Of a stretch of DNA of 64,000 nt, positions 1-64,000 are shown in pieces. The notes below the pieces were generated by a model. That model did not search any database, was not told the DNA's origin, and worked only from the letters and a program-made list of their open reading frames with translations. Every line of letters starts with the position of its first letter. Position 1 is the stretch's first letter. The position numbers and the translations under genes are program-made. The stretch is from assembly GCA_019055375.1 (NCBI GenBank), contig JAHQIW010007341.1, positions 18,551 to 82,550 on the forward strand, in the 5' to 3' direction. The DNA comes from Parelaphostrongylus tenuis (taxonomy: Eukaryota; Nematoda; Chromadorea; Rhabditida; Metastrongylidae).

Positions 1-930
1 ATCAAAAGGCATTGGTATTTGTACTGACGAAACAACCGTAGCCGTTCAAATGCAATCGACAATCCAATCACTCTGGAAGAACATCACGTTGGGTGATCTT
101 GTCACCTTACGCAGTGTAGCATGTTCGGTGTCGATTTCTTATAATAGGGGTGGGTAGCTACATGGCATGTGCCTCTGATGAGGTTTGCTAGAAATTCGAA
201 ACGTACGTGTAGCACTAGAATTGCCATAACGACCTCGTGAAAGGCTCAAAACATCTTAGCAATCTATATTATCCTTTCGCCATGTAGATGTGCAGATGTC
301 CTCCTTCTTTATACAACCTATCCATCGTTATGAGAAATTCGACCAGTTTTTATGCTTCAGAGGTTTCCTTACGTGCAAATAAGGTAATTTCATGCTCGTG
401 CTCAATCCAATTGAATTATTATGAATATGTCTCTTTTTTGGTTTTATCGATCTCAATACAACGTCTCTTCTGAAAGTACGAATTGAAGTGTTTTACAACG
501 TCAAGTTGTCTTCGTTGTCACATTTCTCAGTTGAAGTGACCTTGCGCCACTTTTCTTGTGTGCGGTTTTTTTTTGTTGCCCAAATACCTGGTATTTTTAT
601 AATTTTCTAATATTTGAAATGTAAGTACGAAATGGTCGAGATCTAGAAGGCTTTTTTATCATAATCAAAACCTAGGCTATTTTTTTCCATAAATCCTGCA
701 GCTTACACGGGATTGCTACAACATAAAAATATAGCGACCATTCACTTAAGGATAAAAGAAAAGTCACTTTTGCGAATTACTTAGGCTAATATTTGGATCT
801 ATTCGCTTTCGACTATTTGTTGGGGTTATGAACTGTTTCAGTAAGTGGTATAGCATACTGTTATGTCTTCATATAAGGTTTGGCACTAGAGCAATAAACA
901 CAAAAATAATAACCAGAAGTGATTAAAATG
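1..930. other. No gene recognised
   Basis: AT-rich sequence with only short open frames. I see no domain, splice-bounded exon or repeat family of this window in it. Confidence 0.5.
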
Positions 931-981
931 TCATGATTTTCTTATCGTTCAATTGCGCATTTTCTTACAAACGTTTAAGTA

Positions 982-1230
982 TACAGTTCGCCTATACTTG
1001 CTCTGAGATGGAGCGTCCTGGAAACAAATTCGCTTGGTACTCGTGCACGATTGGTGCTCAAGTATGCAGTTCGCCTATACTTGCTTTGAGATGGAGCGTC
1101 CTGGAAACAAATTCGCTTGGTACTCGTGCACGATTGGTGCTTAAGTATACAGTTCGCCTATACTTACTTTGAGATGGAGCGTCCTGGAAACAAATTCGCT
1201 TGATACTCGTGCACGATTGGTGCTTAAGGG
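982..1230 (+). repeat. 83-bp tandem repeat, three copies
   Basis: The marker GATGGAGCGTCCTGG starts at 1007, 1090 and 1173, a period of 83 bp. Copies differ at only a few positions, so the amplification is younger than the surrounding mariner debris. The unit spans the inner part of the left inverted end of the host element. Confidence 0.9.
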
Positions 1231-1231
1231 A

Positions 1232-1363
1232 AGTGCTAGTGAAGCGGTGCACAACATTAATGGAGCTTGAGGCGGTGATACAGTCGCAGAGAGGACGGCT
1301 AGGAAGTGGTTCGTGAAGCTCAAAGCTGAAGAGAACAGTCTGGAGGATGAGTCAAGCTCGGGT
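1232..1363 (+). pseudogene. Mariner transposase N-terminal fragment
   Basis: One frame reads SASEAVHNINGA, a stop, then GGDTVAERTARKWFVKL and NSLEDESSSG. This is the pattern of the mariner N-terminal helix-turn-helix region: a first helix with E-A, then the V-ERT--RWF helix, then the SLEDEPRSGRP-like linker to the catalytic domain. An internal TGA and the absence of any D,D34D catalytic part show it is inactive. Family assignment to mariner is firm from the W(F) and SLED motifs; the subfamily is not determined. Confidence 0.7.
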
Positions 1364-1861
1364 AATTCACAGAAGCTTCATCAATCTTACGTCCCTCTTC
1401 GCTAGCATTTTCCTCTACGCGCCATTCGTGCTAAATACCAAGCGAATGTGTTCCCACTACAGCTCCATCTTGAAGCACAGTATAGGCAAGTTGTCTACTA
1501 AGCCGTTAGCAAGGAAATGCGCAACTGAACAGTACCAAAATCTTGCAGTCTAATAACTTCTGATTAACAAATCTGGTGTTTATTGCTTTAGTGTCACAGC
1601 TTATGAGAAGATCTAATATTTGCCCTCGTTCGAGAATTGTGCTCGAGCGTTAGACACCCCAAGCTGTAAACTTAACATCTTGGCAACCTCATGTCAATGC
1701 ATTGAGGACAATTCGTCCAAACACAATAGCTTGTTGATCTATACCGAGTCTCAGTAGAAGTTCGTTTTTGAAATGATCCTTATTCCACGTTCATTGTAAC
1801 ATGTTTTGTTCAAAAATTAATTGCTTTTTCCACAACGTGATCGGAGGGTAACTGATTTTTT

Positions 1862-2045
1862 CATTTGAATTGAGTGGTGCACAAAATCATCTCAGCCGAG
1901 AGTTGAACCCGCGCTTCACCCTTACCGTGGCTGAAAAAAGAGTGTTCGCGCAGTCGCGGCCTTTGTGGTGTTAGTTGTAACAGGCTCTCGCGTAAGGATG
2001 GGACGCGGGTTCAGCTCCCAGCCAAACTCGGCTTTTTGTGTATAA
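1862..2045. repeat. Two tRNA-like SINE pieces, opposite strands
   Basis: At 1872-1930 the sequence GAGAGTTGAACCCGCG is a tRNA B box read on the minus strand, next to GAGTGGTGCACAAAA, as in the SINE-B copies elsewhere. At about 1960-2025 a B box, GCGGGTTCAGCTCCCAGCC, is read on the plus strand after an A-box-like GTGGTGTTAGTTGTAAC. They are head to head. Neither folds as an intact tRNA. Confidence 0.45.
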
Positions 2046-4072
2046 CTCAGTCTTCATAGATGAATTTTTCAATATCTTCTGCTAGGAAGCAATGAAATCG
2101 AAAATCATAAGTTATACAATTGCTTTATATCTGCCAGAAGTGGTTTGATCTCAGGTGCAATGGAGTCGGTCCGTTCAATCATGGGTCGAAGCGAAACCCA
2201 TATTATGAACAGTTCAGTAATATTCTTGCAATGAAATTGATAGCAGGGATGCTTGTTTTTCAGAAAGGTTTTCATATGGCTGTATTTATGTTGTTCCTTA
2301 ACTAAAAGAAATATACTTGGATGCTAGAACGGTCCTTTTTTATGAATTGTGCGACCATTCCGTATGTAAATATTGATGAAGAAAAGTTGATATCATTTAG
2401 CCTTGAACACATATTGTTTATGAAAACATTCGGTATGTAGTGATTCTATCCATCTCGCAGAGATCTCTCTGCTCCTACCTGTATATCATCTGTGTCAAAA
2501 AATTTTGCCATAACATATTTGTCGTCAAAATTGTCATATCTTCAAAAGTTTTCAAGACCATTACTCGCTTTATTTCGTCTACCTCAACCATATTATGCTA
2601 GGAGAGAGGGTTCATACCTTAACTGAGGTCATTTATTTCATCCCAAAAATTTCCATACATCAAATCAAATCAAATTATTTCCTTTGAGATGGTCAATAAA
2701 TATATCACGCGCTTTCATGTTCTTATCTACTTAACGGTCAACTTCAGAACTACATACCGCTCCAAACTATAATCGATTTTTTTCTATATTATGCCTTCAT
2801 TCAAACATCTTTATGACGTATCAAAGAAGAGAATTCAAATCTTTCGCATAAACCGTAATCACTCTGCTAATTCAATCTCGACTGAGTCCGTCCTGTTACA
2901 CTTTCTATCCGTCTCTGATCGATGGTGAAAATCCCGCCAAAATTGACAAAAAGATCGTCTGTGGCTTGCACTTTTTTGGTTTTTTTGATGAAATGCATTT
3001 GTTATCGCCAAATCTTATCGTTCTCTGGCACTCTGATAGCAACCTTACGCCCTTACGCGTCTTACTCATTTTCTGTTTACAATTTTAATCTTTGCTGTAA
3101 ATTCCATTCTTCTTTTCCAGCCCAGATATTTTAATCTCATTCCTTTAATTCGTAGCTTTTTCTTGTTTTCACGATGTATATCTCTTAACACATTATGTTC
3201 TATTTGCCGGATTCGAACGAAAGTTGCTTCACCAGGAGATAACGGCAGGGAAATCGAGAATTTCATAAACCTCTAATAGAATTCAGTAAAGATTATTATC
3301 ACTCCAACCCCACTCCATCCCAGAGATTTTTGGTCTTCATTTAGCGGACTATTCACAATTACTTTTCGATTTCTCGTAACATCTGAAGTATTTTGGAAAC
3401 AAAAATAGCGTTTTGAGTGATCACTTTAGAGCACAGAAAAGAAATTTGTTCATGAATTGGCTGACTCTAGACTCAGGGCTAATTGATATCTTTTCCAACG
3501 ACACTGTGGAAGGATGAGTGGAAGAGGGTGGTATGTGTAAAGAATGTCGTACTTTGACCTGGAGGTCGTCGTTTGGCGGTCATTAGTACACTCTCGGCAG
3601 GCGGCACCACCGATACGGTCGGTCTTTGTCCAACCACCTGCTTGGTAACTTGACTAACTTTTGGTGCATTCAACCACTATGGTTTACTTCTAAGCTCCGA
3701 CTCTGATAGCATAGGGAGATAGAGAACGTGGTATCCTGTGTCTATGAATCCTCCCTATCGGATGAAATAATTCAGTAGTAATTGTTTAGCATAGATCTGA
3801 CTGGGTGATTATCCTCGTTTCTCCCTAGGCATAGTGTGGATACCTCGGAGACTCAGTGGAAACTATCGTGCTCCCTTGTATTGTGGTGGTCTTTTACCTC
3901 TGCGAGCCCTCTTATAGTTGTTTATTACTACTTATTCCATGTATCGATATCGATCTCCGTTGTTTAGAGTTTTTTCCCACAATTGTCGAGTTTTTCCCAA
4001 TCTCCTATCTCTCATATTGTCGTCTATTTTCTCCTTTCAAAAATAGTCTATGAAATAATAAATCGTCTCAGG
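2046..4072. other. Intergenic stretch upstream of perilipin
   Basis: No gene is supported. On the minus strand at 3479-3673 a short open frame has balanced, protein-like composition (TKQVVGQRPTVSVVPPAES), bounded upstream by a stop and by an ATAG that could be an acceptor. I do not recognise it, and it could be a chance frame. The last part should hold the promoter and outron of the perilipin gene. Confidence 0.4.
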
Positions 4073-4081
4073 CTTTCCAGA
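4073..4081 (+). promoter_or_regulatory. Probable spliced-leader trans-splice acceptor
   Basis: CTTTCCAG is followed by a single A and then the perilipin ATG at 4082. A pyrimidine-rich TTTCCAG placed this close to the start codon, with no donor or coding exon visible before it, is the standard form of a nematode SL1 acceptor. It fixes the choice of start codon. The use of a spliced leader is inferred, not seen. Confidence 0.7.
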
Positions 4082-7000
4082 ATGCAAGCTGATGAGAATT
4101 TGCCACACATCGATCAGCAGAGGACCGGACTAGATTACTCCAGTTACTACAACTATCTGCTACAAAACCCTTGGATTCAGAAGGTATCCCGTACTATTAA
4201 CTTCCATCTCCTAAGGTTATCCAGTGATCATAGGTCATGGAATAATCTTGAAATCTTTGTCTTATTTACAATTTAGGTAATCGCGACTTATGATTGGACA
4301 AAGCACAGATCTAAACTACTAGAGTCTGCCCTCGATAGTGTAGAAAGTCGTGTTTCGACCGTAGCACACTCAGCTACAAGGAGGGTTCTGGATGCTCATC
4401 AAAACTACATTATTCGTCCAAGAGAAGCCGTTAGTTCCGTGTATACTGCAGGTAAACAAGATACGGATTGTTTTTTTTCTTCACATATCATAAACACACG
4501 GACCTCTGACCGTTGTGTCACATGAGTTCCTAGATTTTTTGTATCGGTATTGATTCTACAAACATAGAGGAGCTGATCAATAGTGAACGTAAGAGATTTA
4601 CTCTTTTCTAGAAAGTTATTATTAGATTGGCTCTAATTACTGTTTCATCAAAGTGGCCAATGTGTGTTGATCATTGCTATTGGGTACCTTTAAAAATAAT
4701 GACGGATTTGGACGGTAACTCTAGAATGCTACAACTTGTTTCCAACAAGGTTCTTTCTATGAAGTCTTAGTAAATAATATCTGTACAATGTCATTCGGTT
4801 GGGATAGAGTCCATAGTTCTGGAAAAGAGGCTCTCTCGATACCACAAAGATGATAAATAAAATCCATTCGGCTGTCGCTTTAACGTCTTCCTTCTCCTCA
4901 TCACCGATGAAACAAGCGGTTGTCTACAGTCCAGTAGTTCTCGTTGTGGTCATCGACTTTGCATCATTCGTTTCCTTGTTGCTATTTCTACTCATAGGAT
5001 TCATTACAGTAGATTTTCTTACTATTTTTGGCCATTATCATACTCTAACATAAAGGTGTGGTCAGTGCGTAGCCATTAGTGAGCCAACCATTGAAGCAGA
5101 TCATTCAAATGTTGCTCAACGCTGTTTCTTAATTTAAGGTTTCCTATATTAACGTGCGTTATCTTTAGGTGTTCGAGTTCTTCATATTATGTGCCAAATG
5201 AAATCTCTGAACTCTAAGGACGATTTAGCACATTCAGGTGTTGAAAAGACAAAGTCAGTCATGGAAACGTCGAAATATGTCGTCGTGCAAGGTGGAACAT
5301 TCGGAATTGGTGCAGCAGTGGTGGCGACACAGGTTCGTAATATTCGAAATTTCCTCCAAAAAATGCGAACTGATGTATTTTCCTCATCTAGAGTTTACTG
5401 TTGATTTTTGTGAGGAACTCGCTTCTTCACAATACTCTTCATCGAAGTATAATTAGAGTGAACCACTTTTTAGTTACAGTAATCATTATATTGTTATAAA
5501 TATTACTACAACGTTCTTCTAACACCCCTGGAATTCATTTTACTTTAACTTACTTTTCAAAAAAATTTGTATAACTTCTTAACTCCGCTGGCTAGAAATT
5601 TCACCAAAATTTTTGACAACTATTAGGCTTATTCTCTGAATAACAACATTCTAGTAGTATTTTATGGAAAAGTGTTTCATAGCCGAAAAAACGAATCTTT
5701 TTTCTAATTCACTGGACTTAGAATGTTATAGACTAATGCGCTGAAATTCTGTAGATGACGTCAGAAGACTTAATACTTTCATTTTATTTAGAATAAGCTA
5801 TAATTTAGTATTCCACTTTGCATAATTTTCAATCTATTATTATCCTCCTGTTTAGCTGAGTCTGGCACTATCTAGTGGATGTGCTCTTCTATTTATCAAT
5901 TCTGTTGGAGAGGTTCAGAAAACTGGTCAGGAATTTCTAAACTCCATTCTAAACGCTGAAAAAGCGGTAGAGCAGAAAATTTGGGCAGCTGTTGAAGAAG
6001 GCATGCGTGTCGCTAAGGTTTATAAATGTTTTTTGCTGCTTTAGTGTTCAGATGACTTCTCTTTTCATGCATCATTGTTTAGATTCCTGTGGATAAAGTG
6101 ACTGAGGGCACTAATATCTTTTTGGACATTGCGAGCGTCTTAGTGGAACGATCTTTTGGCATTGTGATTGAAGAAAATGCAGACAGCTCGGTGAAACAGC
6201 GTGTAAGCCTCCTTTCGCGCAAAATCGTTGACGCCTTCAACAATCAAGTATCGTTTAATATTGACTTTATTCAACAAATTTACGATTTTTTGGATACTAT
6301 TTTGAAATTTTTAAGGCACATTCGAAAGTTATCGATCCTGTCACTGCTCCGCTTCGAGTTCTTCTCGACCAACTTAGGAAGAGCTTTGTTCTGGTGAGAG
6401 CTCTTTACGGTCTAAACAACTACAAGATTGAATGTTTTTCACGGCAATCGAAATTAAAGGTCGATTATGTACGTGATAAAGGCGAATGGGCACTGGAAAA
6501 AGTTGGAGGACTATCATCGTCAGTATATGACCTGAAGACACGAATCGAGAGCGAAGCTAAGGAGTATAGTACAAGACCGGAAGAACTACTGATGAGGACT
6601 ATTCAATCTACATCTTCACAGCTGAGTGAAAATCTCCAGGCGCTGAAAGATAAGCAGGTTTCTGAAAGTGACTACATTTTCTAACGTCTTTTTTATTTGG
6701 GATTAACTTTTTATTTGTATATTTTTTCAACTTTCATATTGTTTATGACATAATTCTTACTACTGAGACTGATAATTGCAAAAATTGTCCCATTAATTTC
6801 GAGTGTTTCAGTAAGACCACGCTCAAATTTTAATATATCTAATAATAAATATTCGAGCCAACATGTCAGACCACATGACATGTTGGTCCAAATAATAATT
6901 ATGTAAGGTCGTAAAAATTGAAATTGGAGAAATGGAAGAAAAGAAAAAAACAGCGAAAAAAGAGTTTCTACCGCACTTTTTTCTCAGAGCGAGCACTACG

Positions 7001-8545
7001 TTGTATTAGTAACCTTGATTTCGTTATATAAGCAGAGGAACTGACCATCTCTTGATTACCTTGGTTACCCGAATTGATTATAATCTGGCTCAATATCTCA
7101 ATGCAGATAACACCATATTCGATTTCTAGATCTTCGGTGATGGCACCAAAGTCGAATCCTTCATCGCCTATTTACATGAGCTTGACACAAATTTGGGAGA
7201 ATCAAACAATATCTATGAAGTCAGAGATGAGGTTAGTAATTTATACACTTATTAGCTCTTAATCTCTAGTTACGGAGTGAATTTCAAATAACTGCTGGAT
7301 TGTCCAGATGGCAGCCAGTGAAATGAAGCGTTCAAATCCTTTTGGGGAGTCGTCATGGTCTTCAAATAGACTGGAGTGAAATTTCGAAGACATGAATGTA
7401 ATAGTTCTAATCTGATTTCGGCTTGTCCAGCTGCTCAGCTTCGTTGACCGTGCAGCAAACAAGCGCTCGGTCGTTGAACAGAGGACGGCACCTATTGATA
7501 TTATTTTTTATTGTTTCTCTAACAGCTATCATATTAATTTGTGTGGCGGTGAACCGCTAAGATAAAAGGGAAAGGATGATAACGAAGAGTGCTATCTTTG
7601 GACTGCTAGAGTGAAGCATTCGTAAACTGATCAACGCCTAAGAACTTCAACTACGCTATCACAAACTCTTGCCATTTGCCGATAAATTATTCCGTTTATC
7701 AATGAATTGGAGCACAAATTAACCTATGGCAGGCATACGGTATATGGTATATCAAGATTTCTTAGTGTAAACTTGTTTTGTGACTGATGAAAAATGATTT
7801 GTTAGGAGTGCTAAGATTATAAAGCTGTTGATTAGTTAAGATTATAAAGCTGTTTTGTGGCAACGCAGATAGTAAATAAATTCAAAACTCGTTTGACCTT
7901 ATTGAAATGACGAACTAAGTTTAATGGTGTTTTTATACGTTTACATGTCAAATGCTGAAATAGTCGAAGTAAAAACAGTCGGTAGAAGTTTAAATCAAAC
8001 GACTGAGATTATTCTTATAGGTTACGTAGTATCATGATTATCGGAAAGAAATTTGTAGATGTGGATTCCCCTAAGGGTTGACAGTTTTTCTTTTCGATGA
8101 AATATCTGGCTAGTTCGTCGTTTCATTCAATCTGAATATTTTTTAAATTCGTTGCCATAAAAAAGGGTTTAGGAGTTGCGGGTTAGATTTTTTGAGTATA
8201 AACTCGTTCTTTACGCAGGCTATAGCGATTTGAAGAATCACTTTAAGGGCCAATTTGGTGTACGGTGTTCGCACGTTGCGAAAAAATTTGTGCAGATCTG
8301 CTTTGCTCAACAATACGAAGAAGATGGAACGTTTGCTAACAATGTGCATAAAAGTTCTGCCTTTGAACTAATCGCCTGCAAGAACACTTGCTTTATTTTT
8401 TGAAGACAATGAAACTGCCTTTTCATGTTTATTTTTAATGTCTTCATTGTTTTTACAGGTGCTTTCCGAAGCTACTCAGCGTTTTTCTGAAGTGTCAACT
8501 TGGATTTCTAACCTCCTGAACGGTGAGAAACAAAGCAGTGATTGA
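4082..8545 (+). CDS. plin-1: Perilipin (lipid droplet coat protein), nine exons
   Basis: Predicted exons are 4082-4183, 4277-4451, 5169-5332, 5856-6017, 6083-6247, 6316-6393, 6460-6657, 7130-7231 and 8459-8545 (TGA). All junctions are GT/AG and in phase, giving about 410 residues. Perilipins coat cytoplasmic lipid droplets and control access of lipases. Residues 1-34 lead into a PAT-like part (NPWIQKVIATYDWTKHRSK, then ESALDSVESRVSTVAHSA). Residues about 115-165 hold the VEKTK segment, then the hydrophobic, Gly/Ala-rich VVVQGGTFGIGAAVVATQ continuing into LSLALSSGCALLFINSVG. The C-terminal half is amphipathic helix (EKAVEQKIWAAVEEGMR; APLRVLLDQLRKSF; VRDKGEWALEKVGG), matching the helical bundle of the family. 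Length fits invertebrate perilipins. Two points are open: intron 6394-6459 is 66 bases, stop-free and in frame, so it may be retained; GTAAGC at 6212 is an alternative in-frame donor. Family call rests on recognised motifs, not on a search. Confidence 0.82.
6812..6910. repeat. Palindromic remnant of the hammerhead repeat in a perilipin intron
   Basis: Within the intron 6658-7129 the sequence reads AAGACCACGCTCAAATTTTA, then GAGCCAACATGTCA-GACC-ACATGACATGTTGG and CAAATAATAATTATG. These are the two opposite-strand copies of the flank found beside the hammerhead ribozymes at 34, 38, 51 and 60 kb, joined at their ends with the ribozyme itself missing. Confidence 0.6.
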
Positions 8546-8734
8546 TGTATGTGTTGAAGAGTCTGTGTGTTCTCATGCTATTACAAGACAGATGTTGCTC
8601 ATCATATGACCTTTAATATTTCTGTTTGTATGGAGTGTCGTTGGATTTCTGCTGTGATGCCAACCTCACCATACTAAAACATTCATACTAATGTGTAAGC
8701 TCTATATAAGATTATTACTATCGCGTTGTATCTC

Positions 8735-8740
8735 AATAAA
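8735..8740 (+). other. Polyadenylation signal of perilipin
   Basis: AATAAA lies 190 bases after the perilipin stop codon and is the first canonical signal downstream. Confidence 0.55.
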
Positions 8741-8811
8741 TATGACTTTACCTCCAATTTGGCTGCAAACTATCATCATGCCTAGTAGATGTACGTAAAA
8801 GGATAACAAAA

Positions 8812-9110
8812 ATGGCAGCCCAGTGGTTAGTGATGCGGTGTATCAGGAAGGAAAGGTGATAAGCAAGACCTTCTTTCAACCACTCCTGAAACTCTTGCAT
8901 TCAATCAGCGAGCGCTTAGTGGAGGCCCCTTCTCGACTACCCCCATAATTGCATGTGGAATCATCTCGACCAGTATGTACGATATTCTAAGAAGCGAAAA
9001 CCTCAAGTAGGCTCAACTAACACATGTATTCTAACAAACCTTTGTGGAGGGCGATGCGATGGAATGAGTCGAATGCAACAAATGCTGGGTTCCGCCCAGT
9101 AAATTATGGT
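8812..9110 (+). repeat. Possible tRNA-derived SINE, family F
   Basis: GGCAGCCCAGTGGTTAGTGA is a good tRNA A box, followed by GTGTATCAGGAAGGAAAGGT and GATAAG as in the copies at 16.5 and 22.8 kb. No clear B box remains. The right boundary is a guess. Confidence 0.3.
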
Positions 9111-9294
9111 TCTAGGTCGTGAATGAAAGAATAAGTAAATAATAAATATAGGGTTCTGCAGTTGAGAGCGAGAGATGTTTCAAGGGCACATCTTTCTTCT
9201 AGCCATTGCTAACCGGATGAGGAACCGGACGGAACGAATGAGACTCGCATCCACACGTACTCAGCACTTTAGTCTTTTATTTGATCCGTCATAG

Positions 9295-9512
9295 TATTTT
9301 CTTTTTTTTTCACTCTGCGGATCTCAGCACTTCTAGCATTCAATTCGTTTTTCGTCTTCTTCTTAAACGGCGTAAAATCTTGTTGAGCGAGTTCCCTTGC
9401 AATCTTGAGGGCCATAGGATGTTATTGTTGACTGCCGGAGAGAAGTGGCTGTGGAGCTCGACTCCACGCGCACCGTGACCAACATCACAACCACTCGGCT
9501 ACGGTGCCCTCA
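9295..9512 (-). repeat. tRNA-derived SINE, family A, copy 1
   Basis: Read on the minus strand, GTAGCCGAGTGGTTGTGATG (9502-9483) is a near-consensus A box and GGAGTCGAGCTCC (9465-9453) a degenerate B box. A family-specific tail follows (CCGGCAGTCAACAATAAC, GAAGAAGACGAAAAACG, GAATGCTAGAAGTGC) ending in an A-rich stretch. The tail recurs at 46.5, 49.6 and 62.7 kb. The short ORFs inside it are not genes. Confidence 0.7.
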
Positions 9513-9514
9513 TC

Positions 9515-10125
9515 CACACACGGTCACTAGAAAAATCACTGCTCATTGAAAGCACACTGTGTAAAGGGAAGAGGTCAGCATAGTTGGAAGAACTAGCTCG
9601 TCTATATCCAACGAGAAGTATTTAGAGTTTAATTTACGTTAACCTACATGGAATGGAATATGGAGTGCTAAATGTGCCACATATAATAAACGATACATTA
9701 AAGAAACTCGTCAAAACACCTGTAGTAATGTAAAGCGCTACTGAGTGGCGCAAGCATAGGACACCTTCTTTGTCATAAGGTTAGTGTTTGGCGGTACCAA
9801 CATTAGCCAGCGTTATATCTCTTCACATATAGAAGACCGGCGCAGCCAACTGCTCGTCAATCGCTTACTTTTTCTACATTTTACTATTTGATAATAATTC
9901 GACATTAGAATTATTACGAAATACCAAACCCATGGCTTCTAACATTCGATTCATTTACCTGCATCCAACACTCAAGAAAGTGGCTAGAACATTTTGCGTG
10001 TGACATCAGCTGCTCCTTATAATACTTCTCGCCTTCATAAGAATAGTGCTGACCAAATCGAAAATTCTTTTTATTTGACCTCTTTTAGCGGTTGTATGAT
10101 GTTACAGATGTACTCACTCATGTAG
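9515..10125. other. No gene recognised
   Basis: No coding domain or repeat family of this window seen. Confidence 0.45.
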
Positions 10126-10127
10126 AG

Positions 10128-10225
10128 TGATGTGGCGCGACTTTTACGTCACCCGGGATTTGAACTCAGATCTTACTCTTTCCAGCAGCAAGTACTAAAC
10201 CGTTGCACCACTGACGCTCGTTTTG
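10128..10225 (-). repeat. tRNA-like fragment
   Basis: On the minus strand, GCGTCAGTGGTGCAACGG gives an A box and GAGTTCAAATCCCGGG a B box with the right spacing. The arms around them do not pair as a full tRNA, so I read it as a SINE head. A similar tRNA-like head on the plus strand lies at 10548-10625 (GTGCAACGAGTTAGAGCAC, then GAGTTCGAGTTCC). Confidence 0.5.
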
Positions 10226-10547
10226 TCATCACTCCCATGCTACAACGCATCTATCTGTCAGCAGCCAAGCGTCAACGGTTTGACCCAGCTGGTCGACATC
10301 GATACCGAGCTCACTCACGCTGACAGATATTCGGTATTAGATGATCACATCACTGAGTATACCTGTAACATCATACCACCACTAAAAGCGGTCAGATATA
10401 AAGCCCTCGATTTCATAATCCAATAAACAGTATCTGTCAGCTTGACTAGGTTCAATGTCAATACCAACTACTTGTGCCAAATCGTTGACGGAGTTGGTTG
10501 CTAAGAGACAGATGAGTTGTAGCGCAGAAAGAGTGATGGCAGAACGA

Positions 10548-10625
10548 GCGTGAATAGTGCAACGAGTTAGAGCACGCGATCCCGGATAGAGTAAGATACG
10601 AGTTCGAGTTCCGCTGTTGCAAATA
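10548..10625 (+). repeat. tRNA-like fragment
   Basis: A-box-like GTGCAACGAGTTAGAGCACG and B-box-like GAGTTCGAGTTCCGC are about 45 bases apart. Same kind of SINE head as at 10128-10225 but on the other strand. Confidence 0.45.
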
Positions 10626-10689
10626 CTGTTGAATCAAGACTGTGATTGTTTATAATTGTTTGCTTTATATGAAAATACATATAGCCCTG

Positions 10690-11077
10690 TCACTTGCCAG
10701 CATTTCATATAGTTCTAGATACCGAACATTGCTTAGTTTTTCAAAGATCTGAGGCACGCAAACCGGCTAGGCTGCGAATGCCAATCAAATTTCAGAACAC
10801 TTCGTTAAAGTGAAAGTGGGCAGTGTCTTAATTTCTTAGCGTGACTGAAGTATGAGACCATGCCTATGCGGCTCAACTTTCATGGGCTCTCTCTGATGTG
10901 TGTTTTCTTCTCATTTATGTACAATGTAGCCTTCTTTCTTACTTCGTTTGGTCCATTGAGCATCGTCTCTGCTTCAGTCGTACTCCCCTCAATGATAACG
11001 ATGTCATCTACTAAGGTGGAAAGAAAGTTCTGGGGCACTTGTAAAAAACTGAAAATTTTTGCATGAACTTCAAACAA
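10690..11077 (-). pseudogene. RTE-type LINE reverse transcriptase fragment
   Basis: On the minus strand one frame reads LSTLVDDIVIIEG, then STTEAETMLN and LYINEKKTHIRE. This is the catalytic FADDIVLI block with the following A-E-MLNDL and LNLNKTMFMRN-like blocks of RTE non-LTR retrotransposons; the first residue of the motif has changed (VDD for ADD). Further along, LIGIRSLAGLRASDL matches the region after the thumb. Frame breaks and stops between blocks show decay. The endonuclease and the 5' half are absent. Confidence 0.6.
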
Positions 11078-11089
11078 AGCAATAGCAAC

Positions 11090-11400
11090 TATTCTTCAAA
11101 AATGAAGGCCATCGTTTTCTACGGCTTTTTACCATCGGTCCGCTATCGGTGAGAAACATCAAGTTTGGCTGCCAATTCGCGAGAACTTGACAACAGTCTT
11201 CCAAAGCATCGATCAAATCTTAGTTGTTCAACTTTGTTGGACTTTCGAGCGAGGCTTGTCTTCGAGGTCAAGATTTCCGGCATTGAAGAGGGTTAGAACC
11301 AACGTCCAGCAGCAGATCTTCTTGTTGCGCTTTTCTCTTCAACCTTGTTGTTTTCATAGAGTGAAGCTTGCACTGAAAAAACCCTTTCTCCAATAATGAC
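11090..11400 (-). pseudogene. Mariner transposase N-terminal fragment, frameshifted
   Basis: On the minus strand three frames together give the mariner N-terminal pattern: SATRRSAAGRWF in one frame, LDLEDKPRSKVQQS in the next, then DLIDALEDCCQ and SRELAAKLDVSHR. These correspond to the RWF helix, the LEDKPRSGRP linker and the -TRELAEKLGVSH- helix. Several frameshifts separate them. It abuts the RTE fragment at 10690-11077, on the same strand. Confidence 0.55.
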
Positions 11401-11744
11401 GCAGTAAAACACGAACTGCGATTGTATCGTTGGACATGGAAGAGGCTTAAAAAGTGAAAACAAAGACGAATAATATCTATGCCTTCAGTGGGAAAGTCCC
11501 ACATAAGAAACTGTAATATTCCCATGATATGCATGGGAGTTATCTCATGCTTATCAAAGTGCCCCACTTTCCAATCTATTACAAGCAAAGGTTATGGGAA
11601 AATTTCTTTGAAACGTACGCTCTTTATGTCCCAATTGAGCGGCTTAATTATCCACTGCAGTTAGTCATATACCAAGTCTATTATGGACTATTCTGTATTT
11701 ACTTATTTGTTTGAATGTATCAGCTTCCATATATACCTAAGCTA

Positions 11745-11985
11745 ATTGAGTGGTGAGCAAAAATGCGACCTCAGGCGGGAGTCGAACCCGCATTTCATTC
11801 ATGCCGAGGACGTGTGCTAACACTACACACCAAGATAAATTTGCGCCACCACTCATTCATCAACATCTCTATATTAGCTGTCAGTCACCAATCCTTAACA
11901 GGTTTGGCCAAGTATGCGATTTCGATTTATAAACCCCGTTGAGCAGACAGCCACTGTTAGATATAATACTCGAGAGTTCTAGTAT
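11745..11985 (-). repeat. tRNA-derived SINE, family B, copy 1
   Basis: On the minus strand the B box is GCGGGTTCGACTCCCGCC. The tail matches the copy at 30.9-31.15 kb over its length, including CAGTTGAG-type ends, GGTTTATAAA, ATTGAAGA-like and CTAGTATTTTTACTG. It lies next to a second, shorter copy at 12010-12115. Confidence 0.65.
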
Positions 11986-12009
11986 TTTTACTGCTTTTCT
12001 TCGCAGTGT

Positions 12010-12115
12010 TATGATGTTTCATACATATCTAAGCGAACTGAGTGATGAGCAAAAATACGACCTTAGGCGGGATTCAGACCCGCAATTCATCCATCCGAAT
12101 TCATATATCAGTTTT
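12010..12115 (-). repeat. tRNA-derived SINE, family B, partial copy 2
   Basis: Contains GAGTGATGAGCAAAAATACG and a B box with one change (GCGGGTCTGAATCCCGCC on the minus strand). Truncated relative to copy 1. Confidence 0.55.
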
Positions 12116-12129
12116 TACCAAAACTAGTT

Positions 12130-12920
12130 ACTGAGAGCTGTATAGGGTGAGAGGATGATTTTTTTAAACTTCAACAATCGAACTTCAGTGTGAGTGTCAA
12201 CGACATGCCACTCCCGCCCTATCAGATGTTATATTTTCGCATCAGCTGACCGATGTGCCATTTCTTGTAGAGACATTGATAGAGGGGGTAATTAACAGTT
12301 GGCAGAAGCATATTACTTACCAACACCACCACAAGCACCTCTACCACCTACACCATCAGCGTCGTCATCACCCGATCGCACTCGTCCCAGTCGATGAACG
12401 TCTTTGCTGCACTTACCTACCTATTTGGAGATGTAGCGGTTAGTGTACCGTTTCTTTTTCTTTTCAATTTCAGTAAGTGGATGAACAGTTTGTTGTTTTC
12501 TTAACGAGTAGATACGTAGCATGTATTTCATTATCAAATCACCATAACTCACGTTTCGGCGGATTCTCCAGAATCCAAGAGATCCAACTTGACAAGCAAT
12601 CGTTGTCAGCCCAATACTTTCATAGCTTTGACAGAAGAACGCTGAGACGTGAGTATCATTCACTCGGGGAAAAGTTTTTTCAAGACACCTTATTTCTTTG
12701 AGAAACAGTGTAATTATTGAACAAAGCTTTAGTTGATATAAACTTTCGGAAATCATTAAAAAATCATTACCATGAGTATTTGGATCAAGTAATTAGCTTC
12801 TTAATTTTGACTCTACTTATGACGCTGCTTGTCTATCGAAATATGTTAAATCAGGTGCGACATCCTTCAACGGATGTCTGATTTCTATAATTTCACATTG
12901 ATCGCCAAAAATCGCAATTC
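12130..12920. other. No firm gene; one possible minus-strand exon
   Basis: At 12641-12553 on the minus strand, a stretch of about 30 codons (FFCQSYESIGLTTIACQVGS, then LGFWRIRRN) is bounded by CGTCTCAG and by the strong donor GTGAGT. The plus strand also has a GTGAGT donor here, at 12649, so the strand is undecided. I do not recognise the product. Confidence 0.2.
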
Positions 12921-12925
12921 ATTTT

Positions 12926-13036
12926 AGCTCTTCAACGACGTCTGGCAATTCTTGCCCGAAGATCTCATCTTCCGTCATCTCCATTTCGAAATTGAAATCA
13001 ACAACTATGCACAGCCAACTGTTTGCCCGGCCGCAT
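12926..13036. CDS. Possible coding exon, strand undecided
   Basis: On the plus strand the acceptor CATTTTAG (ending 12927) is followed by an open frame reading LFNDVWQFLPEDLIFRHLHF and on to a TAA at about 13036. On the minus strand the same bases read VVDFNFEMEMTEDEIFGQEL then PDVVEELK and a stop, after a possible CATAG acceptor. Both look protein-like, the minus reading slightly more so because of its acidic end. No family recognised. One of the two must be a shadow. Confidence 0.25.
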
Positions 13037-13239
13037 AAGGTTTTTCCAAGCCCTTGAAAAACCTCTTGAATCTCATCGGTTTCGAAAATTCCTCATAACT
13101 TGTTCTTTCGTGTGAATGCGGTGTTTATATGCGAATTTGTCTGCGTCTAACCAACTGGTATATTCATTCTACAGGTACTTAAAAGTTGAGTTGTCTTATT
13201 TAATTCGAATTAAAGATTTTCGTTAATCATTTGTAATCG

Positions 13240-13524
13240 ATGCCAGCACCTAGCCGGCCACTTTCTTTATTCTGTGTTCTGTTCGTTATCGCTTTCTTTT
13301 TTCTTTCTCTCAGCCTTCAGCATGACATTACTCAGCGCCGGCCACCTGCTGATCATTATCTGTCAAGTCCAACCTATCGAAGATCTTTGATACTAGATGA
13401 GGGACAGCCTTGCAGAAATGAGCAACATTTTGTTTATTCGCTCAAATGTGAAAGAAAAGAATGGCGAATATATGTTCAGAAACTTACTGTTTCCAAGATC
13501 AGCGTTCAGAATTTTAACTGCTGA
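13240..13524 (+). CDS. Possible small secreted protein, 94 residues
   Basis: An ATG opens a frame with a typical signal peptide: a short basic start (MPAPSRP), a hydrophobic core (LSLFCVLFVIAFFFLSLSLQ) and a likely cleavage site near residue 27. The rest is short, basic and has three cysteines (QPC, LKC and the last residue). An AATAAA lies 40 bases after the stop (13565-13570), which suits a short transcript. No homologue is recognised. The hydrophobic core comes from pyrimidine-rich DNA, which can fake a signal peptide, so this remains a candidate. Confidence 0.35.
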   Translation: MPAPSRPLSLFCVLFVIAFFFLSLSLQHDITQRRPPADHYLSSPTYRRSLILDEGQPCRNEQHFVYSLKCERKEWRIYVQKLTVSKISVQNFNC

Positions 13525-13589
13525 AATAGCCAAGCTGTTTATGAGTCTACCCGTTGTATTTGCAAATAAATTAACTACGTAATTGAATT

Positions 13590-14530
13590 AAGAAAATAAT
13601 ACTTTCTCTGATAATTTCTATTTCTACTAAATTAGTTTGAAAAATCTTCTCAAGGGGGTGTTCCTTCATAAGGAAAAGTGACAGCTTTTGTGAATCTTGC
13701 TCGAAAACAAATGCGCTAATCTAATAAGGAGTTAAATGATGCTTCCAGGTTGAAAAAATGGTCTCAGTTGGGACTCGTCTGATTTTTATTGACATTTATC
13801 AATCTTCACTGTTTTAATCGTGATTAGAACCGCGTGACATTAACTACCACTCATGGCAATGAACAAATGAGTAGTCACTCAGACATTACAACACATTGTA
13901 CTGGTTATAGTGGTTAACGTCACTAGTGATCATGTCATTTGATTTTTTCAGAAAATACTGATGTTCCGGTTAAAGTTGTTGTGCTGATTTATCTCGGGAC
14001 AAGAACGGATGGAAAGTTTTTAGATTAAACGCACTAAGAAAATTTACTAGTGTTTCATCTGAGAAATGCCGAATTCTTGAAATTTTCGCAATTTTGCAAC
14101 TACGCTTTTGTTCGATGGAAAAAATCTTGTGAAAGAATAAACATAGAATTACGGCGCCGAATTTAAATTGAGAAAAGCTTACTCATCATGAAAAATGCTT
14201 ACAAAGCGATAGATCTGCTTGTAAAACATAAATATTAACCCTCTGAGGGCCATGTGCATAGCTTTCGATACATGCGCTTTTTATGGTTCTTCATGGTTTA
14301 TTTTCTGAAAGAAATAAAATTTATGTACATCAATGTCGGTCTTTTACTTTTACTCTCGCCTTTACCTGTAGATAACGTTGTTGACCCAATCACGTGAATT
14401 CGCATGCAAAAAACTGGCTCATACACGTGATGATCACGTGCCTCACTGCTAAACGATTTGAAATGAGGGTGATTTTCATCTTATTCGTCGGTTGTCCTCA
14501 GAAATTTCATGTAACTGTGATGATCTACCA
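13590..14530. other. No gene recognised
   Basis: AT-rich, no domain or known repeat seen. Confidence 0.45.
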
Positions 14531-14534
14531 ATGG

Positions 14535-14712
14535 GTTGTGGCGCGATGCTCTTTCGATGTAACAAATCAGTGCAGTGTAACCCTTCGGGACAAGTTTGAT
14601 ACCAATTTACCGACCTCGGAGGCGAGCGCTTGGTTAGCCATGAAATCGAGATCGAACTATTGAACTTGTATGCGATACAGAGCACTTCTATCCACTGCGT
14701 CATGCGCTTAGT
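14535..14712 (-). repeat. tRNA-derived SINE, family C, copy 1
   Basis: On the minus strand: GCGCATGACGCAGTGG (A box), GTTCGATCTCGATTTCATGG (B box and beyond), then GAGGTCGGTAAATTGGTATC. The GGTAAATTGGTAC block marks family C and recurs at 15.2, 31.7, 32.0 and 52.8 kb. Confidence 0.6.
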
Positions 14713-15064
14713 AACTCCATCCTTCGGTTGTGAAACGTTAACAGCGATCAAATTTTTCCATCATGGTAATTTCTCTCTATGACTTGTCTTCTCTGGGTAT
14801 CAAGCGGCAGTCGTGAATGAGAAGAAAGACAGCGAAACCAGAAAGAAAGCGACGACGAAGAGAAGGAATTTTCGCCAGTGAAAAAAGCCACAGAAAATTG
14901 AAAACGTCCTCCTAACTCACAAAAAATGTTACAGTAGTACAGGTTTTATTATGGTTAGAACTGGCTCTATCTCGTCACATCACATGGAGACAAATCATAG
15001 TCAGAAATGCATATTGAAAAAATTTGATTATGTGTAACGTTCCACTTTTGACAGTCAATAACAA

Positions 15065-15212
15065 AGTTACTAAGCGCATGTCGTAGCGGTAAGAAAGAAT
15101 TGCTCTACATCGCAAGCAAGGTCAATGGTTCGGTCTTGCGCTCATGGCTCATCGAGCGTTACTCGCCGAGGTCGGTAAATTGGTACCAAACTTGTCTGGG
15201 AGGATTATTAGC
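15065..15212 (+). repeat. tRNA-derived SINE, family C, copy 2
   Basis: AAGCGCATGTCGTAGCGGTA stands at the A box, ATGGTTCGGTCTTGCGCTC at the B box, then GAGGTCGGTAAATTGGTACC. More diverged in the tRNA part than the copy at 32.0 kb. Confidence 0.55.
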
Positions 15213-15214
15213 AC

Positions 15215-16440
15215 TGACTTGATACATCGGTAGGCCAGCGCACCAGATATGCATTCAAATCACCTCAAATGAATTTGAAGAATCATGACGAAAGCATCGC
15301 TCATCCCTCACGGATTGGACGATGGCGAGATCTTTATCCTTCAACCCTTCCATTGAAGAAACTATGTGTAACATTTCGACCGAATCCCTTCTATGCAATG
15401 ATGGATTTCTAACCAGTTAAAACGCTATGTTGCGCTCGGATGGTGAACACCTTAAATGCGGATCTAAGGCGAGCGAGTAGATGGTTCTGATATAAAGATG
15501 GATCCAAGGGATGAGTAAGCAACGGGTTAAGTTATACTTTGTATTTATGCTCGTAATCATAATCATATATATTGCTTTATATATTTATTCATATATAGTG
15601 TGTTGCTATGAGTTAAATCTCAAACGCTGACCAACATAAGCACGCATTCGAGAATGCGAAAACGTGGAAGCTGGTGCGGTTCAGTTCCAGCAAGTGAAGC
15701 CTAAGCCTAGGAGACCCCGAAAACATGTTTGTGGGCTTACTCATAATCAACGGTAAACGGCTATGAGATAGTCATGGCCACTGTCTCTTTATGAACAGCA
15801 AAATTGAATGTCCTGGTATGAAAGTGTGGTGTTATTTGCATTCCAACGATTGGTTCGAACCTATAGTTGGGCTAGGTAGCTTCAAAAACTGATGCGATAA
15901 AAAAACTCACAGATACACATTCGATAGCATAGATGAACAATGATATTACATGTGACAAAATATCTATGTTGGGAACAATTTGATACAAAACTGCCTTTCA
16001 TTTGACTTCGTCTCGATTGATCTATATCTTAACTTATTGACAAGATCACTGAAAGCTGCCACCAAGCAATAATTGTAGGTGATTTGGCGACATTCAAAAA
16101 CGATTAGTGAACGTAAATCTTGAAATACGACTCAGAAATGTCGGCACGGAAGTCCCTTGAGGTCGTCTAAATGAATTTTGAAGACCAATGATTAGAAAGA
16201 GTATCGGAATACGGCAGATCATTTGGTACTTTATCTTGGAATTGAATTTTCAATTTGCGCGTTGTTCATCAGTTATGGTGTAACAAAACACCAATTACCT
16301 CTCTCATGAAAGAAGTTTAATGGTGCGGTTTCTTCAATAGTTATTCATTTGAAATAATTCTTTGAGTAGATCCTCATTATTTTTCACTTGTTCGTTTATT
16401 TATTATATTTATTCTACGCTACCCGTTATCACTACTTAGT
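15215..16440. other. No gene recognised
   Basis: No coding domain seen. Many stops in all frames. Confidence 0.45.
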
Positions 16441-16444
16441 GTGC

Positions 16445-16648
16445 AGCTTGCAAAATATTTGTTCCCTCCATCCATCTTCCACAGACGTGTTCAAATATCT
16501 CATGCGCTGCTTCGCCTATTGATTGTGGATTTCGTCCTAGACGTTCAGTCGAATGATTGCAAGAGAACGTGGAGAGCGGCGATCGAACCAGGATATCACT
16601 TATAATCTCACTTTCTGATACATTACACCATCAATCACTGCGGTAACA
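16445..16648 (-). repeat. tRNA-derived SINE, family F, copy 2
   Basis: On the minus strand: GTTACCGCAGTGATTGATGG (A box), CCTGGTTCGATCGCCGC (B box), then GGACGAAATCCACAATCAAT and GCAGCGCATGAGATATTTG. The tail matches 22.8 kb (GGACGAAATCCATTCAGTAA). Confidence 0.5.
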
Positions 16649-16779
16649 AACTCTCAGATTTTCTTTGGATCTAGGAAATGCTTGCGAAATAGTCAAATGT
16701 AGTGTGATATAGCACGTCTAGGTTCTGAAGATGACAAAGATCGTCGAAACGTCGGCCATTGTTTTTGAGTAAGATGTTC

Positions 16780-17615
16780 GCACTTTGCGCAAGCTTTGGT
16801 AAAGTTTGTGAAAACAACTACCTACTCATCCAGAATCTATCACCTAATTAATGCTTCTGGACTGATTACGGTCATGTCGTTGGACTGGACAATGTCTTAA
16901 GCAGAAAGCTTAACAACAAAGTAAAAGATCTTCAGTATAGTTTTTCAATCCAACATCCTTCTGAAAATCGTTCTGAGTGGTACAAATCTGTGGGAACAGC
17001 CGCATTAAGTGAGAACGTCGTTTTTCCTTTGAAATACCTGCTATTTTATCGAACAGTTGCCATCCTTGCAGAAAACCATTGTTTTTAGAGTTCCATTAGT
17101 TTATTTTCAACTTTTTTCGCGCATCATCAACACTGCAGTTCGATCGAAAGTGAAAGAGGATTAGCTCGTGATGTGATTGTCTGGTGGGACTTTCTAAAGA
17201 TTACGTGAATTTTAATTCGTAGTACACACAAACATTGTAAACAGTGGATGAGTACTGCAATGTTTATATCCTCTTTTGAAATGATCATTTCTCATACTAC
17301 TCGATAATGGGCTTAAGTAGCGCAGTAGTTGAAGGTGTACTGCATAGATTTATGGGTTGCTAGGCCATTTCTGTACCACTGGGAATTGAACGCTTTATTT
17401 CCCAGCAACAAATTGGTACTATGTTTTTTAGAGAGAATAAAGCACTAAGCTGATACTCCAGTGGTCGCCGAAAGTCAATATAGGCATTACATGACTCATT
17501 TAGCTTTGCGATGCTACGGAAGAAGACGAGTATACAGCATATTCTTCAAACATTGGTCAATGTCGAACACTATAATAGACATTAGCATGTTCGAAGTAGT
17601 CATTTAGAAAAAAGT
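16780..17615. other. No gene recognised
   Basis: No domain, exon or family repeat seen. Confidence 0.45.
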
Positions 17616-17617
17616 CG

Positions 17618-18365
17618 GTTCTTTTCAGTTATAAGGGAACAAATGAATATTCGACCTCATTCACTGTATATCAATTTTTCATAAGAGTGATAGTAATCAG
17701 TCGGAAGTTTGAATCTCTGGTTACAGCCGTACGTGGCCGGTTTTCAAAAAGGCTCATTTATAGCGCTGTGAGATTTGAAATAAAATTATGTTTTACATCC
17801 ACTGCCCAATGCTATTACTTTACTGGAAGCGCGAAAAGCACATGAACTTGTAGAGAAAATTTTTGGTGTTAGAGTCAGACGTTCAATCTGATGTTCCGAG
17901 AAACAATTCCTTATTGATTATCAGGAATGCTACTTTACTATGGTCCACGGAAAGGCCAATCGATCGACCGGTGTGTTCAAACCGCCACATCCGCCCTGCG
18001 CCCTCCTGCCCACCTAGTAGAAAGGTCAAAACCCTCTCGCCGGCGTATGCAAATTTGATCTTATTTACCCTGCTGCACTAAGAGAAACGGCTTTCCAAAA
18101 AAAGCACATTGTTAGATTCTCAAAATCTTACGCTACTGAATGATTACTTATAGCCTAAAAAGGAGCTTTGTCCAGCAAGAAATATGCGCGTATAAAAATA
18201 TAATGTTGCTCTGATCTTTACACCGTTATAGAAGGGTCTTTTCAAAAATATGCCACGTACGGCCCTAGCCAGAGATTTGATCTTTTGAATGATTACTGAC
18301 ATCCCTATAAAAAATCTTAGTACTGCGAATGAGGTTGAATATTCGTTTTCCCTTATAGCTGAAAA
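17618..18365. mobile_element. Long-inverted-repeat element E, copy 1
   Basis: Left arm about 17618-17790 (CAGTTATAAGGGAAC, ATATTCGACCTCATTC, GTACGTGGCCGGTTTTC). The right arm, 18215-18365, is its reverse complement with moderate divergence (GAAAATATGCC-like centre, GAGGTTGAATATTCG, CCCTTATAGCTG). The interior of about 420 bp has a GC-rich CCGCCCTGCGCCCTCCTGCC block. No transposase frame exists, so it is a non-autonomous element; the superfamily is not determined because exact ends and target duplication cannot be fixed. Confidence 0.65.
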
Positions 18366-18479
18366 ATACCAAAAACCAATCGTTGACGTCTTTCGAACTT
18401 GTCTGAGCTTTGCACAAATAAAGAATGTGACACGTAATCGCTCGTTCTATGTTTCTCACGATGGCGGCTAACATCGCCG

Positions 18480-18895
18480 TTCTCTGAGCAGAAGTGAATG
18501 GAAAACAAGAAAAAACCCCTCAGTCCTTAATCTGTTTTTCGTAATTGCACTTTATGTTGACATTATTATATTTTTCACATTGAAACGTGTAATTGTCAAG
18601 AAAACGTGCTATTCTAATCCCCATTCCTTTCGTTTTCCACAATTTTTCAAAAAAGTCATCAGACTAGTTTCTAATGCGTTAAAAGTAGATGACATGACGT
18701 ATGAGACGTTTTGATAATTCATTATTTTAATGGATTCTAATCTACCACATGTTGGAGTTGAGCGCAAAAACTTATTAGATCTTCTCCAATACACCTATAT
18801 CACCTGTATAACAGGTCGTCCCGCTAATCGTCGACTGTTCGAGTGAGCATCAGTAAGACTTCCATTTTTCCCCATCGTATTCACGTGTATCACAG
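18480..18895. other. No gene recognised
   Basis: Nothing recognised. Confidence 0.4.
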
Positions 18896-18898
18896 TAG

Positions 18899-19192
18899 AT
18901 GACTCTCACTATAGGGAATCGCAGGAGGCTATATTTTCCTTCTGAGCTCTCTGTGAGAAAATTGGATTATCGGGTCGGTGGTCTGTCCGTGCGTTTGATA
19001 TACCTAAGAATCATAATCGGTAACGACTCTCATCCATCTGTTGTCGTTGAAACGCATTACTCCGGTCCACCTTATTCTTTACATGAACTTGATGATTTAC
19101 CGACATTTAGTCCTGTTAGATGCGAACTTGGAGCTTCTTCTCCTTTCATCTATAGAAGAAATTTACTTTACCAGATGAAAGTTAGGATTTAA
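18899..19192 (+). CDS. Unassigned open frame, 97 codons
   Basis: Opens with an ATG placed two bases after CACAGT. The second half is protein-like (PSVVVETHYSGPPYSLHELD, DLPTFSPVRCELG). A GTAACG donor-like site at 19020 could end an exon. No family is recognised, and a frame of this length is near what chance gives in the window. Confidence 0.2.
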   Translation: MTLTIGNRRRLYFPSELSVRKLDYRVGGLSVRLIYLRIIIGNDSHPSVVVETHYSGPPYSLHELDDLPTFSPVRCELGASSPFIYRRNLLYQMKVRI

Positions 19193-19199
19193 ATGATAG

Positions 19200-21040
19200 A
19201 GAGTTCGGAGATGATATTCTTGAGAGAATCGCTATATTCATATTTATCAGGCATCGTTTGTATATTTAAGATGTAGAAGGAAATGTGTTGGGCTGTTGAT
19301 ATATCAGTTTAGTGGGCCCCTTGAGCAAGTTCGGCACCAAGGAGAACCTTGGAGAAGAAAGGCTTGGTCAGAACGTCGCATAAAATCGAAGGTAACTCAT
19401 CTTCAATTCCGGGGATCACTGACCATTGAGCTACCATAGCCGTAATTCTTGAACGTGATCAATATGTAAGCCGTTTTACGACTCAAGAAACTCGTATGGA
19501 CAAAGCAGTAAGTTTACATCTTAGATAAATAATAAATCGAGTTCTGTCAATTTTGGGTTTAAGTGCCAAATCTAAGGAAGTTTGAGGCATTTGATCAGGT
19601 TGGTTCGCACACAGCTGATCATTTGTTTACTTTCGAATATGAAAACGAACAGAAGTAAACAGTGACACAATCAAAATGTCAATGTTAGGAGTATACTGTA
19701 CCTCTTAAATAGAGAAAGATTAGAATTTTTAGGTAACGTCAACGATTAAAAGTTGACGACGATGTTCTACATGCTGAGCTCTTGAAGATCAGGTAGGCCG
19801 GATTCAGTGTAGCGAAAACCGATGAATAAGAACCGTTACCGAGGGGATCCTTTGGGATGTCAAATGCACAACATGGAGACTGTCGACCTTTGAATTTTGA
19901 CGGAAACTTCAAAACAGGTTATGATGCGTAACAAATTCCTTGAGGAAGTAAAATCCATTAAAATGCTCCTACATACGGCAGGAAAAAATGGAAGATCTGG
20001 GGCGTCCTCCGAGCCACTTGGCTATTAATATTACGACGGATGATGAGGAAGACTGCTAAATGAGGTTTGAAAAAAAAAACTTTTTCTTTACAAGCAGTAA
20101 TCTCGCTTGTGTTGACATTAAATCAGCCCATCAATTAAGCTACAATGCTGACAATTACAAGAACTCGCCCCGTGTCCATCAACATACATACACCACGAGA
20201 AGTTCTGCATCGCTCTTGGTTTAGGGGAAAGCTGCCTGGATCATTTTGAATGATATCTTTCTGAACTATTCATGCGCAGTTCGATAGAACATGACTAGTT
20301 CTGTTTTCGTCTATGAGCAGAAATGTGCTCCTATGTGTTCCTATAGATTATTCGAATGCCTGTCAGCAATATGGAGTAATAAGACATTGTTTTGCCGTCA
20401 CTCCATTCTCTTCATAGGCGGATATAACACAGAACTCTATTGAGGTATCAAGTCGTTCACCGTTTTCTTTGTTGATATTTCGTGTTTAATAAGGAAGTGT
20501 CAAAACGAATACTTAGAAAAAACCAAGGAATAGTGAAGAAGGCGCGTGAGCATCATCACCTATAAAACTGCTCTGTTTTCTCCTCTTCTCTGGAGGTTTT
20601 TGAATTCTCTTTATCTCTCATCCACTGAGGAACTTGCTTGCTTTGAGTTTACGAGATCAAAAGTCTGGTAAACATAAACATTTCAGAATAGTGTACTTCG
20701 TCCACAATATGGCTCATTTTGCCTTTCTCTTAATTCCACACCGGCTACACTTCAAACGACATTTAACAGTGTCGTTCTTTTTTTTTCTCCAACGCTCGAA
20801 CGAACCATCACATCGAAGGTAGGTCGTGTACATTACGAGCTCCTATCAAAGAAAGTTCATGAATAGTGTGAAATATTACCTTACATCGAGAAAAAGTACG
20901 TTATCTAATGAACATCAATGAATGCTAGAGCACAATTCAATCCAAGTAATTCGCAAGAGCGACTGTTTATTAACCTCACCATGTTTCAACACAATTCCTG
21001 ATTTTCTTCTTTAAGCCAAACACGAGGTGCTACATCGATC
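19200..21040. other. No gene recognised
   Basis: No domain or repeat family seen. GC content rises near 19320-19440 and 19780-19880 without a matching reading frame. Confidence 0.4.
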
Positions 21041-21044
21041 TTTT

Positions 21045-21090
21045 TTCAGCAGCTGACGTTTCACCAGTCCGCCTGCTTCAGAGCCTGAAA
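21045..21090 (-). ncRNA. Decayed hammerhead-like motif 3' of the Penelope-like element
   Basis: Minus strand: CTGAAGC, then AGGCGGACTGGT, then GAAACGTC, followed by AGCTGCTG. The order and spacing of a CUGANGA box, a stem and GAAA are kept, but the last A of the first box is C and stem II does not pair well. It sits downstream of the endonuclease remnant on the same strand, where Penelope-like elements are known to carry hammerheads in their terminal repeats. Confidence 0.3.
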
Positions 21091-21329
21091 AGGTTAAATT
21101 GTCCGCATTCCAATCAGTCAAACACCCCCATTACTCCTTGAAAAATCACCAGACCCTAGATTTCAATTGCATCAAGCACAAAATCAACTCAACATACTCT
21201 CCGCTTTTTATATGTGTTCCACCAAATGATTCAAGTGGAGTCCACCGAAAGGAAATCACATAAGCTCGTAAAGCACCTTACCCATCAAAACAACACTCTT
21301 ATATACTGACACGAATGATTACGAGGCAT

Positions 21330-22304
21330 TCCTTCATACCGTTTATAGTTGGATTGGTGGTGTTATTCCAAAGTCCCTCCAGAATTTTTCGCGCTGATGC
21401 TTTCTGTTCCTGCGCAAGGATGGTGACTTCGATCTCAAAATCAACTCCATCGTGTTCTGTTCTCTGTGCTTTCCTAGCGGGGTGTTCCGTCTATTAAGAC
21501 GTTTGTCACTTAAGTGTTCTTCTATGCGGGCATAGAGCGGCGTACCCGTTTCGCCAATATATTTATCGCTACACGCTTTGCAAGAGATTAGATAGACTGT
21601 ACCTACGCTTACAATCACCATCTCTGCGTTAGGACATATTTTAAAAAATCTTTCATTATGCAAGACGGTTATATAAGCGGTTACGAACTAATTGGCGTCT
21701 TAGAGTATTCGGTGGTATCTCAGTAATAGCCACCTATTGCTCTAAACTTTCTCTTTTCAAACAGCGTTCTATAGCTGCACTAATCTCATTTGAAAAGAAC
21801 GGGAGGATGAACGGGACCTTCCTTTCATTCAAGTTTTGATTCAAAAGCGTACTCTTCCCCCTAAATCCAAGCCAATGGGTCACTAATTCTATCCATTAGG
21901 AGTGGCTATTTCCAGAGGTTTCACGGATTCTACTCTCTGCTTCTCCCGCGTACATACACTGGTTGCTGTTCGAAAGACGTTTTTTACTAACGTCTTTTTC
22001 GTATGTGAGGGATGAGAAGAGAAATAGTGAACCAGATTCGCATTACTTGGCTTTCGGTACCACTTTGTTATGTAGCCGCTCTCGGTCAAGTTTACTTGCA
22101 CGATTTAGAAAGGGGCCAATCACCTTTTGGTATCTCACGAGTGAATTTTGTATACTCTGACTGTTCATTCAACAATCTAAAGCAATTATCTAGCTCCCCT
22201 TGAGTGGAACATATAACCAAACAATCATCTATATACCTACAGTAGAGTAATGGCCGGAGATCCATCACTGCTGCTTTCACTTTCGATATAAAGGAAATCG
22301 CCAA
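21330..22304 (-). pseudogene. Penelope-like element: reverse transcriptase and GIY-YIG endonuclease remnant
   Basis: Read on the minus strand from 22304: LLYCRYIDDCLVICSTQGEL contains the catalytic YIDD of reverse transcriptase motif C, then KFTREIPKGDW. After two compensating one-base shifts around 22100 the frame continues PFLN, VQVNLTESGYITKWYRKPSN, then VHYFSSHPSHTKKTLVKNVF, the thumb region. After further stops come EIPPNTLRRQLVRNRLY and finally the endonuclease: GTVYLISCKACSDKYIGETG followed by ARIEEHL, with the GIY (here VYL) and YIG motifs and the spaced Cys pair before them. The order RT then C-terminal GIY-YIG is diagnostic of endonuclease-bearing Penelope-like elements. The 5' half of the RT is missing and several stops make it inactive. 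Confidence 0.85.
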
Positions 22305-22324
22305 TTCATTTCAAATACTCCGAA

Positions 22325-22530
22325 ATTCTAGTATTTTTACTGCTTTAAAAGCAGTGTCATGATGTTACGTATATACTTAAGAGAATTGGGTGGTGAGCAT
22401 AAACGCGGCCTCAGCTGGGAATCGAACCCGCGTTTAATCCATACCAGGGACGTGTGCTACCACCACTACACCACAGAGGCACATCTGCGCCACCACTCTT
22501 TCTTCAATATCTCTATGTTCTCTAACATCT
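22325..22530 (-). repeat. tRNA-derived SINE, family B, copy 3
   Basis: Minus strand: GTGGCGCAGATGTGCCTCTG, GTGGTAGCACACGTCCC (A box), GCGGGTTCGATTCCCAGC (B box), GGTGAGCATAAACGCGG region, ending CTAGTATTTTTACTGC-like. It directly abuts the truncated end of the Penelope-like element. Confidence 0.65.
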
Positions 22531-22734
22531 CGCATCAATTCAAACATGTATTGTTTGCCAGTGTGCTGCCGCGTTTTCTCATACTTCGGAGAGATTCCAT
22601 ACGCAAATTCGTAGAGACCTTGCATGAGTTGCTGAATACGAGTTAGCCGAGCTTCATTACGCAGTTCATAATACTGTTATTAGATTCGATTATTATTTTA
22701 TCATGAATGACTCATCATCACAATCTATTGTGTG

Positions 22735-22995
22735 GGTCCCGGCACTTCTTGCAGTCAATTCATTTCCTCGATCCCAGCTTCCACAAATGTTCACGTGCTG
22801 CATAGGTTACTGAATGGATTTCGTCCCCTATATAAATGCCATATAATGTTGGTCGAGAGCATACTCGTTACAGTTTTAGAGGTAGTCCAGGTAAGGCCTT
22901 TTAAAGCGTTTAATTTATCGACAAGAACAGAATGTTGGGGGAGGGGATTGCACTAGCTTATCAAGTCGCTTCTTGGTACACTGCATCACTGGCTT
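22735..22995 (-). repeat. tRNA-derived SINE, family F, copy 3
   Basis: Minus strand: GAAGCCAGTGATGCAGTGTA (A box), TGATAAGCTAGTGCAATCCC (degenerate B box), tail GGGGACGAAATCCATTCAGT shared with 16.5 kb. Confidence 0.4.
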
Positions 22996-22999
22996 CTGC

Positions 23000-24085
23000 G
23001 CTACACCGCCCTTATTGTGATACAATACTGGGACGAAAGCCTCGTGTTTGATCACTAGGAAAATTACCGACCGATGCCGAAGTTAATGGAAAGTCAGTCA
23101 AAGTCGTAACAGAATAATTCTCTTCACCACCAAAATTTCTTATATGCTCACATAGGATCAACAACATAGAGAATTTCAAATCTAATGACCATCGTTGCAT
23201 TTGCAACATTGATCAATCGAAATGTTTTGATATAATCAGGATCGAATCTTAGCTTAAAAGTGCATCCACCTGAGTCACGTCGATATAGGGATAGTATGCC
23301 TGAGTCCGCTCAATAATTCGGTGATTTTACAACAACTGAAACACTTGCTCATGGAGGACGCATTAGATTGAACGATTTAATCTGCGAACTCCTGACAAAG
23401 TCTGAATTCATACAACGGGCCAATATATCAATTCACAAAACTTTAAGAACACTGTGCAAAAAGATGAATAATTATTGAGGTCATGATGCACCAAGAACTG
23501 GCGTAAAAAGTTTCGATTCAGTACACCAAAGCACCAGGTTGCCGTTGTGGGTCGGCACTGAGTTTTAGTATTACAACTAACTGCTCTCTCGCAATGTCAT
23601 GTCTCAAGTTAGTTGTCAGAATTGAATAGTCACTAATCCAGAATACGATGCTCGACATCGTATCGGTTTTCCGCGCTGAACTTTTATTTTTGTTATCACA
23701 AAACACTTTTCGAGTCTGGGTTGACATTTTATTGTAAGAAGAAAAGTTCAATAACAATGACGTAGGAACATGTCGATAGAGTTCAAGTGAAATCATACGA
23801 CAGCTTGTACAGAAAGTTTGAGTGAATCTGACTGCGGAATGATAACCAACAATTGATAATATATGGATACAAATACTATAAGTCTTTGGTATTGACCACA
23901 TAAATATAACACAATGAACGACCAATTACCTCTTCTTCTTGCACAGTTCTGCGATGGTTTGCTCCGCTGAGAGACACATGGCGTACAGGAGTATCAAAAC
24001 TTCTACCAGACAGTACAGTAATGTCAGCTAAACTTATGATGCGACGTCTACTTTCGAATAATTATGTAGAGCTCGCTGAGAGCAA
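23000..24085. other. No gene recognised
   Basis: A 135-codon frame on the minus strand (23925-23518) has no motif I recognise and its length is near chance expectation. Confidence 0.35.
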
Positions 24086-24089
24086 CAAC

Positions 24090-24735
24090 AGTCTGATAAT
24101 TTGAAAATATTTTTTAGGTCTTTTTATGAGGGCTGGTATGGTACTTATAAGTATACAGTGACATACACTTATACAGTTATGCAGTGACACTAGACACGTG
24201 TTCCGCCATTACAGGCTCGCCAGTAGCACGGTGTCTTTTGGCCCAGTCAATCCCTTGCAGGGTGATACACCCCTTACATGCAAAGGAATCGACGCCGATT
24301 TGTTCAAATGACCGAATGTTGAGTGGTCAATTCACCATACATTGCAGTGACCAAGAGTCGAAGGCTTATGGCTGGTAGATTGAGTGACTTCACTTTCGAG
24401 GGTTTATAAAGACCTCTCTCAAAACAATAGCAATCTCATGATCTGATAATATTTTTTGAGCCTTTTTATCAGGTCCTATGGCACTCATATAGTGCTAGAG
24501 AAGTACTTCATCATTACAGGCTCATAAATAGTACGATGCCTTTCGGTTCAGCCAATTACTTGCAAGGATACACCCCCCTCCCCGTCTCTCTCACTTATGA
24601 AGGATTCGATGAAAATTTATTCAAATTGCAGCATGGCGAGGCTAAGCCTGACGAGCCTAATGGTATCTCGTGTCTAGCACTCCATAAGTGCCACACCAAA
24701 CCTCACAGAAAGGCTCAAAAAAATTTTCTAGGATT
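24090..24735. repeat. Partial tandem of a second hammerhead repeat (type G), decayed
   Basis: TCTGATAATTTGAAAATATT (24093) and TCTGATAATATTTTTTGAGC (24441) head two direct copies about 345 bp apart. Each holds the degraded motif GTGCTA...GAGCCTGTAATG...CTAG on the minus strand. A third, inverted copy ends near 24725 (GAGCCTTTCTGTGAGG on the minus strand) and has GCCTGACGAGCC and CGTGTCTAGCAC on the plus strand. The family is the one with an intact ribozyme at 57.1 kb. Confidence 0.5.
24187..24229 (-). ncRNA. Decayed hammerhead ribozyme, type G
   Basis: Minus strand: GTGCTA, CTGGCGA, GCC-TGTAAT-GGC, GGAA, CACGTGTC, TAGTGTC. Stem II, stem III, the GUC cleavage triplet and wobble-rich stem I are kept. 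The core has two changes: A to G in the first box (CUGGCGA for CUGACGA) and GGAA for GAAA. Both hit invariant positions, so it should be inactive. Confidence 0.55.
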
Positions 24736-24739
24736 ACGC

Positions 24740-25435
24740 TCTGACATTCGCAAAGAGGTTTACCAGCAATGATGAAGTCGTTTTTGATCTGTTTATCTGT
24801 GGACAATTAGACGGAGTTTGAGAAGAAGCTTGTGATAATGATTTGGTATTATTGGGTGTTCTTAGACAACAAGCTTTATTGTTATATTGCTTAAAGTGCT
24901 CATTTGTCTTCTAGTACTTGATCAAATTGGTTCTTCAAAAAAAAAAGCTGGTGCAAAAATTAATTATTTTTTTTTGAAAGCATACAGGTGGTTGTTTCAC
25001 ACAAACCCGCGGTTTAGCAGATTCGTTTCTTCAAAGACTGGGAGAAACCACCTGACTGCGAAGTAGCAAGACGATTACTTCTATTATGCCAACAGAAAAA
25101 CCCAGAGTTTGAGTCTCCTATAAATTTGAAAACAATGCAGGCTTTTCTACACACACCGCTTCTATTGATTTTTTCATTGGATATTCCATTATTCCATATG
25201 GAGAACAAATATTGATTTGCTATGGTCTCGACGTCTTCGACTTCTTCGACTTCTTCACAGTCGATGACTCGAGGGCCTTTGATCCGATCTGAGCGACAAG
25301 TTTCACCTCAAATGATTTTGGATAAAGTCGAATGCATAGCGTACCCTTCGTGAATTGATCCCACCAAGGAAGATCCGACCTGAGCGACAGCGAAAAGTCG
25401 GAACTTCAGCACAAATGAACATGGATAATTATCAT
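24740..25435. other. No gene recognised
   Basis: Nothing recognised. Confidence 0.4.
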
Positions 25436-25439
25436 AGAA

Positions 25440-26345
25440 GAAAATTCGATACTTTTCTGATAGACTGCGACTAATGATGATTCGACCTCATTCGCTATAA
25501 AAAATTTTTTATTTCCTGTAACTATTCGCAAGTACAAATCTCTGGCTACAGCCCTCAGTAGCCAGTTCTAAAAAAACACTTTCGTAACGCCGTAAAGTCA
25601 GATATAAAACTATGTTTCACACGACCATACGGTTTTTTTTTCTTATCTCGCTTATATTTCACTGGGCTAAACTTCTCTTTTGGAGTGCTTGTACTCTTTC
25701 GATAGCACAAGTCTCGAAGAACTCAAAAACGTGTTTGCTTTTTGGAAACGTTTTTTTTGTAGCGCCTCAGGAAAAGGAAAAGATCGAGCCTTAAACCTTG
25801 CTGAATAGGGCTCTTCCATCGGACTATTGGTAATCAGTCGATAACGTAAGCTTCAATAATTCGAACGCTATGGTTATTTTCTAGAAAGGACCGTTTCACT
25901 GCAATGCAGCAGGGGAAATAAGATCAAGTTTCATATATTCCACGAGCTTGTTCACCGACAAATCTGCGCGTTGGGGGACGGAACAATCGATCGATGGCTT
26001 AGAGTGTTAGACATATAGAATGCAGCTTGTTATTCAATTGAGAATTTATTCTCCGCGCTGAAGGGAACTCCAGCTAAAACAATTGGCCCAAATATTACGG
26101 AATTTTCTCTAAACGCTCATATGCTTTTCGTGCTTTCAGAAAATTACACGTGATAGAAATGAAGGCGCGCGGTAGATGTGGAACACAATTTGTTTTGAAT
26201 TCTATAGCGTTAGACAGGGCTGCTTTGATAAACCAGCCCCGTAGGCTTTGGCCAGAGATTAAGGCTTTCGAACGATCATTAACACTCCTGTGGAAATTAA
26301 TCTCCAACAATTGCGATCGGATAATCATTTGTCTCCCAAGCAGAA
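25440..26345. mobile_element. Long-inverted-repeat element E, copy 2
   Basis: Left arm near 25470-25620 (GATTCGACCTCATTCGC, GATATAAAACTATGTTTCAC); right arm 26195-26345 (TAGCGTTAGACAGGGCTGC, GGCCAGAGATTAAGGCTTTC, GATCATTAACACTCC) is its complement. The interior matches copy 5 (CTCATATGCTTTTCGTGCTT, and ATCGATCGATGGC against GATCAATCGATTG). A 147-codon minus-strand frame crosses it and is not taken as a gene. Confidence 0.6.
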
Positions 26346-26349
26346 AGGG

Positions 26350-27580
26350 ACCGAAAACGTTCTTGCACATGTTATTTGCTAGGTATGCCATCGCCTGTGG
26401 TAGTTGTCTCGCAAGAACTTGTTCTAGAAAAACCTCCACTTTTGTCTTATAACTCATAACACTTATCGTACTACTACTCCTTCGACATCGCCTCAGTTTT
26501 CTCTGCCTTGAAACCCGATCCAAGGGAAGTTGCTTCATTTTTGGTACTCAAATGAAGTTCTTAGTAGAACATTGAACGACGGACATTAGTCAGAGTCGCA
26601 AGTGAGTGGGAAAAGAGACGGACCATGTAGCACATTAGGCATTGAACACTTGTAAAAATTCTTAGTAAATTATATTCATTTGTTTTGTAAAGCTAAATTG
26701 TCAAAGGTACCAACAGTACAATGGGTAAAATTTAGTTCTTTGACACTGTATAGATACATGAAACAAAAAATAAATAATGAAAATATTCTCTCATTGAAAG
26801 ATTGACGGACAACTTTTCAGGATAGCTCGTGCAATGGCGGTCTTTGCTCCTTGAGCGACTGCCTTTGCAAATGGTATGCAGTTGATACTTGAAAAAATTG
26901 CGTGACATTGTCTTGCTACTTTTACAACTATATAAATTTAGCTTCAAAGCACTTTGAAACATCGTGGAAAAACAGGGAGCTATTATGAGAAAAGAGACGA
27001 CTTTTGGCACACTTCTGCAATAGCTAACTATGGAAAAAATCTAAATTAGGAATTTATACGCACCTGTGCCCTTGGCATGTTCAAAATTCTGTTATTGAGA
27101 GTCATGACTAGTCATGCTGTTACTTAATTGCCTACTAGTTAACCAGCTGGTGGTAATATTGTTGTTGAAGTTCGAGTAAATCCTGGCACTCGATTACTCA
27201 CTGCTGGACTTCTGGCTGGTATCAGCTGAAGACAATAGAAGGGTACGATTTCTTGGCAATCAATAAAATCAAAGCAGGGACGAGAGTTATAAGTATTTGG
27301 AGAGAGTTATGCCGATACAATTTGTTTGGCGCAAAAATGGAGCAGCAATAGAGCATCTCATCATAGTAGACAAAGAAGGTATAGAATTGCATGTTGTATA
27401 TCCTCTCTCCTGACCGTACTGCTGAACAACATGTGGTCCTGCACATTGTGAGAAAAATTCACAAATTATAAACTTGGCTACAGTTTAGAAATCACCTCCA
27501 TGAATTATTTGAAATACGCTGGCCTAGTCTTACACCAGCGTCTTGATAAAGCACACGTTCTAAAAGCTGCAATGATTCCT
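26350..27580. other. No gene recognised
   Basis: Nothing recognised. Confidence 0.4.
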
Positions 27581-27582
27581 TC

Positions 27583-28442
27583 TGAACGGGAAAGATCAAA
27601 CAAAATACAGATCTCATTCTCTGGAGAGGAACTTTTCATAAGAGTGTTAGTAAACAGTCAAAAGCTGAGACTTGAGACTAACGCCCACGTAGCCGATTTT
27701 TCAAAACACCCTTTCATAACGTTCTAACATTCAGACCCGCTTTTGCCTTCATTTTTATTATGTGTATAGTTCGCAGGGAGCCGAAAAGCATATTAATGTG
27801 TAGGGAAGTTTTTCTAGAATCTTAGCCAAGTGTTTTATCTAGGATTTCTTTCGAAGCGAAGGAAAAATTCTCATTTGATTAACCAAATTGGATCGTCCCA
27901 CCTCATCCCGCCTCGCTCCGCCCTGCCACGCCCCCGCACCCTGCCACGGCCATCGTCTTGTCAAATGGTCTATAAACAAACTTGTCAAAAATCTAAAACT
28001 TGATCGTATTTTTCGTGCTAAACCGTATTTTCAGAAAATAAGCACCTCGCTAGAATCAGTAAGCATTTTCCTATCAGATGATTGGTCTGAAGAAAGAGTT
28101 CTGCTCGGCGAGATTCAAAGCTTAAATCAAAGACCAAAGAAAATTAAAAGATCAAAGGAGCTTTTTAGAAAGCAAATAAGTTCTTTGAGTTCTTTGATGC
28201 TTGTGCTACAGTTTGTGCGCTAGCACTCTGATGAAGGAGCTCGAGATATAAGCGAGATAAGAGAAAAAAACATGTGGTTTTATGAAACATGATTTTATTT
28301 TGAATGTTGCAACGTTATAAAGGGGTGGTTGGAAAACTGGCGATGTGGAGTCGTAGCCAAAAGTATCAGCTTGCGTATGACTATTACTATAAAATGTTCT
28401 GTTCCACTGAATGAGATCGATTTTTCATTTGCTCTTTCCTAA
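27583..28442. mobile_element. Long-inverted-repeat element E, copy 3
   Basis: Left arm from GAACGGGAAAGATCAAAC through CTCATTCTCTGGAG, CATAAGAGTGTTAGTAAACA and CCCACGTAGCC. The right arm 28300-28442 is complementary, ending TTTCATTTGCTCTTTCC. The interior has the family's GC-rich block (GCCACGCCCCCGCACCCTGC). Confidence 0.6.
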
Positions 28443-28444
28443 TT

Positions 28445-29090
28445 GGTAAGAAGCGCTGCGCTCAAACTTTGCAATAAGGTTTACCAACAAGTTTGAACAG
28501 TTCCTATCTTTTATTTGGGGAACTCGTGAAAATCTTGAGTGCCGAAAGCCATAATGCCGAGAGACGCGTCATACACTGTATAATTGCCGATAATTAGTCT
28601 CACGAAAGGCTCAGAAATAGATTGTCAGACTACATCTGAAGTTACTTTGCATAGGGCACAATTTTATTATACAGTAAATGCATTACCTACGTCTGATAAG
28701 TGATCTACGCTGTCAAATAGCGGGGTGCAGTAGATGCCCATTTCAAAGCATGGCAGTCCCAGAATGAGGATTCTGACAATTCAGTCGGAAAACACAACAA
28801 AGTGTGAATTTATGTCCAGATGATGTGTCTGGGAGTATTAAGAAGAGGAATAAAATTGAAGAGCATTTTATCGCTAAGTCACGCAATTTTCATTTCACCA
28901 CGTCTTGGAATTTGTACACCGGAGAAAACACGACTGCCTTGTTGATGAAATTTAGTCTGCCACATCGTCCTCGATCATTTCATTAGTCACTGAAACTGTT
29001 TTCAAAGCTAATCATAAACCATCTGATTTTGGGTATGTTCAACTCTTTGGGTAGAACAGGCTAACGGTGCTAGCCCTGCAAGCATTTTCC
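28445..29090. other. No gene recognised
   Basis: 28590-28650 on the minus strand (TCTGACAATCTATTTCTGAG then CCTTTCGTGAG) may be another scrap of hammerhead repeat type G. Otherwise nothing. Confidence 0.35.
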
Positions 29091-29140
29091 CGTGCCGTTT
29101 TGGCTTTTTGATATGATTTTTGCGGTGAACAATTGCATGA

Positions 29141-29395
29141 CCTCGAAATCGTTCAATAGCGCATTTTTTTGCAAACATTTTGGTATACAACTTGCGTGTA
29201 CTTGCTTTGAAATAAAGTTCACTTTGAGCTCCTTTGATTTAGTGTGTCACTTCACTAGTATTCTAACTCACGCGCAATTTTTGCATGAGTAGAAAACGAA
29301 AAATTTTCCCACGAGACTTCCCTTCCTAAAGCAAGTACAGACTAGTTGTATTCCAAAATGTTCACAAGAAAATGCGCAGTTAAGCGATATCAAAA
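29141..29395. mobile_element. Mariner-derived element, copy H2
   Basis: Left end CGTTCAATAGCGCATTTTTT then GCAAACATTTTGGTATACAA; right end on the minus strand CTTAACTGCGCATTTTCTTG then GAACATTTTGGAATACAAC. Both continue into a TGTACTTGCTTT block. The interior is only about 100 bp and has no transposase, so this is a miniature copy of the family at 0.94 kb. Confidence 0.65.
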
Positions 29396-29399
29396 TCAA

Positions 29400-30890
29400 A
29401 CAATCTAAATCACTTCTGGTTTTCAAATTGTAGAGCAAATTTCGCGCAAATGTCCTTTGTCGGGTACAGCAGTTTCAACAGACCGACTTCAGTATGTGTT
29501 TGACATATCGCCTACTAGAATTATTCAGTTAGTATACATCGGAACTAGATTGCTCTTCTGTTCTGTAGTCCTTCTCCATAGAAAATGGATGAAGGATGCA
29601 CAGAATTAGTAGACAAAGCTGTTGAAGAAGTGCTCCGAAACGATCCTCTTAAGATCTCCACACAATATCGAGTGAAATGAGTCATCCAGTGGAGAGCCCT
29701 GCACCAAAAGGCAAATATGTGCTCATCCACTCCTATAGCTATCCTTATTTTTAGTGAATGTCTGCTCTAGTGATGCAGAACGCATAAGAAGTTCTCTCAA
29801 TTTTTCAGAAACTTTACGTGAAAAACTGCTGTATAAGCAAACAAATTCATTCAGTTGAAAGATTAACTCGGTATATTAGATCAGCAACAATAGCAAAACA
29901 CAAAAAAAGTTCATGAAAAGTTCTCAAAATTACCTTCCTTAGTCTCTGTACATTTGAGAAGTCGATTGCGAACATTTCCAACGATCGGCGCACTATCGTA
30001 ATTCCTCCCCAAGCGCGTGTCAAATACATGTGATATTTGGATGCTCGAAGATGGACACTTTCAGTTTGAGGCAAAATAGACCAAGTTCAAACTAAGTTCT
30101 GAGGAATCTCCACTCCTAAAGTACGCCAGCAGTAGAGATGCCATTTTGGATGTTTACACTACTATTATTTCCTAGTAAATTCCCTCTCACTATCACAGAT
30201 TCATAAATGAGAACAGACATGCGCGAATTGCAATCACTTTCTATTAGCCCACTGGGTAGTAGAATGAGAGATGCTGTGGGTGACACGAAGGAACCCGAGT
30301 TATGTCTTCTTCAAGTGGAGCGGGCTAGTCGTGAATAGCTCGAATTCAACGCGATGAGTGCATCTGTCAAACATAGCACACTCTTCAGCTTGAGGCGGAT
30401 CCTCGTAGTTGGCCAGACTTCAATTGAACCCATTGAATTATGAACAAATTATGTAATTATGTAAATTATGTAAATGTAGATTAATTATGAATTAATTAAT
30501 TAATTAAATTATGATTTATGAACACGTTCTGTAGTGCCTACATCTCGGTGCTGATCCTCTAACTAACCAATGCTGCTAGGTATAGAGCAAGTGCTTTTGT
30601 AAAATGTCCTCGTTCAAAATGGCCCATGTTCTATTCTAACTCGGAATCGTAAAGCTATTCGGGCCGGGTGAACGCGCGTCTGAACCCCTGTGATGAAATG
30701 TTAACGAATGTGCCCAAACACTATAGAAATTAATCTCGATTTGAAAAAAAATTAAAACATCTATCTGCGAATATTTACGCCCGAAACTACTTAATTTTCA
30801 ATCAGACGTTGGAATACATATCGATAGTTCATGTGTTAGAACTTGGCGAAATCAAGCTAGAATGATTTCGTCTTCATTCTATCTAATTTA
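29400..30890. other. No gene; AT-rich low-complexity patch at 30425-30530
   Basis: The patch is built of AATTATGTAAATT and AATTAATTAATTAA runs. No gene or family repeat elsewhere in the stretch. Confidence 0.45.
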
Positions 30891-30894
30891 CTTA

Positions 30895-31152
30895 AACCCA
30901 GTAAAAATACTAGAATCTGGAACATTACAACAGTGACTGTCAGCTCAACTGGGTTTATAAAGCGACAATCGCATATTTGACCAAACGTGTTAAAGGTTCG
31001 TCGCTGATAGCTATCATAGAGATATTGAAGAATCAGTGGTGGCACAAATGTGTCTCGGTGGTGAGTGGTAGCACGCGCCCCCGGTACAGATGAAACGCGG
31101 GTTCGATTTCCGCCTGAAGCCTCATTTCTGCTCACCGCTCAATTCTCTTACT
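30895..31152 (+). repeat. tRNA-derived SINE, family B, copy 4
   Basis: AGTAAAAATACTAG opens it, then GTCAGCTCAACTGGGTTTAT, GTGGTGAGTGGTAGCACGC (A box), GCGGGTTCGATTTCCGCC (B box) and CTCACCGCTCAATTCTCTTA. It is the least damaged family member here and the reverse of 11745-11985. A related scrap (TTGCTCACCACTCAATTCTC) lies at 36530-36550. Confidence 0.7.
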
Positions 31153-31159
31153 TAAGTTT

Positions 31160-31680
31160 CTTTTTTCGTAAAATAAACATTATACATAGAAAACAACTTG
31201 ATTTTGATCGTAAAGTGAGAAGGAAAAAGTAAACAGTAAGTGCGTTGTCCCCTGCACAACAACGGAGGTGCAAGCACTGGAATCGTCAATAATCAAACTC
31301 TTACTTGTTAATGTTACAAAAATTGAGCATTTTCCTGTGAGGATGCAATGAAATTATGGTGGCTGTGCTGATTTTGTGGAACTTAGAGAGAAAAAAATGT
31401 ACAGGAACATAGTAAGATCGTTAATTTGCTAGTGCTACTTTGATCATAATCAATTTGCCTAATTAGCTTACTAGTTTCAGAGTTGTGTCAGTCAAACAAG
31501 ATACTCAAAAACGATGAAAACATGTAATGTTTCACAGAAATGGAAGTTTATACAGCTGTCAGCGTTGATCAATTCAACAACTTCAGCAAGGACTGCAGCG
31601 GAACATAAATGCCAATCTGACCCAATATTAAGACTTACACAAAGTCACCGATGTGTCGAGCCCTTGCTGATGTCCTCCTA
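31160..31680. other. No gene recognised
   Basis: Nothing recognised. Confidence 0.4.
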
Positions 31681-31687
31681 GACATGT

Positions 31688-31815
31688 TTGATACCAGTTA
31701 TATAACCTCGGAAAGATGAAAAAGCTTGGTGATTCAGGGCGTCTGGTTCGAAAAAGAAACCGATCCTATTCACGGCGCAGGGCGCCTCTAAATCACTGCG
31801 TCATACGCGCCCTTA
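31688..31815 (-). repeat. tRNA-derived SINE, family C, copy 3
   Basis: Minus strand: GCGCGTATGACGCAGTGATT at the A box and TCGAACCAGACGC region where the B box should be. Most diverged of the family C copies. Confidence 0.45.
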
Positions 31816-31994
31816 ATCCCTTATGTAGGATAAAGGATAAAGCTCTCGGCGTAGATCGACCCCTGAGGGATGCGCCATGGATTCTTCTTCAGTTTTTAAC
31901 TTTGTTTGAGGGTGATTAAATGCATATCTATCTGGCTTCTACAGTGATTCGCGGTGGCCTCCCGCTATATCGAGTCAGTGCTACTTATCCTCTC

Positions 31995-32150
31995 AGACGA
32001 GCCCTAAACTTGTCTGGTACCAATTTACCGACCCCGGCGGGATGAATGGCTTGGTGAGCCATGAGCGCGAGATCGAACCATCAAGCTCGTATTCAACGCA
32101 AAGCACCTCGAACCACTGCGCCACACGCGCTCTTAATCCCTTATAAGCCC
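31995..32150 (-). repeat. tRNA-derived SINE, family C, copy 4 (best preserved)
   Basis: Minus strand: GAGCGCG, then GTGGCGCAGTGGTTCGAGGT (A box), then GATGGTTCGATCT (B box) and CGCGCTC, so the first and last seven bases pair perfectly like an acceptor stem. The anticodon and T arms do not pair well, and the tail runs on into GGGTCGGTAAATTGGTACCA, so it is a SINE and not a tRNA gene. Confidence 0.65.
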
Positions 32151-32159
32151 AATAAATGC

Positions 32160-33890
32160 AGTAAGTTTCCCGTTTTTCCAAAAACTTTAATGCCCAATCG
32201 ACTTGTGATGAGAGTTTGACAGGCCCACATGGTCACACTTGCCATTAAATTTGGATTACACGATCGACGTAGGTGATTTCTCGTTTCTGTATCGATTGCA
32301 AACGAATGCGCATTAGCGGACGGAAATTGAAGTCGACTTGAGTACCGACGACCAGGACGACCTTTAACCTCAACCATCCATGAACCATATGCCAACCAAT
32401 CTATGCTGTCTACAAAAGAGCGCTTGGCGCGGGCGACCCTAGCAGAAGCTTTCCTTGACCTTTATTTAGTTTTTTTTTCGACTTATCAACCAAGAATGAA
32501 TCTTACGAAGTTGAAGGGATTATAAGGACACTTTTGATGCATTCAATTTACCCACCTTAGCAGTTTTCAGGAAGCAAAAGAAGCCTTGAGCGAAGATTTT
32601 TTGAGATACCGCTTACGTTCCGCGGTGCTCGTTGCTCCAGTTTTCTAAGACATATAAACTATGATCAACTGATGGATTGCCGACTGGTATATCACTTAGA
32701 AAACTTCCTTCTTCTTTCCACAATTATCACTCTATTCCAAACTTCGCTATTCCTACTCTGCGTCATTGTACCGTACCCAAATTGTTTGCTCTTTTAGTAA
32801 CGACACGCAACCGTTTTTTTTTTTCAAATTCTGTGACTTCAAATTTCACAGTCGCTCATACCGCGACCAATGGTTTTTGTGACGTTTCGTTGAAAACAAT
32901 CTTCTTTAGTGATGTCGTTGACCTAAGCTGTTGTCAAGTAGCGAATTCAATTTGTTGGTGTTGAATTCTGCTTGCAAATGCTTGAGAAAAAAATCTTTCC
33001 AAATTTTTTTTGCGAATAAATATCTAGGGTTGGATTCGATTTATTTGAGTCTGGCTTCGACCAACTATCGCGCTGTTTGCTTTCTTTCCGGCCATTGTCA
33101 CTCGATGTTTAGGTTTTGCATTCATTAATCCTATTCACTTCCACGCATTTTAAACTGTCACTTAATGTGATTGCTGCCTCTGCAAGCTTTTTACAAGAAC
33201 TTTTCCTCAACAAAGAGTTGTGGGTACATTTCTTTTTGCTCACTTTGTGGTGTAGTGTACAGTTTTGCTACTGAATTATCATGAAAAAGTGAATTCGTGC
33301 TATGATTTTTTTTCCATCACAAAAATGTTAGCCCACTATATCCTTATCGTTATCTTTTTTCTATGAGAAATTGCAATAAAGTTTCTTTTGGAAATTCCCT
33401 GGAGAAAAGTAGCCAATCAGCTACAGAGAGATGTGAAAATAGACTTGAAAAAATCCTCATGTTTCGGCTTCGTCCCAGCAGCTCATCAAATTTGATCCAC
33501 GACGAACGCTCTTTTACCAAGAAGAACCCAGAAAACTTAGGGATCACCCCGTAGACAAGACCTTTTGGTCGATGACTAGTGCTAAGCTCGCTTTCATTTC
33601 GAAACAAAATGAATAGTTTCCGAGTTATTAGGCGAAAAACTCTGGTGAAATGATATGCTCGCACACTTTTCCTTAAATGTTAATATCATTTCCAGAAGTT
33701 AATTGTGCCGTAATAGGTACTTATCTGCTGCTGACCTTTCATCTTACTCTTATAGATGGTTATGTCATTACACCAACAATATCGACCCTAAATGAAATTT
33801 TGTTTTACCTCTGTCATTTACTTACGAATATTTTCTCTAATTTAACATGCGCTAGATGTCTTCATTTTTATCACTAAATCCTGCAAAGGT
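32160..33890. other. No gene recognised
   Basis: Nothing recognised. Confidence 0.4.
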
Positions 33891-33923
33891 TGTTTTATAG
33901 GTCTGTTAATGGGCTCTTGTACA

Positions 33924-33966
33924 GCCCGATACAAGTGTTTCGGCCTTGCAGCCTCGTCAGTAGGGC
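33924..33966 (-). ncRNA. Hammerhead ribozyme D1
   Basis: Minus strand: GCCCTA, CTGACGA, GGCT-GCAA-GGCC, GAAA, CACTTGT, A, TCGGGC. Stem II is four pairs capped by a GNRA loop (GCAA), stem III is ACA/UGU, and the cleavage base is A. Stem I has one mismatch (U-C) among six. The core is intact. Type I arrangement. Confidence 0.75.
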
Positions 33967-34275
33967 CGGCTCTTCGACTTTAGCCAATCCACTCGGGGGC
34001 TCCTACTTCCCCTACAAGAGCCCATTAATAGACGGCATAACATCTTCGTTCAAGTAATAATCAAGACCTATATTGAAATTTGAGCGTAGTCTTAATAAAG
34101 CACTCGAAATAGAAGGTATAATATTACAAAAATACCAGCCAAGAGAAACCGAGAGTGCCGAAAATTGCCAATCTTGTGATTTGTCACTTGACGGCGGTTG
34201 TGTAAATCGTTCGTCGTTGTTTACCTCTTTTAGGGGAGTAGGAGCTCGAGAGCGTTTGCTAAAGACGAAAGGGCT

Positions 34276-34318
34276 GCCCAACTGACAAGGCTGCAAGGCC
34301 GAAACACTTGTATCGGGC
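34276..34318 (+). ncRNA. Hammerhead ribozyme D2, core mutated
   Basis: GCCCAA, CTGACAA, GGCT-GCAA-GGCC, GAAA, CACTTGT, A, TCGGGC. Same stems as D1 but the invariant G of the first box is A (CUGACAA), which should abolish cleavage. Confidence 0.7.
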
Positions 34319-34444
34319 TGTACAAGAACCCATTGACAGACCATATGATATGTTAACTCAAATAATAGCTATGAGATATACTGAAAATTAGGCGTGGTTC
34401 TAATAAAAGACTTGAAATAAAAGGTATAATATTGTTTGATTGGT

Positions 34445-35255
34445 TATCTCTTGGTCATCACTGTCATTTCGTTTCTGCGTCGAAACTCTCCTCACCACTA
34501 TAAGATACAATTAATGTGATGTTGTCAACTTTTCAAGCTCACAAATGTTGAGTTTTTGAAGAGGTCTTAGATGCGAGAAGCCACAAAGAAGCATAATGAG
34601 CACAGTTTTTTTGTTGCAAGCCAAACACGAGGCTGTTGTATATACATAACCCCTTTTTATAATCTTTTGCATAACAACCTCGCCTTTAGCTTGCAAAAAA
34701 GCTGTGAAGTACTGAGAATACCGAGGCTACTAAACAGGAGGTCCAGCGAATAATGTGTACGATATAGTTAGTGTTCCCTTCAGAATCACCGTTGTTTGGA
34801 GAGTTTTGCAAAAGTTCTGTGAGATCACATTCGCTCGCGCCAACGCTTTTTCACGCGTCTCAAGTGACAATTTTATGCAATCATTCCGTCTTAATGCGTC
34901 ACATGCTCCTCTTGCAAAGTGTCTTTTGTGATTGAGGAAAAAACGAGATGGAGCTCAATGTGTTTATATGATGGAATGAGCCATTACGGTGGTGTTCTGT
35001 TTATTAATTCGGTGTGAATTGAATGCAATAGCGATGTGGATTAGTTGGAGTTCTGTCTTTTGCGGAATACTACTTGAGGACGGGCAGGGACGCATGGTTT
35101 GCACGACACAAAGGTCGAAATAAAAACCTGCGGTCGAATCGTAGTTCTCTGCATCGTATCACAAGAAAGAAGTACCTACAGCGATGTATTTTATGCTCTG
35201 AAAGCATCCACTTCTACTTCAAAACTATATTCACTTCTTTGACCGACCATGGATA
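34445..35255. other. No gene recognised
   Basis: Nothing recognised. Confidence 0.4.
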
Positions 35256-35257
35256 TA

Positions 35258-35880
35258 ATAAGTTGGGGAAAAAGTTTTGAGAAAATGCCTGTAACTTTTT
35301 GGGTGTCGGCTACTTTTTGTGTTTTTGGGCTTGTTTGAAAGCCCGTCTTCTCCCGCGTTGACTGGTATATTATTTATCTACTTATTTCGACATGGAATTA
35401 ACAAGCGAGCAAATTATGTTGTTGATGATGCACAAATGGCTGTTGGGTTCGAATGCGATGGTGACAGGTGAACGCATCAATCTGATATGGGGTGAAGACA
35501 CAGTTGCCAAAAGCACGGTGTACGGGTGGTTCAAAAAGTTTGACGAATGTGAAGAAAGTCTGGAAGATCAGCCACGTTCAGGTCGTCCAAAAGAAGTTGG
35601 TCGTCAGCTGTGCTTGAAGCAATTTGAAGAAAATCACTCTTTGACAACTCATTCGTTTCTTCAACAGCAGGAAATGGGAATTTAGTGGTCGCGAAATCAA
35701 TCTTTTGCCCAAGAAGTGACAGGAATTGCTTGAAGTTGAAGGGTAGAGTTTCGACTACTAAAGTTATCTTTGTTCGGCTGTGTGATAGGTGCATAAATAA
35801 ATGTTTTACATACATTTTCTCAGGACTTCCTCCCCAATGTATAAACATGTCAAGTGATGAGTTTAGAAATGTGTTATAAA
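35258..35880 (+). pseudogene. Mariner element, 5' end and transposase N-terminus
   Basis: An end-like AAGTTGGGGAAAAAGTTTTG at 35259 precedes an ATG at 35392. The frame reads MELTSEQIMLLMMHKWLLGS, then ERINLIWGEDTVAKSTVYGW and FKKFDECEESLEDQPRSGRP: the two helix-turn-helix units and linker of a mariner transposase, open for 97 codons. It then stops at 35683. Downstream only a faint possible match to the C-terminus remains (GLPPQCINMSSDEF). The catalytic core and the right terminal repeat are missing. It is a different mariner lineage from the H elements. Confidence 0.75.
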
Positions 35881-35884
35881 AAAA

Positions 35885-37560
35885 TTCCATTTTTTTAAGT
35901 CATTTGAAAATCAGTTTAGTCTCTGCTTTAGGAAAAAATTTCGCCCTCTAAAGTTAAATTCAAAAATCCTGTAGAGTTATAAGCTTTTCTCATCTAGAGG
36001 CAATGAACAAAAACATAATCTTTGCTATATGGTCGCTGTCATTGTAGGATTTAGCTCTGAATGCTTCTTATTTCAACATTTCGTTTTCATTTTACTTTAC
36101 CTCAAATCTGCAGAATACCTCTATGAGGCTTTCTCAGGAACGAACACAAAGTTATCCTGATTGACTATTGAATGCCTCGTTAGTAGTTGACTTCCTTAGC
36201 AACCTTGTAATTAAGGATAAACTAGTATTAGAAATGACTGTCGCCTTGGAAGCATCATAATCTCAAGGGCGCTTGTGAACCTCTCTGAGATTCAATCTCG
36301 TAAGGTCAATGAATGCTCGTACGCAGGAATCCCCAACACGAAAATCTCGTTGCACTAACATAGAATTCTCAAGTAATCAGTGCCAGACATGTCAACCAAA
36401 TAGAAAATAGCAGAGTCGTCTTATCTAATCCACTAAAACTACGTAGAATGCTACGCAATTAGTCCAATTCTCCGAGTTTTCATGCCGCAAAAAAAACGTG
36501 TTCAAAATTAAACTAAGAAAATAAATTTTTGCTCACCACTCAATTCTCTTAAATAAATAAAGAAAATAAGTAAAAAATAGAATGAAAATAATGATAAAAT
36601 TATTGTGGATAAGCAGCCCATCGTTGAACTACCTCCATCATCCCATGCTGCCAATCACAGATTATGATATTTATACTCCGTTCGGGATTTTCCCTTCTAA
36701 ATCTCCTCACATCCATGACATTTGCTGACGATGTGTTACATTCCGATGGGATAATCTGACCTAAGCTAGTGGTATCGAGAAATAAATAACGATAAAAGTC
36801 TCACGTAACTCATATCGTGTCATTCCCATGAGACATGCTTTTCAAATATCTCATATGGCATCGAAAGTTCAACTCGATTTATCAAGCAGGCAAAAACTGA
36901 CGTTTCCTCCGGCTGAATTACTGGAACAATTTTGCGGCAATCCATAACAACTAGCTTCCGCAAACCAAACCGTTCTGTTTTTTTTGAATTATGAACCAAT
37001 ATAAGTGCTTCTTCCAGATGCGATATTTTAAGGCATGCTAGACCTAAACCAACTGACTCTTGCCAGCCTATTAGAATAATTGGCCTCGTAGGAGTGATGG
37101 CGGCTAATAAACGAGCAAATAACAAAATGTTGTCACCCGGGCGATACGTAACAGGTCTGACAATTTTTCACTGCTCTCTCAGTTACACTGTTGTGGTTGG
37201 CAATGGCAGTGCAGCAGCTGTTCGTCGCGTCGTCGCAGAACTTCCACGCTGCTCATCGACGACGTCCCTGTCAAACATCATCACCTACACCCATGATTTA
37301 TGACAAAAACAACTGATGCGAATATTTAATCTGTTCGCGGCCACATTTATCCCATCAAAGACATTGTGTCCCAACAATACGACTATTTTTATTGCACCAT
37401 GTGATTATGAAGGATGTCTCACAAAAACTGCGCGCTTAGCCTCATTCTTTTCGAATAATGCAATATCTACGTGATGACTGATCACAAACCAATAAAAATT
37501 TACGACGTATTCTTGAGTACTGCCGCCGCTCAGCTGACCAGAGTATGGTACTATTTTTTG
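35885..37560. other. No gene recognised
   Basis: Apart from the family B scrap at 36530-36550, nothing recognised. Confidence 0.4.
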
Positions 37561-37564
37561 ATGA

Positions 37565-37703
<139 letters not shown>

Positions 37704-37729
37704 GGCATTAAAATTATTATTATTGCTAT

Positions 37730-38145
37730 TATACTTTTATTTCGAGTGTTTTCTCAAGACAACGCCAAATTTCAATAGATCCCTTCATTATTATTTAAGC
37801 CAACATGTCATGTGGTCTGTAAATGGGCTCTTCTACAGCCCGACACACGTGTTTCGACCTTACAGTCTCGTCAGCCGGCCAGAATCCGTCGTCTTTCAGT
37901 CTTCTTAGCCAATCCTTTCGGGAGCTCCTAATCTCCCTATAAAGAGGTAGCGAACACCAACGCTTTACACTCTAAGTCAAGTAAAATTATCACCGAACTT
38001 ACAGTGTTTTACACTCGATTGTCTTTGGCTGGCATTTTCACAATGTTATGCCTTGATTTCGAATGTTTTTTCAAGACCACTGTCAAATTTCAATAGATCC
38101 CCTCATCATTATTTGTGCCAACATGCCATGTGGTGTGGTAATTGT
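37730..38145 (-). mobile_element. Hammerhead element D, about 1.3 monomers (copy D3)
   Basis: The block TTTCGAGTGTTTTCTCAAGA, CAAATTTCAATAGATCCC, ATTATTTAAGCCAACATGTC at 37740-37820 returns at 38050-38140 (TTTCGAATGTTTTTTCAAGA, same CAAATTTCAATAGATCCC, CCAACATGCC): direct repeats about 310 bp apart, with one ribozyme between. This is what a linear copy of a tandem or circular 310-base RNA would look like. Confidence 0.7.
37838..37880 (-). ncRNA. Hammerhead ribozyme D3, cleavage base changed
   Basis: Minus strand: GGCCGG, CTGACGA, GACT-GTAA-GGTC, GAAA, CACGTGT, G, TCGGGC. Core and stem II (GUAA loop) intact, but the cleavage-site base reads G, which hammerheads do not cleave after, unless stem I shifts by one base. 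Stem I keeps four pairs. Confidence 0.65.
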
Positions 38146-38149
38146 TATT

Positions 38150-38760
38150 GTTACTTTCGATGGCGGGCGTTCGCCTTGTTCAGAGGTTGGACATATTTTG
38201 TGTAACGCAGTTTTTCAATGAACGATAACCAGCAGCACCAACAACCATAAGTTACAACAACAACAGCAACTCATACCAATTTCACGTCAGTTAAACAAGA
38301 GCCAACAAAACAACAAACAACAGATTTACATGTAATACGTGTACAATTATGACTCTGCTTTTTTGTGGCTCGAATAGAAGTAAAGATTGAGGTTCACAAC
38401 TTCTTTTTTTGTTTGGAAGTGCAATAAAAACGAAGTTTATTCATGTTTTCACATGCGAAATATATGGGGACTTTATTGAACTTTGGAGATGACGACTTTT
38501 GTACTCGAAAAACGTCATTTCTTAGAATTTGTTAATTTGTAATTTGAATTTTGCATTTTCAAGTGGAAAGCTGACGTTGTAATGTCGGGAGAGTAAGGCG
38601 GATAAGGTAAACTTTCCAAAACCTCCCATTTCGGCTTTTTTTATAACGTTTTCGATCGCTTTTGCAACACAAAGTCGAGCGTTATTATATGCAGCAAAGT
38701 TGCAAAGTTTGTGCCGTTTTCGTTTTTTGATACGATTTTTGCAATGAAATCGCATGAGAT
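38150..38760. other. No gene recognised
   Basis: Nothing recognised. Confidence 0.4.
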
Positions 38761-38764
38761 CGAT

Positions 38765-39030
38765 ATCGTTCAATTGCGCATTTTCTTGCGATCATTTTGA
38801 TATAGTTGTCTGTCCCAACTTTGAGATGAAGATTGTCCTAAGCTCTATTTATAGCTCTATTAATTCCGTGCGCTGCTTCACTAGCATTTTCCTCTACTCG
38901 TCATTCGTGCATGAGTAGCAAGCAAATTTGTTCCGCGACACCTTTATCTTGAGGCAAGTAGAAACATCTTGTACACCAATGTTTGCAAGAAAATGCACTA
39001 TTGAACGAGACGAAAATGCGGCATTGTCAA
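38765..39030. mobile_element. Mariner-derived element, copy H3
   Basis: Left end CGTTCAATTGCGCATTTTCT then TGCGATCATTTTGATATAG; right end on the minus strand CGTTCAATAGTGCATTTTCT then TGCAAACATTGGTGTACAAG. The interior (GCTTCACTAGCATTTTCCTC, CATTCGTGC) also matches H1 and H2. No transposase. Confidence 0.65.
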
Positions 39031-39059
39031 TTACTTTTGGTTAATAAATCTGCGAACTA

Positions 39060-40950
39060 GTGCTTCCACAATTGACGTTTTCGTGTAGAAAAGTCACCAT
39101 GTTCAAAATCCTTTGATCTACCATATAAAACATTTTGTATGGAAAAAACATACAGATAGGTAGCTTTTCTACCGCACTTTTGAACACAAAAAGAATTTGC
39201 ATATGCTTATTTTTCTAGCACTACAGCGAAATAAAGAAAACGGCAGAGTCATATTTGTACACTCAATAATAGTTATTAATGCCTTTGAATATAGAGAAGT
39301 CAGTTATTGAGTTGGAGTTTTATCGTTTAGGAGACTTTTCTCCAAGTCACGAAATCAAAACCGTATAAATGTTCACATGGCATTTTAAGCAATCTCGGTT
39401 ATTTTTGACAATCCCCATGCTAAAAAAGTGATCTTTTTTTTCATGATAAATTCGAATAGTGTTCAAAAACCAAGAAACTGCTTCAATTGCTTCGTCTGCT
39501 ATCGATAGTTCTCATTTCTACTTTCTCGACTTCTATTCCAGTTAACTTTATTGTTATTCTACTAGAGAGGAATGCTACGTTTTCTGTTGCTATGCTTTTT
39601 TCTCTTCTATTCATTTTCTGACATCATTCGAGAAAAACTTTGCATGTCAAATATTGCAGATAGCCATCGTTGGCCCGACGTTAGAACAAAAAAAAAAAGA
39701 CGACGGCCAATTTGTGTCGTCTGTCGCATGCTATCGAAATGTTTATGAATAATGGGAGATGCGCCTGCTTAGTTTAGAAAATCCTATGTTTTCTCATGTC
39801 TTTCGCCTTTTTGTCTTACCGCCGCTTTCGTCTTCCATTGCCTCATCGAGGATCCTATTCTACGCTATCCACCATTGCTCATTAGATTCTCATCACAGGA
39901 GAGCCGGGCTAGGATCACAGCGCGTCTGAGACAATCGTCACTAATCTTCTCAATACATCGACGCCTTGTAGATGGCCTTAATAAAGTTTGCATTAGCACA
40001 GATTGAAAAATTTTGATGTTCAACGAATAACCTGGTAGTATGATCGCCCTGGGATGAATTGACGGTTTTTTGTTCTCTGCGGACTTTACGGGTTGCCATT
40101 CACGACCAAATGCAATTTAGAATAAAGGTAATCATCTGCTGACAACTCTGTACTAATCACTTGTGATTTCTTCTTCTTGGTCTCCCTTTCTCAATGGTGG
40201 TTCGTCATGATTACCAGTATATAGTCAATAAGAAGTTCTCATAAATTGTCTTCTCATTCGTGTTTTCACCCATCCTAGTACTTGGAATCCAGACGGTTCA
40301 CGTCGAATCGTATTTCAGCCAGCGGCCCCAAGACCTCAGTGCCCAAGGGATTGCCAAAACTTGACGGTAGCTCAAAACTTATGTGGAAATGTGTCGATCT
40401 CTGAGTACGACGGCATTTAGACGGGATGAGGATGTAAGCAAAAGCTTTGCAATTTTTCACTGATTTTCTGGATTCATTCATGGAAACAATTTATCCAGTC
40501 ATATGAAAGTATAAGAACTTCCGAAAAATTTTCGCTGTGTCAACATCGTTTCCGGTTTAAGAATTCCTTCTATCGCCTTTTCCAATCTCTTAAGTACACG
40601 ATACTGTCACTCGATCATCTTAAACTCAACTGTTCAACCAGCCATCTCCATCATTCCCACACTTTCGTCTTTTTTCTGATTTTATTAGTTTTCTTCCTCT
40701 CTTTCTCAATTTATTGATCAACTAAAAGTACTCTGAGCCCGGTAATGACACGCAGTAAAAATTATTGACGAAATCTGTTAGTTCTCTTCGCTGTTAAACT
40801 TTCTGATATCACAAATGCTTCCAACAAGTGGTAGCATTTCCCTTGCTCTTCTTCTTCCTTTGCGTGCTATGTTTTCCTATGCCGATTTTTTTTATTAGAC
40901 GTTATTTGATTCCTTTTCAATTGTAAAAGACAAAAGAACTAGACGAAAAG
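39060..40950. other. No gene recognised
   Basis: Nothing recognised. Pyrimidine-rich from about 40560. Confidence 0.4.
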
Positions 40951-40959
40951 GATTGTAAC

Positions 40960-41664
40960 TTGAAGAAGACACCTGCAGCAAAAGAACGAGTGGAATATTT
41001 TTCTTTGAAAGACTCTTCTTTCATGTTCATAGAAGTCCTTCCGACAATTACGTGTTCTTGCCGAGATATAGTTCTTTCAGAATTGCAATTTTACTATTCA
41101 ATTACCAATAATATTCGCTGTAAAGTTGAAACAACTCGCCCACTCAATACAAAAGCAACACGTCAGTTTCTTTTCCTTAGTAGCATAGAAAGGAGATGTC
41201 CTTTTGGAAAACCAAGCTCGTCATTAGAATTTGCATTTTTCAAGCTATCGAATGACTGCAAAATTATAAATATAACTCGTAAAGAGAGCTCATCAAAAGC
41301 TGCAAGCGTGTCCTTTTTCGCAAGAACGTCGTTTTTAGTTAGGAAGTGCCTGGCTTTAGGAAGCATAACGACTGGTTTTACTGAAGTTTCTTCTTTAAAA
41401 CTTCCTCTCAGTGATGATTCATCACATAGTAAAGAGACAATTTTCTCTTACAACCTTAATCAACCATATCTGTATTGGGGAGCGCACCTTCCCCCTAAGC
41501 TGTCCGTACAGAACGGAGACGTGCGATCGTTACATTATTCAACCCTATGGCGACAGGTCTTTTTTACTTTTTTTTCCGAACTCTTAGTAACTGCTCGATG
41601 GCTGAAATCTCGGCAATTCCAACTCTGCGGTTTCTCCTTAAGAAACCGCTTTAATGAATTATAG
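40960..41664 (+). CDS. Unassigned open frame of 234 codons
   Basis: The longest open frame in the window, opening at TTG rather than ATG. At the local base composition a run this long is unlikely by chance. It is rich in Ser and Phe (RKESSSKAASVSFFARTS, LKLPLSDDSSHSKET) and has no motif I know. The plus strand here is pyrimidine-rich, as expected of the antisense of a coding strand. On the minus strand 41442-41163 is also open for 93 codons with a more ordinary composition. The frame may therefore be a shadow of minus-strand exons, or one decayed gene read from the wrong side. Treat it as evidence of coding potential, not as a gene model. Confidence 0.3.
   Translation: MKKTPAAKERVEYFSLKDSSFMFIEVLPTITCSCRDIVLSELQFYYSITNNIRCKVETTRPLNTKATRQFLFLSSIERRCPFGKPSSSLEFAFFKLSNDCKIINITRKESSSKAASVSFFARTSFLVRKCLALGSITTGFTEVSSLKLPLSDDSSHSKETIFSYNLNQPYLYWGAHLPPKLSVQNGDVRSLHYSTLWRQVFFTFFSELLVTARWLKSRQFQLCGFSLRNRFNEL
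41163..41442 (-). CDS. Possible minus-strand exon
   Basis: Minus strand, 93 open codons to a TGA: DESSLRGSFKEETSVKPVVM, LPKARHFLTKNDVLAKKDTL, AAFDELSLRVIFIILQSFDS, then a basic end. An AG-ended GTTGTAAG precedes it. Composition is typical of a soluble protein. No family recognised. It competes with the plus-strand frame 40960-41664. Confidence 0.3.
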
Positions 41665-41895
41665 CAGCGATAGTTAGATTGAGTTTCACACTTGGGATGT
41701 ATCATAGTGGGTAATATCGTTATTTATTGAAATTGTTCTTCACCGTTTCGTAGAAATTGGTAGGTTTTCCATTGGATTTGCAGGAAAAACTTTTTATTAT
41801 CGTTCTATGTGCTTCAGCTCAGATTTTTTGTTGTCAAATAATATAGTACTAATGGTAAGCATAAACACCCTAGGGTTAAAGGCAATAAATATAAT

Positions 41896-42126
41896 CTATT
41901 CGCTGCTCCAGCGCTCTTTGGAGACCTTTTCAAAAACCGAATTTAACGTAGAACCACTTGAATTTATGCTGTCGAATAAGATTAAATCTGTCGAAAGAGC
42001 ATTCGCAAAGCCTACCGCATCGGTGCCATTTGTTGCAAACGTTACGAAATCCTTCCATGCAGCCATTCACAAATCCCCGCCGACAAAAACTACAGCCTCA
42101 GTGTAAAACTCAGTTTTGATTTCGCT
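41896..42126 (-). pseudogene. Minus-strand coding remnant with an in-frame TGA
   Basis: After a strong acceptor (GCGTTTTAG, ending 42128) the minus strand reads EIKTEFYTEAVVFVGGDL, TGA, then MAAWKDFVTFATNGTDAVGF, ANALSTDLILFDSINSSGST, NSVFEKVSKERW and a stop. The run is markedly protein-like on both sides of the TGA, which suggests a decayed gene, or an ATG start just after it at 42066. On the plus strand the same DNA is open for 99 codons. No family recognised. Confidence 0.35.
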
Positions 42127-42419
42127 GCTAAAACGCAACAAAAAAAGTGTTTTTAGGAAATAAGCATAGTATCGGAAATGTACAGACTTCATTCATCGAA
42201 CTGCTATTGAAAAATTGAAAAAAAAAAAACGAAAAAGACCCTGTCATCGAAGGGTTTTGACTTGAAAAATTGATTGGCATAGCAGAAAAATTTCAATTAA
42301 AAATCCCAGTTGTTTTTTTGAGGAAGTCACTTTTGACTTCGACTGTCTAACTCTTTTTCTTGGCTCATCACCTCGTCAACGATCACCTCGGAATAATCAA
42401 TGTTCGTTTTTGCTGATTT

Positions 42420-42620
42420 TTCCCATAAAGCAAGTGCTCCCTTATTCTCACGCTGCACTCCCTCTTCCTCTTCTTCTATTTCCCAATCTTTTCACCTCTT
42501 TGAATTTGTTTTCTGCTTTTTCTGTCCTGCTTGCGGTTAATCCTTCTATTGCCTTCGACTCTCTGCTAAGCTTTTCACCTTCATTCAACTCTTTACCTTC
42601 TGTTGCCTTTGTTAGAATTA
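42420..42620 (-). CDS. Possible minus-strand exon, charged C-terminus
   Basis: Minus strand to a TGA at about 42448: ILTKATEGKELNEGEKLSRE, SKAIEGLTASRTEKAENKFK, EVKRLGNRRRGRG. Strongly purine-rich, Lys/Glu-rich. Its plus-strand shadow (42410-42724) is a Leu/Ser-rich frame. No family recognised. Confidence 0.25.
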
Positions 42621-42729
42621 TGCGAAGGGAATGGTTAGATGTTCTTCAAAATAGTCGTGACATACCTATGACTTCCACTTCACTTTCACAATTTTCACAG
42701 TCTTCGCTTTTATTAGGACATTAAGATAT

Positions 42730-45190
42730 GGCCGAAACTCCCATTTTCTAGACGTAACCCCTCTCAAATAGACAATTATCAAAATGCATTGCATGCAGTA
42801 CACATTGAAGGCCAATAATTGTTAGATTTGTCTAGTTGAAAATATAGCACCAAAATTTACAGATCCTAATCCACACGATGCAAGTTATTCTACTCTATAA
42901 TTTTTATTTTTTGAGACTTCGGAATATGTTTTCAAACCAAGACTCATATTGTAAAGATTTCGTCCAATATGATGTAATGGTGTATTCTTCTTTATGTTTG
43001 CAGTCACTACTTTCGCATTAGATAGTTAAAGAAAAACTGGAAATCAAAAAAGTGCTAAGGATGGGAGCCTCAAATTCACCGTCAGTTTCTGAATCATTTT
43101 AATTCTATATATCTTTACATTAAGAGAACATTATGTAGAAAATTTGTGTGCGATCAAGGCAATAGTGTAGAATTTCCTCTGCAAATATGAAAAGATTAGA
43201 GCTTTTTGAAATTTTAATGGCGAAGAAATTATCGTATCTTGTCGGAAAACCCTACGTATGTTATAAATTGAAAGAGGATGTTGACAAAGTCGAATGCATT
43301 TTTTCACTTTTTTTTAGGCTCATATCATATTAGAGCTCTACTCATCCGCTTATCCGACTCGATTCAATCAAGGATTTGATGTGTAATAAAAGACAACTAC
43401 TGTAACAGGCTAATGGAAAATATTTACCCTTATGAGCAGACAAAGATGGAACGTAAATGAACGTGACCTTTGAATAGACTGCATCGCGGATTGCTTTTTT
43501 TAACACGACAAAACAGAGATACCTGCTCCAAATCTGAGCAAGTTTCTTAAACGTTAAGTCTGCAAGATGTTTATAGCTCTAAAAGCTAAGATAGAATTCG
43601 AAAGTTGAATTTTGAGAGGATTTTCCTTGAGGTCTCTATGTCACTATGTCTCCTGTCAAATGACAACACGATGTTGCCAGTTTGAAGAGTAGTGTGGAAT
43701 GAATCATAAGGGTAGTTCACTTGTACAGAATGAAAGAAAAAAAGCTCGGCGTTGATCAATTCCTTAGGGATATATTGTGCACTGCTTTTAATTTATATGT
43801 TTATTTTGCTTTACCAATCCGTTACACATGTCAGTGATTGCATATTTGGCTTTTGTAATAACTTTTGGCGCCGTACCAAAAAGTATGTTTAATGAATAGC
43901 CATTCTCGAGCAACAGCAGAAGAGAATGGTCCGAACCACCTACAAGACATTGCAGAGCAACTCTGACGACAGAGCTGCACGCATCTAGTGTTTGGTATAA
44001 GCAAATCTATGTTTTAACGGGTGCTCCTCCCGAGGATCTCAAGTCAGTTGGTCAGCAATTCACTTAGCAACGCTCTCAAGTGATGCTGAGGGGTTGAAAC
44101 AAGCACTAAAAACGACGTTATGCCTTTGTGAGACGCAAGTGAGTTAAGGAGATGGGTTTCATGTTCCTTCCGTGCCCGTTTTCCATGAGCCTTCCTGTTA
44201 AGAGTTCCTCATGAGTGTTCTCTCCATGTACATCATTCAGAAAATGATTTGTGGATATTAAGAGCCAAGCAGAATGGGTTTCTGATTTTCACTTCCCTGA
44301 CCACAAAAGAGCGCTCTACGCGCCAGCACTGGATAGTACGAAAAACGACTCGCACCTACAACGAACGCTGTTTTCCATATATTTCTCAATAGAGGGCACA
44401 ATCACGAGATTTTCCTGATTAAGAGTGCTCTAACGATATAGACCAGATTATAGTGAATCAAAGGTTTCCTTTAGAGAATTGCGCTGTTATTTTGAATTTT
44501 CACATCAAATCCAAAGAGCGCCATTTCTTCCGCTTAGGATTCACTTTCTGCAAAAAAGAATGAAGGCTGCCAAGTCAAGGAACAAAATTTTAACGTCATA
44601 AGATGAGATTTATTTACGTCATTTGCCGACTTTCGGAAAGACTCCGTCTAAAACAATGTTGACGAAGAAAACGACCGGTTTGTTTCACATTTCCACTTTA
44701 CCTGTATGGATATTGCGAGTTCGAAATTCACCAACAGAAGTCTGTTTCCATGAACACTCAAGTTTATATGCTATCATGGATTCCCACGAGCCACAACTAA
44801 GCGCTGACTTATGTTTTAAACTTGCAAAGCTCTGCAAATCCGATTGAAAACTCTACACTGAAAAGTAGCAATCATAGCTAGATCTTTAGAGGCTGGAAAG
44901 ATCACGCAAAAACTCTCTCGAAACTTTGCCAATTACAATACCAAAATGATTGTACTTTGCCGCCCAGACTGAACAGTTGCAGCTTCTTTCCAGAAAAGCA
45001 GTAGAGAAAATCATCGCAATCTTTGCGTGGATTTCTCCAACAGCCACATCCTTCTGCCGTCATATGAAATAAGGCAGTATGGATTAGTCGTTCCACGAGT
45101 TCTCCCTTCCGAAATTTGACATTATTCGTCGATGAAAAATCGAACGACACTGATTTGGACAGGATACAATTTGAAGACCATTAGAACTTT
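42730..45190. other. No gene recognised
   Basis: Long stretch with nothing recognised on either strand. Confidence 0.4.
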
Positions 45191-45229
45191 GTGTCGGTTC
45201 TCATCGAAGCATTGGCTCGGTTCTTCACA

Positions 45230-46400
45230 CATTACCTGTCAGAATGTTGGGTTGTAATTTAGTGGAAGACCGGAAAGACCATGTTAATGTTCAAAAAGAA
45301 AATCCTTCACAGCACTGACAGCCTTTGTTCAATCTGCTTACTGTATATCGTCTAGAAAGTTCTCTGAATCATCCTGAATCCTGAGCAGGATTGACAGAAG
45401 ACTGGACGAAGAACAGCCAGGTGTCACGCGGACAAGCAAGGTCTCGACAGGGATTCAGTGCTGCAGAGCACACTCACCCAATAACGAAACTCATCGAGGT
45501 TTTGCAAGATACACCAGATCCTTTATCTTACAGTTGTTAGCTTAAAGAACTTTTCGATGTAGCTGAGGCAGAAAAAGTCATTTTCAGGTCATCATATGAA
45601 TAAAAGACTTTGACAGCATGAAAGTGAAAACGGCTGGCAATTAAACACCCACACTTTGCTGATGATTTCGTTCTTATAATATCAGAAATCACTCAGAAGA
45701 GCGAATGTTTCCCGACTTCAGTAATGCTCATTGAATGATTGGTATTCGACGCAATCTCAGAAAAACTATTTTCACGATAAAAGGATTCGATTCGTATGTG
45801 CCAATCATTTTTAGTAGAATGAATATCTCTATGTTTTCTAACGTCTGGCTAGGTTCGAAGGTCAGTTTGATAAGCGAATTAGCTCCAAAGATGAACGGGA
45901 ATAATGGAGTGGCTTGGAGAGCGCTTCTAACTCCATATTACTCCTGTGTTAACGTATACTTTAAAAGCCTAGTCATAATGAGAGCAAGAAGAGATATCAC
46001 TTTGCAATATTTAACGCGCAGTCGAAAGGTCGATGCCAGAAGCACCGCGCTTTTGCTAAGTTGGAAATGAATTTGAAGTTCAACCTATCTCGTCGGTCGA
46101 AAATCGGACATGCCACGCTGAGTTATGAAAGATGGATTTGTTGGACCGCATGAATCTTAAAGAACTTTGGACTGACAAAAGCTGTTTATGTCGAACGCAG
46201 CACAGGACTGCCAACCCGATGATAGTGTTACAAAACCAAAAAAGCAACATGGTGCTCAACGACTCCCTACGGCGGAGAAAATCCTATTAGCCACTCTTTC
46301 ACTCCAAAGGCAAGGTGAAATGTTTATAGACGTTCGTTCCGGTCCCTCCGACAAATGACTTAGGTGATTTTTGGATCTATACATGTAGAATGACCACCGT
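45230..46400 (+). pseudogene. RTE-type LINE reverse transcriptase, decayed
   Basis: Across three frames the plus strand gives the RTE order: a fingers block (KTMLMFKKKILH, CSICLLYIVYKVL with changes), a QAGFRKG-like block (TSKVSTGIQ), then KDFDSMK, then HPHFADDFVLII (FADD at 45655-45666, motif C), then IRRNLRKTIFTIKGF, MNISMFSNVWLGSKVSLISE, LAPKMNGNNGVAWRA (the Y-LG and R--AAW blocks), PVLTYTLKA, and KIGHATLSYER (W-GHV-R block). Many frameshifts and stops; no intact endonuclease. It is the better preserved of the two RTE remnants here. Confidence 0.7.
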
Positions 46401-46479
46401 TTTTCCGAACGCCTCGGGTGTGTTCAAAATCAATACTTTATCGCCAGAGTTTTCTATATTAATGGCGTATATTTATTGG

Positions 46480-46738
46480 CGGCGCCGTAACTAAATGGCT
46501 GTGATTGCTCGTAGCGGCAGGCATGGGGCGAAACCTCACTGCCCAACACTCACCAGCAGTCAACACGAACGCCCTATGAAACGCTACAGCCAGGTTGTCC
46601 TCGAGGTTCCAAGTAAACGCTCTCAACCAGTGTTCCATGCCGTTCAAGAAGAAGACGTAAAGACGAGTGAGTAGTGGAAGCGCTTGGATGCGCACTATAA
46701 AAAACCTCACTGTTGAGAAGGAGCAAAATTGAATAATA
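46480..46738 (+). repeat. tRNA-derived SINE, family A, copy 2
   Basis: CGCCGTAACTAAATGGCTGT at the A box, then CACCAGCAGTCAACACGAAC, CGCTACAGCCAGGTTGTCC, TTCAAGAAGAAGACGTAAAG: the family tail. The B box is lost. Confidence 0.6.
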
Positions 46739-46804
46739 CTAAAAAAGTTTCTATATTGCTGTTCCAAAACAGCGCAACAAATTCTGCTCCCCTTGATTAT
46801 ATTC

Positions 46805-47650
46805 TATAGGTTCTTTTCCGTTATCTGGAAACAAGTAAATATTCGACCCCACTCGCTGACGAAAACTTTTCGCAAGAGTGTTACTGATCGTTCGAAATCT
46901 CAGATCTCTCGTTAGAGCCGTACGTGGCCCCTTTTCTGAAATGATCCTTCCATAACGCTGTAAAATGCAAAATAAAAAACATTGTAGCATCAAAGTCAGA
47001 CGTTCGATCTGGAGTTTTATTCAAAGCGGCGAAGCTATTGCTAAGTTAATAACGAACATCGCACTTTCAGTGAGAAAATCAATCGGTCATAGCGCTGGCC
47101 CCTCTTGCGGCCTCAATCCGCTGCTCGTGAATTCGCCAAAGAACTCATGATCGCGTATGTGCATCACTCTTACTTTCCATGCTACACTGCAGAGTAACGG
47201 TCTTTCTAGAAAATGAATATAGCCATGAAATTCTTAGATATTACGCTATCGAATGATTACTAATAGTCTAAAGAAAGAGCTCTGTCTTGTGAGGTGTAAA
47301 CAAAAGTTTTTTTTTTCTACAACTCTACCAAAAGAGCTTTTCCAAAAGCAAGCACATTTTCGAGCTCTTCGAGACCTGTATCATCGGATCAGTACTTGTG
47401 GTCTAAGAAAGGAGTTTGTTTAGCAAAATATAAGCGCGACAAGAGAAAAAAGCGTGATCGCGTGAAACATAATTTGTTTCGGATTTCAAAGCGTTATAAA
47501 ACAGTGTTCTAAAAAACCGGTCACGTACTGCTCTAGCCAGAGATTCAAGCTTTCAAATAATCATTAACACTCTCATGTAAACTTGTTGTCCACTGAGAAA
47601 GGCCGTTTTTTTACTTGTTCCCGGACAATGGTAAAGAGCCTATCTAAAAA
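46805..47650. mobile_element. Long-inverted-repeat element E, copy 4
   Basis: Left arm 46810-46985 (GGAAACAAGTAAATATTCGA, GCAAGAGTGTTACTGATCG, GCCGTACGTGGCCC); right arm 47465-47645 (GGTCACGTACTGC, TAATCATTAACACTCTCATG, TACTTGTTCCCGGACAATGG) is complementary. The interior shares TCAGACGTTCGATCTG with copy 1. Confidence 0.65.
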
Positions 47651-47728
47651 TTGAACGAAACTCCAACTATGATCGTGTTTATGATGTAGTGATAAGCCTC
47701 TGATAAATGTTATTGGCGTGTAGATCTT

Positions 47729-48073
47729 TTATATATGATCTCTATAACAAATGGAAAACGGAAACGGACAGATCATTGGAGCATCACGGCTTTTCTTTCT
47801 CCTTGTAGACAAAGCTGATCGGTCATCACTATCGGTTATCAGGCAAATATTGACACACTGATCGACATAGAGCGACTGATGCTTAATTTCCCAATAAAAG
47901 TTAGTATTTGGGAAGTCTTTGATAGATCTGTACTTTATTTTGTAGTAACTAGCACTCTTCCCTTCGCCAGTGGTTGTAGCAGTTAGAGGTTTTCTTGGTT
48001 GTCGAGCGGTGGGGTCCATAGCAGGACTTACATCGCAGCACGCAGTGGACAAACATGAGCAGAAGTTTTTCAT
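47729..48073 (-). CDS. Unassigned open frame, 114 codons, ATG start
   Basis: Opens MKNFCSCLSTACCD, followed at once by a GTAAGT that could be a donor, then SASYYKIKYRSIKDFPNTNF, YWEIKHQSLYVDQCVNICLI and a basic RRKKSRD near the end. Composition is protein-like, with nine cysteines. Two further minus-strand frames lie upstream (48351-48139 and 48629-48399), the latter running into the hairpin at 48589. No family recognised. Confidence 0.3.
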   Translation of the reverse strand: MKNFCSCLSTACCDVSPAMDPTARQPRKPLTATTTGEGKSASYYKIKYRSIKDFPNTNFYWEIKHQSLYVDQCVNICLITDSDDRSALSTRRKKSRDAPMICPFPFSICYRDHI

Positions 48074-48588
48074 TTTCGTTTGAAAGTTTATGTAGCAGTA
48101 AACCTATATCAAAGCAGAGGTTGATAGTTTACCTCTGATTATAATTTAGTTAAGAGTAACAAATAAAAGTTCATCATGCAAAAATTGTAGTGCTGTTCGC
48201 TTTTCTTGAGAAGGTAGGGCCCATCGTGTCGTCCAGCCAACTGCGGAAACGAATCAAGTTCAGTGATTCGCGTAAGGGTCATTGGACGAATAGCTAGATC
48301 GTAGATAGTATTGAGTTGGTGTGCTGCTTTACTGCTCCATATAGGCAGCAAGCAGAGTTCTGTGACTCAGTTTTTGCTAGGTTTCTTTTTGCCATTCTTC
48401 AAATCGACCGTTCTATACTGAGAATTATGTTGCTTATAAATGTTTGAGCCATCTGTTCTTCTTCACTACTATATAGTCCAAGGATCACTTGGTGTGCACG
48501 ATATAAAGTGTGGCCTTCCTTTTTTGTGCATGGAAAACGTCCTTTCTCTAATAAATTCCAAGACCTACTATCTATTAACCTCGGCATA

Positions 48589-48870
48589 GTTTGAATAAAT
48601 GAATATTTTCTTCTGTTTAGCGGCTCCAAGGTGTTATCGATATAATTTATTGAATATCACCAAAACATACAACAACGCAGTCAGTAATGCAGCCTGAATA
48701 TACAATATTCGAGGCGGCTAACGTTGGTAGCGAAACCTTAGCCACCTCGATTATTGTATATTCAAGCTGCATTACTGACTGTGTTGTTGTATGTTTCGCT
48801 GATATTCAATAAATAATATCAATAACACCTTGGAACGGCTAAACAGAAGAAAATATCCATCTGTTCAAAC
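48589..48870. repeat. Long near-perfect hairpin, 133-bp arms, 16-base loop
   Basis: Left arm 48589-48721, loop 48722-48737, right arm 48738-48870. Matching stretches include ATATTTTCTTCTGTTTAGC, CCAAGGTGTTAT, ACATACAACAAC, CAGTCAGTAATGCAGC and TGAATATACAATA. About a dozen mismatches over 133 pairs by eye, so the arms are recent or selected. It has no ribozyme motif and is not shared with other repeats seen here. Confidence 0.9.
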
Positions 48871-49569
48871 TTTCTCTGATAGTGCTTCATCCACATCATC
48901 AAGGAGAAAAGTACGGCTCTTTGACTGGGATCTACTAGGGATCAAACTTAGTACTCAACGCTTACTTATGATGATAATTAAAATTTCCTGAACATCGCAG
49001 CGTCAAAGTACGTGAGCTTGTTATCTATTTTTCTTCTTGAAATGAATCCCTCGTCTCCAAGCAATTCAGAGAATGTGATCAAGAAATTTCAAAAGAATCG
49101 TACAGCACAGTAGAACTATCTTGTTCTATTCTAGTGGTTTTATGATATTGCCTTAAAAAGTCCGCCCGACTAAAGAGCTGTTCCAATACATGAGAGAAGA
49201 AGGGAGGATAGTGTAGTTTTAGTGATGTGGCGTGGCAATGTGATAAGCAACGCTCTGATTCGACCACCTCTCCAATACACTCTTACATTCACTTGATGAA
49301 AACCCTCGAGAGCACCCTAGCCTTACTATCTCCAGGATTACAAGGAGAATTGTATTTAGCGGCATTCTACGGCATTCATATAGAAGACGTCTTCTTCGAG
49401 CAGAAGCCGAGGCAACGCCTGAGATACTCGAAGACCTCTATGAGGGATGAGTGCGAGGAAAAGGAGAAGAAGAGATCTGCAATAAGTTGTGTGATGGCAG
49501 CCCATGTAAAATTCTTCACTTATTTCAGGCCTTTATTAAGCGTCTTCATTGTGTTTTTAAATCCTCTTT

Positions 49570-49788
49570 GCAAGTCCAATTACTTCCAATATTCAATCAT
49601 TTTTCGTCTTCTTCTTGAACGACGTAGAATACTGGTTGAGCGAGTCTCCTTACAATCTCGAGGATAGCCTGGCTGTGGCGTTCCACAAGGCGTTTGTAGT
49701 TAACCGCCGGAGAGTGTTGGAGTGGGTTTCGGCTTCACACACGTCGCGACAAATTTTGCTACCACTCGGCTACTGCGTTCCATACAAA
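49570..49788 (-). repeat. tRNA-derived SINE, family A, copy 3
   Basis: Minus strand: GCAGTAGCCGAGTGGTAGCA (A box), then the family tail (CGGCGGTTAACTACAAACGC, CTCGAGATTGTAAGGAGAC, GTTCAAGAAGAAGACG). Confidence 0.65.
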
Positions 49789-49791
49789 TAG

Positions 49792-50925
49792 ATAAAAATC
49801 CAATATTCTATGATGATTGCATTGAATTACGCAATTCCCTATATGTCATACACTGTTCCTCTTTGTTGTTTTCTGCAAAGTTTTCATCGTAGCCATCTTC
49901 TGAGAATCAGCTAATAGAAATGAGCGTTGTTAGGACTCTAAAAGAATACTGTTCTCTTAAGTAGGATATATGGTTTTAAAAGGGATTCTGTCTTGGAATT
50001 CAGCGAAGCCGCAATTTTCCGCTCAAAATGTTATAGAGACAACTTCATAGGGTTGTCGTGACATAAGGCTTGTAGGTCGACCAAACTTATGGAATCCATT
50101 TGTTCCGCCTATATCTTTTTGTCACTCCCTCGAACTTCAATGACACTTTTTGTATATCAATTACTGGTATTTAAAGCGTTGTTCGTTGGCGCTCTACCAG
50201 AATTTCGCTTTTATAGACCTTCGATGAATCGCTTGGAAGTGTACTTTGTAAAGCTCTGATCCAAATTTGCAGTGAGTGATTTTGAACAACATTAGAAAAT
50301 CATCATTTTTTCAAAATGATCTTTTTGATTGCAGTTATTAGATGACCAGTAACCACTTTGCAGTTTTTTTTCTACAGTTTCGACTGACACTAAAAACACT
50401 TTACAACTGTTGATTAATGGCGGTTCCTTCGTGACTTCGCTTCCATGCGGTCGATTTACTGCATTCTAGTGAATTGAAAAGATTATTTAAGTAGCAGAAA
50501 ATTTGAGAATTCAAGATTGCCACTCTTCAACTGAAAATGTTAACTGTTCTTCCAAAAAAGTATGATAATCAGCATGATTATTAAAGTATGATTATTAGTG
50601 TTTGGCCTTTATTATCGACAATTCGCATATAACGAGGTCTTTTTTGGGGTCATAAAAATTTGTGTGCCAATGTTTATCGTTCCTATCATAAACTCTGATA
50701 GCCTTTTCGAGGTTTGCTGTCAGTGGCCTACGTAGGGAATATATCGAAGTTCAAGGTTTTCGGAACAGTCAATCAAAAGGCAATGTCTGAATAATCAATT
50801 CATGATGGCCGCGAGTCATCGGCTGAGAAACGCTCGGGCAGGATTTCATTTTGCAAGGTCTTATCATGCTGCGCCTTCACTTCCCAACTATGTAGGGGTT
50901 CTTTCGTTGCGAGTGTTTTCTTAAG
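49792..50925. other. No gene recognised
   Basis: Nothing recognised. Confidence 0.4.
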
Positions 50926-51012
50926 ACCACGATCAAATTTCAAACTATCTCGTAACTATTATTTTAGCGAACATGTCAAGTGGACTGTTGAACGGGCTGG
51001 CTGACTTAGAGA

Positions 51013-51056
51013 GTGCGATACACGTGTTTCGACCTCAACGGTCTCATCAGTAGGGC
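51013..51056 (-). ncRNA. Hammerhead ribozyme D4
   Basis: Minus strand: GCCCTA, CTGATGA, GACC-GTTGA-GGTC, GAAA, CACGTGT, A, TCGCAC. The core and stems II and III are intact. Stem I is poor because the 3' strand has changed (UCGCAC for UCGGGC). Confidence 0.7.
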
Positions 51057-51281
51057 AGTACCCTTTGTCTTCAAACAATCCTCTCGGGGCGCTCACGTGG
51101 CCTTAAGAAAACACTCGAAACGATAGGTATGATATGCTGACGATACCCAAGAGCAATCGACTGTACAACACTTGTGTTCAGCGATAATTGCACTTGACAT
51201 ACAATGTGAAATGCTGATCGTTGCTCACTCTTAGTATAGGGACTGAGCGCCGCGAGAGGATTGGCAAAGACGAAGGGTACC

Positions 51282-51325
51282 GCCCGACTGATGAGACTGT
51301 CAGGGTCGAAACACGTGTATCGGGC
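51282..51325 (+). ncRNA. Hammerhead ribozyme D5, intact
   Basis: GCCCGA, CTGATGA, GACT-GTCAG-GGTC, GAAA, CACGTGT, A, TCGGGC. Stem I pairs perfectly (6 bp), stem II has four pairs with one wobble, stem III is ACA/UGU, the first box and GAAA are consensus, and the cleavage base is A. The short closed stem III and open stem I make it type I. Confidence 0.85.
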
Positions 51326-51419
51326 TTCATAAGTCAGGTTAATTAACAGACCACATGACATGTTGGCTCAAATAATGATTACGAGATATTTAGGGGTAGC
51401 TGTAAAACCTTTGGCTCTG

Positions 51420-52655
51420 ACGAGTCAGGCGAGATCGTCGAAGCGCACGCAAGCCACTAACATAGCAAACCTCGAAAACGCTTGAAACGCTTTCAGAATA
51501 TAGCAAAATTCGAAGACGGAGCTTTGAAAATAGCCGATTGAATAATGCGTTTCTATGATGTTTATATTCTAACTTCATTTCTAGTTTACAATATTGGGCG
51601 CTTAATTATCTATAAGAAAGTTCTCGCTAAATTGTTAATATGATTCGCTTGAGAATCCGTTAGACATCTTCAATGGGTTCATTACATTGTTTTTTGCTCG
51701 AAGTTTTTCCATGGACGCATGGAAGTCTTTTTTAGGCACTACGTAAATCCCTGTTCGAATGTTCAGCACAAGAGGATTCTCAACGAATCGCTTCACTAAA
51801 AGTGGCGTCTCATCTACTATTTTGCTACTAGGTACTTCACATTACCCTGTCTCTGGTAGAGCAAAACTGTGAGATTCTCGATAAATTCTGTGATACCACA
51901 TTAGTATTCCATAGGCATTGCATACGGTCACTCGAATATTCAACAATGTACGAAAGATAGTTGAATCATTGTTTGTGCACTATACGACAGTTCTGAATCT
52001 AAAAAATGTTCGAACGATTGTTTTACGCTTTCGAAGTGACTACCAACCGGTTATTCGGACGCTATTGAAGAGTGCATCGGTTAGTCGAGTTGAATTGCCA
52101 CAAGTTGAATTGTCACGCAACCTCGTAGTGTATGGTATTCATCGATGTTGCGTTCAAAATTCCTACTCTGACGATCCCTTCCATTCCTGTCTCGCCTTAC
52201 ACAGCGAAGTTTGGTTTCCTAGGGTTACTCCTGAATAACTTTTTGCTCTTTTCACTTGAATGCTGTTTTTGTGAGCACTTGTTCGTATATGTTCCTCAGA
52301 CGATTTTTTTTTCATCATTATTGATGACCTTTTTTCTTCTGACGCATCATCGATTCTAACAGCCATCTATCTTGTCCTCTATCTCACCATATATATCTTT
52401 TCAGACGACTGAGTTGCAGTGTTAGTTTTGGGGAGGCAGTAAGAAAGATCCTCTTAAAGGGTATGATTTATACGAAAAGTTCATGGAACTCTTTGTCGTC
52501 GTCGCTCCATATGCAGCATAATACATCAGCGTAAAGCTAAAGCTGACGCAATGAAGTATGAGCTGTCAACGTCACCGCGTCGTTTGTCATCTGATTCATT
52601 GATTCATCATCTCATCTCGTGCCGTCGACGTCCTTAGTTTTATGATGTTACCCAC
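51420..52655. other. No gene recognised
   Basis: Nothing recognised. Confidence 0.4.
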
Positions 52656-52659
52656 AACC

Positions 52660-52850
52660 AATAATGACGTACTGATTCGACAAATACAAAATGTGGCCGT
52701 TGTCGCTCAACGGTTTGAGGTGCTGAGCAATACATAGCAGACTTTGGTTCGGAACTACACCCCGGACATGCTAACCTCTGTCTGTAATCTTTCAGTGTTG
52801 AACAATTGGTACCGAACTCTTGTGGGATGATGAAAAACACTAGTTTAGGA
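52660..52850 (+). repeat. tRNA-derived SINE, family C, copy 5
   Basis: GTGGCCGTTGTCGCTCAACG and GGTTTGAGGTGCTGAGC at the A box side, TTGGTTCGGAACTACACCCC near the B box, and CAATTGGTACCGAACTCTTG at the family mark. Confidence 0.5.
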
Positions 52851-52859
52851 GTCAAATAA

Positions 52860-53910
52860 ATGGATCATTCTTAAACGAACTTATCAACGCCGAACACTTG
52901 AAAACTTAGTTTGAAAGCCAAAAACTTGGCTCATCCTCAAAAGGATTGATCAACGCCAAATACTTCCCTTTTTATGATCTCTCAAATGATCTTGTAAAGC
53001 TTTTTGCAATGTTACCTTTACTCCATAGTGATCGACGTACTGGCATATTCATTTCATCTTCTACAGGAACGGAATCTCGATCATAATGATGAATTTCGGT
53101 CGTAACAATCACCTATTCATTGGCACTGGAGTGAGTATGAAGTCGCTACTAGGTTCCCCCTTCAAATTTTGAAGGACTAATTTTTTTGCCTTTCTGAGGT
53201 TTGATATGGTCAGTGGTTTACGTACGTTTTGGCAGCCACCCGCCTCATATTAAAGATGGGGAGACCGAAATATGTTAAGACCAGACAACATGAAGATAGC
53301 ATTCTTATCAATTAGTCGACTATTTTTGAAGATTCCGCTTTTAGGAATTCAATTTATTCCGTGAGACTTTTTTCGAGCCTTTTCACTCAATTCCACGCGC
53401 TCTTTCAGTTCATAATCAAAAGAGAAACACTTTGATAAAAGCTGGCAATGGTTTCAAAATTGAATTAGGCTTTTGAAAAAAGTTCAACAAATTCTCTACG
53501 ATCTAAGAGGAAGCTCAAACTTAAGTACTAGCCATTATCTAGCTTATCCTCAAGCAATTCGCCGGGAAAATCGACTTGGCATATGAAATCACGGATTTTT
53601 TACCATTGTCATATCATCATGAAAAATTACGGCACTGAAGTTCCTAGCCTAGGACACATATAAACCCAAATGATTACACGGAATACCACCGAGTGTCGAT
53701 GAATTCAGGTTAACGATAAAAGGCTACATGTAACGTGATCATTTTAAATCTAGACAGTTAAGCTTCATTCCATAACCAGGGTATCTTCAGCCTAACGAAC
53801 ACGATCGTATTCAGATAATTGACGGCGGCACGGTAACGTCAGCACCTCACCGTATCGATCGTCGTGGAGTTCTGTTTATCCGATCGATGGCACTGAATCA
53901 ATATTTGGCA
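52860..53910. other. No gene recognised
   Basis: TTTATT at 53353-53358 would be a minus-strand AATAAA for the exon at 53917-54153. Otherwise nothing. Confidence 0.35.
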
Positions 53911-53916
53911 TGGGAA

Positions 53917-54153
53917 TTAGTCGATTACGTCAAGGGCGTGCGTTTGATGTATGTCATTTGCTCGATCGTCATTGTTTTGCTGGATCGGTTGGTCGTCTTC
54001 AGGATGACATCGTCGCACATCGTAAATCATCCTTTTCCTTCTCTTCATTCTTATCGCTAGAGATGTTACGTCTCTTTCATGGATGACGATTCCTGTTGAG
54101 GAATCTGATTCGTCGGAGACTTTTCGTGTCGTCACAGATTGCAGTTCCACATC
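53917..54153 (-). CDS. Probable 3'-terminal exon of an unknown minus-strand gene
   Basis: On the minus strand TCTAATAG (ending 54154) acts as acceptor; its TAG is the in-frame stop that bounds the frame, as expected if the frame starts at the exon edge. The 78 codons read DVELQSVTTRKVSDESDSST, GIVIHERDVTSLAIRMKRRK, RMIYDVRRCHPEDDQPIQQN, ending HALDVID and TAA. It is hydrophilic, with an RMKRRKR cluster and acidic patches, like a cytoplasmic tail. The family is not recognised. Upstream exons would lie above 54.2 kb; none is certain. Confidence 0.45.
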   Translation of the reverse strand, partial: DVELQSVTTRKVSDESDSSTGIVIHERDVTSLAIRMKRRKRMIYDVRRCHPEDDQPIQQNNDDRANDIHQTHALDVID

Positions 54154-54159
54154 CTATTA

Positions 54160-57020
54160 GACATTTCAGAATTTTGAAATAGATCTATAAAAGCCTGGTC
54201 GTTGTGTAGAGCAGCATTTACGTTTTCATTCCTTTTACTTTCTAATAGATTAAGTTACTCCTTTTGTACCGTTTTGGACCATCTTCCCTGCTCTTCCATG
54301 AACCATTTATCCGATGATTTCATTCCATCTCATAGCCTCTTCACCTCCTCCCTAGCAGCATGTCACTGTCTTTATCAGTGTCTCACAAGTACTCTTCTTG
54401 TTTCTTATCTCTTACTGACTGCAATCATTTGTGTCTCATCACTGACTTCTTGTTTGGCATTGTTGTTGTCTGACTTGGGGAGAAGCTTTGCTTGTTTTCC
54501 TTTGCACTGACAGTGCGAGTGCGACTCGTCTATGACTATGCCGCATTGATATTTTCGATGTAGTCGGCTATTCTTAATTACAAATTTAACGTCTTCTCTT
54601 TGTTCTCTTCCAAATCTTCCGTTTCATCTTTTTGCTACTCTCTCGATCTGAAACGATATCAGCGCATGCTTCTACAGTTATACTCTGATTTCTTCAACTC
54701 CCAATTTCCCACTTCATCTTCAGCGAAAGGAACATCGTTTGCATTGTTTTTAGTTCTCAGCTAGCATTCCGATATTTCATTTTGTTCGTTATCTCCTCAT
54801 GAACAGCAACAACAAAGTTCATGGGTTTTTTACGAGCTGTTGCTCTGACATCGAAATGGATGTTTTCGTCGTCAGCGATGATGAGCCAAGCAAGTAGAAC
54901 CCATCAATGCCCGTCGAAAGGAAACGAAGTCAATTCTCAGCCTTATTTCTCATCCCTCCAGAAAAATCTTTGCGCGTCTAGTTGATGGCCATTGCTTTTT
55001 CAAGTACATCTCTGCTGCAAAGAGCCTCTATTCAATGCCTTCGCTTTCCATCAACCTATCATGAAACCTTTCATGATAATATATACATTTTTTTTGTACG
55101 TACGGTCCTCTAAATTGCCTTATTGACTCCTTTTTTCTAGAGCCACTTGAGCCCACTTCAGGTTTTTTCCCACTCGTGAACAGAATGACGCGACCTCAAG
55201 ACAAGTATTCACTTTACCAAGACTGATTACTGATTACTAAATCAATAGTGATTTCAATCCGATGAGCAGTCAAGTTGTGATTGGTTGGTTGGCTGGTTAT
55301 AAAGGGTTTAATACTGACTTTTTCACCGATTCTACTTCCAGTATCCGTTTACGACTTATTTTCTTGATAAACACAGCGCAAAATAGAAATTTTGGTTTTT
55401 CTTAGGGATTTATTTAAAAGTCCTTCTTTTCCTCCTCGAATAACACGATATTTTGTTGGTCTCAGTTTACACATTACACTGTTTTTATTCTTCGTTTCAT
55501 CTTTCTTCACCTTCCTTTATATTTTTGACATGACTTTCAAGGAAGATGAATGAAAAGCGCACAGTTTATGCTCAAAATCTTCTGCTGATGTGGTTGTTTT
55601 ATCCCTTTCTTTGTTTTAAATCTATAGATTACTCTTTATAAATCTAGCAACTCTTTGATTGTTCTCTCTCTCTTCCACTGGATTTCTCAGTAAAGAAGAA
55701 AGTCGACACTGATTCTCTGAAATTCGTACGAAGAGCACATCTCTCTATAATTTTATGGTGATCGTTTTTTGGTAAGCTATCAGATTTGTCTGCTCTATAT
55801 AACTAATTGAGTTGTCCGATAATTTCTTTCGCTTTTAGTCCCTAGTTTTATCAAATTTTTTTCTTGTGTTATGAGTGGTTATAGTTGATAATACTTCTTT
55901 GGCTGGTTTACGGCAGTTTTGTCAATTTTTTTTGTTAACTCGATTGCTACTATTTGAAAAAAAAATTTGACAGTATAATTACCACCATGGCAGTATAATC
56001 ACCATGATATGCAATCATTTGCTGCGGAGCAAAATTGTATGCTTTCCTTCCGGAAGAAATGAGGCTAGCGATCAAAGAAGTCGTGAAGTCACTCTTGGGC
56101 TCGAGGTCTGTAAATATTTTCCCTCCCGCCAATGCTGCTTCAAAGCGCCAAACGATGATAATCCGATGGAAAGATATCAGGGCTATACAGTGGATGTGCT
56201 ACCGTGGTCAAAGCCAGTTTATCCACAATGTGGCTAACCAACTTTACAATGTGAAGTGGTCGGTCAATGCTCAATGGGTGCATAGAAAGATCACTTTGTG
56301 GTAGCCCACTTTATTGAAATGGCGAACGATGATGCCACGGCCGTATTCAATTGTCCGGCTAAAGCTAGTAGAATATTTTTCAACATACCACATCCGTTTG
56401 ACAATAATCCCATTCGATTTAGAAAAAGAAACTGAATAAAACAATGGTGCGAAAGAATTTATGGGGCAATCCATTACCTTTTTGGAACTACTTTTACATT
56501 TTACTTCACACTTCAATTTTAACGACGAGTTGCGCAGTCGTTCATTCATTAAATAGGTATTTTTTGCAAATTAATACGATGTTAGTTCTTCTTCTTTTTT
56601 CAAGCCTCTGACGTCCGATCAATCACAGCTTGGCTTATCACACTCATTTCAGTATTGATCTAGTAACAATTAGTGTGTTTAGTTGAAAACTTTTTTCTTG
56701 AAATCTTCGTTTATTTCTCGGTTCAGGAAACGGGATAAGGGCTTGAAATTGGGCTTAAAGTGGTCTACTCAAATGGTTTTAGAGAGACAGTTCAAGGGAC
56801 TATCCATACCGTATTAGACGCACGGTAGTGAAACGATTAATATTCCAGTTTTGATGCTTTTCACATTAAACTTAAGAATTAAGATAACTGGTCTAATAAT
56901 GGAAAAAGTCAATCAGTTTATGACTTCTCAGATCACTTCACCTCTGAAGGTAATGGAAAAATATTTGGCGTGAAGACACAACTGATTAGGGATCAGGATT
57001 TCAGTCCATTCCTTCCATTT
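54160..57020. other. Pyrimidine-rich plus strand, no firm gene
   Basis: From 54.2 to 55.9 kb the plus strand is rich in T and C, as over the antisense of nematode genes, so introns or small exons of the minus-strand gene ending at 53917 may lie here. A short repeat at 55215-55330 (GACTGATTACTGATTACTAA then GGTTGGCTGG) is shared with 61185-61370. Confidence 0.3.
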
Positions 57021-57025
57021 TTTTT

Positions 57026-57285
57026 AAGTTGAGATAATCTGATAAGGATATGACATATTTTGAGCCATAGGTCTAGTGCTATATAGGCGCCTATTTCGTC
57101 CTATTGGGACTCATCAGTAGCACCCTCCCTCGGTTCCGTCGATCCCTTGAGGTGAAACAATCCTCCAAAGGAACCGACGCCGAGTAAAATTAAGCACCCA
57201 AAGTAGGATGATGTTATTACCTGACTTTGTGGTGACCGGCAGTCGAGCTTACGGCTTTTAGTAAGTTGAGATATTTTTTAAATTG
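57026..57285 (-). repeat. Hammerhead repeat type G, intact copy
   Basis: TAAGTTGAGATAATCTG at 57027 and TAAGTTGAGATATTTT at 57261 may be direct repeats about 235 bp apart bounding one unit. The part after the ribozyme (TCGATCCCTTGAGGTGAAAC, CCAAAGGAACCGACGCCGA) matches 24250-24310 (CAATCCCTTGCAGGGTGA, GCAAAGGAATCGACGCCGA). Confidence 0.55.
57075..57122 (-). ncRNA. Hammerhead ribozyme type G, fully intact
   Basis: Minus strand: GTGCTA, CTGATGA, GTCC-CAATA-GGAC, GAAA, TAGGCGCCTAT, A, TAGCAC. Stem I pairs perfectly over six bases, stem II over four, stem III over five (AUAGG/CCUAU with a two-base loop), and every core position is consensus with A at the cleavage site. Stems differ wholly in sequence from the D ribozymes while the fold is the same, which is strong evidence that the structure is real. 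Confidence 0.88.
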
Positions 57286-57289
57286 TTTT

Positions 57290-59215
57290 TCTTACTTTTA
57301 TCTGTGCACAGACTGAAACGCCGTTCACCTCAGCACCCAAAAGAACTCGAGAAGGTTTTTTTACGAGAAGGCTTTACGCTGCTGAAACGATTGCTTCAAA
57401 TGTTTTCAAGTGGCTGCGTCGATGTTTTCACGTTTTTGTTCTCCGTTGCTTTGTTCCGTACCGCTCGTCACTCTTCATCGTTCAAGTACCCGACTCATCC
57501 CTTACGCTCATTCAGCGTATTTGTTCGACATCAAACACCCACTTGAACAATATATTGTCCTTTTCTGAGAAGTAATTACACTTTCGTTGTCAAGTCGTTA
57601 AAGAGTTATTGATGGAAACGTCCGTTTTCTTATGCGAACAACTTCAATTCATAATTTGCGACTGTCTGCAGTGTTTTTCCTATAACTAAGAGGTATGTGT
57701 GGTATTGTTATGGCAGATACTTTCAACGATTTGTTTTAATGCCCGACTTCTATCGATTCCCCTGGACAAGCCATAGTCCACAAGGTGGAGTCGTGTCTTG
57801 GAGCGACATCCGCTTGATTGGACTAGTATTTTGACGTGGTAACTAGCACTGACCAACGGCCCAAGTCACTATCGGCTCCTACATCTTCCTGGCGGTGTTT
57901 GCACTTTTTCTTTCCAAATTGGCTCCATTTGGCCTTTACATATTGATGCTCATTTTGGCTAACATAATCACTGATGTTTTTTTCTATTTCCTAATAAAAT
58001 GCTCAGTCTGTGCGAGCCTACCTTGATAGAATGTTGTTTTGAATAGAGTACTACTGAGTACTGCCGGAGTTTATTTGATTTTTCATGTTAGACTTTTTCT
58101 GATTTCCGTCGCTTCGCAGGTGGAGGGAAAAAGGTGAATACCTGAGAAAGTTCCTGAACGCACATGATGAAATTTGTGTGATGAAAAATCCGGAAGTATT
58201 GTCGAGAAGTCGATGAGTCTCCAAGTGCACGAAAAAAAAACCACGAGAAGAATGGAGGATAGCCGTTACTCATAGGACCCACAACTTCCAACAAAACTAA
58301 AATAACCATGCTCGAAAGAAGCTTTCATTTATTTGTTTTCATTGGTATTGGACTATCCTTCTGCTTCGTTGTTTCAAATCAATCACATATTTTTGGTGAT
58401 TAACGAAAGCTTTCGCTTAATCGTTAAAGAACATTTGTTTTCTGTTGTTTACTTCTCTTCATACGTTCACTTTTGTTACTGTTTTTATCTTTACGGCTCG
58501 TTTTATTAACTTTCAACATCATTGATGTCTTCGACGGTTTTTAGTTATCCGATTAATCGTTAGAAGTTATTTTTGAGTGGAAACTCTCTAAAGAGTAAAT
58601 TATTCTTCAGGATGAGTACTTAGAACAAATAACACCGTTTGGGGCAGACTCTCATCCGAAGGAAAAAGTTTGAAACGTGAAGAACATCTCTTGGAATATT
58701 TCGTCTTCTGGACAAGCCACTATCACTTTGTTAATGTAAAATAACTTAATTCGGCTTGTCAAAGGCGATAACATTGCAACATTAGACAAACAAAGTTTTC
58801 TTTTTTTTTTCTAGCAGCCTCATGGTATTGGCTCATTAACAAGAAAAACCGATGGGTAATGCCGAAATCAAAGAAAATTCGGTTTTGAAGATGTTTTTTT
58901 CGCGGTGTTTTTTCTCTCCACGGCCCTTTTTGAAACATCTATGTTTTTTCAAGCTGTAGGAACGTCTCTTCGTCAATAATGTTATGGAAACGCACTGCTC
59001 TGTTTTTTTTCCGCTCTCAAATGGGCAAGTTTGTGTACTACTTTTGACATATTCAGCCTACGATCTAAGTGCAAAAGTTTTGAAAGCTCCTGCGATGGGA
59101 ATTCATGTACGATATCTCCAGTAATCCTTTTGAAAACTTTGACAGTTGGAATCTTTCTGACCTTTTCGATCATCGTGTGTAACGTTCCTGCATTGAATTT
59201 CAGGCACTTTAATGC
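57290..59215. other. No gene recognised
   Basis: A frame at 57283-57546 after a CTGTGCACAG acceptor is not supported by any motif. Nothing else. Confidence 0.35.
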
Positions 59216-59218
59216 TAT

Positions 59219-59950
59219 TCAGAGACAAAAAAAGAAGACGGCCCCTTCAGCTGGACAAGAATTTTCCACAAGAGTGTTAGTAATCAATCGAAAGCCTAAA
59301 TTGCTGGCTAGTAAGGTAGGTGCTCCCTTTTTGAGAAACCTCTTTGTAACATTAGAGCAGAAAGAACGCATATTACTCGAAGGACAGCATTGTTTCTTTG
59401 AACTACGAGTAACCATTCGTTAGCGAAAATTTTCACGATTCCAACAATGTGCTTTTTTTCTGGAAGCAACGTTTTTGCCGTAGTGTAGCAGGAAAAGTAA
59501 GATATATAGGCATTGTCTGCCGGCTAGTGCGTGGGCAGGGCGTAAGCGGGGTAAGGGGAGGATGCTGGCCGTGTCCATACGGCGATCAATCGATTGTGTT
59601 GGCGCGTTACACATGTGGAGTGCAATTTTTGTTATTTAATTCGAGATTTCTTCTCCGTTTCGAAAGGAACTTCAGGTAAAATGGATGACTCTAGTAGTGA
59701 CAAGATTTCCTCTACACGTTCATATGCTTTTCGGTGCTTCCAGGAAGTTATAGTGGAAGTGCGCGCAAGGTGTGAAACATAATTTTATTTGGATGCTACA
59801 GCTTTATAGTAACTTATTTTCAAGGAAAAAAGCACGTAGCGCAGTATTCAGATATTTAAGCTTACGAATGACTACTAACTCTTATTAAAAGTTTCTTGTC
59901 CAGCGAAAAGGGTCGTTACTTTGCTTTTTACCGAGTAATATAAAAGAGCC
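59219..59950. mobile_element. Long-inverted-repeat element E, copy 5
   Basis: Left arm 59225-59365 (CCACAAGAGTGTTAGTAATC, CTGGCTAGTAAGG); right arm 59780-59945 (GCTTTATAGTAAC, AGCTTACGAATGACTACTAA, TTGTCCAGCG). GC-rich interior block (GGGCAGGGCGTAAGCGGGG). No transposase. Confidence 0.6.
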
Positions 59951-60104
59951 GAACGTTGTTTTTTATTTTTCTTTTTCGATAGCAATTACTGTTCTCCTCC
60001 TAATGAATGCTCTGTTCGTCATCACCATACTCAGCAGTCTGCTTCCATTAACCCAGTTGAGGCGGCGTGAACCTGTCCTAGTACATGATTAATAAAAGCC
60101 TTTC

Positions 60105-60335
60105 TCGCGAGACAGAAGCTTTTTTCCCAGATTTTCAGAAATCCTTTCATTATTATTTGAGCCAACATGTCATGTGGTCTGGTAAGGGCTCTTGTACAGC
60201 CCGAGACACGTGTTTCGTCCTTACAGACTCATCAGCCGGGCAGATGACATGTTTGGCTCAAATAATAATGAAAGGATCTATTGAAATTTGAGCGTGGTCT
60301 TAATAAAGTACTCGAAGGAAAGGTATAATTTTCAG
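60105..60335 (-). mobile_element. Hammerhead element D, compact palindromic copy (D6)
   Basis: CCTTTCATTATTATTTGAGC, CAACATGTCATGTGGTCTG on the left and CAGATGACATGTTTGGCTCA, AATAATAATGAAAGG on the right are reverse complements flanking a single ribozyme. The right side continues into GAGCGTGGTCTTAATAAAGT and GGTATAATTTT, the standard D flank. Confidence 0.7.
60199..60241 (-). ncRNA. Hammerhead ribozyme D6, intact with GUC cleavage site
   Basis: Minus strand: GCCCGG, CTGATGA, GTCT-GTAA-GGAC, GAAA, CACGTGT, C, TCGGGC. Stem I pairs over six bases (one G-U), stem II is capped by GUAA, stem III is ACA/UGU, and the cleavage triplet is the optimal GUC. Together with D5 it is the best candidate for activity in the D family. 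A small hairpin (GGGCT...AGCCC) follows directly, as in the other D copies. Confidence 0.85.
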
Positions 60336-60812
60336 AAATCGTTCGAAAGTTCAAAACTGGGCAGTTTTCAATTCTGTGCTTGGTTTTAGAAAAGCCTTTC
60401 CTTGTTGCGTTGTAGTAGCGCTAAAATTTCATTTCGCACTCGGTTTGTTTTGCTAGTTCGGCTAAGGTCTATGGATGGCTTTTCGCTAGAATTCCAACAA
60501 GAGTCGCTAGTTCAACCCTCGGAGAATTTGAAGCCGAAATTGGTTTTTGAAAGGCCTCTCTAGAGCTCTGTGAGAGCGAAAAGAAGATTACGTTTCACAC
60601 TCGAAGTAGTCATCCCGTAGGTTTGAACGTCATCGCGGGCTTTTAATTACTTCATAGCGGCAATGTGAAACGAATCTAAAAGCTAGTACCTATAGAACGA
60701 TAGAACAGAGTCTCCTCTACAATTCAAATACGAGAATTTAAAATTTTTTGGAACGGAATAGTTTTGAGAATATTCCAAATTCTTTTGATATTGTGGTACT
60801 CACGAATTTCAG

Positions 60813-60988
60813 CGTATGTTCATATGCTTTTTGTGGGTATTTTTTCGAGTGTCGATGGGAAATTATTTCCGTTTTATGAAGACATTTCTGAAAATCAAAT
60901 CAGTTTCACAGTCCCCGTTTCAATTTCGATACAAGAGCCCCTTAAGAAGGTATTGGTATCATCGACATCTAAGTTATGGGATATTTGA
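60813..60988 (+). CDS. Possible coding exon
   Basis: A textbook nematode acceptor, GAATTTCAG, ends at 60812. The frame after it reads YVHMLFVGIFSSVDGKLFPF, YEDISENQISFTVPVSISIQ, EPLKK, where GTATTG could be a donor, or continues to KLWDI and a stop at 60988. Protein-like, family unknown, isolated. Confidence 0.3.
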
Positions 60989-60989
60989 A

Positions 60990-62350
60990 GTCTAAGAATA
61001 ACACAAAAGAAGCCCCGTCCCGAACGGGTTGACACATTCGTGACTATTTGGACCCCTTGTGTTCATAGGTGTGGAATTTACACCTCTCAAATTCGTTTGT
61101 CTAAATCTCTTTGAGCACTTTTTGAGCACTTTTTACAATTCTGAAAGTGACGAATAGAACGAGGATTTTAAGTTAGTTCATCGGTTTAGAACTGATTACT
61201 GATGCCTAAATCACTCCTGAATTTAATGTCCCGGCCAGCCGCCGTGAGATTGGTTTGTCGTCAGCGTCCTAGCACACACCGCTACTCAGCCAGTCGCGCG
61301 TGGCTGGCCAAATCTAAATCATGTCATTGGCGCAAACTCGAAATGAACATCAAAGTCACGATTAATTTGATAATCTAATCAGTATAGACGTGTAGAACTA
61401 GTTCCTTGAGTTTGTTGTTTTATTGTTCGATTTATACTATAGGAAAGGGATCAAAGAGGTCTAAACGGCTAAAAAAATGGTTCCAAAGGGCCAAAATTGA
61501 AGCGATATGTACTGGAATCTGTACACACGAAGGCGAAAATTGTTGACAGTTTTGTTTGGACACTGTAGTTTCGATACGATCGCCAGTATGTTGAGGGGAG
61601 AAATTGAAGCAACAGCTTGCTTTCACTATGATACTGTCCGTTTTTTTCTTCAACTGCTATCGTCAATGTGAATGTGTCGATACTTTGTTTCTGTTTTTGT
61701 CCTGATTCACATTCACTCGGATTGATTAAAAAATTCATCCATTGTCTCGATAAAAACGCTTCTATTGCTTTCCTTGGAAAAAACATCTACGACCTACAGA
61801 TTTCCCGCCCATCGTTCTTTCTGTCCAATCGCGAACTTCGTGTGCACTTCCGTCCATCGAGTTCGTAGACGCTCATTATTCTCTCATTAGCTTCGTGAAC
61901 TGATGTACAAATTGTTCGTATTTCATTGCTAAGATCTGTAGGGAATCATGAAGTCGTCGCCATGAAAACTGCGAAACGCTTTCTCTTGTAGTGGCCGTTT
62001 TCTGCACAAATTAAGTCTCATTCACACTTGTTCTCTTACTTTCCTGATTAGTCAATTAGACTTTCCAACCCTGAATGTGTTCGTGATTTATGACTGAATA
62101 AGCCCATTCAATGCAAGTTGGGAGGGCCTATAACTGTAAACATCAAGTTCGTAAGAACTATTTGCCATTAAATAACTCACGAATTAAGGAGTGTTCACTT
62201 TACTTATACTTCATAATTCTAACTTTTCAGGGAGAATACGTTTAATATCACTTATTTGAGTTGTTTACGCGATCTCCAATCACAATTTGCTGGAGCATCC
62301 TAGAACTTCTTATAGGCTTTTGTTTCCTCGTGTTCATCATCCTTAAAGGT
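60990..62350. other. No gene; short repeat at 61185-61370
   Basis: 61185-61370 shares GACTGATTACTGAT-type sequence with 55.2 kb and has a GGCCAGCC...GGCTGGCC inverted repeat (61228-61308). Nothing else recognised. Confidence 0.35.
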
Positions 62351-62721
62351 CTTCGAATATTTCACAAGTTTTTTCGGCTGTTGATGGAGGTTTTCGCCTT
62401 CTTCAAGAACGTTGTAGAATGCTGATCGAGCCTTGCAATACCGGACATAGTCGGACCTGGGGCGTTTTGTTGACTAACTGACCACTGCGCTTCCAAGCCT
62501 CATTCTCCTCCTCCTCTCCACCAATATGTATGATCTGCGTAGAAAATGCTGACAAACGCGATTTTCCAAAAAAAAAAAAAACTTGTTCGGCCACACACGA
62601 GTCGTTTATTGCGATGGCACTTAATTTGTCGGCATGTTCTGTTCTTGTGGGAATGTTTTGGTACATGAACTTTCCACACTGTAAAGGTGTCTTGTAAAAA
62701 ATATTCATGGATTTTGTCCTA

Positions 62722-62975
62722 AGGTGTCTAAGGAACGAGTGGCTGTGGTGTTGGTCACGGCGCGCGGAGCCGAGCTCCACCCCCCACTTATCTCCGGCAA
62801 TCAACAACAACGTCCTAAGGAACGCCACAGCAAGGCTATCCTCGAGATTGAAAGGAGACTCGCTGAATCACTATTCTACGCCATTCAAGAATATGTCGAA
62901 GAACGAATTGAATGCTAGAAATACTGGGATGCGTAATGAAAAAAACACTGCGATGATGGAGCAAATAAAGTGTAA
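62722..62975 (+). repeat. tRNA-derived SINE, family A, copy 4
   Basis: GGAACGAGTGGCTGTGGTGT (A box), GGAGCCGAGCTCCACC (B box), CCGGCAATCAACAACAACG, CTCGAGATTGAAAGGAGAC, GAACGAATTGAATGCTAGAA, A-rich end. A partial opposite-strand copy may lie at 62360-62500. Confidence 0.65.
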
Positions 62976-62979
62976 AAAT

Positions 62980-64000
62980 AGAAAAAAAATTGTCATTGCT
63001 GTTCATGTTGACCTTTTATCCAAATCTTCGTACATTTTCCACAAATCTAGGATTTTCGGAAAAATCTTTGGAAAGGGAAAGAGAAAAAGAGAGTGAGAGA
63101 CACAGAGACCGAGGGAAGGAACATGAACACCAGGACATGATTTTTAATTGAGAATCTGTTCACGTGCCTGATAATGTGTGATCTTCTGCTTACCCTCTTA
63201 CCCCGTTTTATTTGTCGCTCATATACTCTTATATGCGTTCCGAATACAATAGATAATACAAAGAATTGAGATTGCGCCAGAAAACTCGGAAATTTTGTCA
63301 TTGCTGTTCTGACGGCCAAAGGCGGTTTTGCATCAATCTTTGTATTTGATAATTTGCTTTGATTTCTGAATGTTGCACAAATTCTACCTTTACAAAAACA
63401 AACTTGACATCTTTATGGCAAGGCGCATTCCTCCAGGGAATGCTCATAGGGCAACGTATATTTTCGTGGACACTCTAACGGCCCCTATAGAGATCATGGC
63501 CGCCTCAATATCTGGAAATATCTAAAACTGCGCCTCATTTTCGTCATATGGAGAGTTTTTCTCTATGTTCTGAGAGAATTTCTGCGTTTCTCTTATACTA
63601 ACACAGGCTCCTATCCTGCTCAATACACTCTCAATGTCTTTGGTGTAATCACAACTCTTGTGTGTGGAACAGAAAAAGCACCATCGTTCGATATTCAGTC
63701 GTATGTCCCACATTCAATGAAATTATGTAACTTGTGCTAGGAATGTAACATGATTACTTTGAGGTTTGACCTCTCTCATTCCAAACATTACCTAAAAGTC
63801 ATTAGAGCGATGGAAAATCATAAAACAACGAGTTGCTGGTCAAAAATGAGCCCGCACATCACATTCGATGTCGTTATAACGCAAGCAGAGGCATTTCTAG
63901 GTCTCCTAACTGGCCACACACCTCTAATACCGCAGACTCTTTTCAACAGCATTAGTCATTCGCCTAGAAAGATATTGAGTGAGAGAAATTGTTAAGGACC
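62980..64000. other. No gene recognised
   Basis: An 81-codon frame at 63750-63995 has no recognised motif. Nothing else to the window end. Confidence 0.35.

What the first reader, a model, noticed from the sequence alone, without database searches (positions are those of the whole stretch)
33898..60335. A family of about 310-bp non-coding repeats carrying type I hammerhead ribozymes (family D)
Six ribozyme motifs (33924-33966 -, 34276-34318 +, 37838-37880 -, 51013-51056 -, 51282-51325 +, 60199-60241 -) share one core and one set of flanks. In two copies the flank recurs as a direct repeat about 310 bp apart (34083/34393 and 37740/38050), defining a monomer with one ribozyme. Known biology: small metazoan retrozymes are tandem repeats of a few hundred bases with type I hammerheads, moving through circular RNA. 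Inference: this is such a family, or a relative, in a nematode.
Basis: partly seen in the sequence, partly recalled or inferred. Interest (0 to 1): 0.88.

Follow-up and report, generated by a model that had tools for sequence, protein, structure and literature searches.

The report
Nematode retrozymes inserted by Penelope-type machinery
Short repeats carrying self-cutting RNA motifs are scattered through this roundworm genome, and the scars they leave on insertion match those of another family of jumping genes, Penelope elements, which suggests that those genes do the moving.

Summary
Six related type I hammerheads lie where stated; by inspection four have an intact core and cleavage triplet (one with a weak stem I), two look dead. 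A ribozyme-less copy (6798-6899) and a second, younger family E (57037-57255) were added. The 481.5-Mb genome, a nematode by its exact SL1 leader, holds many more copies, including tandem arrays (D units 321-325 bp, E 282-285 bp).

The elements fit known metazoan retrozymes. What seems new is how they insert: AT-rich target duplications; two-armed insertions with TSDs all head-to-head; outer ends in two clusters about 50 nt apart (D about 63 and 113 nt past the ribozyme cut, E about 40 and 91), one of each in 25 of 28 classifiable E insertions. Of 30 fetched Penelope-like copies of this genome, 21 could be measured: they end 57-71 or 103-118 nt past their own hammerhead cut; some show head-to-head arms. 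Best explanation: Penelope machinery mobilises these retrozymes in trans, which the literature proposed but could not read from sequence. Circular RNA and ribozyme activity were not testable. Clear sequence homology between Penelope and retrozyme ends was not found.

The parts
33900..34432 (+). Family D insertion A: inverted hammerhead arm joined head-to-head to a longer direct arm whose 3' end is near u118; other outer end near u29
   Evidence: TSD-like 33890-33902 / 34432-34444 (11 of 13 letters; weak, p 0.06)
33924..33966 (-). type I hammerhead A-, core intact, GUA site, one stem I mismatch
34276..34318 (+). type I hammerhead A+, predicted dead (G8A)
37727..38141 (-). Family D insertion B: one direct arm, about 1.3 units, 3' end near u117
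   Evidence: TSD weak (p 0.06)
37838..37880 (-). type I hammerhead B, predicted dead (G at position 17)
50900..51386 (-). Family D insertion C: head-to-head, two hammerheads, outer ends near u109 and u56
51013..51056 (-). type I hammerhead C-, core intact, stem I weak
51282..51325 (+). type I hammerhead C+, intact
50889..50899 (.). left TSD of C (10 of 11 match 51387-51397)
51387..51397 (.). right TSD of C
60144..60327 (+). Family D insertion D: head-to-head, one hammerhead, outer ends near u63 and u114
   Evidence: (as L031)
60199..60241 (-). type I hammerhead D, intact, Rfam 34.9 bits
60131..60143 (.). left TSD of D (13 of 13)
60328..60340 (.). right TSD of D
6798..6899 (.). Family D insertion F: head-to-head pair of flanks without ribozyme, outer ends near u103 and u56
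57037..57255 (-). Family E insertion: single-direction copy, 98% identical to unit E, 3' end near u48
57076..57123 (-). type I hammerhead of family E, intact (Rfam 29.5 bits, below gathering)
57019..57036 (.). left TSD of family E insertion (12 of 12 over 57025-57036)
57256..57273 (.). right TSD of family E insertion
21346..21687 (-). remnant of a Penelope-like element: GIY-YIG endonuclease (Pfam 28.2 bits, cut-off 22.6)

Best explanation
Families D and E are non-autonomous retrozymes: units of about 320 and 283 nt, each with one type I hammerhead. They are copied into new sites in trans by the reverse transcriptase/GIY-YIG endonuclease of Penelope-like elements (PLEs) that abound in the same genome. 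Proposed cycle: read-through transcripts are cut by the hammerhead into units that stay multimeric or are closed into circles (inferred, not shown). PLE protein nicks both strands of AT-rich DNA with a stagger (TSDs of 11-24 bp in most supported cases) and starts cDNA inside the RNA at two sites about 50 nt apart downstream of the ribozyme (read from the ends of genomic copies; the enzymology is inferred from the PAc element in PMC11167929). One strand uses site 1 and the other site 2, and the two cDNAs are joined head-to-head. The template runs through the cut site, so it is a circle or an uncut multimer.
For: Ribozymes: 4 competent motifs in the window vs 0.02 expected; stems I and II covary over 28 sequences of three families (93.7% of cells paired vs 78.8% shuffled; 6 of 9 pairs with double changes). 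Insertion: TSD score >=11 in 18 of 30 unique D clusters and 13 of 29 E clusters (13 of 17 E clusters with identity >=85%) vs 0.9% of random pairs; 33 TSDs are 74.6% A+T vs 60.1% in flanks (0 of 2000 resamplings as high). Architecture: 29 of 40 E clusters head-to-head, 11 single-direction, 0 tail-to-tail; in the ribozyme-retrieved set 8 of 13 TSD-supported E insertions head-to-head, 5 single-direction, 0 tail-to-tail. Ends: D medians 63 and 113.5 (18 insertions), E 39.5 and 91 (8 head-to-head insertions) nt past the cut. One long plus one short end: 25 of 28 classifiable of 29 E insertions, 17 of 17 classifiable of 18 D insertions; P about 1e-5 each against independent ends. PLEs of the same genome: all 150 scored candidates match the window's GIY-YIG protein (10541 first-look candidates); one copy carries RVT_1 plus GIY-YIG; 20 of 30 fetched copies match a hammerhead core pattern, without a helix III by my reading, downstream of the ORF; of 21 copies that could be anchored, 3' ends fall at 57-71 (10) or 103-118 (11) with strict scoring; head-to-head arms with one long and one short end in L063, L064, L065 and L067/L084. 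Literature: PAc PLE cuts and extends both strands and starts RT internally at two adjacent sites (PMC11167929, parts 1-2 of 4); [quoted passage not shown]
Against: A profile of 21 PLE 3' regions finds neither unit D nor unit E (nhmmer); the only sequence link is 35 nt at 80% (E 0.05). With looser scoring two PLE ends (L063, L064) fall between the classes, at 84 and 88. One PLE locus (L071) has two long ends, and L075 has an inverted piece 1 kb downstream, not upstream. Three E insertions have two short ends and one an odd end. Two D short ends (u14, u33; L039, L042) lie outside the u56-72 cluster. One D cluster without TSD support (L057) has the mixed order <><>. The hairpin around site 1 appears in the folds of units D and E, but a comparable one in only 4 of 8 folded PLE copies (my reading). 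One search's short ends are censored because the query began at u44. One search's query was itself head-to-head, so the D set over-represents that form. Long/short classes were set by eye, and some loci look like duplicated haplotypes (C3883/C54, C4390 twice; L067/L084, L079/L081), so counts are not all independent. PMC11167929 found that the PAc hammerhead is not needed for insertion in vitro.
Confidence: 0.8

Rival explanations
1. The repeats are retrozymes moved by a LINE; the inverted arms come from twin priming, and the Penelope resemblance is a coincidence.
For: Twin priming of L1 (recalled) also inverts the 5' part of a copy, and LINEs give TSDs of this length (recalled). LINEs of this genome were not searched for.
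Against: Both outer ends are fixed sites about 50 nt apart, mostly one of each; twin priming predicts one fixed 3' end. The same two classes appear in the genome's own PLEs. No poly(A) tail was seen at the 3' ends that I read.
Confidence: 0.08
2. They are foldback or MITE-like DNA transposons that carry a hammerhead by chance.
For: Many copies are palindromic, and a short palindromic repeat of another kind exists in the window (48677-48781).
Against: TSD length varies from 11 to 24 bp and more, the arms are unequal, single-direction copies (11 of 40) and multi-unit tandem arrays exist (L058, L092, L093), and the ribozyme stems are kept by compensatory changes.
Confidence: 0.03
3. D and E units are not separate elements but pseudo-LTRs left by other PLE families whose ORF has been lost or was not seen.
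For: PLE copies carry a hammerhead and the same end geometry. tblastn with a PLE protein hits 3 of 63 D/E loci (L008, L009, L016).
Against: The units occur directly head-to-tail, leaving no room for an ORF between them (four full D units in L058; four full E units in L092), E copies are 98-99% identical over the whole 285 bp, and 60 of 63 loci show no PLE coding sequence in the stretch held (up to about 1.5 kb each side for L001-L060). The ribozymes have a short helix III, which the PLE motifs seen here lack.
Confidence: 0.12

Closest known systems
Metazoan non-LTR retrozymes (Cervera and de la Pena 2020, PMC7229834)
   Same: type I hammerhead, unit of 170-400 nt, GC below 50%, tandem copies, TSDs longer than 4 bp, co-occurrence with PLEs (abstract and 12 passages seen)
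   Different: many head-to-head insertions with two fixed end sites, which the passages seen do not describe; nematode host, not mentioned in the main text ('nematod' 0 occurrences); circular RNA not tested here
Penelope-like elements with pseudo-LTRs (Arkhipova 2013, PMC3846280; Frangieh 2024, PMC11167929)
   Same: inverted arm at the 5' end, TSD, two alternative 3' ends ('tail'), hammerhead upstream of the ends, internal start of reverse transcription (passages; parts 1-2 of 4)
   Different: no RT/endonuclease ORF in the units; canonical short helix III instead of the minimal PLE hammerhead; no clear sequence match to this genome's PLE ends
Plant LTR retrozymes (PMC4918200, search listing only; described in PMC7229834 passages)
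   Same: non-autonomous, hammerhead-bearing
   Different: type III hammerhead, LTRs, primer binding site and 4-bp TSD, according to the passages

Membership tests
metazoan non-LTR retrozyme | type I hammerhead with paired, covarying stems | tested here: met
metazoan non-LTR retrozyme | unit of about 170-400 nt, low GC | tested here: met
   D 321-325 nt, E 282-285 nt, GC 0.44 for both reference units
metazoan non-LTR retrozyme | tandem copies in the genome | tested here: met
   L058, L016, L091-L093; not within the window
metazoan non-LTR retrozyme | no coding region | tested here: inconclusive
   E units: longest stop-free frame 45-62 aa on tripled units. D units: antisense frames of 97-135 aa, endless in the 321-bp unit; shuffled median 73, maximum 191. 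Against coding: 56 of 82 alignments to the frame carry a net frameshift; for coding: a slight third-position excess of changes (384/392/469, p 0.005, copies not independent)
metazoan non-LTR retrozyme | abundant circular RNA with ligated cleavage ends | not testable with these tools
   no RNA reads available
metazoan non-LTR retrozyme | self-cleavage | not testable with these tools
   sequence and covariation only
Penelope-like element | ORF with RT and GIY-YIG | tested here: not met
   units of about 0.3 kb; PLE protein matches near only 3 of 63 D/E loci; a separate PLE in the genome has both domains
Penelope-like element | inverted (head-to-head) arm plus TSD | tested here: met
   not every copy (11 of 40 E clusters are single-direction)
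Penelope-like element | two alternative 3' ends (tail) | tested here: met
   same in this genome's PLEs
Penelope-like element | sequence homology of the 3' end to PLEs of the same genome | tested here: inconclusive
   nhmmer no match; blastn 35 nt, E 0.05
MITE / foldback transposon | constant TSD length and symmetric terminal inverted repeats | tested here: not met

The most novel reading that the evidence does not exclude
Retrozymes are trans-mobilised RNA parasites of Penelope elements: the hammerhead makes a circle, and a PLE dimer at a double nick reverse-transcribes it from both DNA strands, as a rule starting at one site on one strand and at the second site, about 50 nt away, on the other. 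This 'one of each' rule would be a new rule of Penelope integration, and laps around the circle would explain the tandem arrays.
Probability: 0.35. Interest if true: 0.88.

Novelty: new variant of a known kind. Interest (0 to 1): 0.74.

Why it matters
Which machinery moves animal retrozymes is an open question: PMC7761336 (section 9) says metazoan retrozymes show no motif that would tell. Here the insertion scars themselves carry the Penelope signature, and the same two end classes are seen in PLEs of the same genome. That makes the question directly testable with one protein and two short RNAs. If the one-of-each rule holds, it also constrains how Penelope enzymes integrate, which is poorly known. 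Many E copies are so uniform (98-99%) that the family was active recently.

Tried and rejected
(1) 5' ends set by the ribozyme cut: only L029 starts at the cut (u3), 8 of 11 single-direction copies start at u189-250, upstream of or just inside the ribozyme. Rejected as a rule. (2) Shared sequence between PLE ends and retrozyme ends: nhmmer with a 21-sequence profile found nothing; blastn between units D and E found nothing at the strict setting, though the two line up by eye. (3) Circle versus multimer from array uniformity: L091 has 3 of 3 identical units, but L092 and L016 mix variants; undecided. (4) Copies outside this genome: one pattern each in genome contigs and viral contigs, 0 matches; the PLE protein had no candidate in the protein database. 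(5) MFE folding of single ribozymes is not significant (z -0.58, -0.55, -1.36). (6) Host genes: 10 window ORFs gave no Pfam hit above cut-off. (7) A conserved hairpin around site 1: AGACC/GGTCT found in 20 of 23 D and 12 of 15 E arms (duplicate loci included), but not constant in PLE folds. (8) An antisense open frame in D units: see membership test; not pursued.
Full report
OBSERVATION. Rfam alone would have missed most: one is above gathering, one just below, and four are not listed at E<=5. A structural descriptor finds 4 competent type I hammerheads in the window against 0.02 per dinucleotide shuffle: three are family D and the fourth (57076-57123) is a second family, called E here. Two of the six D motifs carry core changes that should kill them (G8A at 34276-34318; G17 at 37838-37880). 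The direct repeats have spacings 308 and 318.

HOST AND COPIES. The window lies in a 481.5-Mb assembly. It carries a tandem SL RNA array (36 matches on one contig, mostly at 568-bp spacing) whose leader, in the two copies read, is exactly GGTTTAATTACCCAAGTTTGAG. The Rfam score, 47 bits, is below the family cut-off of 75, but this 22-nt leader is the nematode SL1 (recalled), so the nematode guess is supported. Family D: 648 first-look candidates, 40 scored, 91 matches. Family E: 2678 candidates, 40 scored, 149 matches, many at 98-99% over the whole unit. RF00163: 119811 candidates, 74 scored, 31 matches, 20 over cut-off, 30 loci fetched. These numbers are lower bounds or unscored candidates, not copy numbers.

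UNITS AND ARRAYS. Natural D units in the L058 array are 321-325 bp (four full units); E units in arrays are 282-285 bp. The C407 insertion (L092) has one arm of 1486 nt, about five units, and the C149 insertion (L093) about four units in each of two head-to-head arms. A third hammerhead family sits head-to-head in L016. Stems I and II of the three families covary: 28 sequences, 93.7% of cells paired (shuffled 78.8%), 6 of 9 pairs with changes on both sides, and slid controls at 28-48% paired. That alignment is a choice: 43 unique parsed hammerheads, 28 rows, near-duplicates and E copies with a shifted parse left out; two window D motifs with broken cores did not parse. Helix III was not tested because the alignment misplaces it between D and E.

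HOW COPIES END. Positions are nucleotides past the predicted ribozyme cut (u1 = first base after it). TSDs: 18 of 30 unique D clusters and 13 of 29 E clusters reach a score that 0.9% of random pairs reach; among copies at least 85% identical it is 17 of 24 and 13 of 17. The threshold leaves out TSDs shorter than 11 bp, so the lower limit of 11 is mine. TSDs are 74.6% A+T against 60.1% in flanks (33 TSDs). Orientation: the ribozyme-retrieved E set, which is not selected for orientation, has 8 head-to-head and 5 single-direction among 13 TSD-supported insertions; the unit-retrieved E set has 29 head-to-head, 11 single-direction and no tail-to-tail among 40 clusters. The D set (18 of 18 TSD-supported head-to-head) was found with a head-to-head query and is biased; one D cluster without TSD support, L057, has the order <><>. 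Ends: D medians u63 and u113.5, E u39.5 and u91. One long plus one short end: 25 of 28 classifiable of 29, 17 of 17 classifiable of 18 (L053 was left out, L032 was counted by its uncorrected ends because its TSD ran into a simple repeat, and the short ends of L039 and L042 are at u14 and u33), 7 of 8. Against independent choice of ends the probabilities are 1.1e-5, 7.6e-6 and 0.03. Classes were set by eye and some loci look like duplicated haplotypes, so these values are optimistic. In one search the query began at u44, so short ends listed as u44 mean u44 to roughly u74.

THE WINDOW'S OWN COPIES mostly follow the rule: D u63/u114 with a 13-of-13 TSD; C u109/u56 with a 10-of-11 TSD; F u103/u56; A u118 at one end but u29 at the other; B a single arm ending at u117; the E copy a single arm ending at u48 with a 12-of-12 TSD. 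The TSD p-values (0.0003 to 0.06) rest on boundaries that I chose.

THE PENELOPE LINK. The window holds a GIY-YIG remnant of a Penelope-like element (21346-21687). All 150 scored candidates in the genome match it (10541 first-look candidates); 30 loci were fetched. One fetched copy joins RVT_1 and GIY-YIG in one open frame (L083). Downstream of the ORF, 20 of 30 copies match a hammerhead core pattern, which by my reading lacks helix III. Of these 30, 21 could be anchored at the cut; their 3' ends fall at 57-71 (10) or 103-118 (11) with strict scoring; with looser scoring two fall between, at 84 and 88. L067/L084 and L079/L081 are near-identical pairs. Five loci show an inverted upstream arm with both ends visible, counting L067 and L084 as one: four have one long and one short end, one (L071) two long ends; the long end is capped at 107 by the query. 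In L062, L079, L081 and L089 the inverted arm runs off the locus, and L075 has an inverted piece 1 kb downstream. [quoted passage not shown] In that paper the cut is at +26 and the main start at +111 to +118 of the ORF, about 85-92 nt past the cut by my subtraction, close to the E long end (u91). The same paper finds the hammerhead dispensable for insertion in vitro.

WHAT DOES NOT FIT. No clear sequence homology ties the PLE ends to the retrozyme ends; the link is one of architecture. RNA hairpins around site 1 are present in units D and E but in only 4 of 8 PLE folds. The 5' ends are not at the ribozyme cut as a rule. Array uniformity does not decide between circle and multimer. D units carry an antisense open frame of 97-135 aa, endless in one 321-bp unit, with a slight third-position excess of changes but net frameshifts in 56 of 82 alignments; probably not coding, but open.

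LITERATURE. PMC7229834 (abstract and passages) names PLEs as strong candidates to mobilise animal retrozymes; PMC7761336 (passages and section 9) says the repeats show no motif that would tell; PMC11722881 (passages) repeats the proposal. The lists of searches (several capped at 10 or 20 of more papers) showed no title or abstract start that reports retrozyme insertion ends or nematode retrozymes; subscription papers, including two PLE hammerhead reports that I asked for, were not held, so priority cannot be claimed.

VERDICT. A real, dispersed and partly young retrozyme system in a nematode. The elements are a variant of a known kind; the new point is the Penelope-type insertion signature with, mostly, one of each of two end sites.

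Noticed in passing
window 57037-57255: A second, younger hammerhead family (E), with many 98-99% identical copies genome-wide.
   Followed up: yes
L016 900-1250: A third hammerhead family as a head-to-head pair with a 5-bp stem II.
   Followed up: partly
window 34012-34368 (-), 51071-51367 (-), 37951-38205 (+); L058 units: Family D copies carry an antisense open frame, endless in one 321-bp unit of L058; slight third-position excess of changes, but most alignments contain frameshifts.
   Followed up: partly
window 48677-48781: Near-perfect palindromic repeat that resembles miRNA precursors to Rfam on both strands (MIR7994, below cut-off); probably a MITE-like foldback.
   Followed up: no
window 35362-35682 (+): Mariner-type transposase fragment (Pfam HTH_48, 26.3 bits).
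   Followed up: no
window 10145-10217, 11767-11836, 22407-22480 (-): tRNA-like sequences; the 11.7-12.1, 22.3-22.5 and 30.9-31.2 kb regions are similar to each other, so tRNA-derived SINEs are likely.
   Followed up: no
window 37567-37732: (TTA)n microsatellite close to the 3' end of D copy B; L093 also sits in an (AAT)n tract.
   Followed up: no
G000 C3131 (L094): SL1 RNA genes in a 568-bp tandem array that score well below the Rfam SL1 cut-off although the 22-nt leader is exact.
   Followed up: partly
L070 2213-2600, L074 2372-2781: E-family head-to-head insertions shortly downstream of a PLE 3' end, perhaps a target preference.
   Followed up: no
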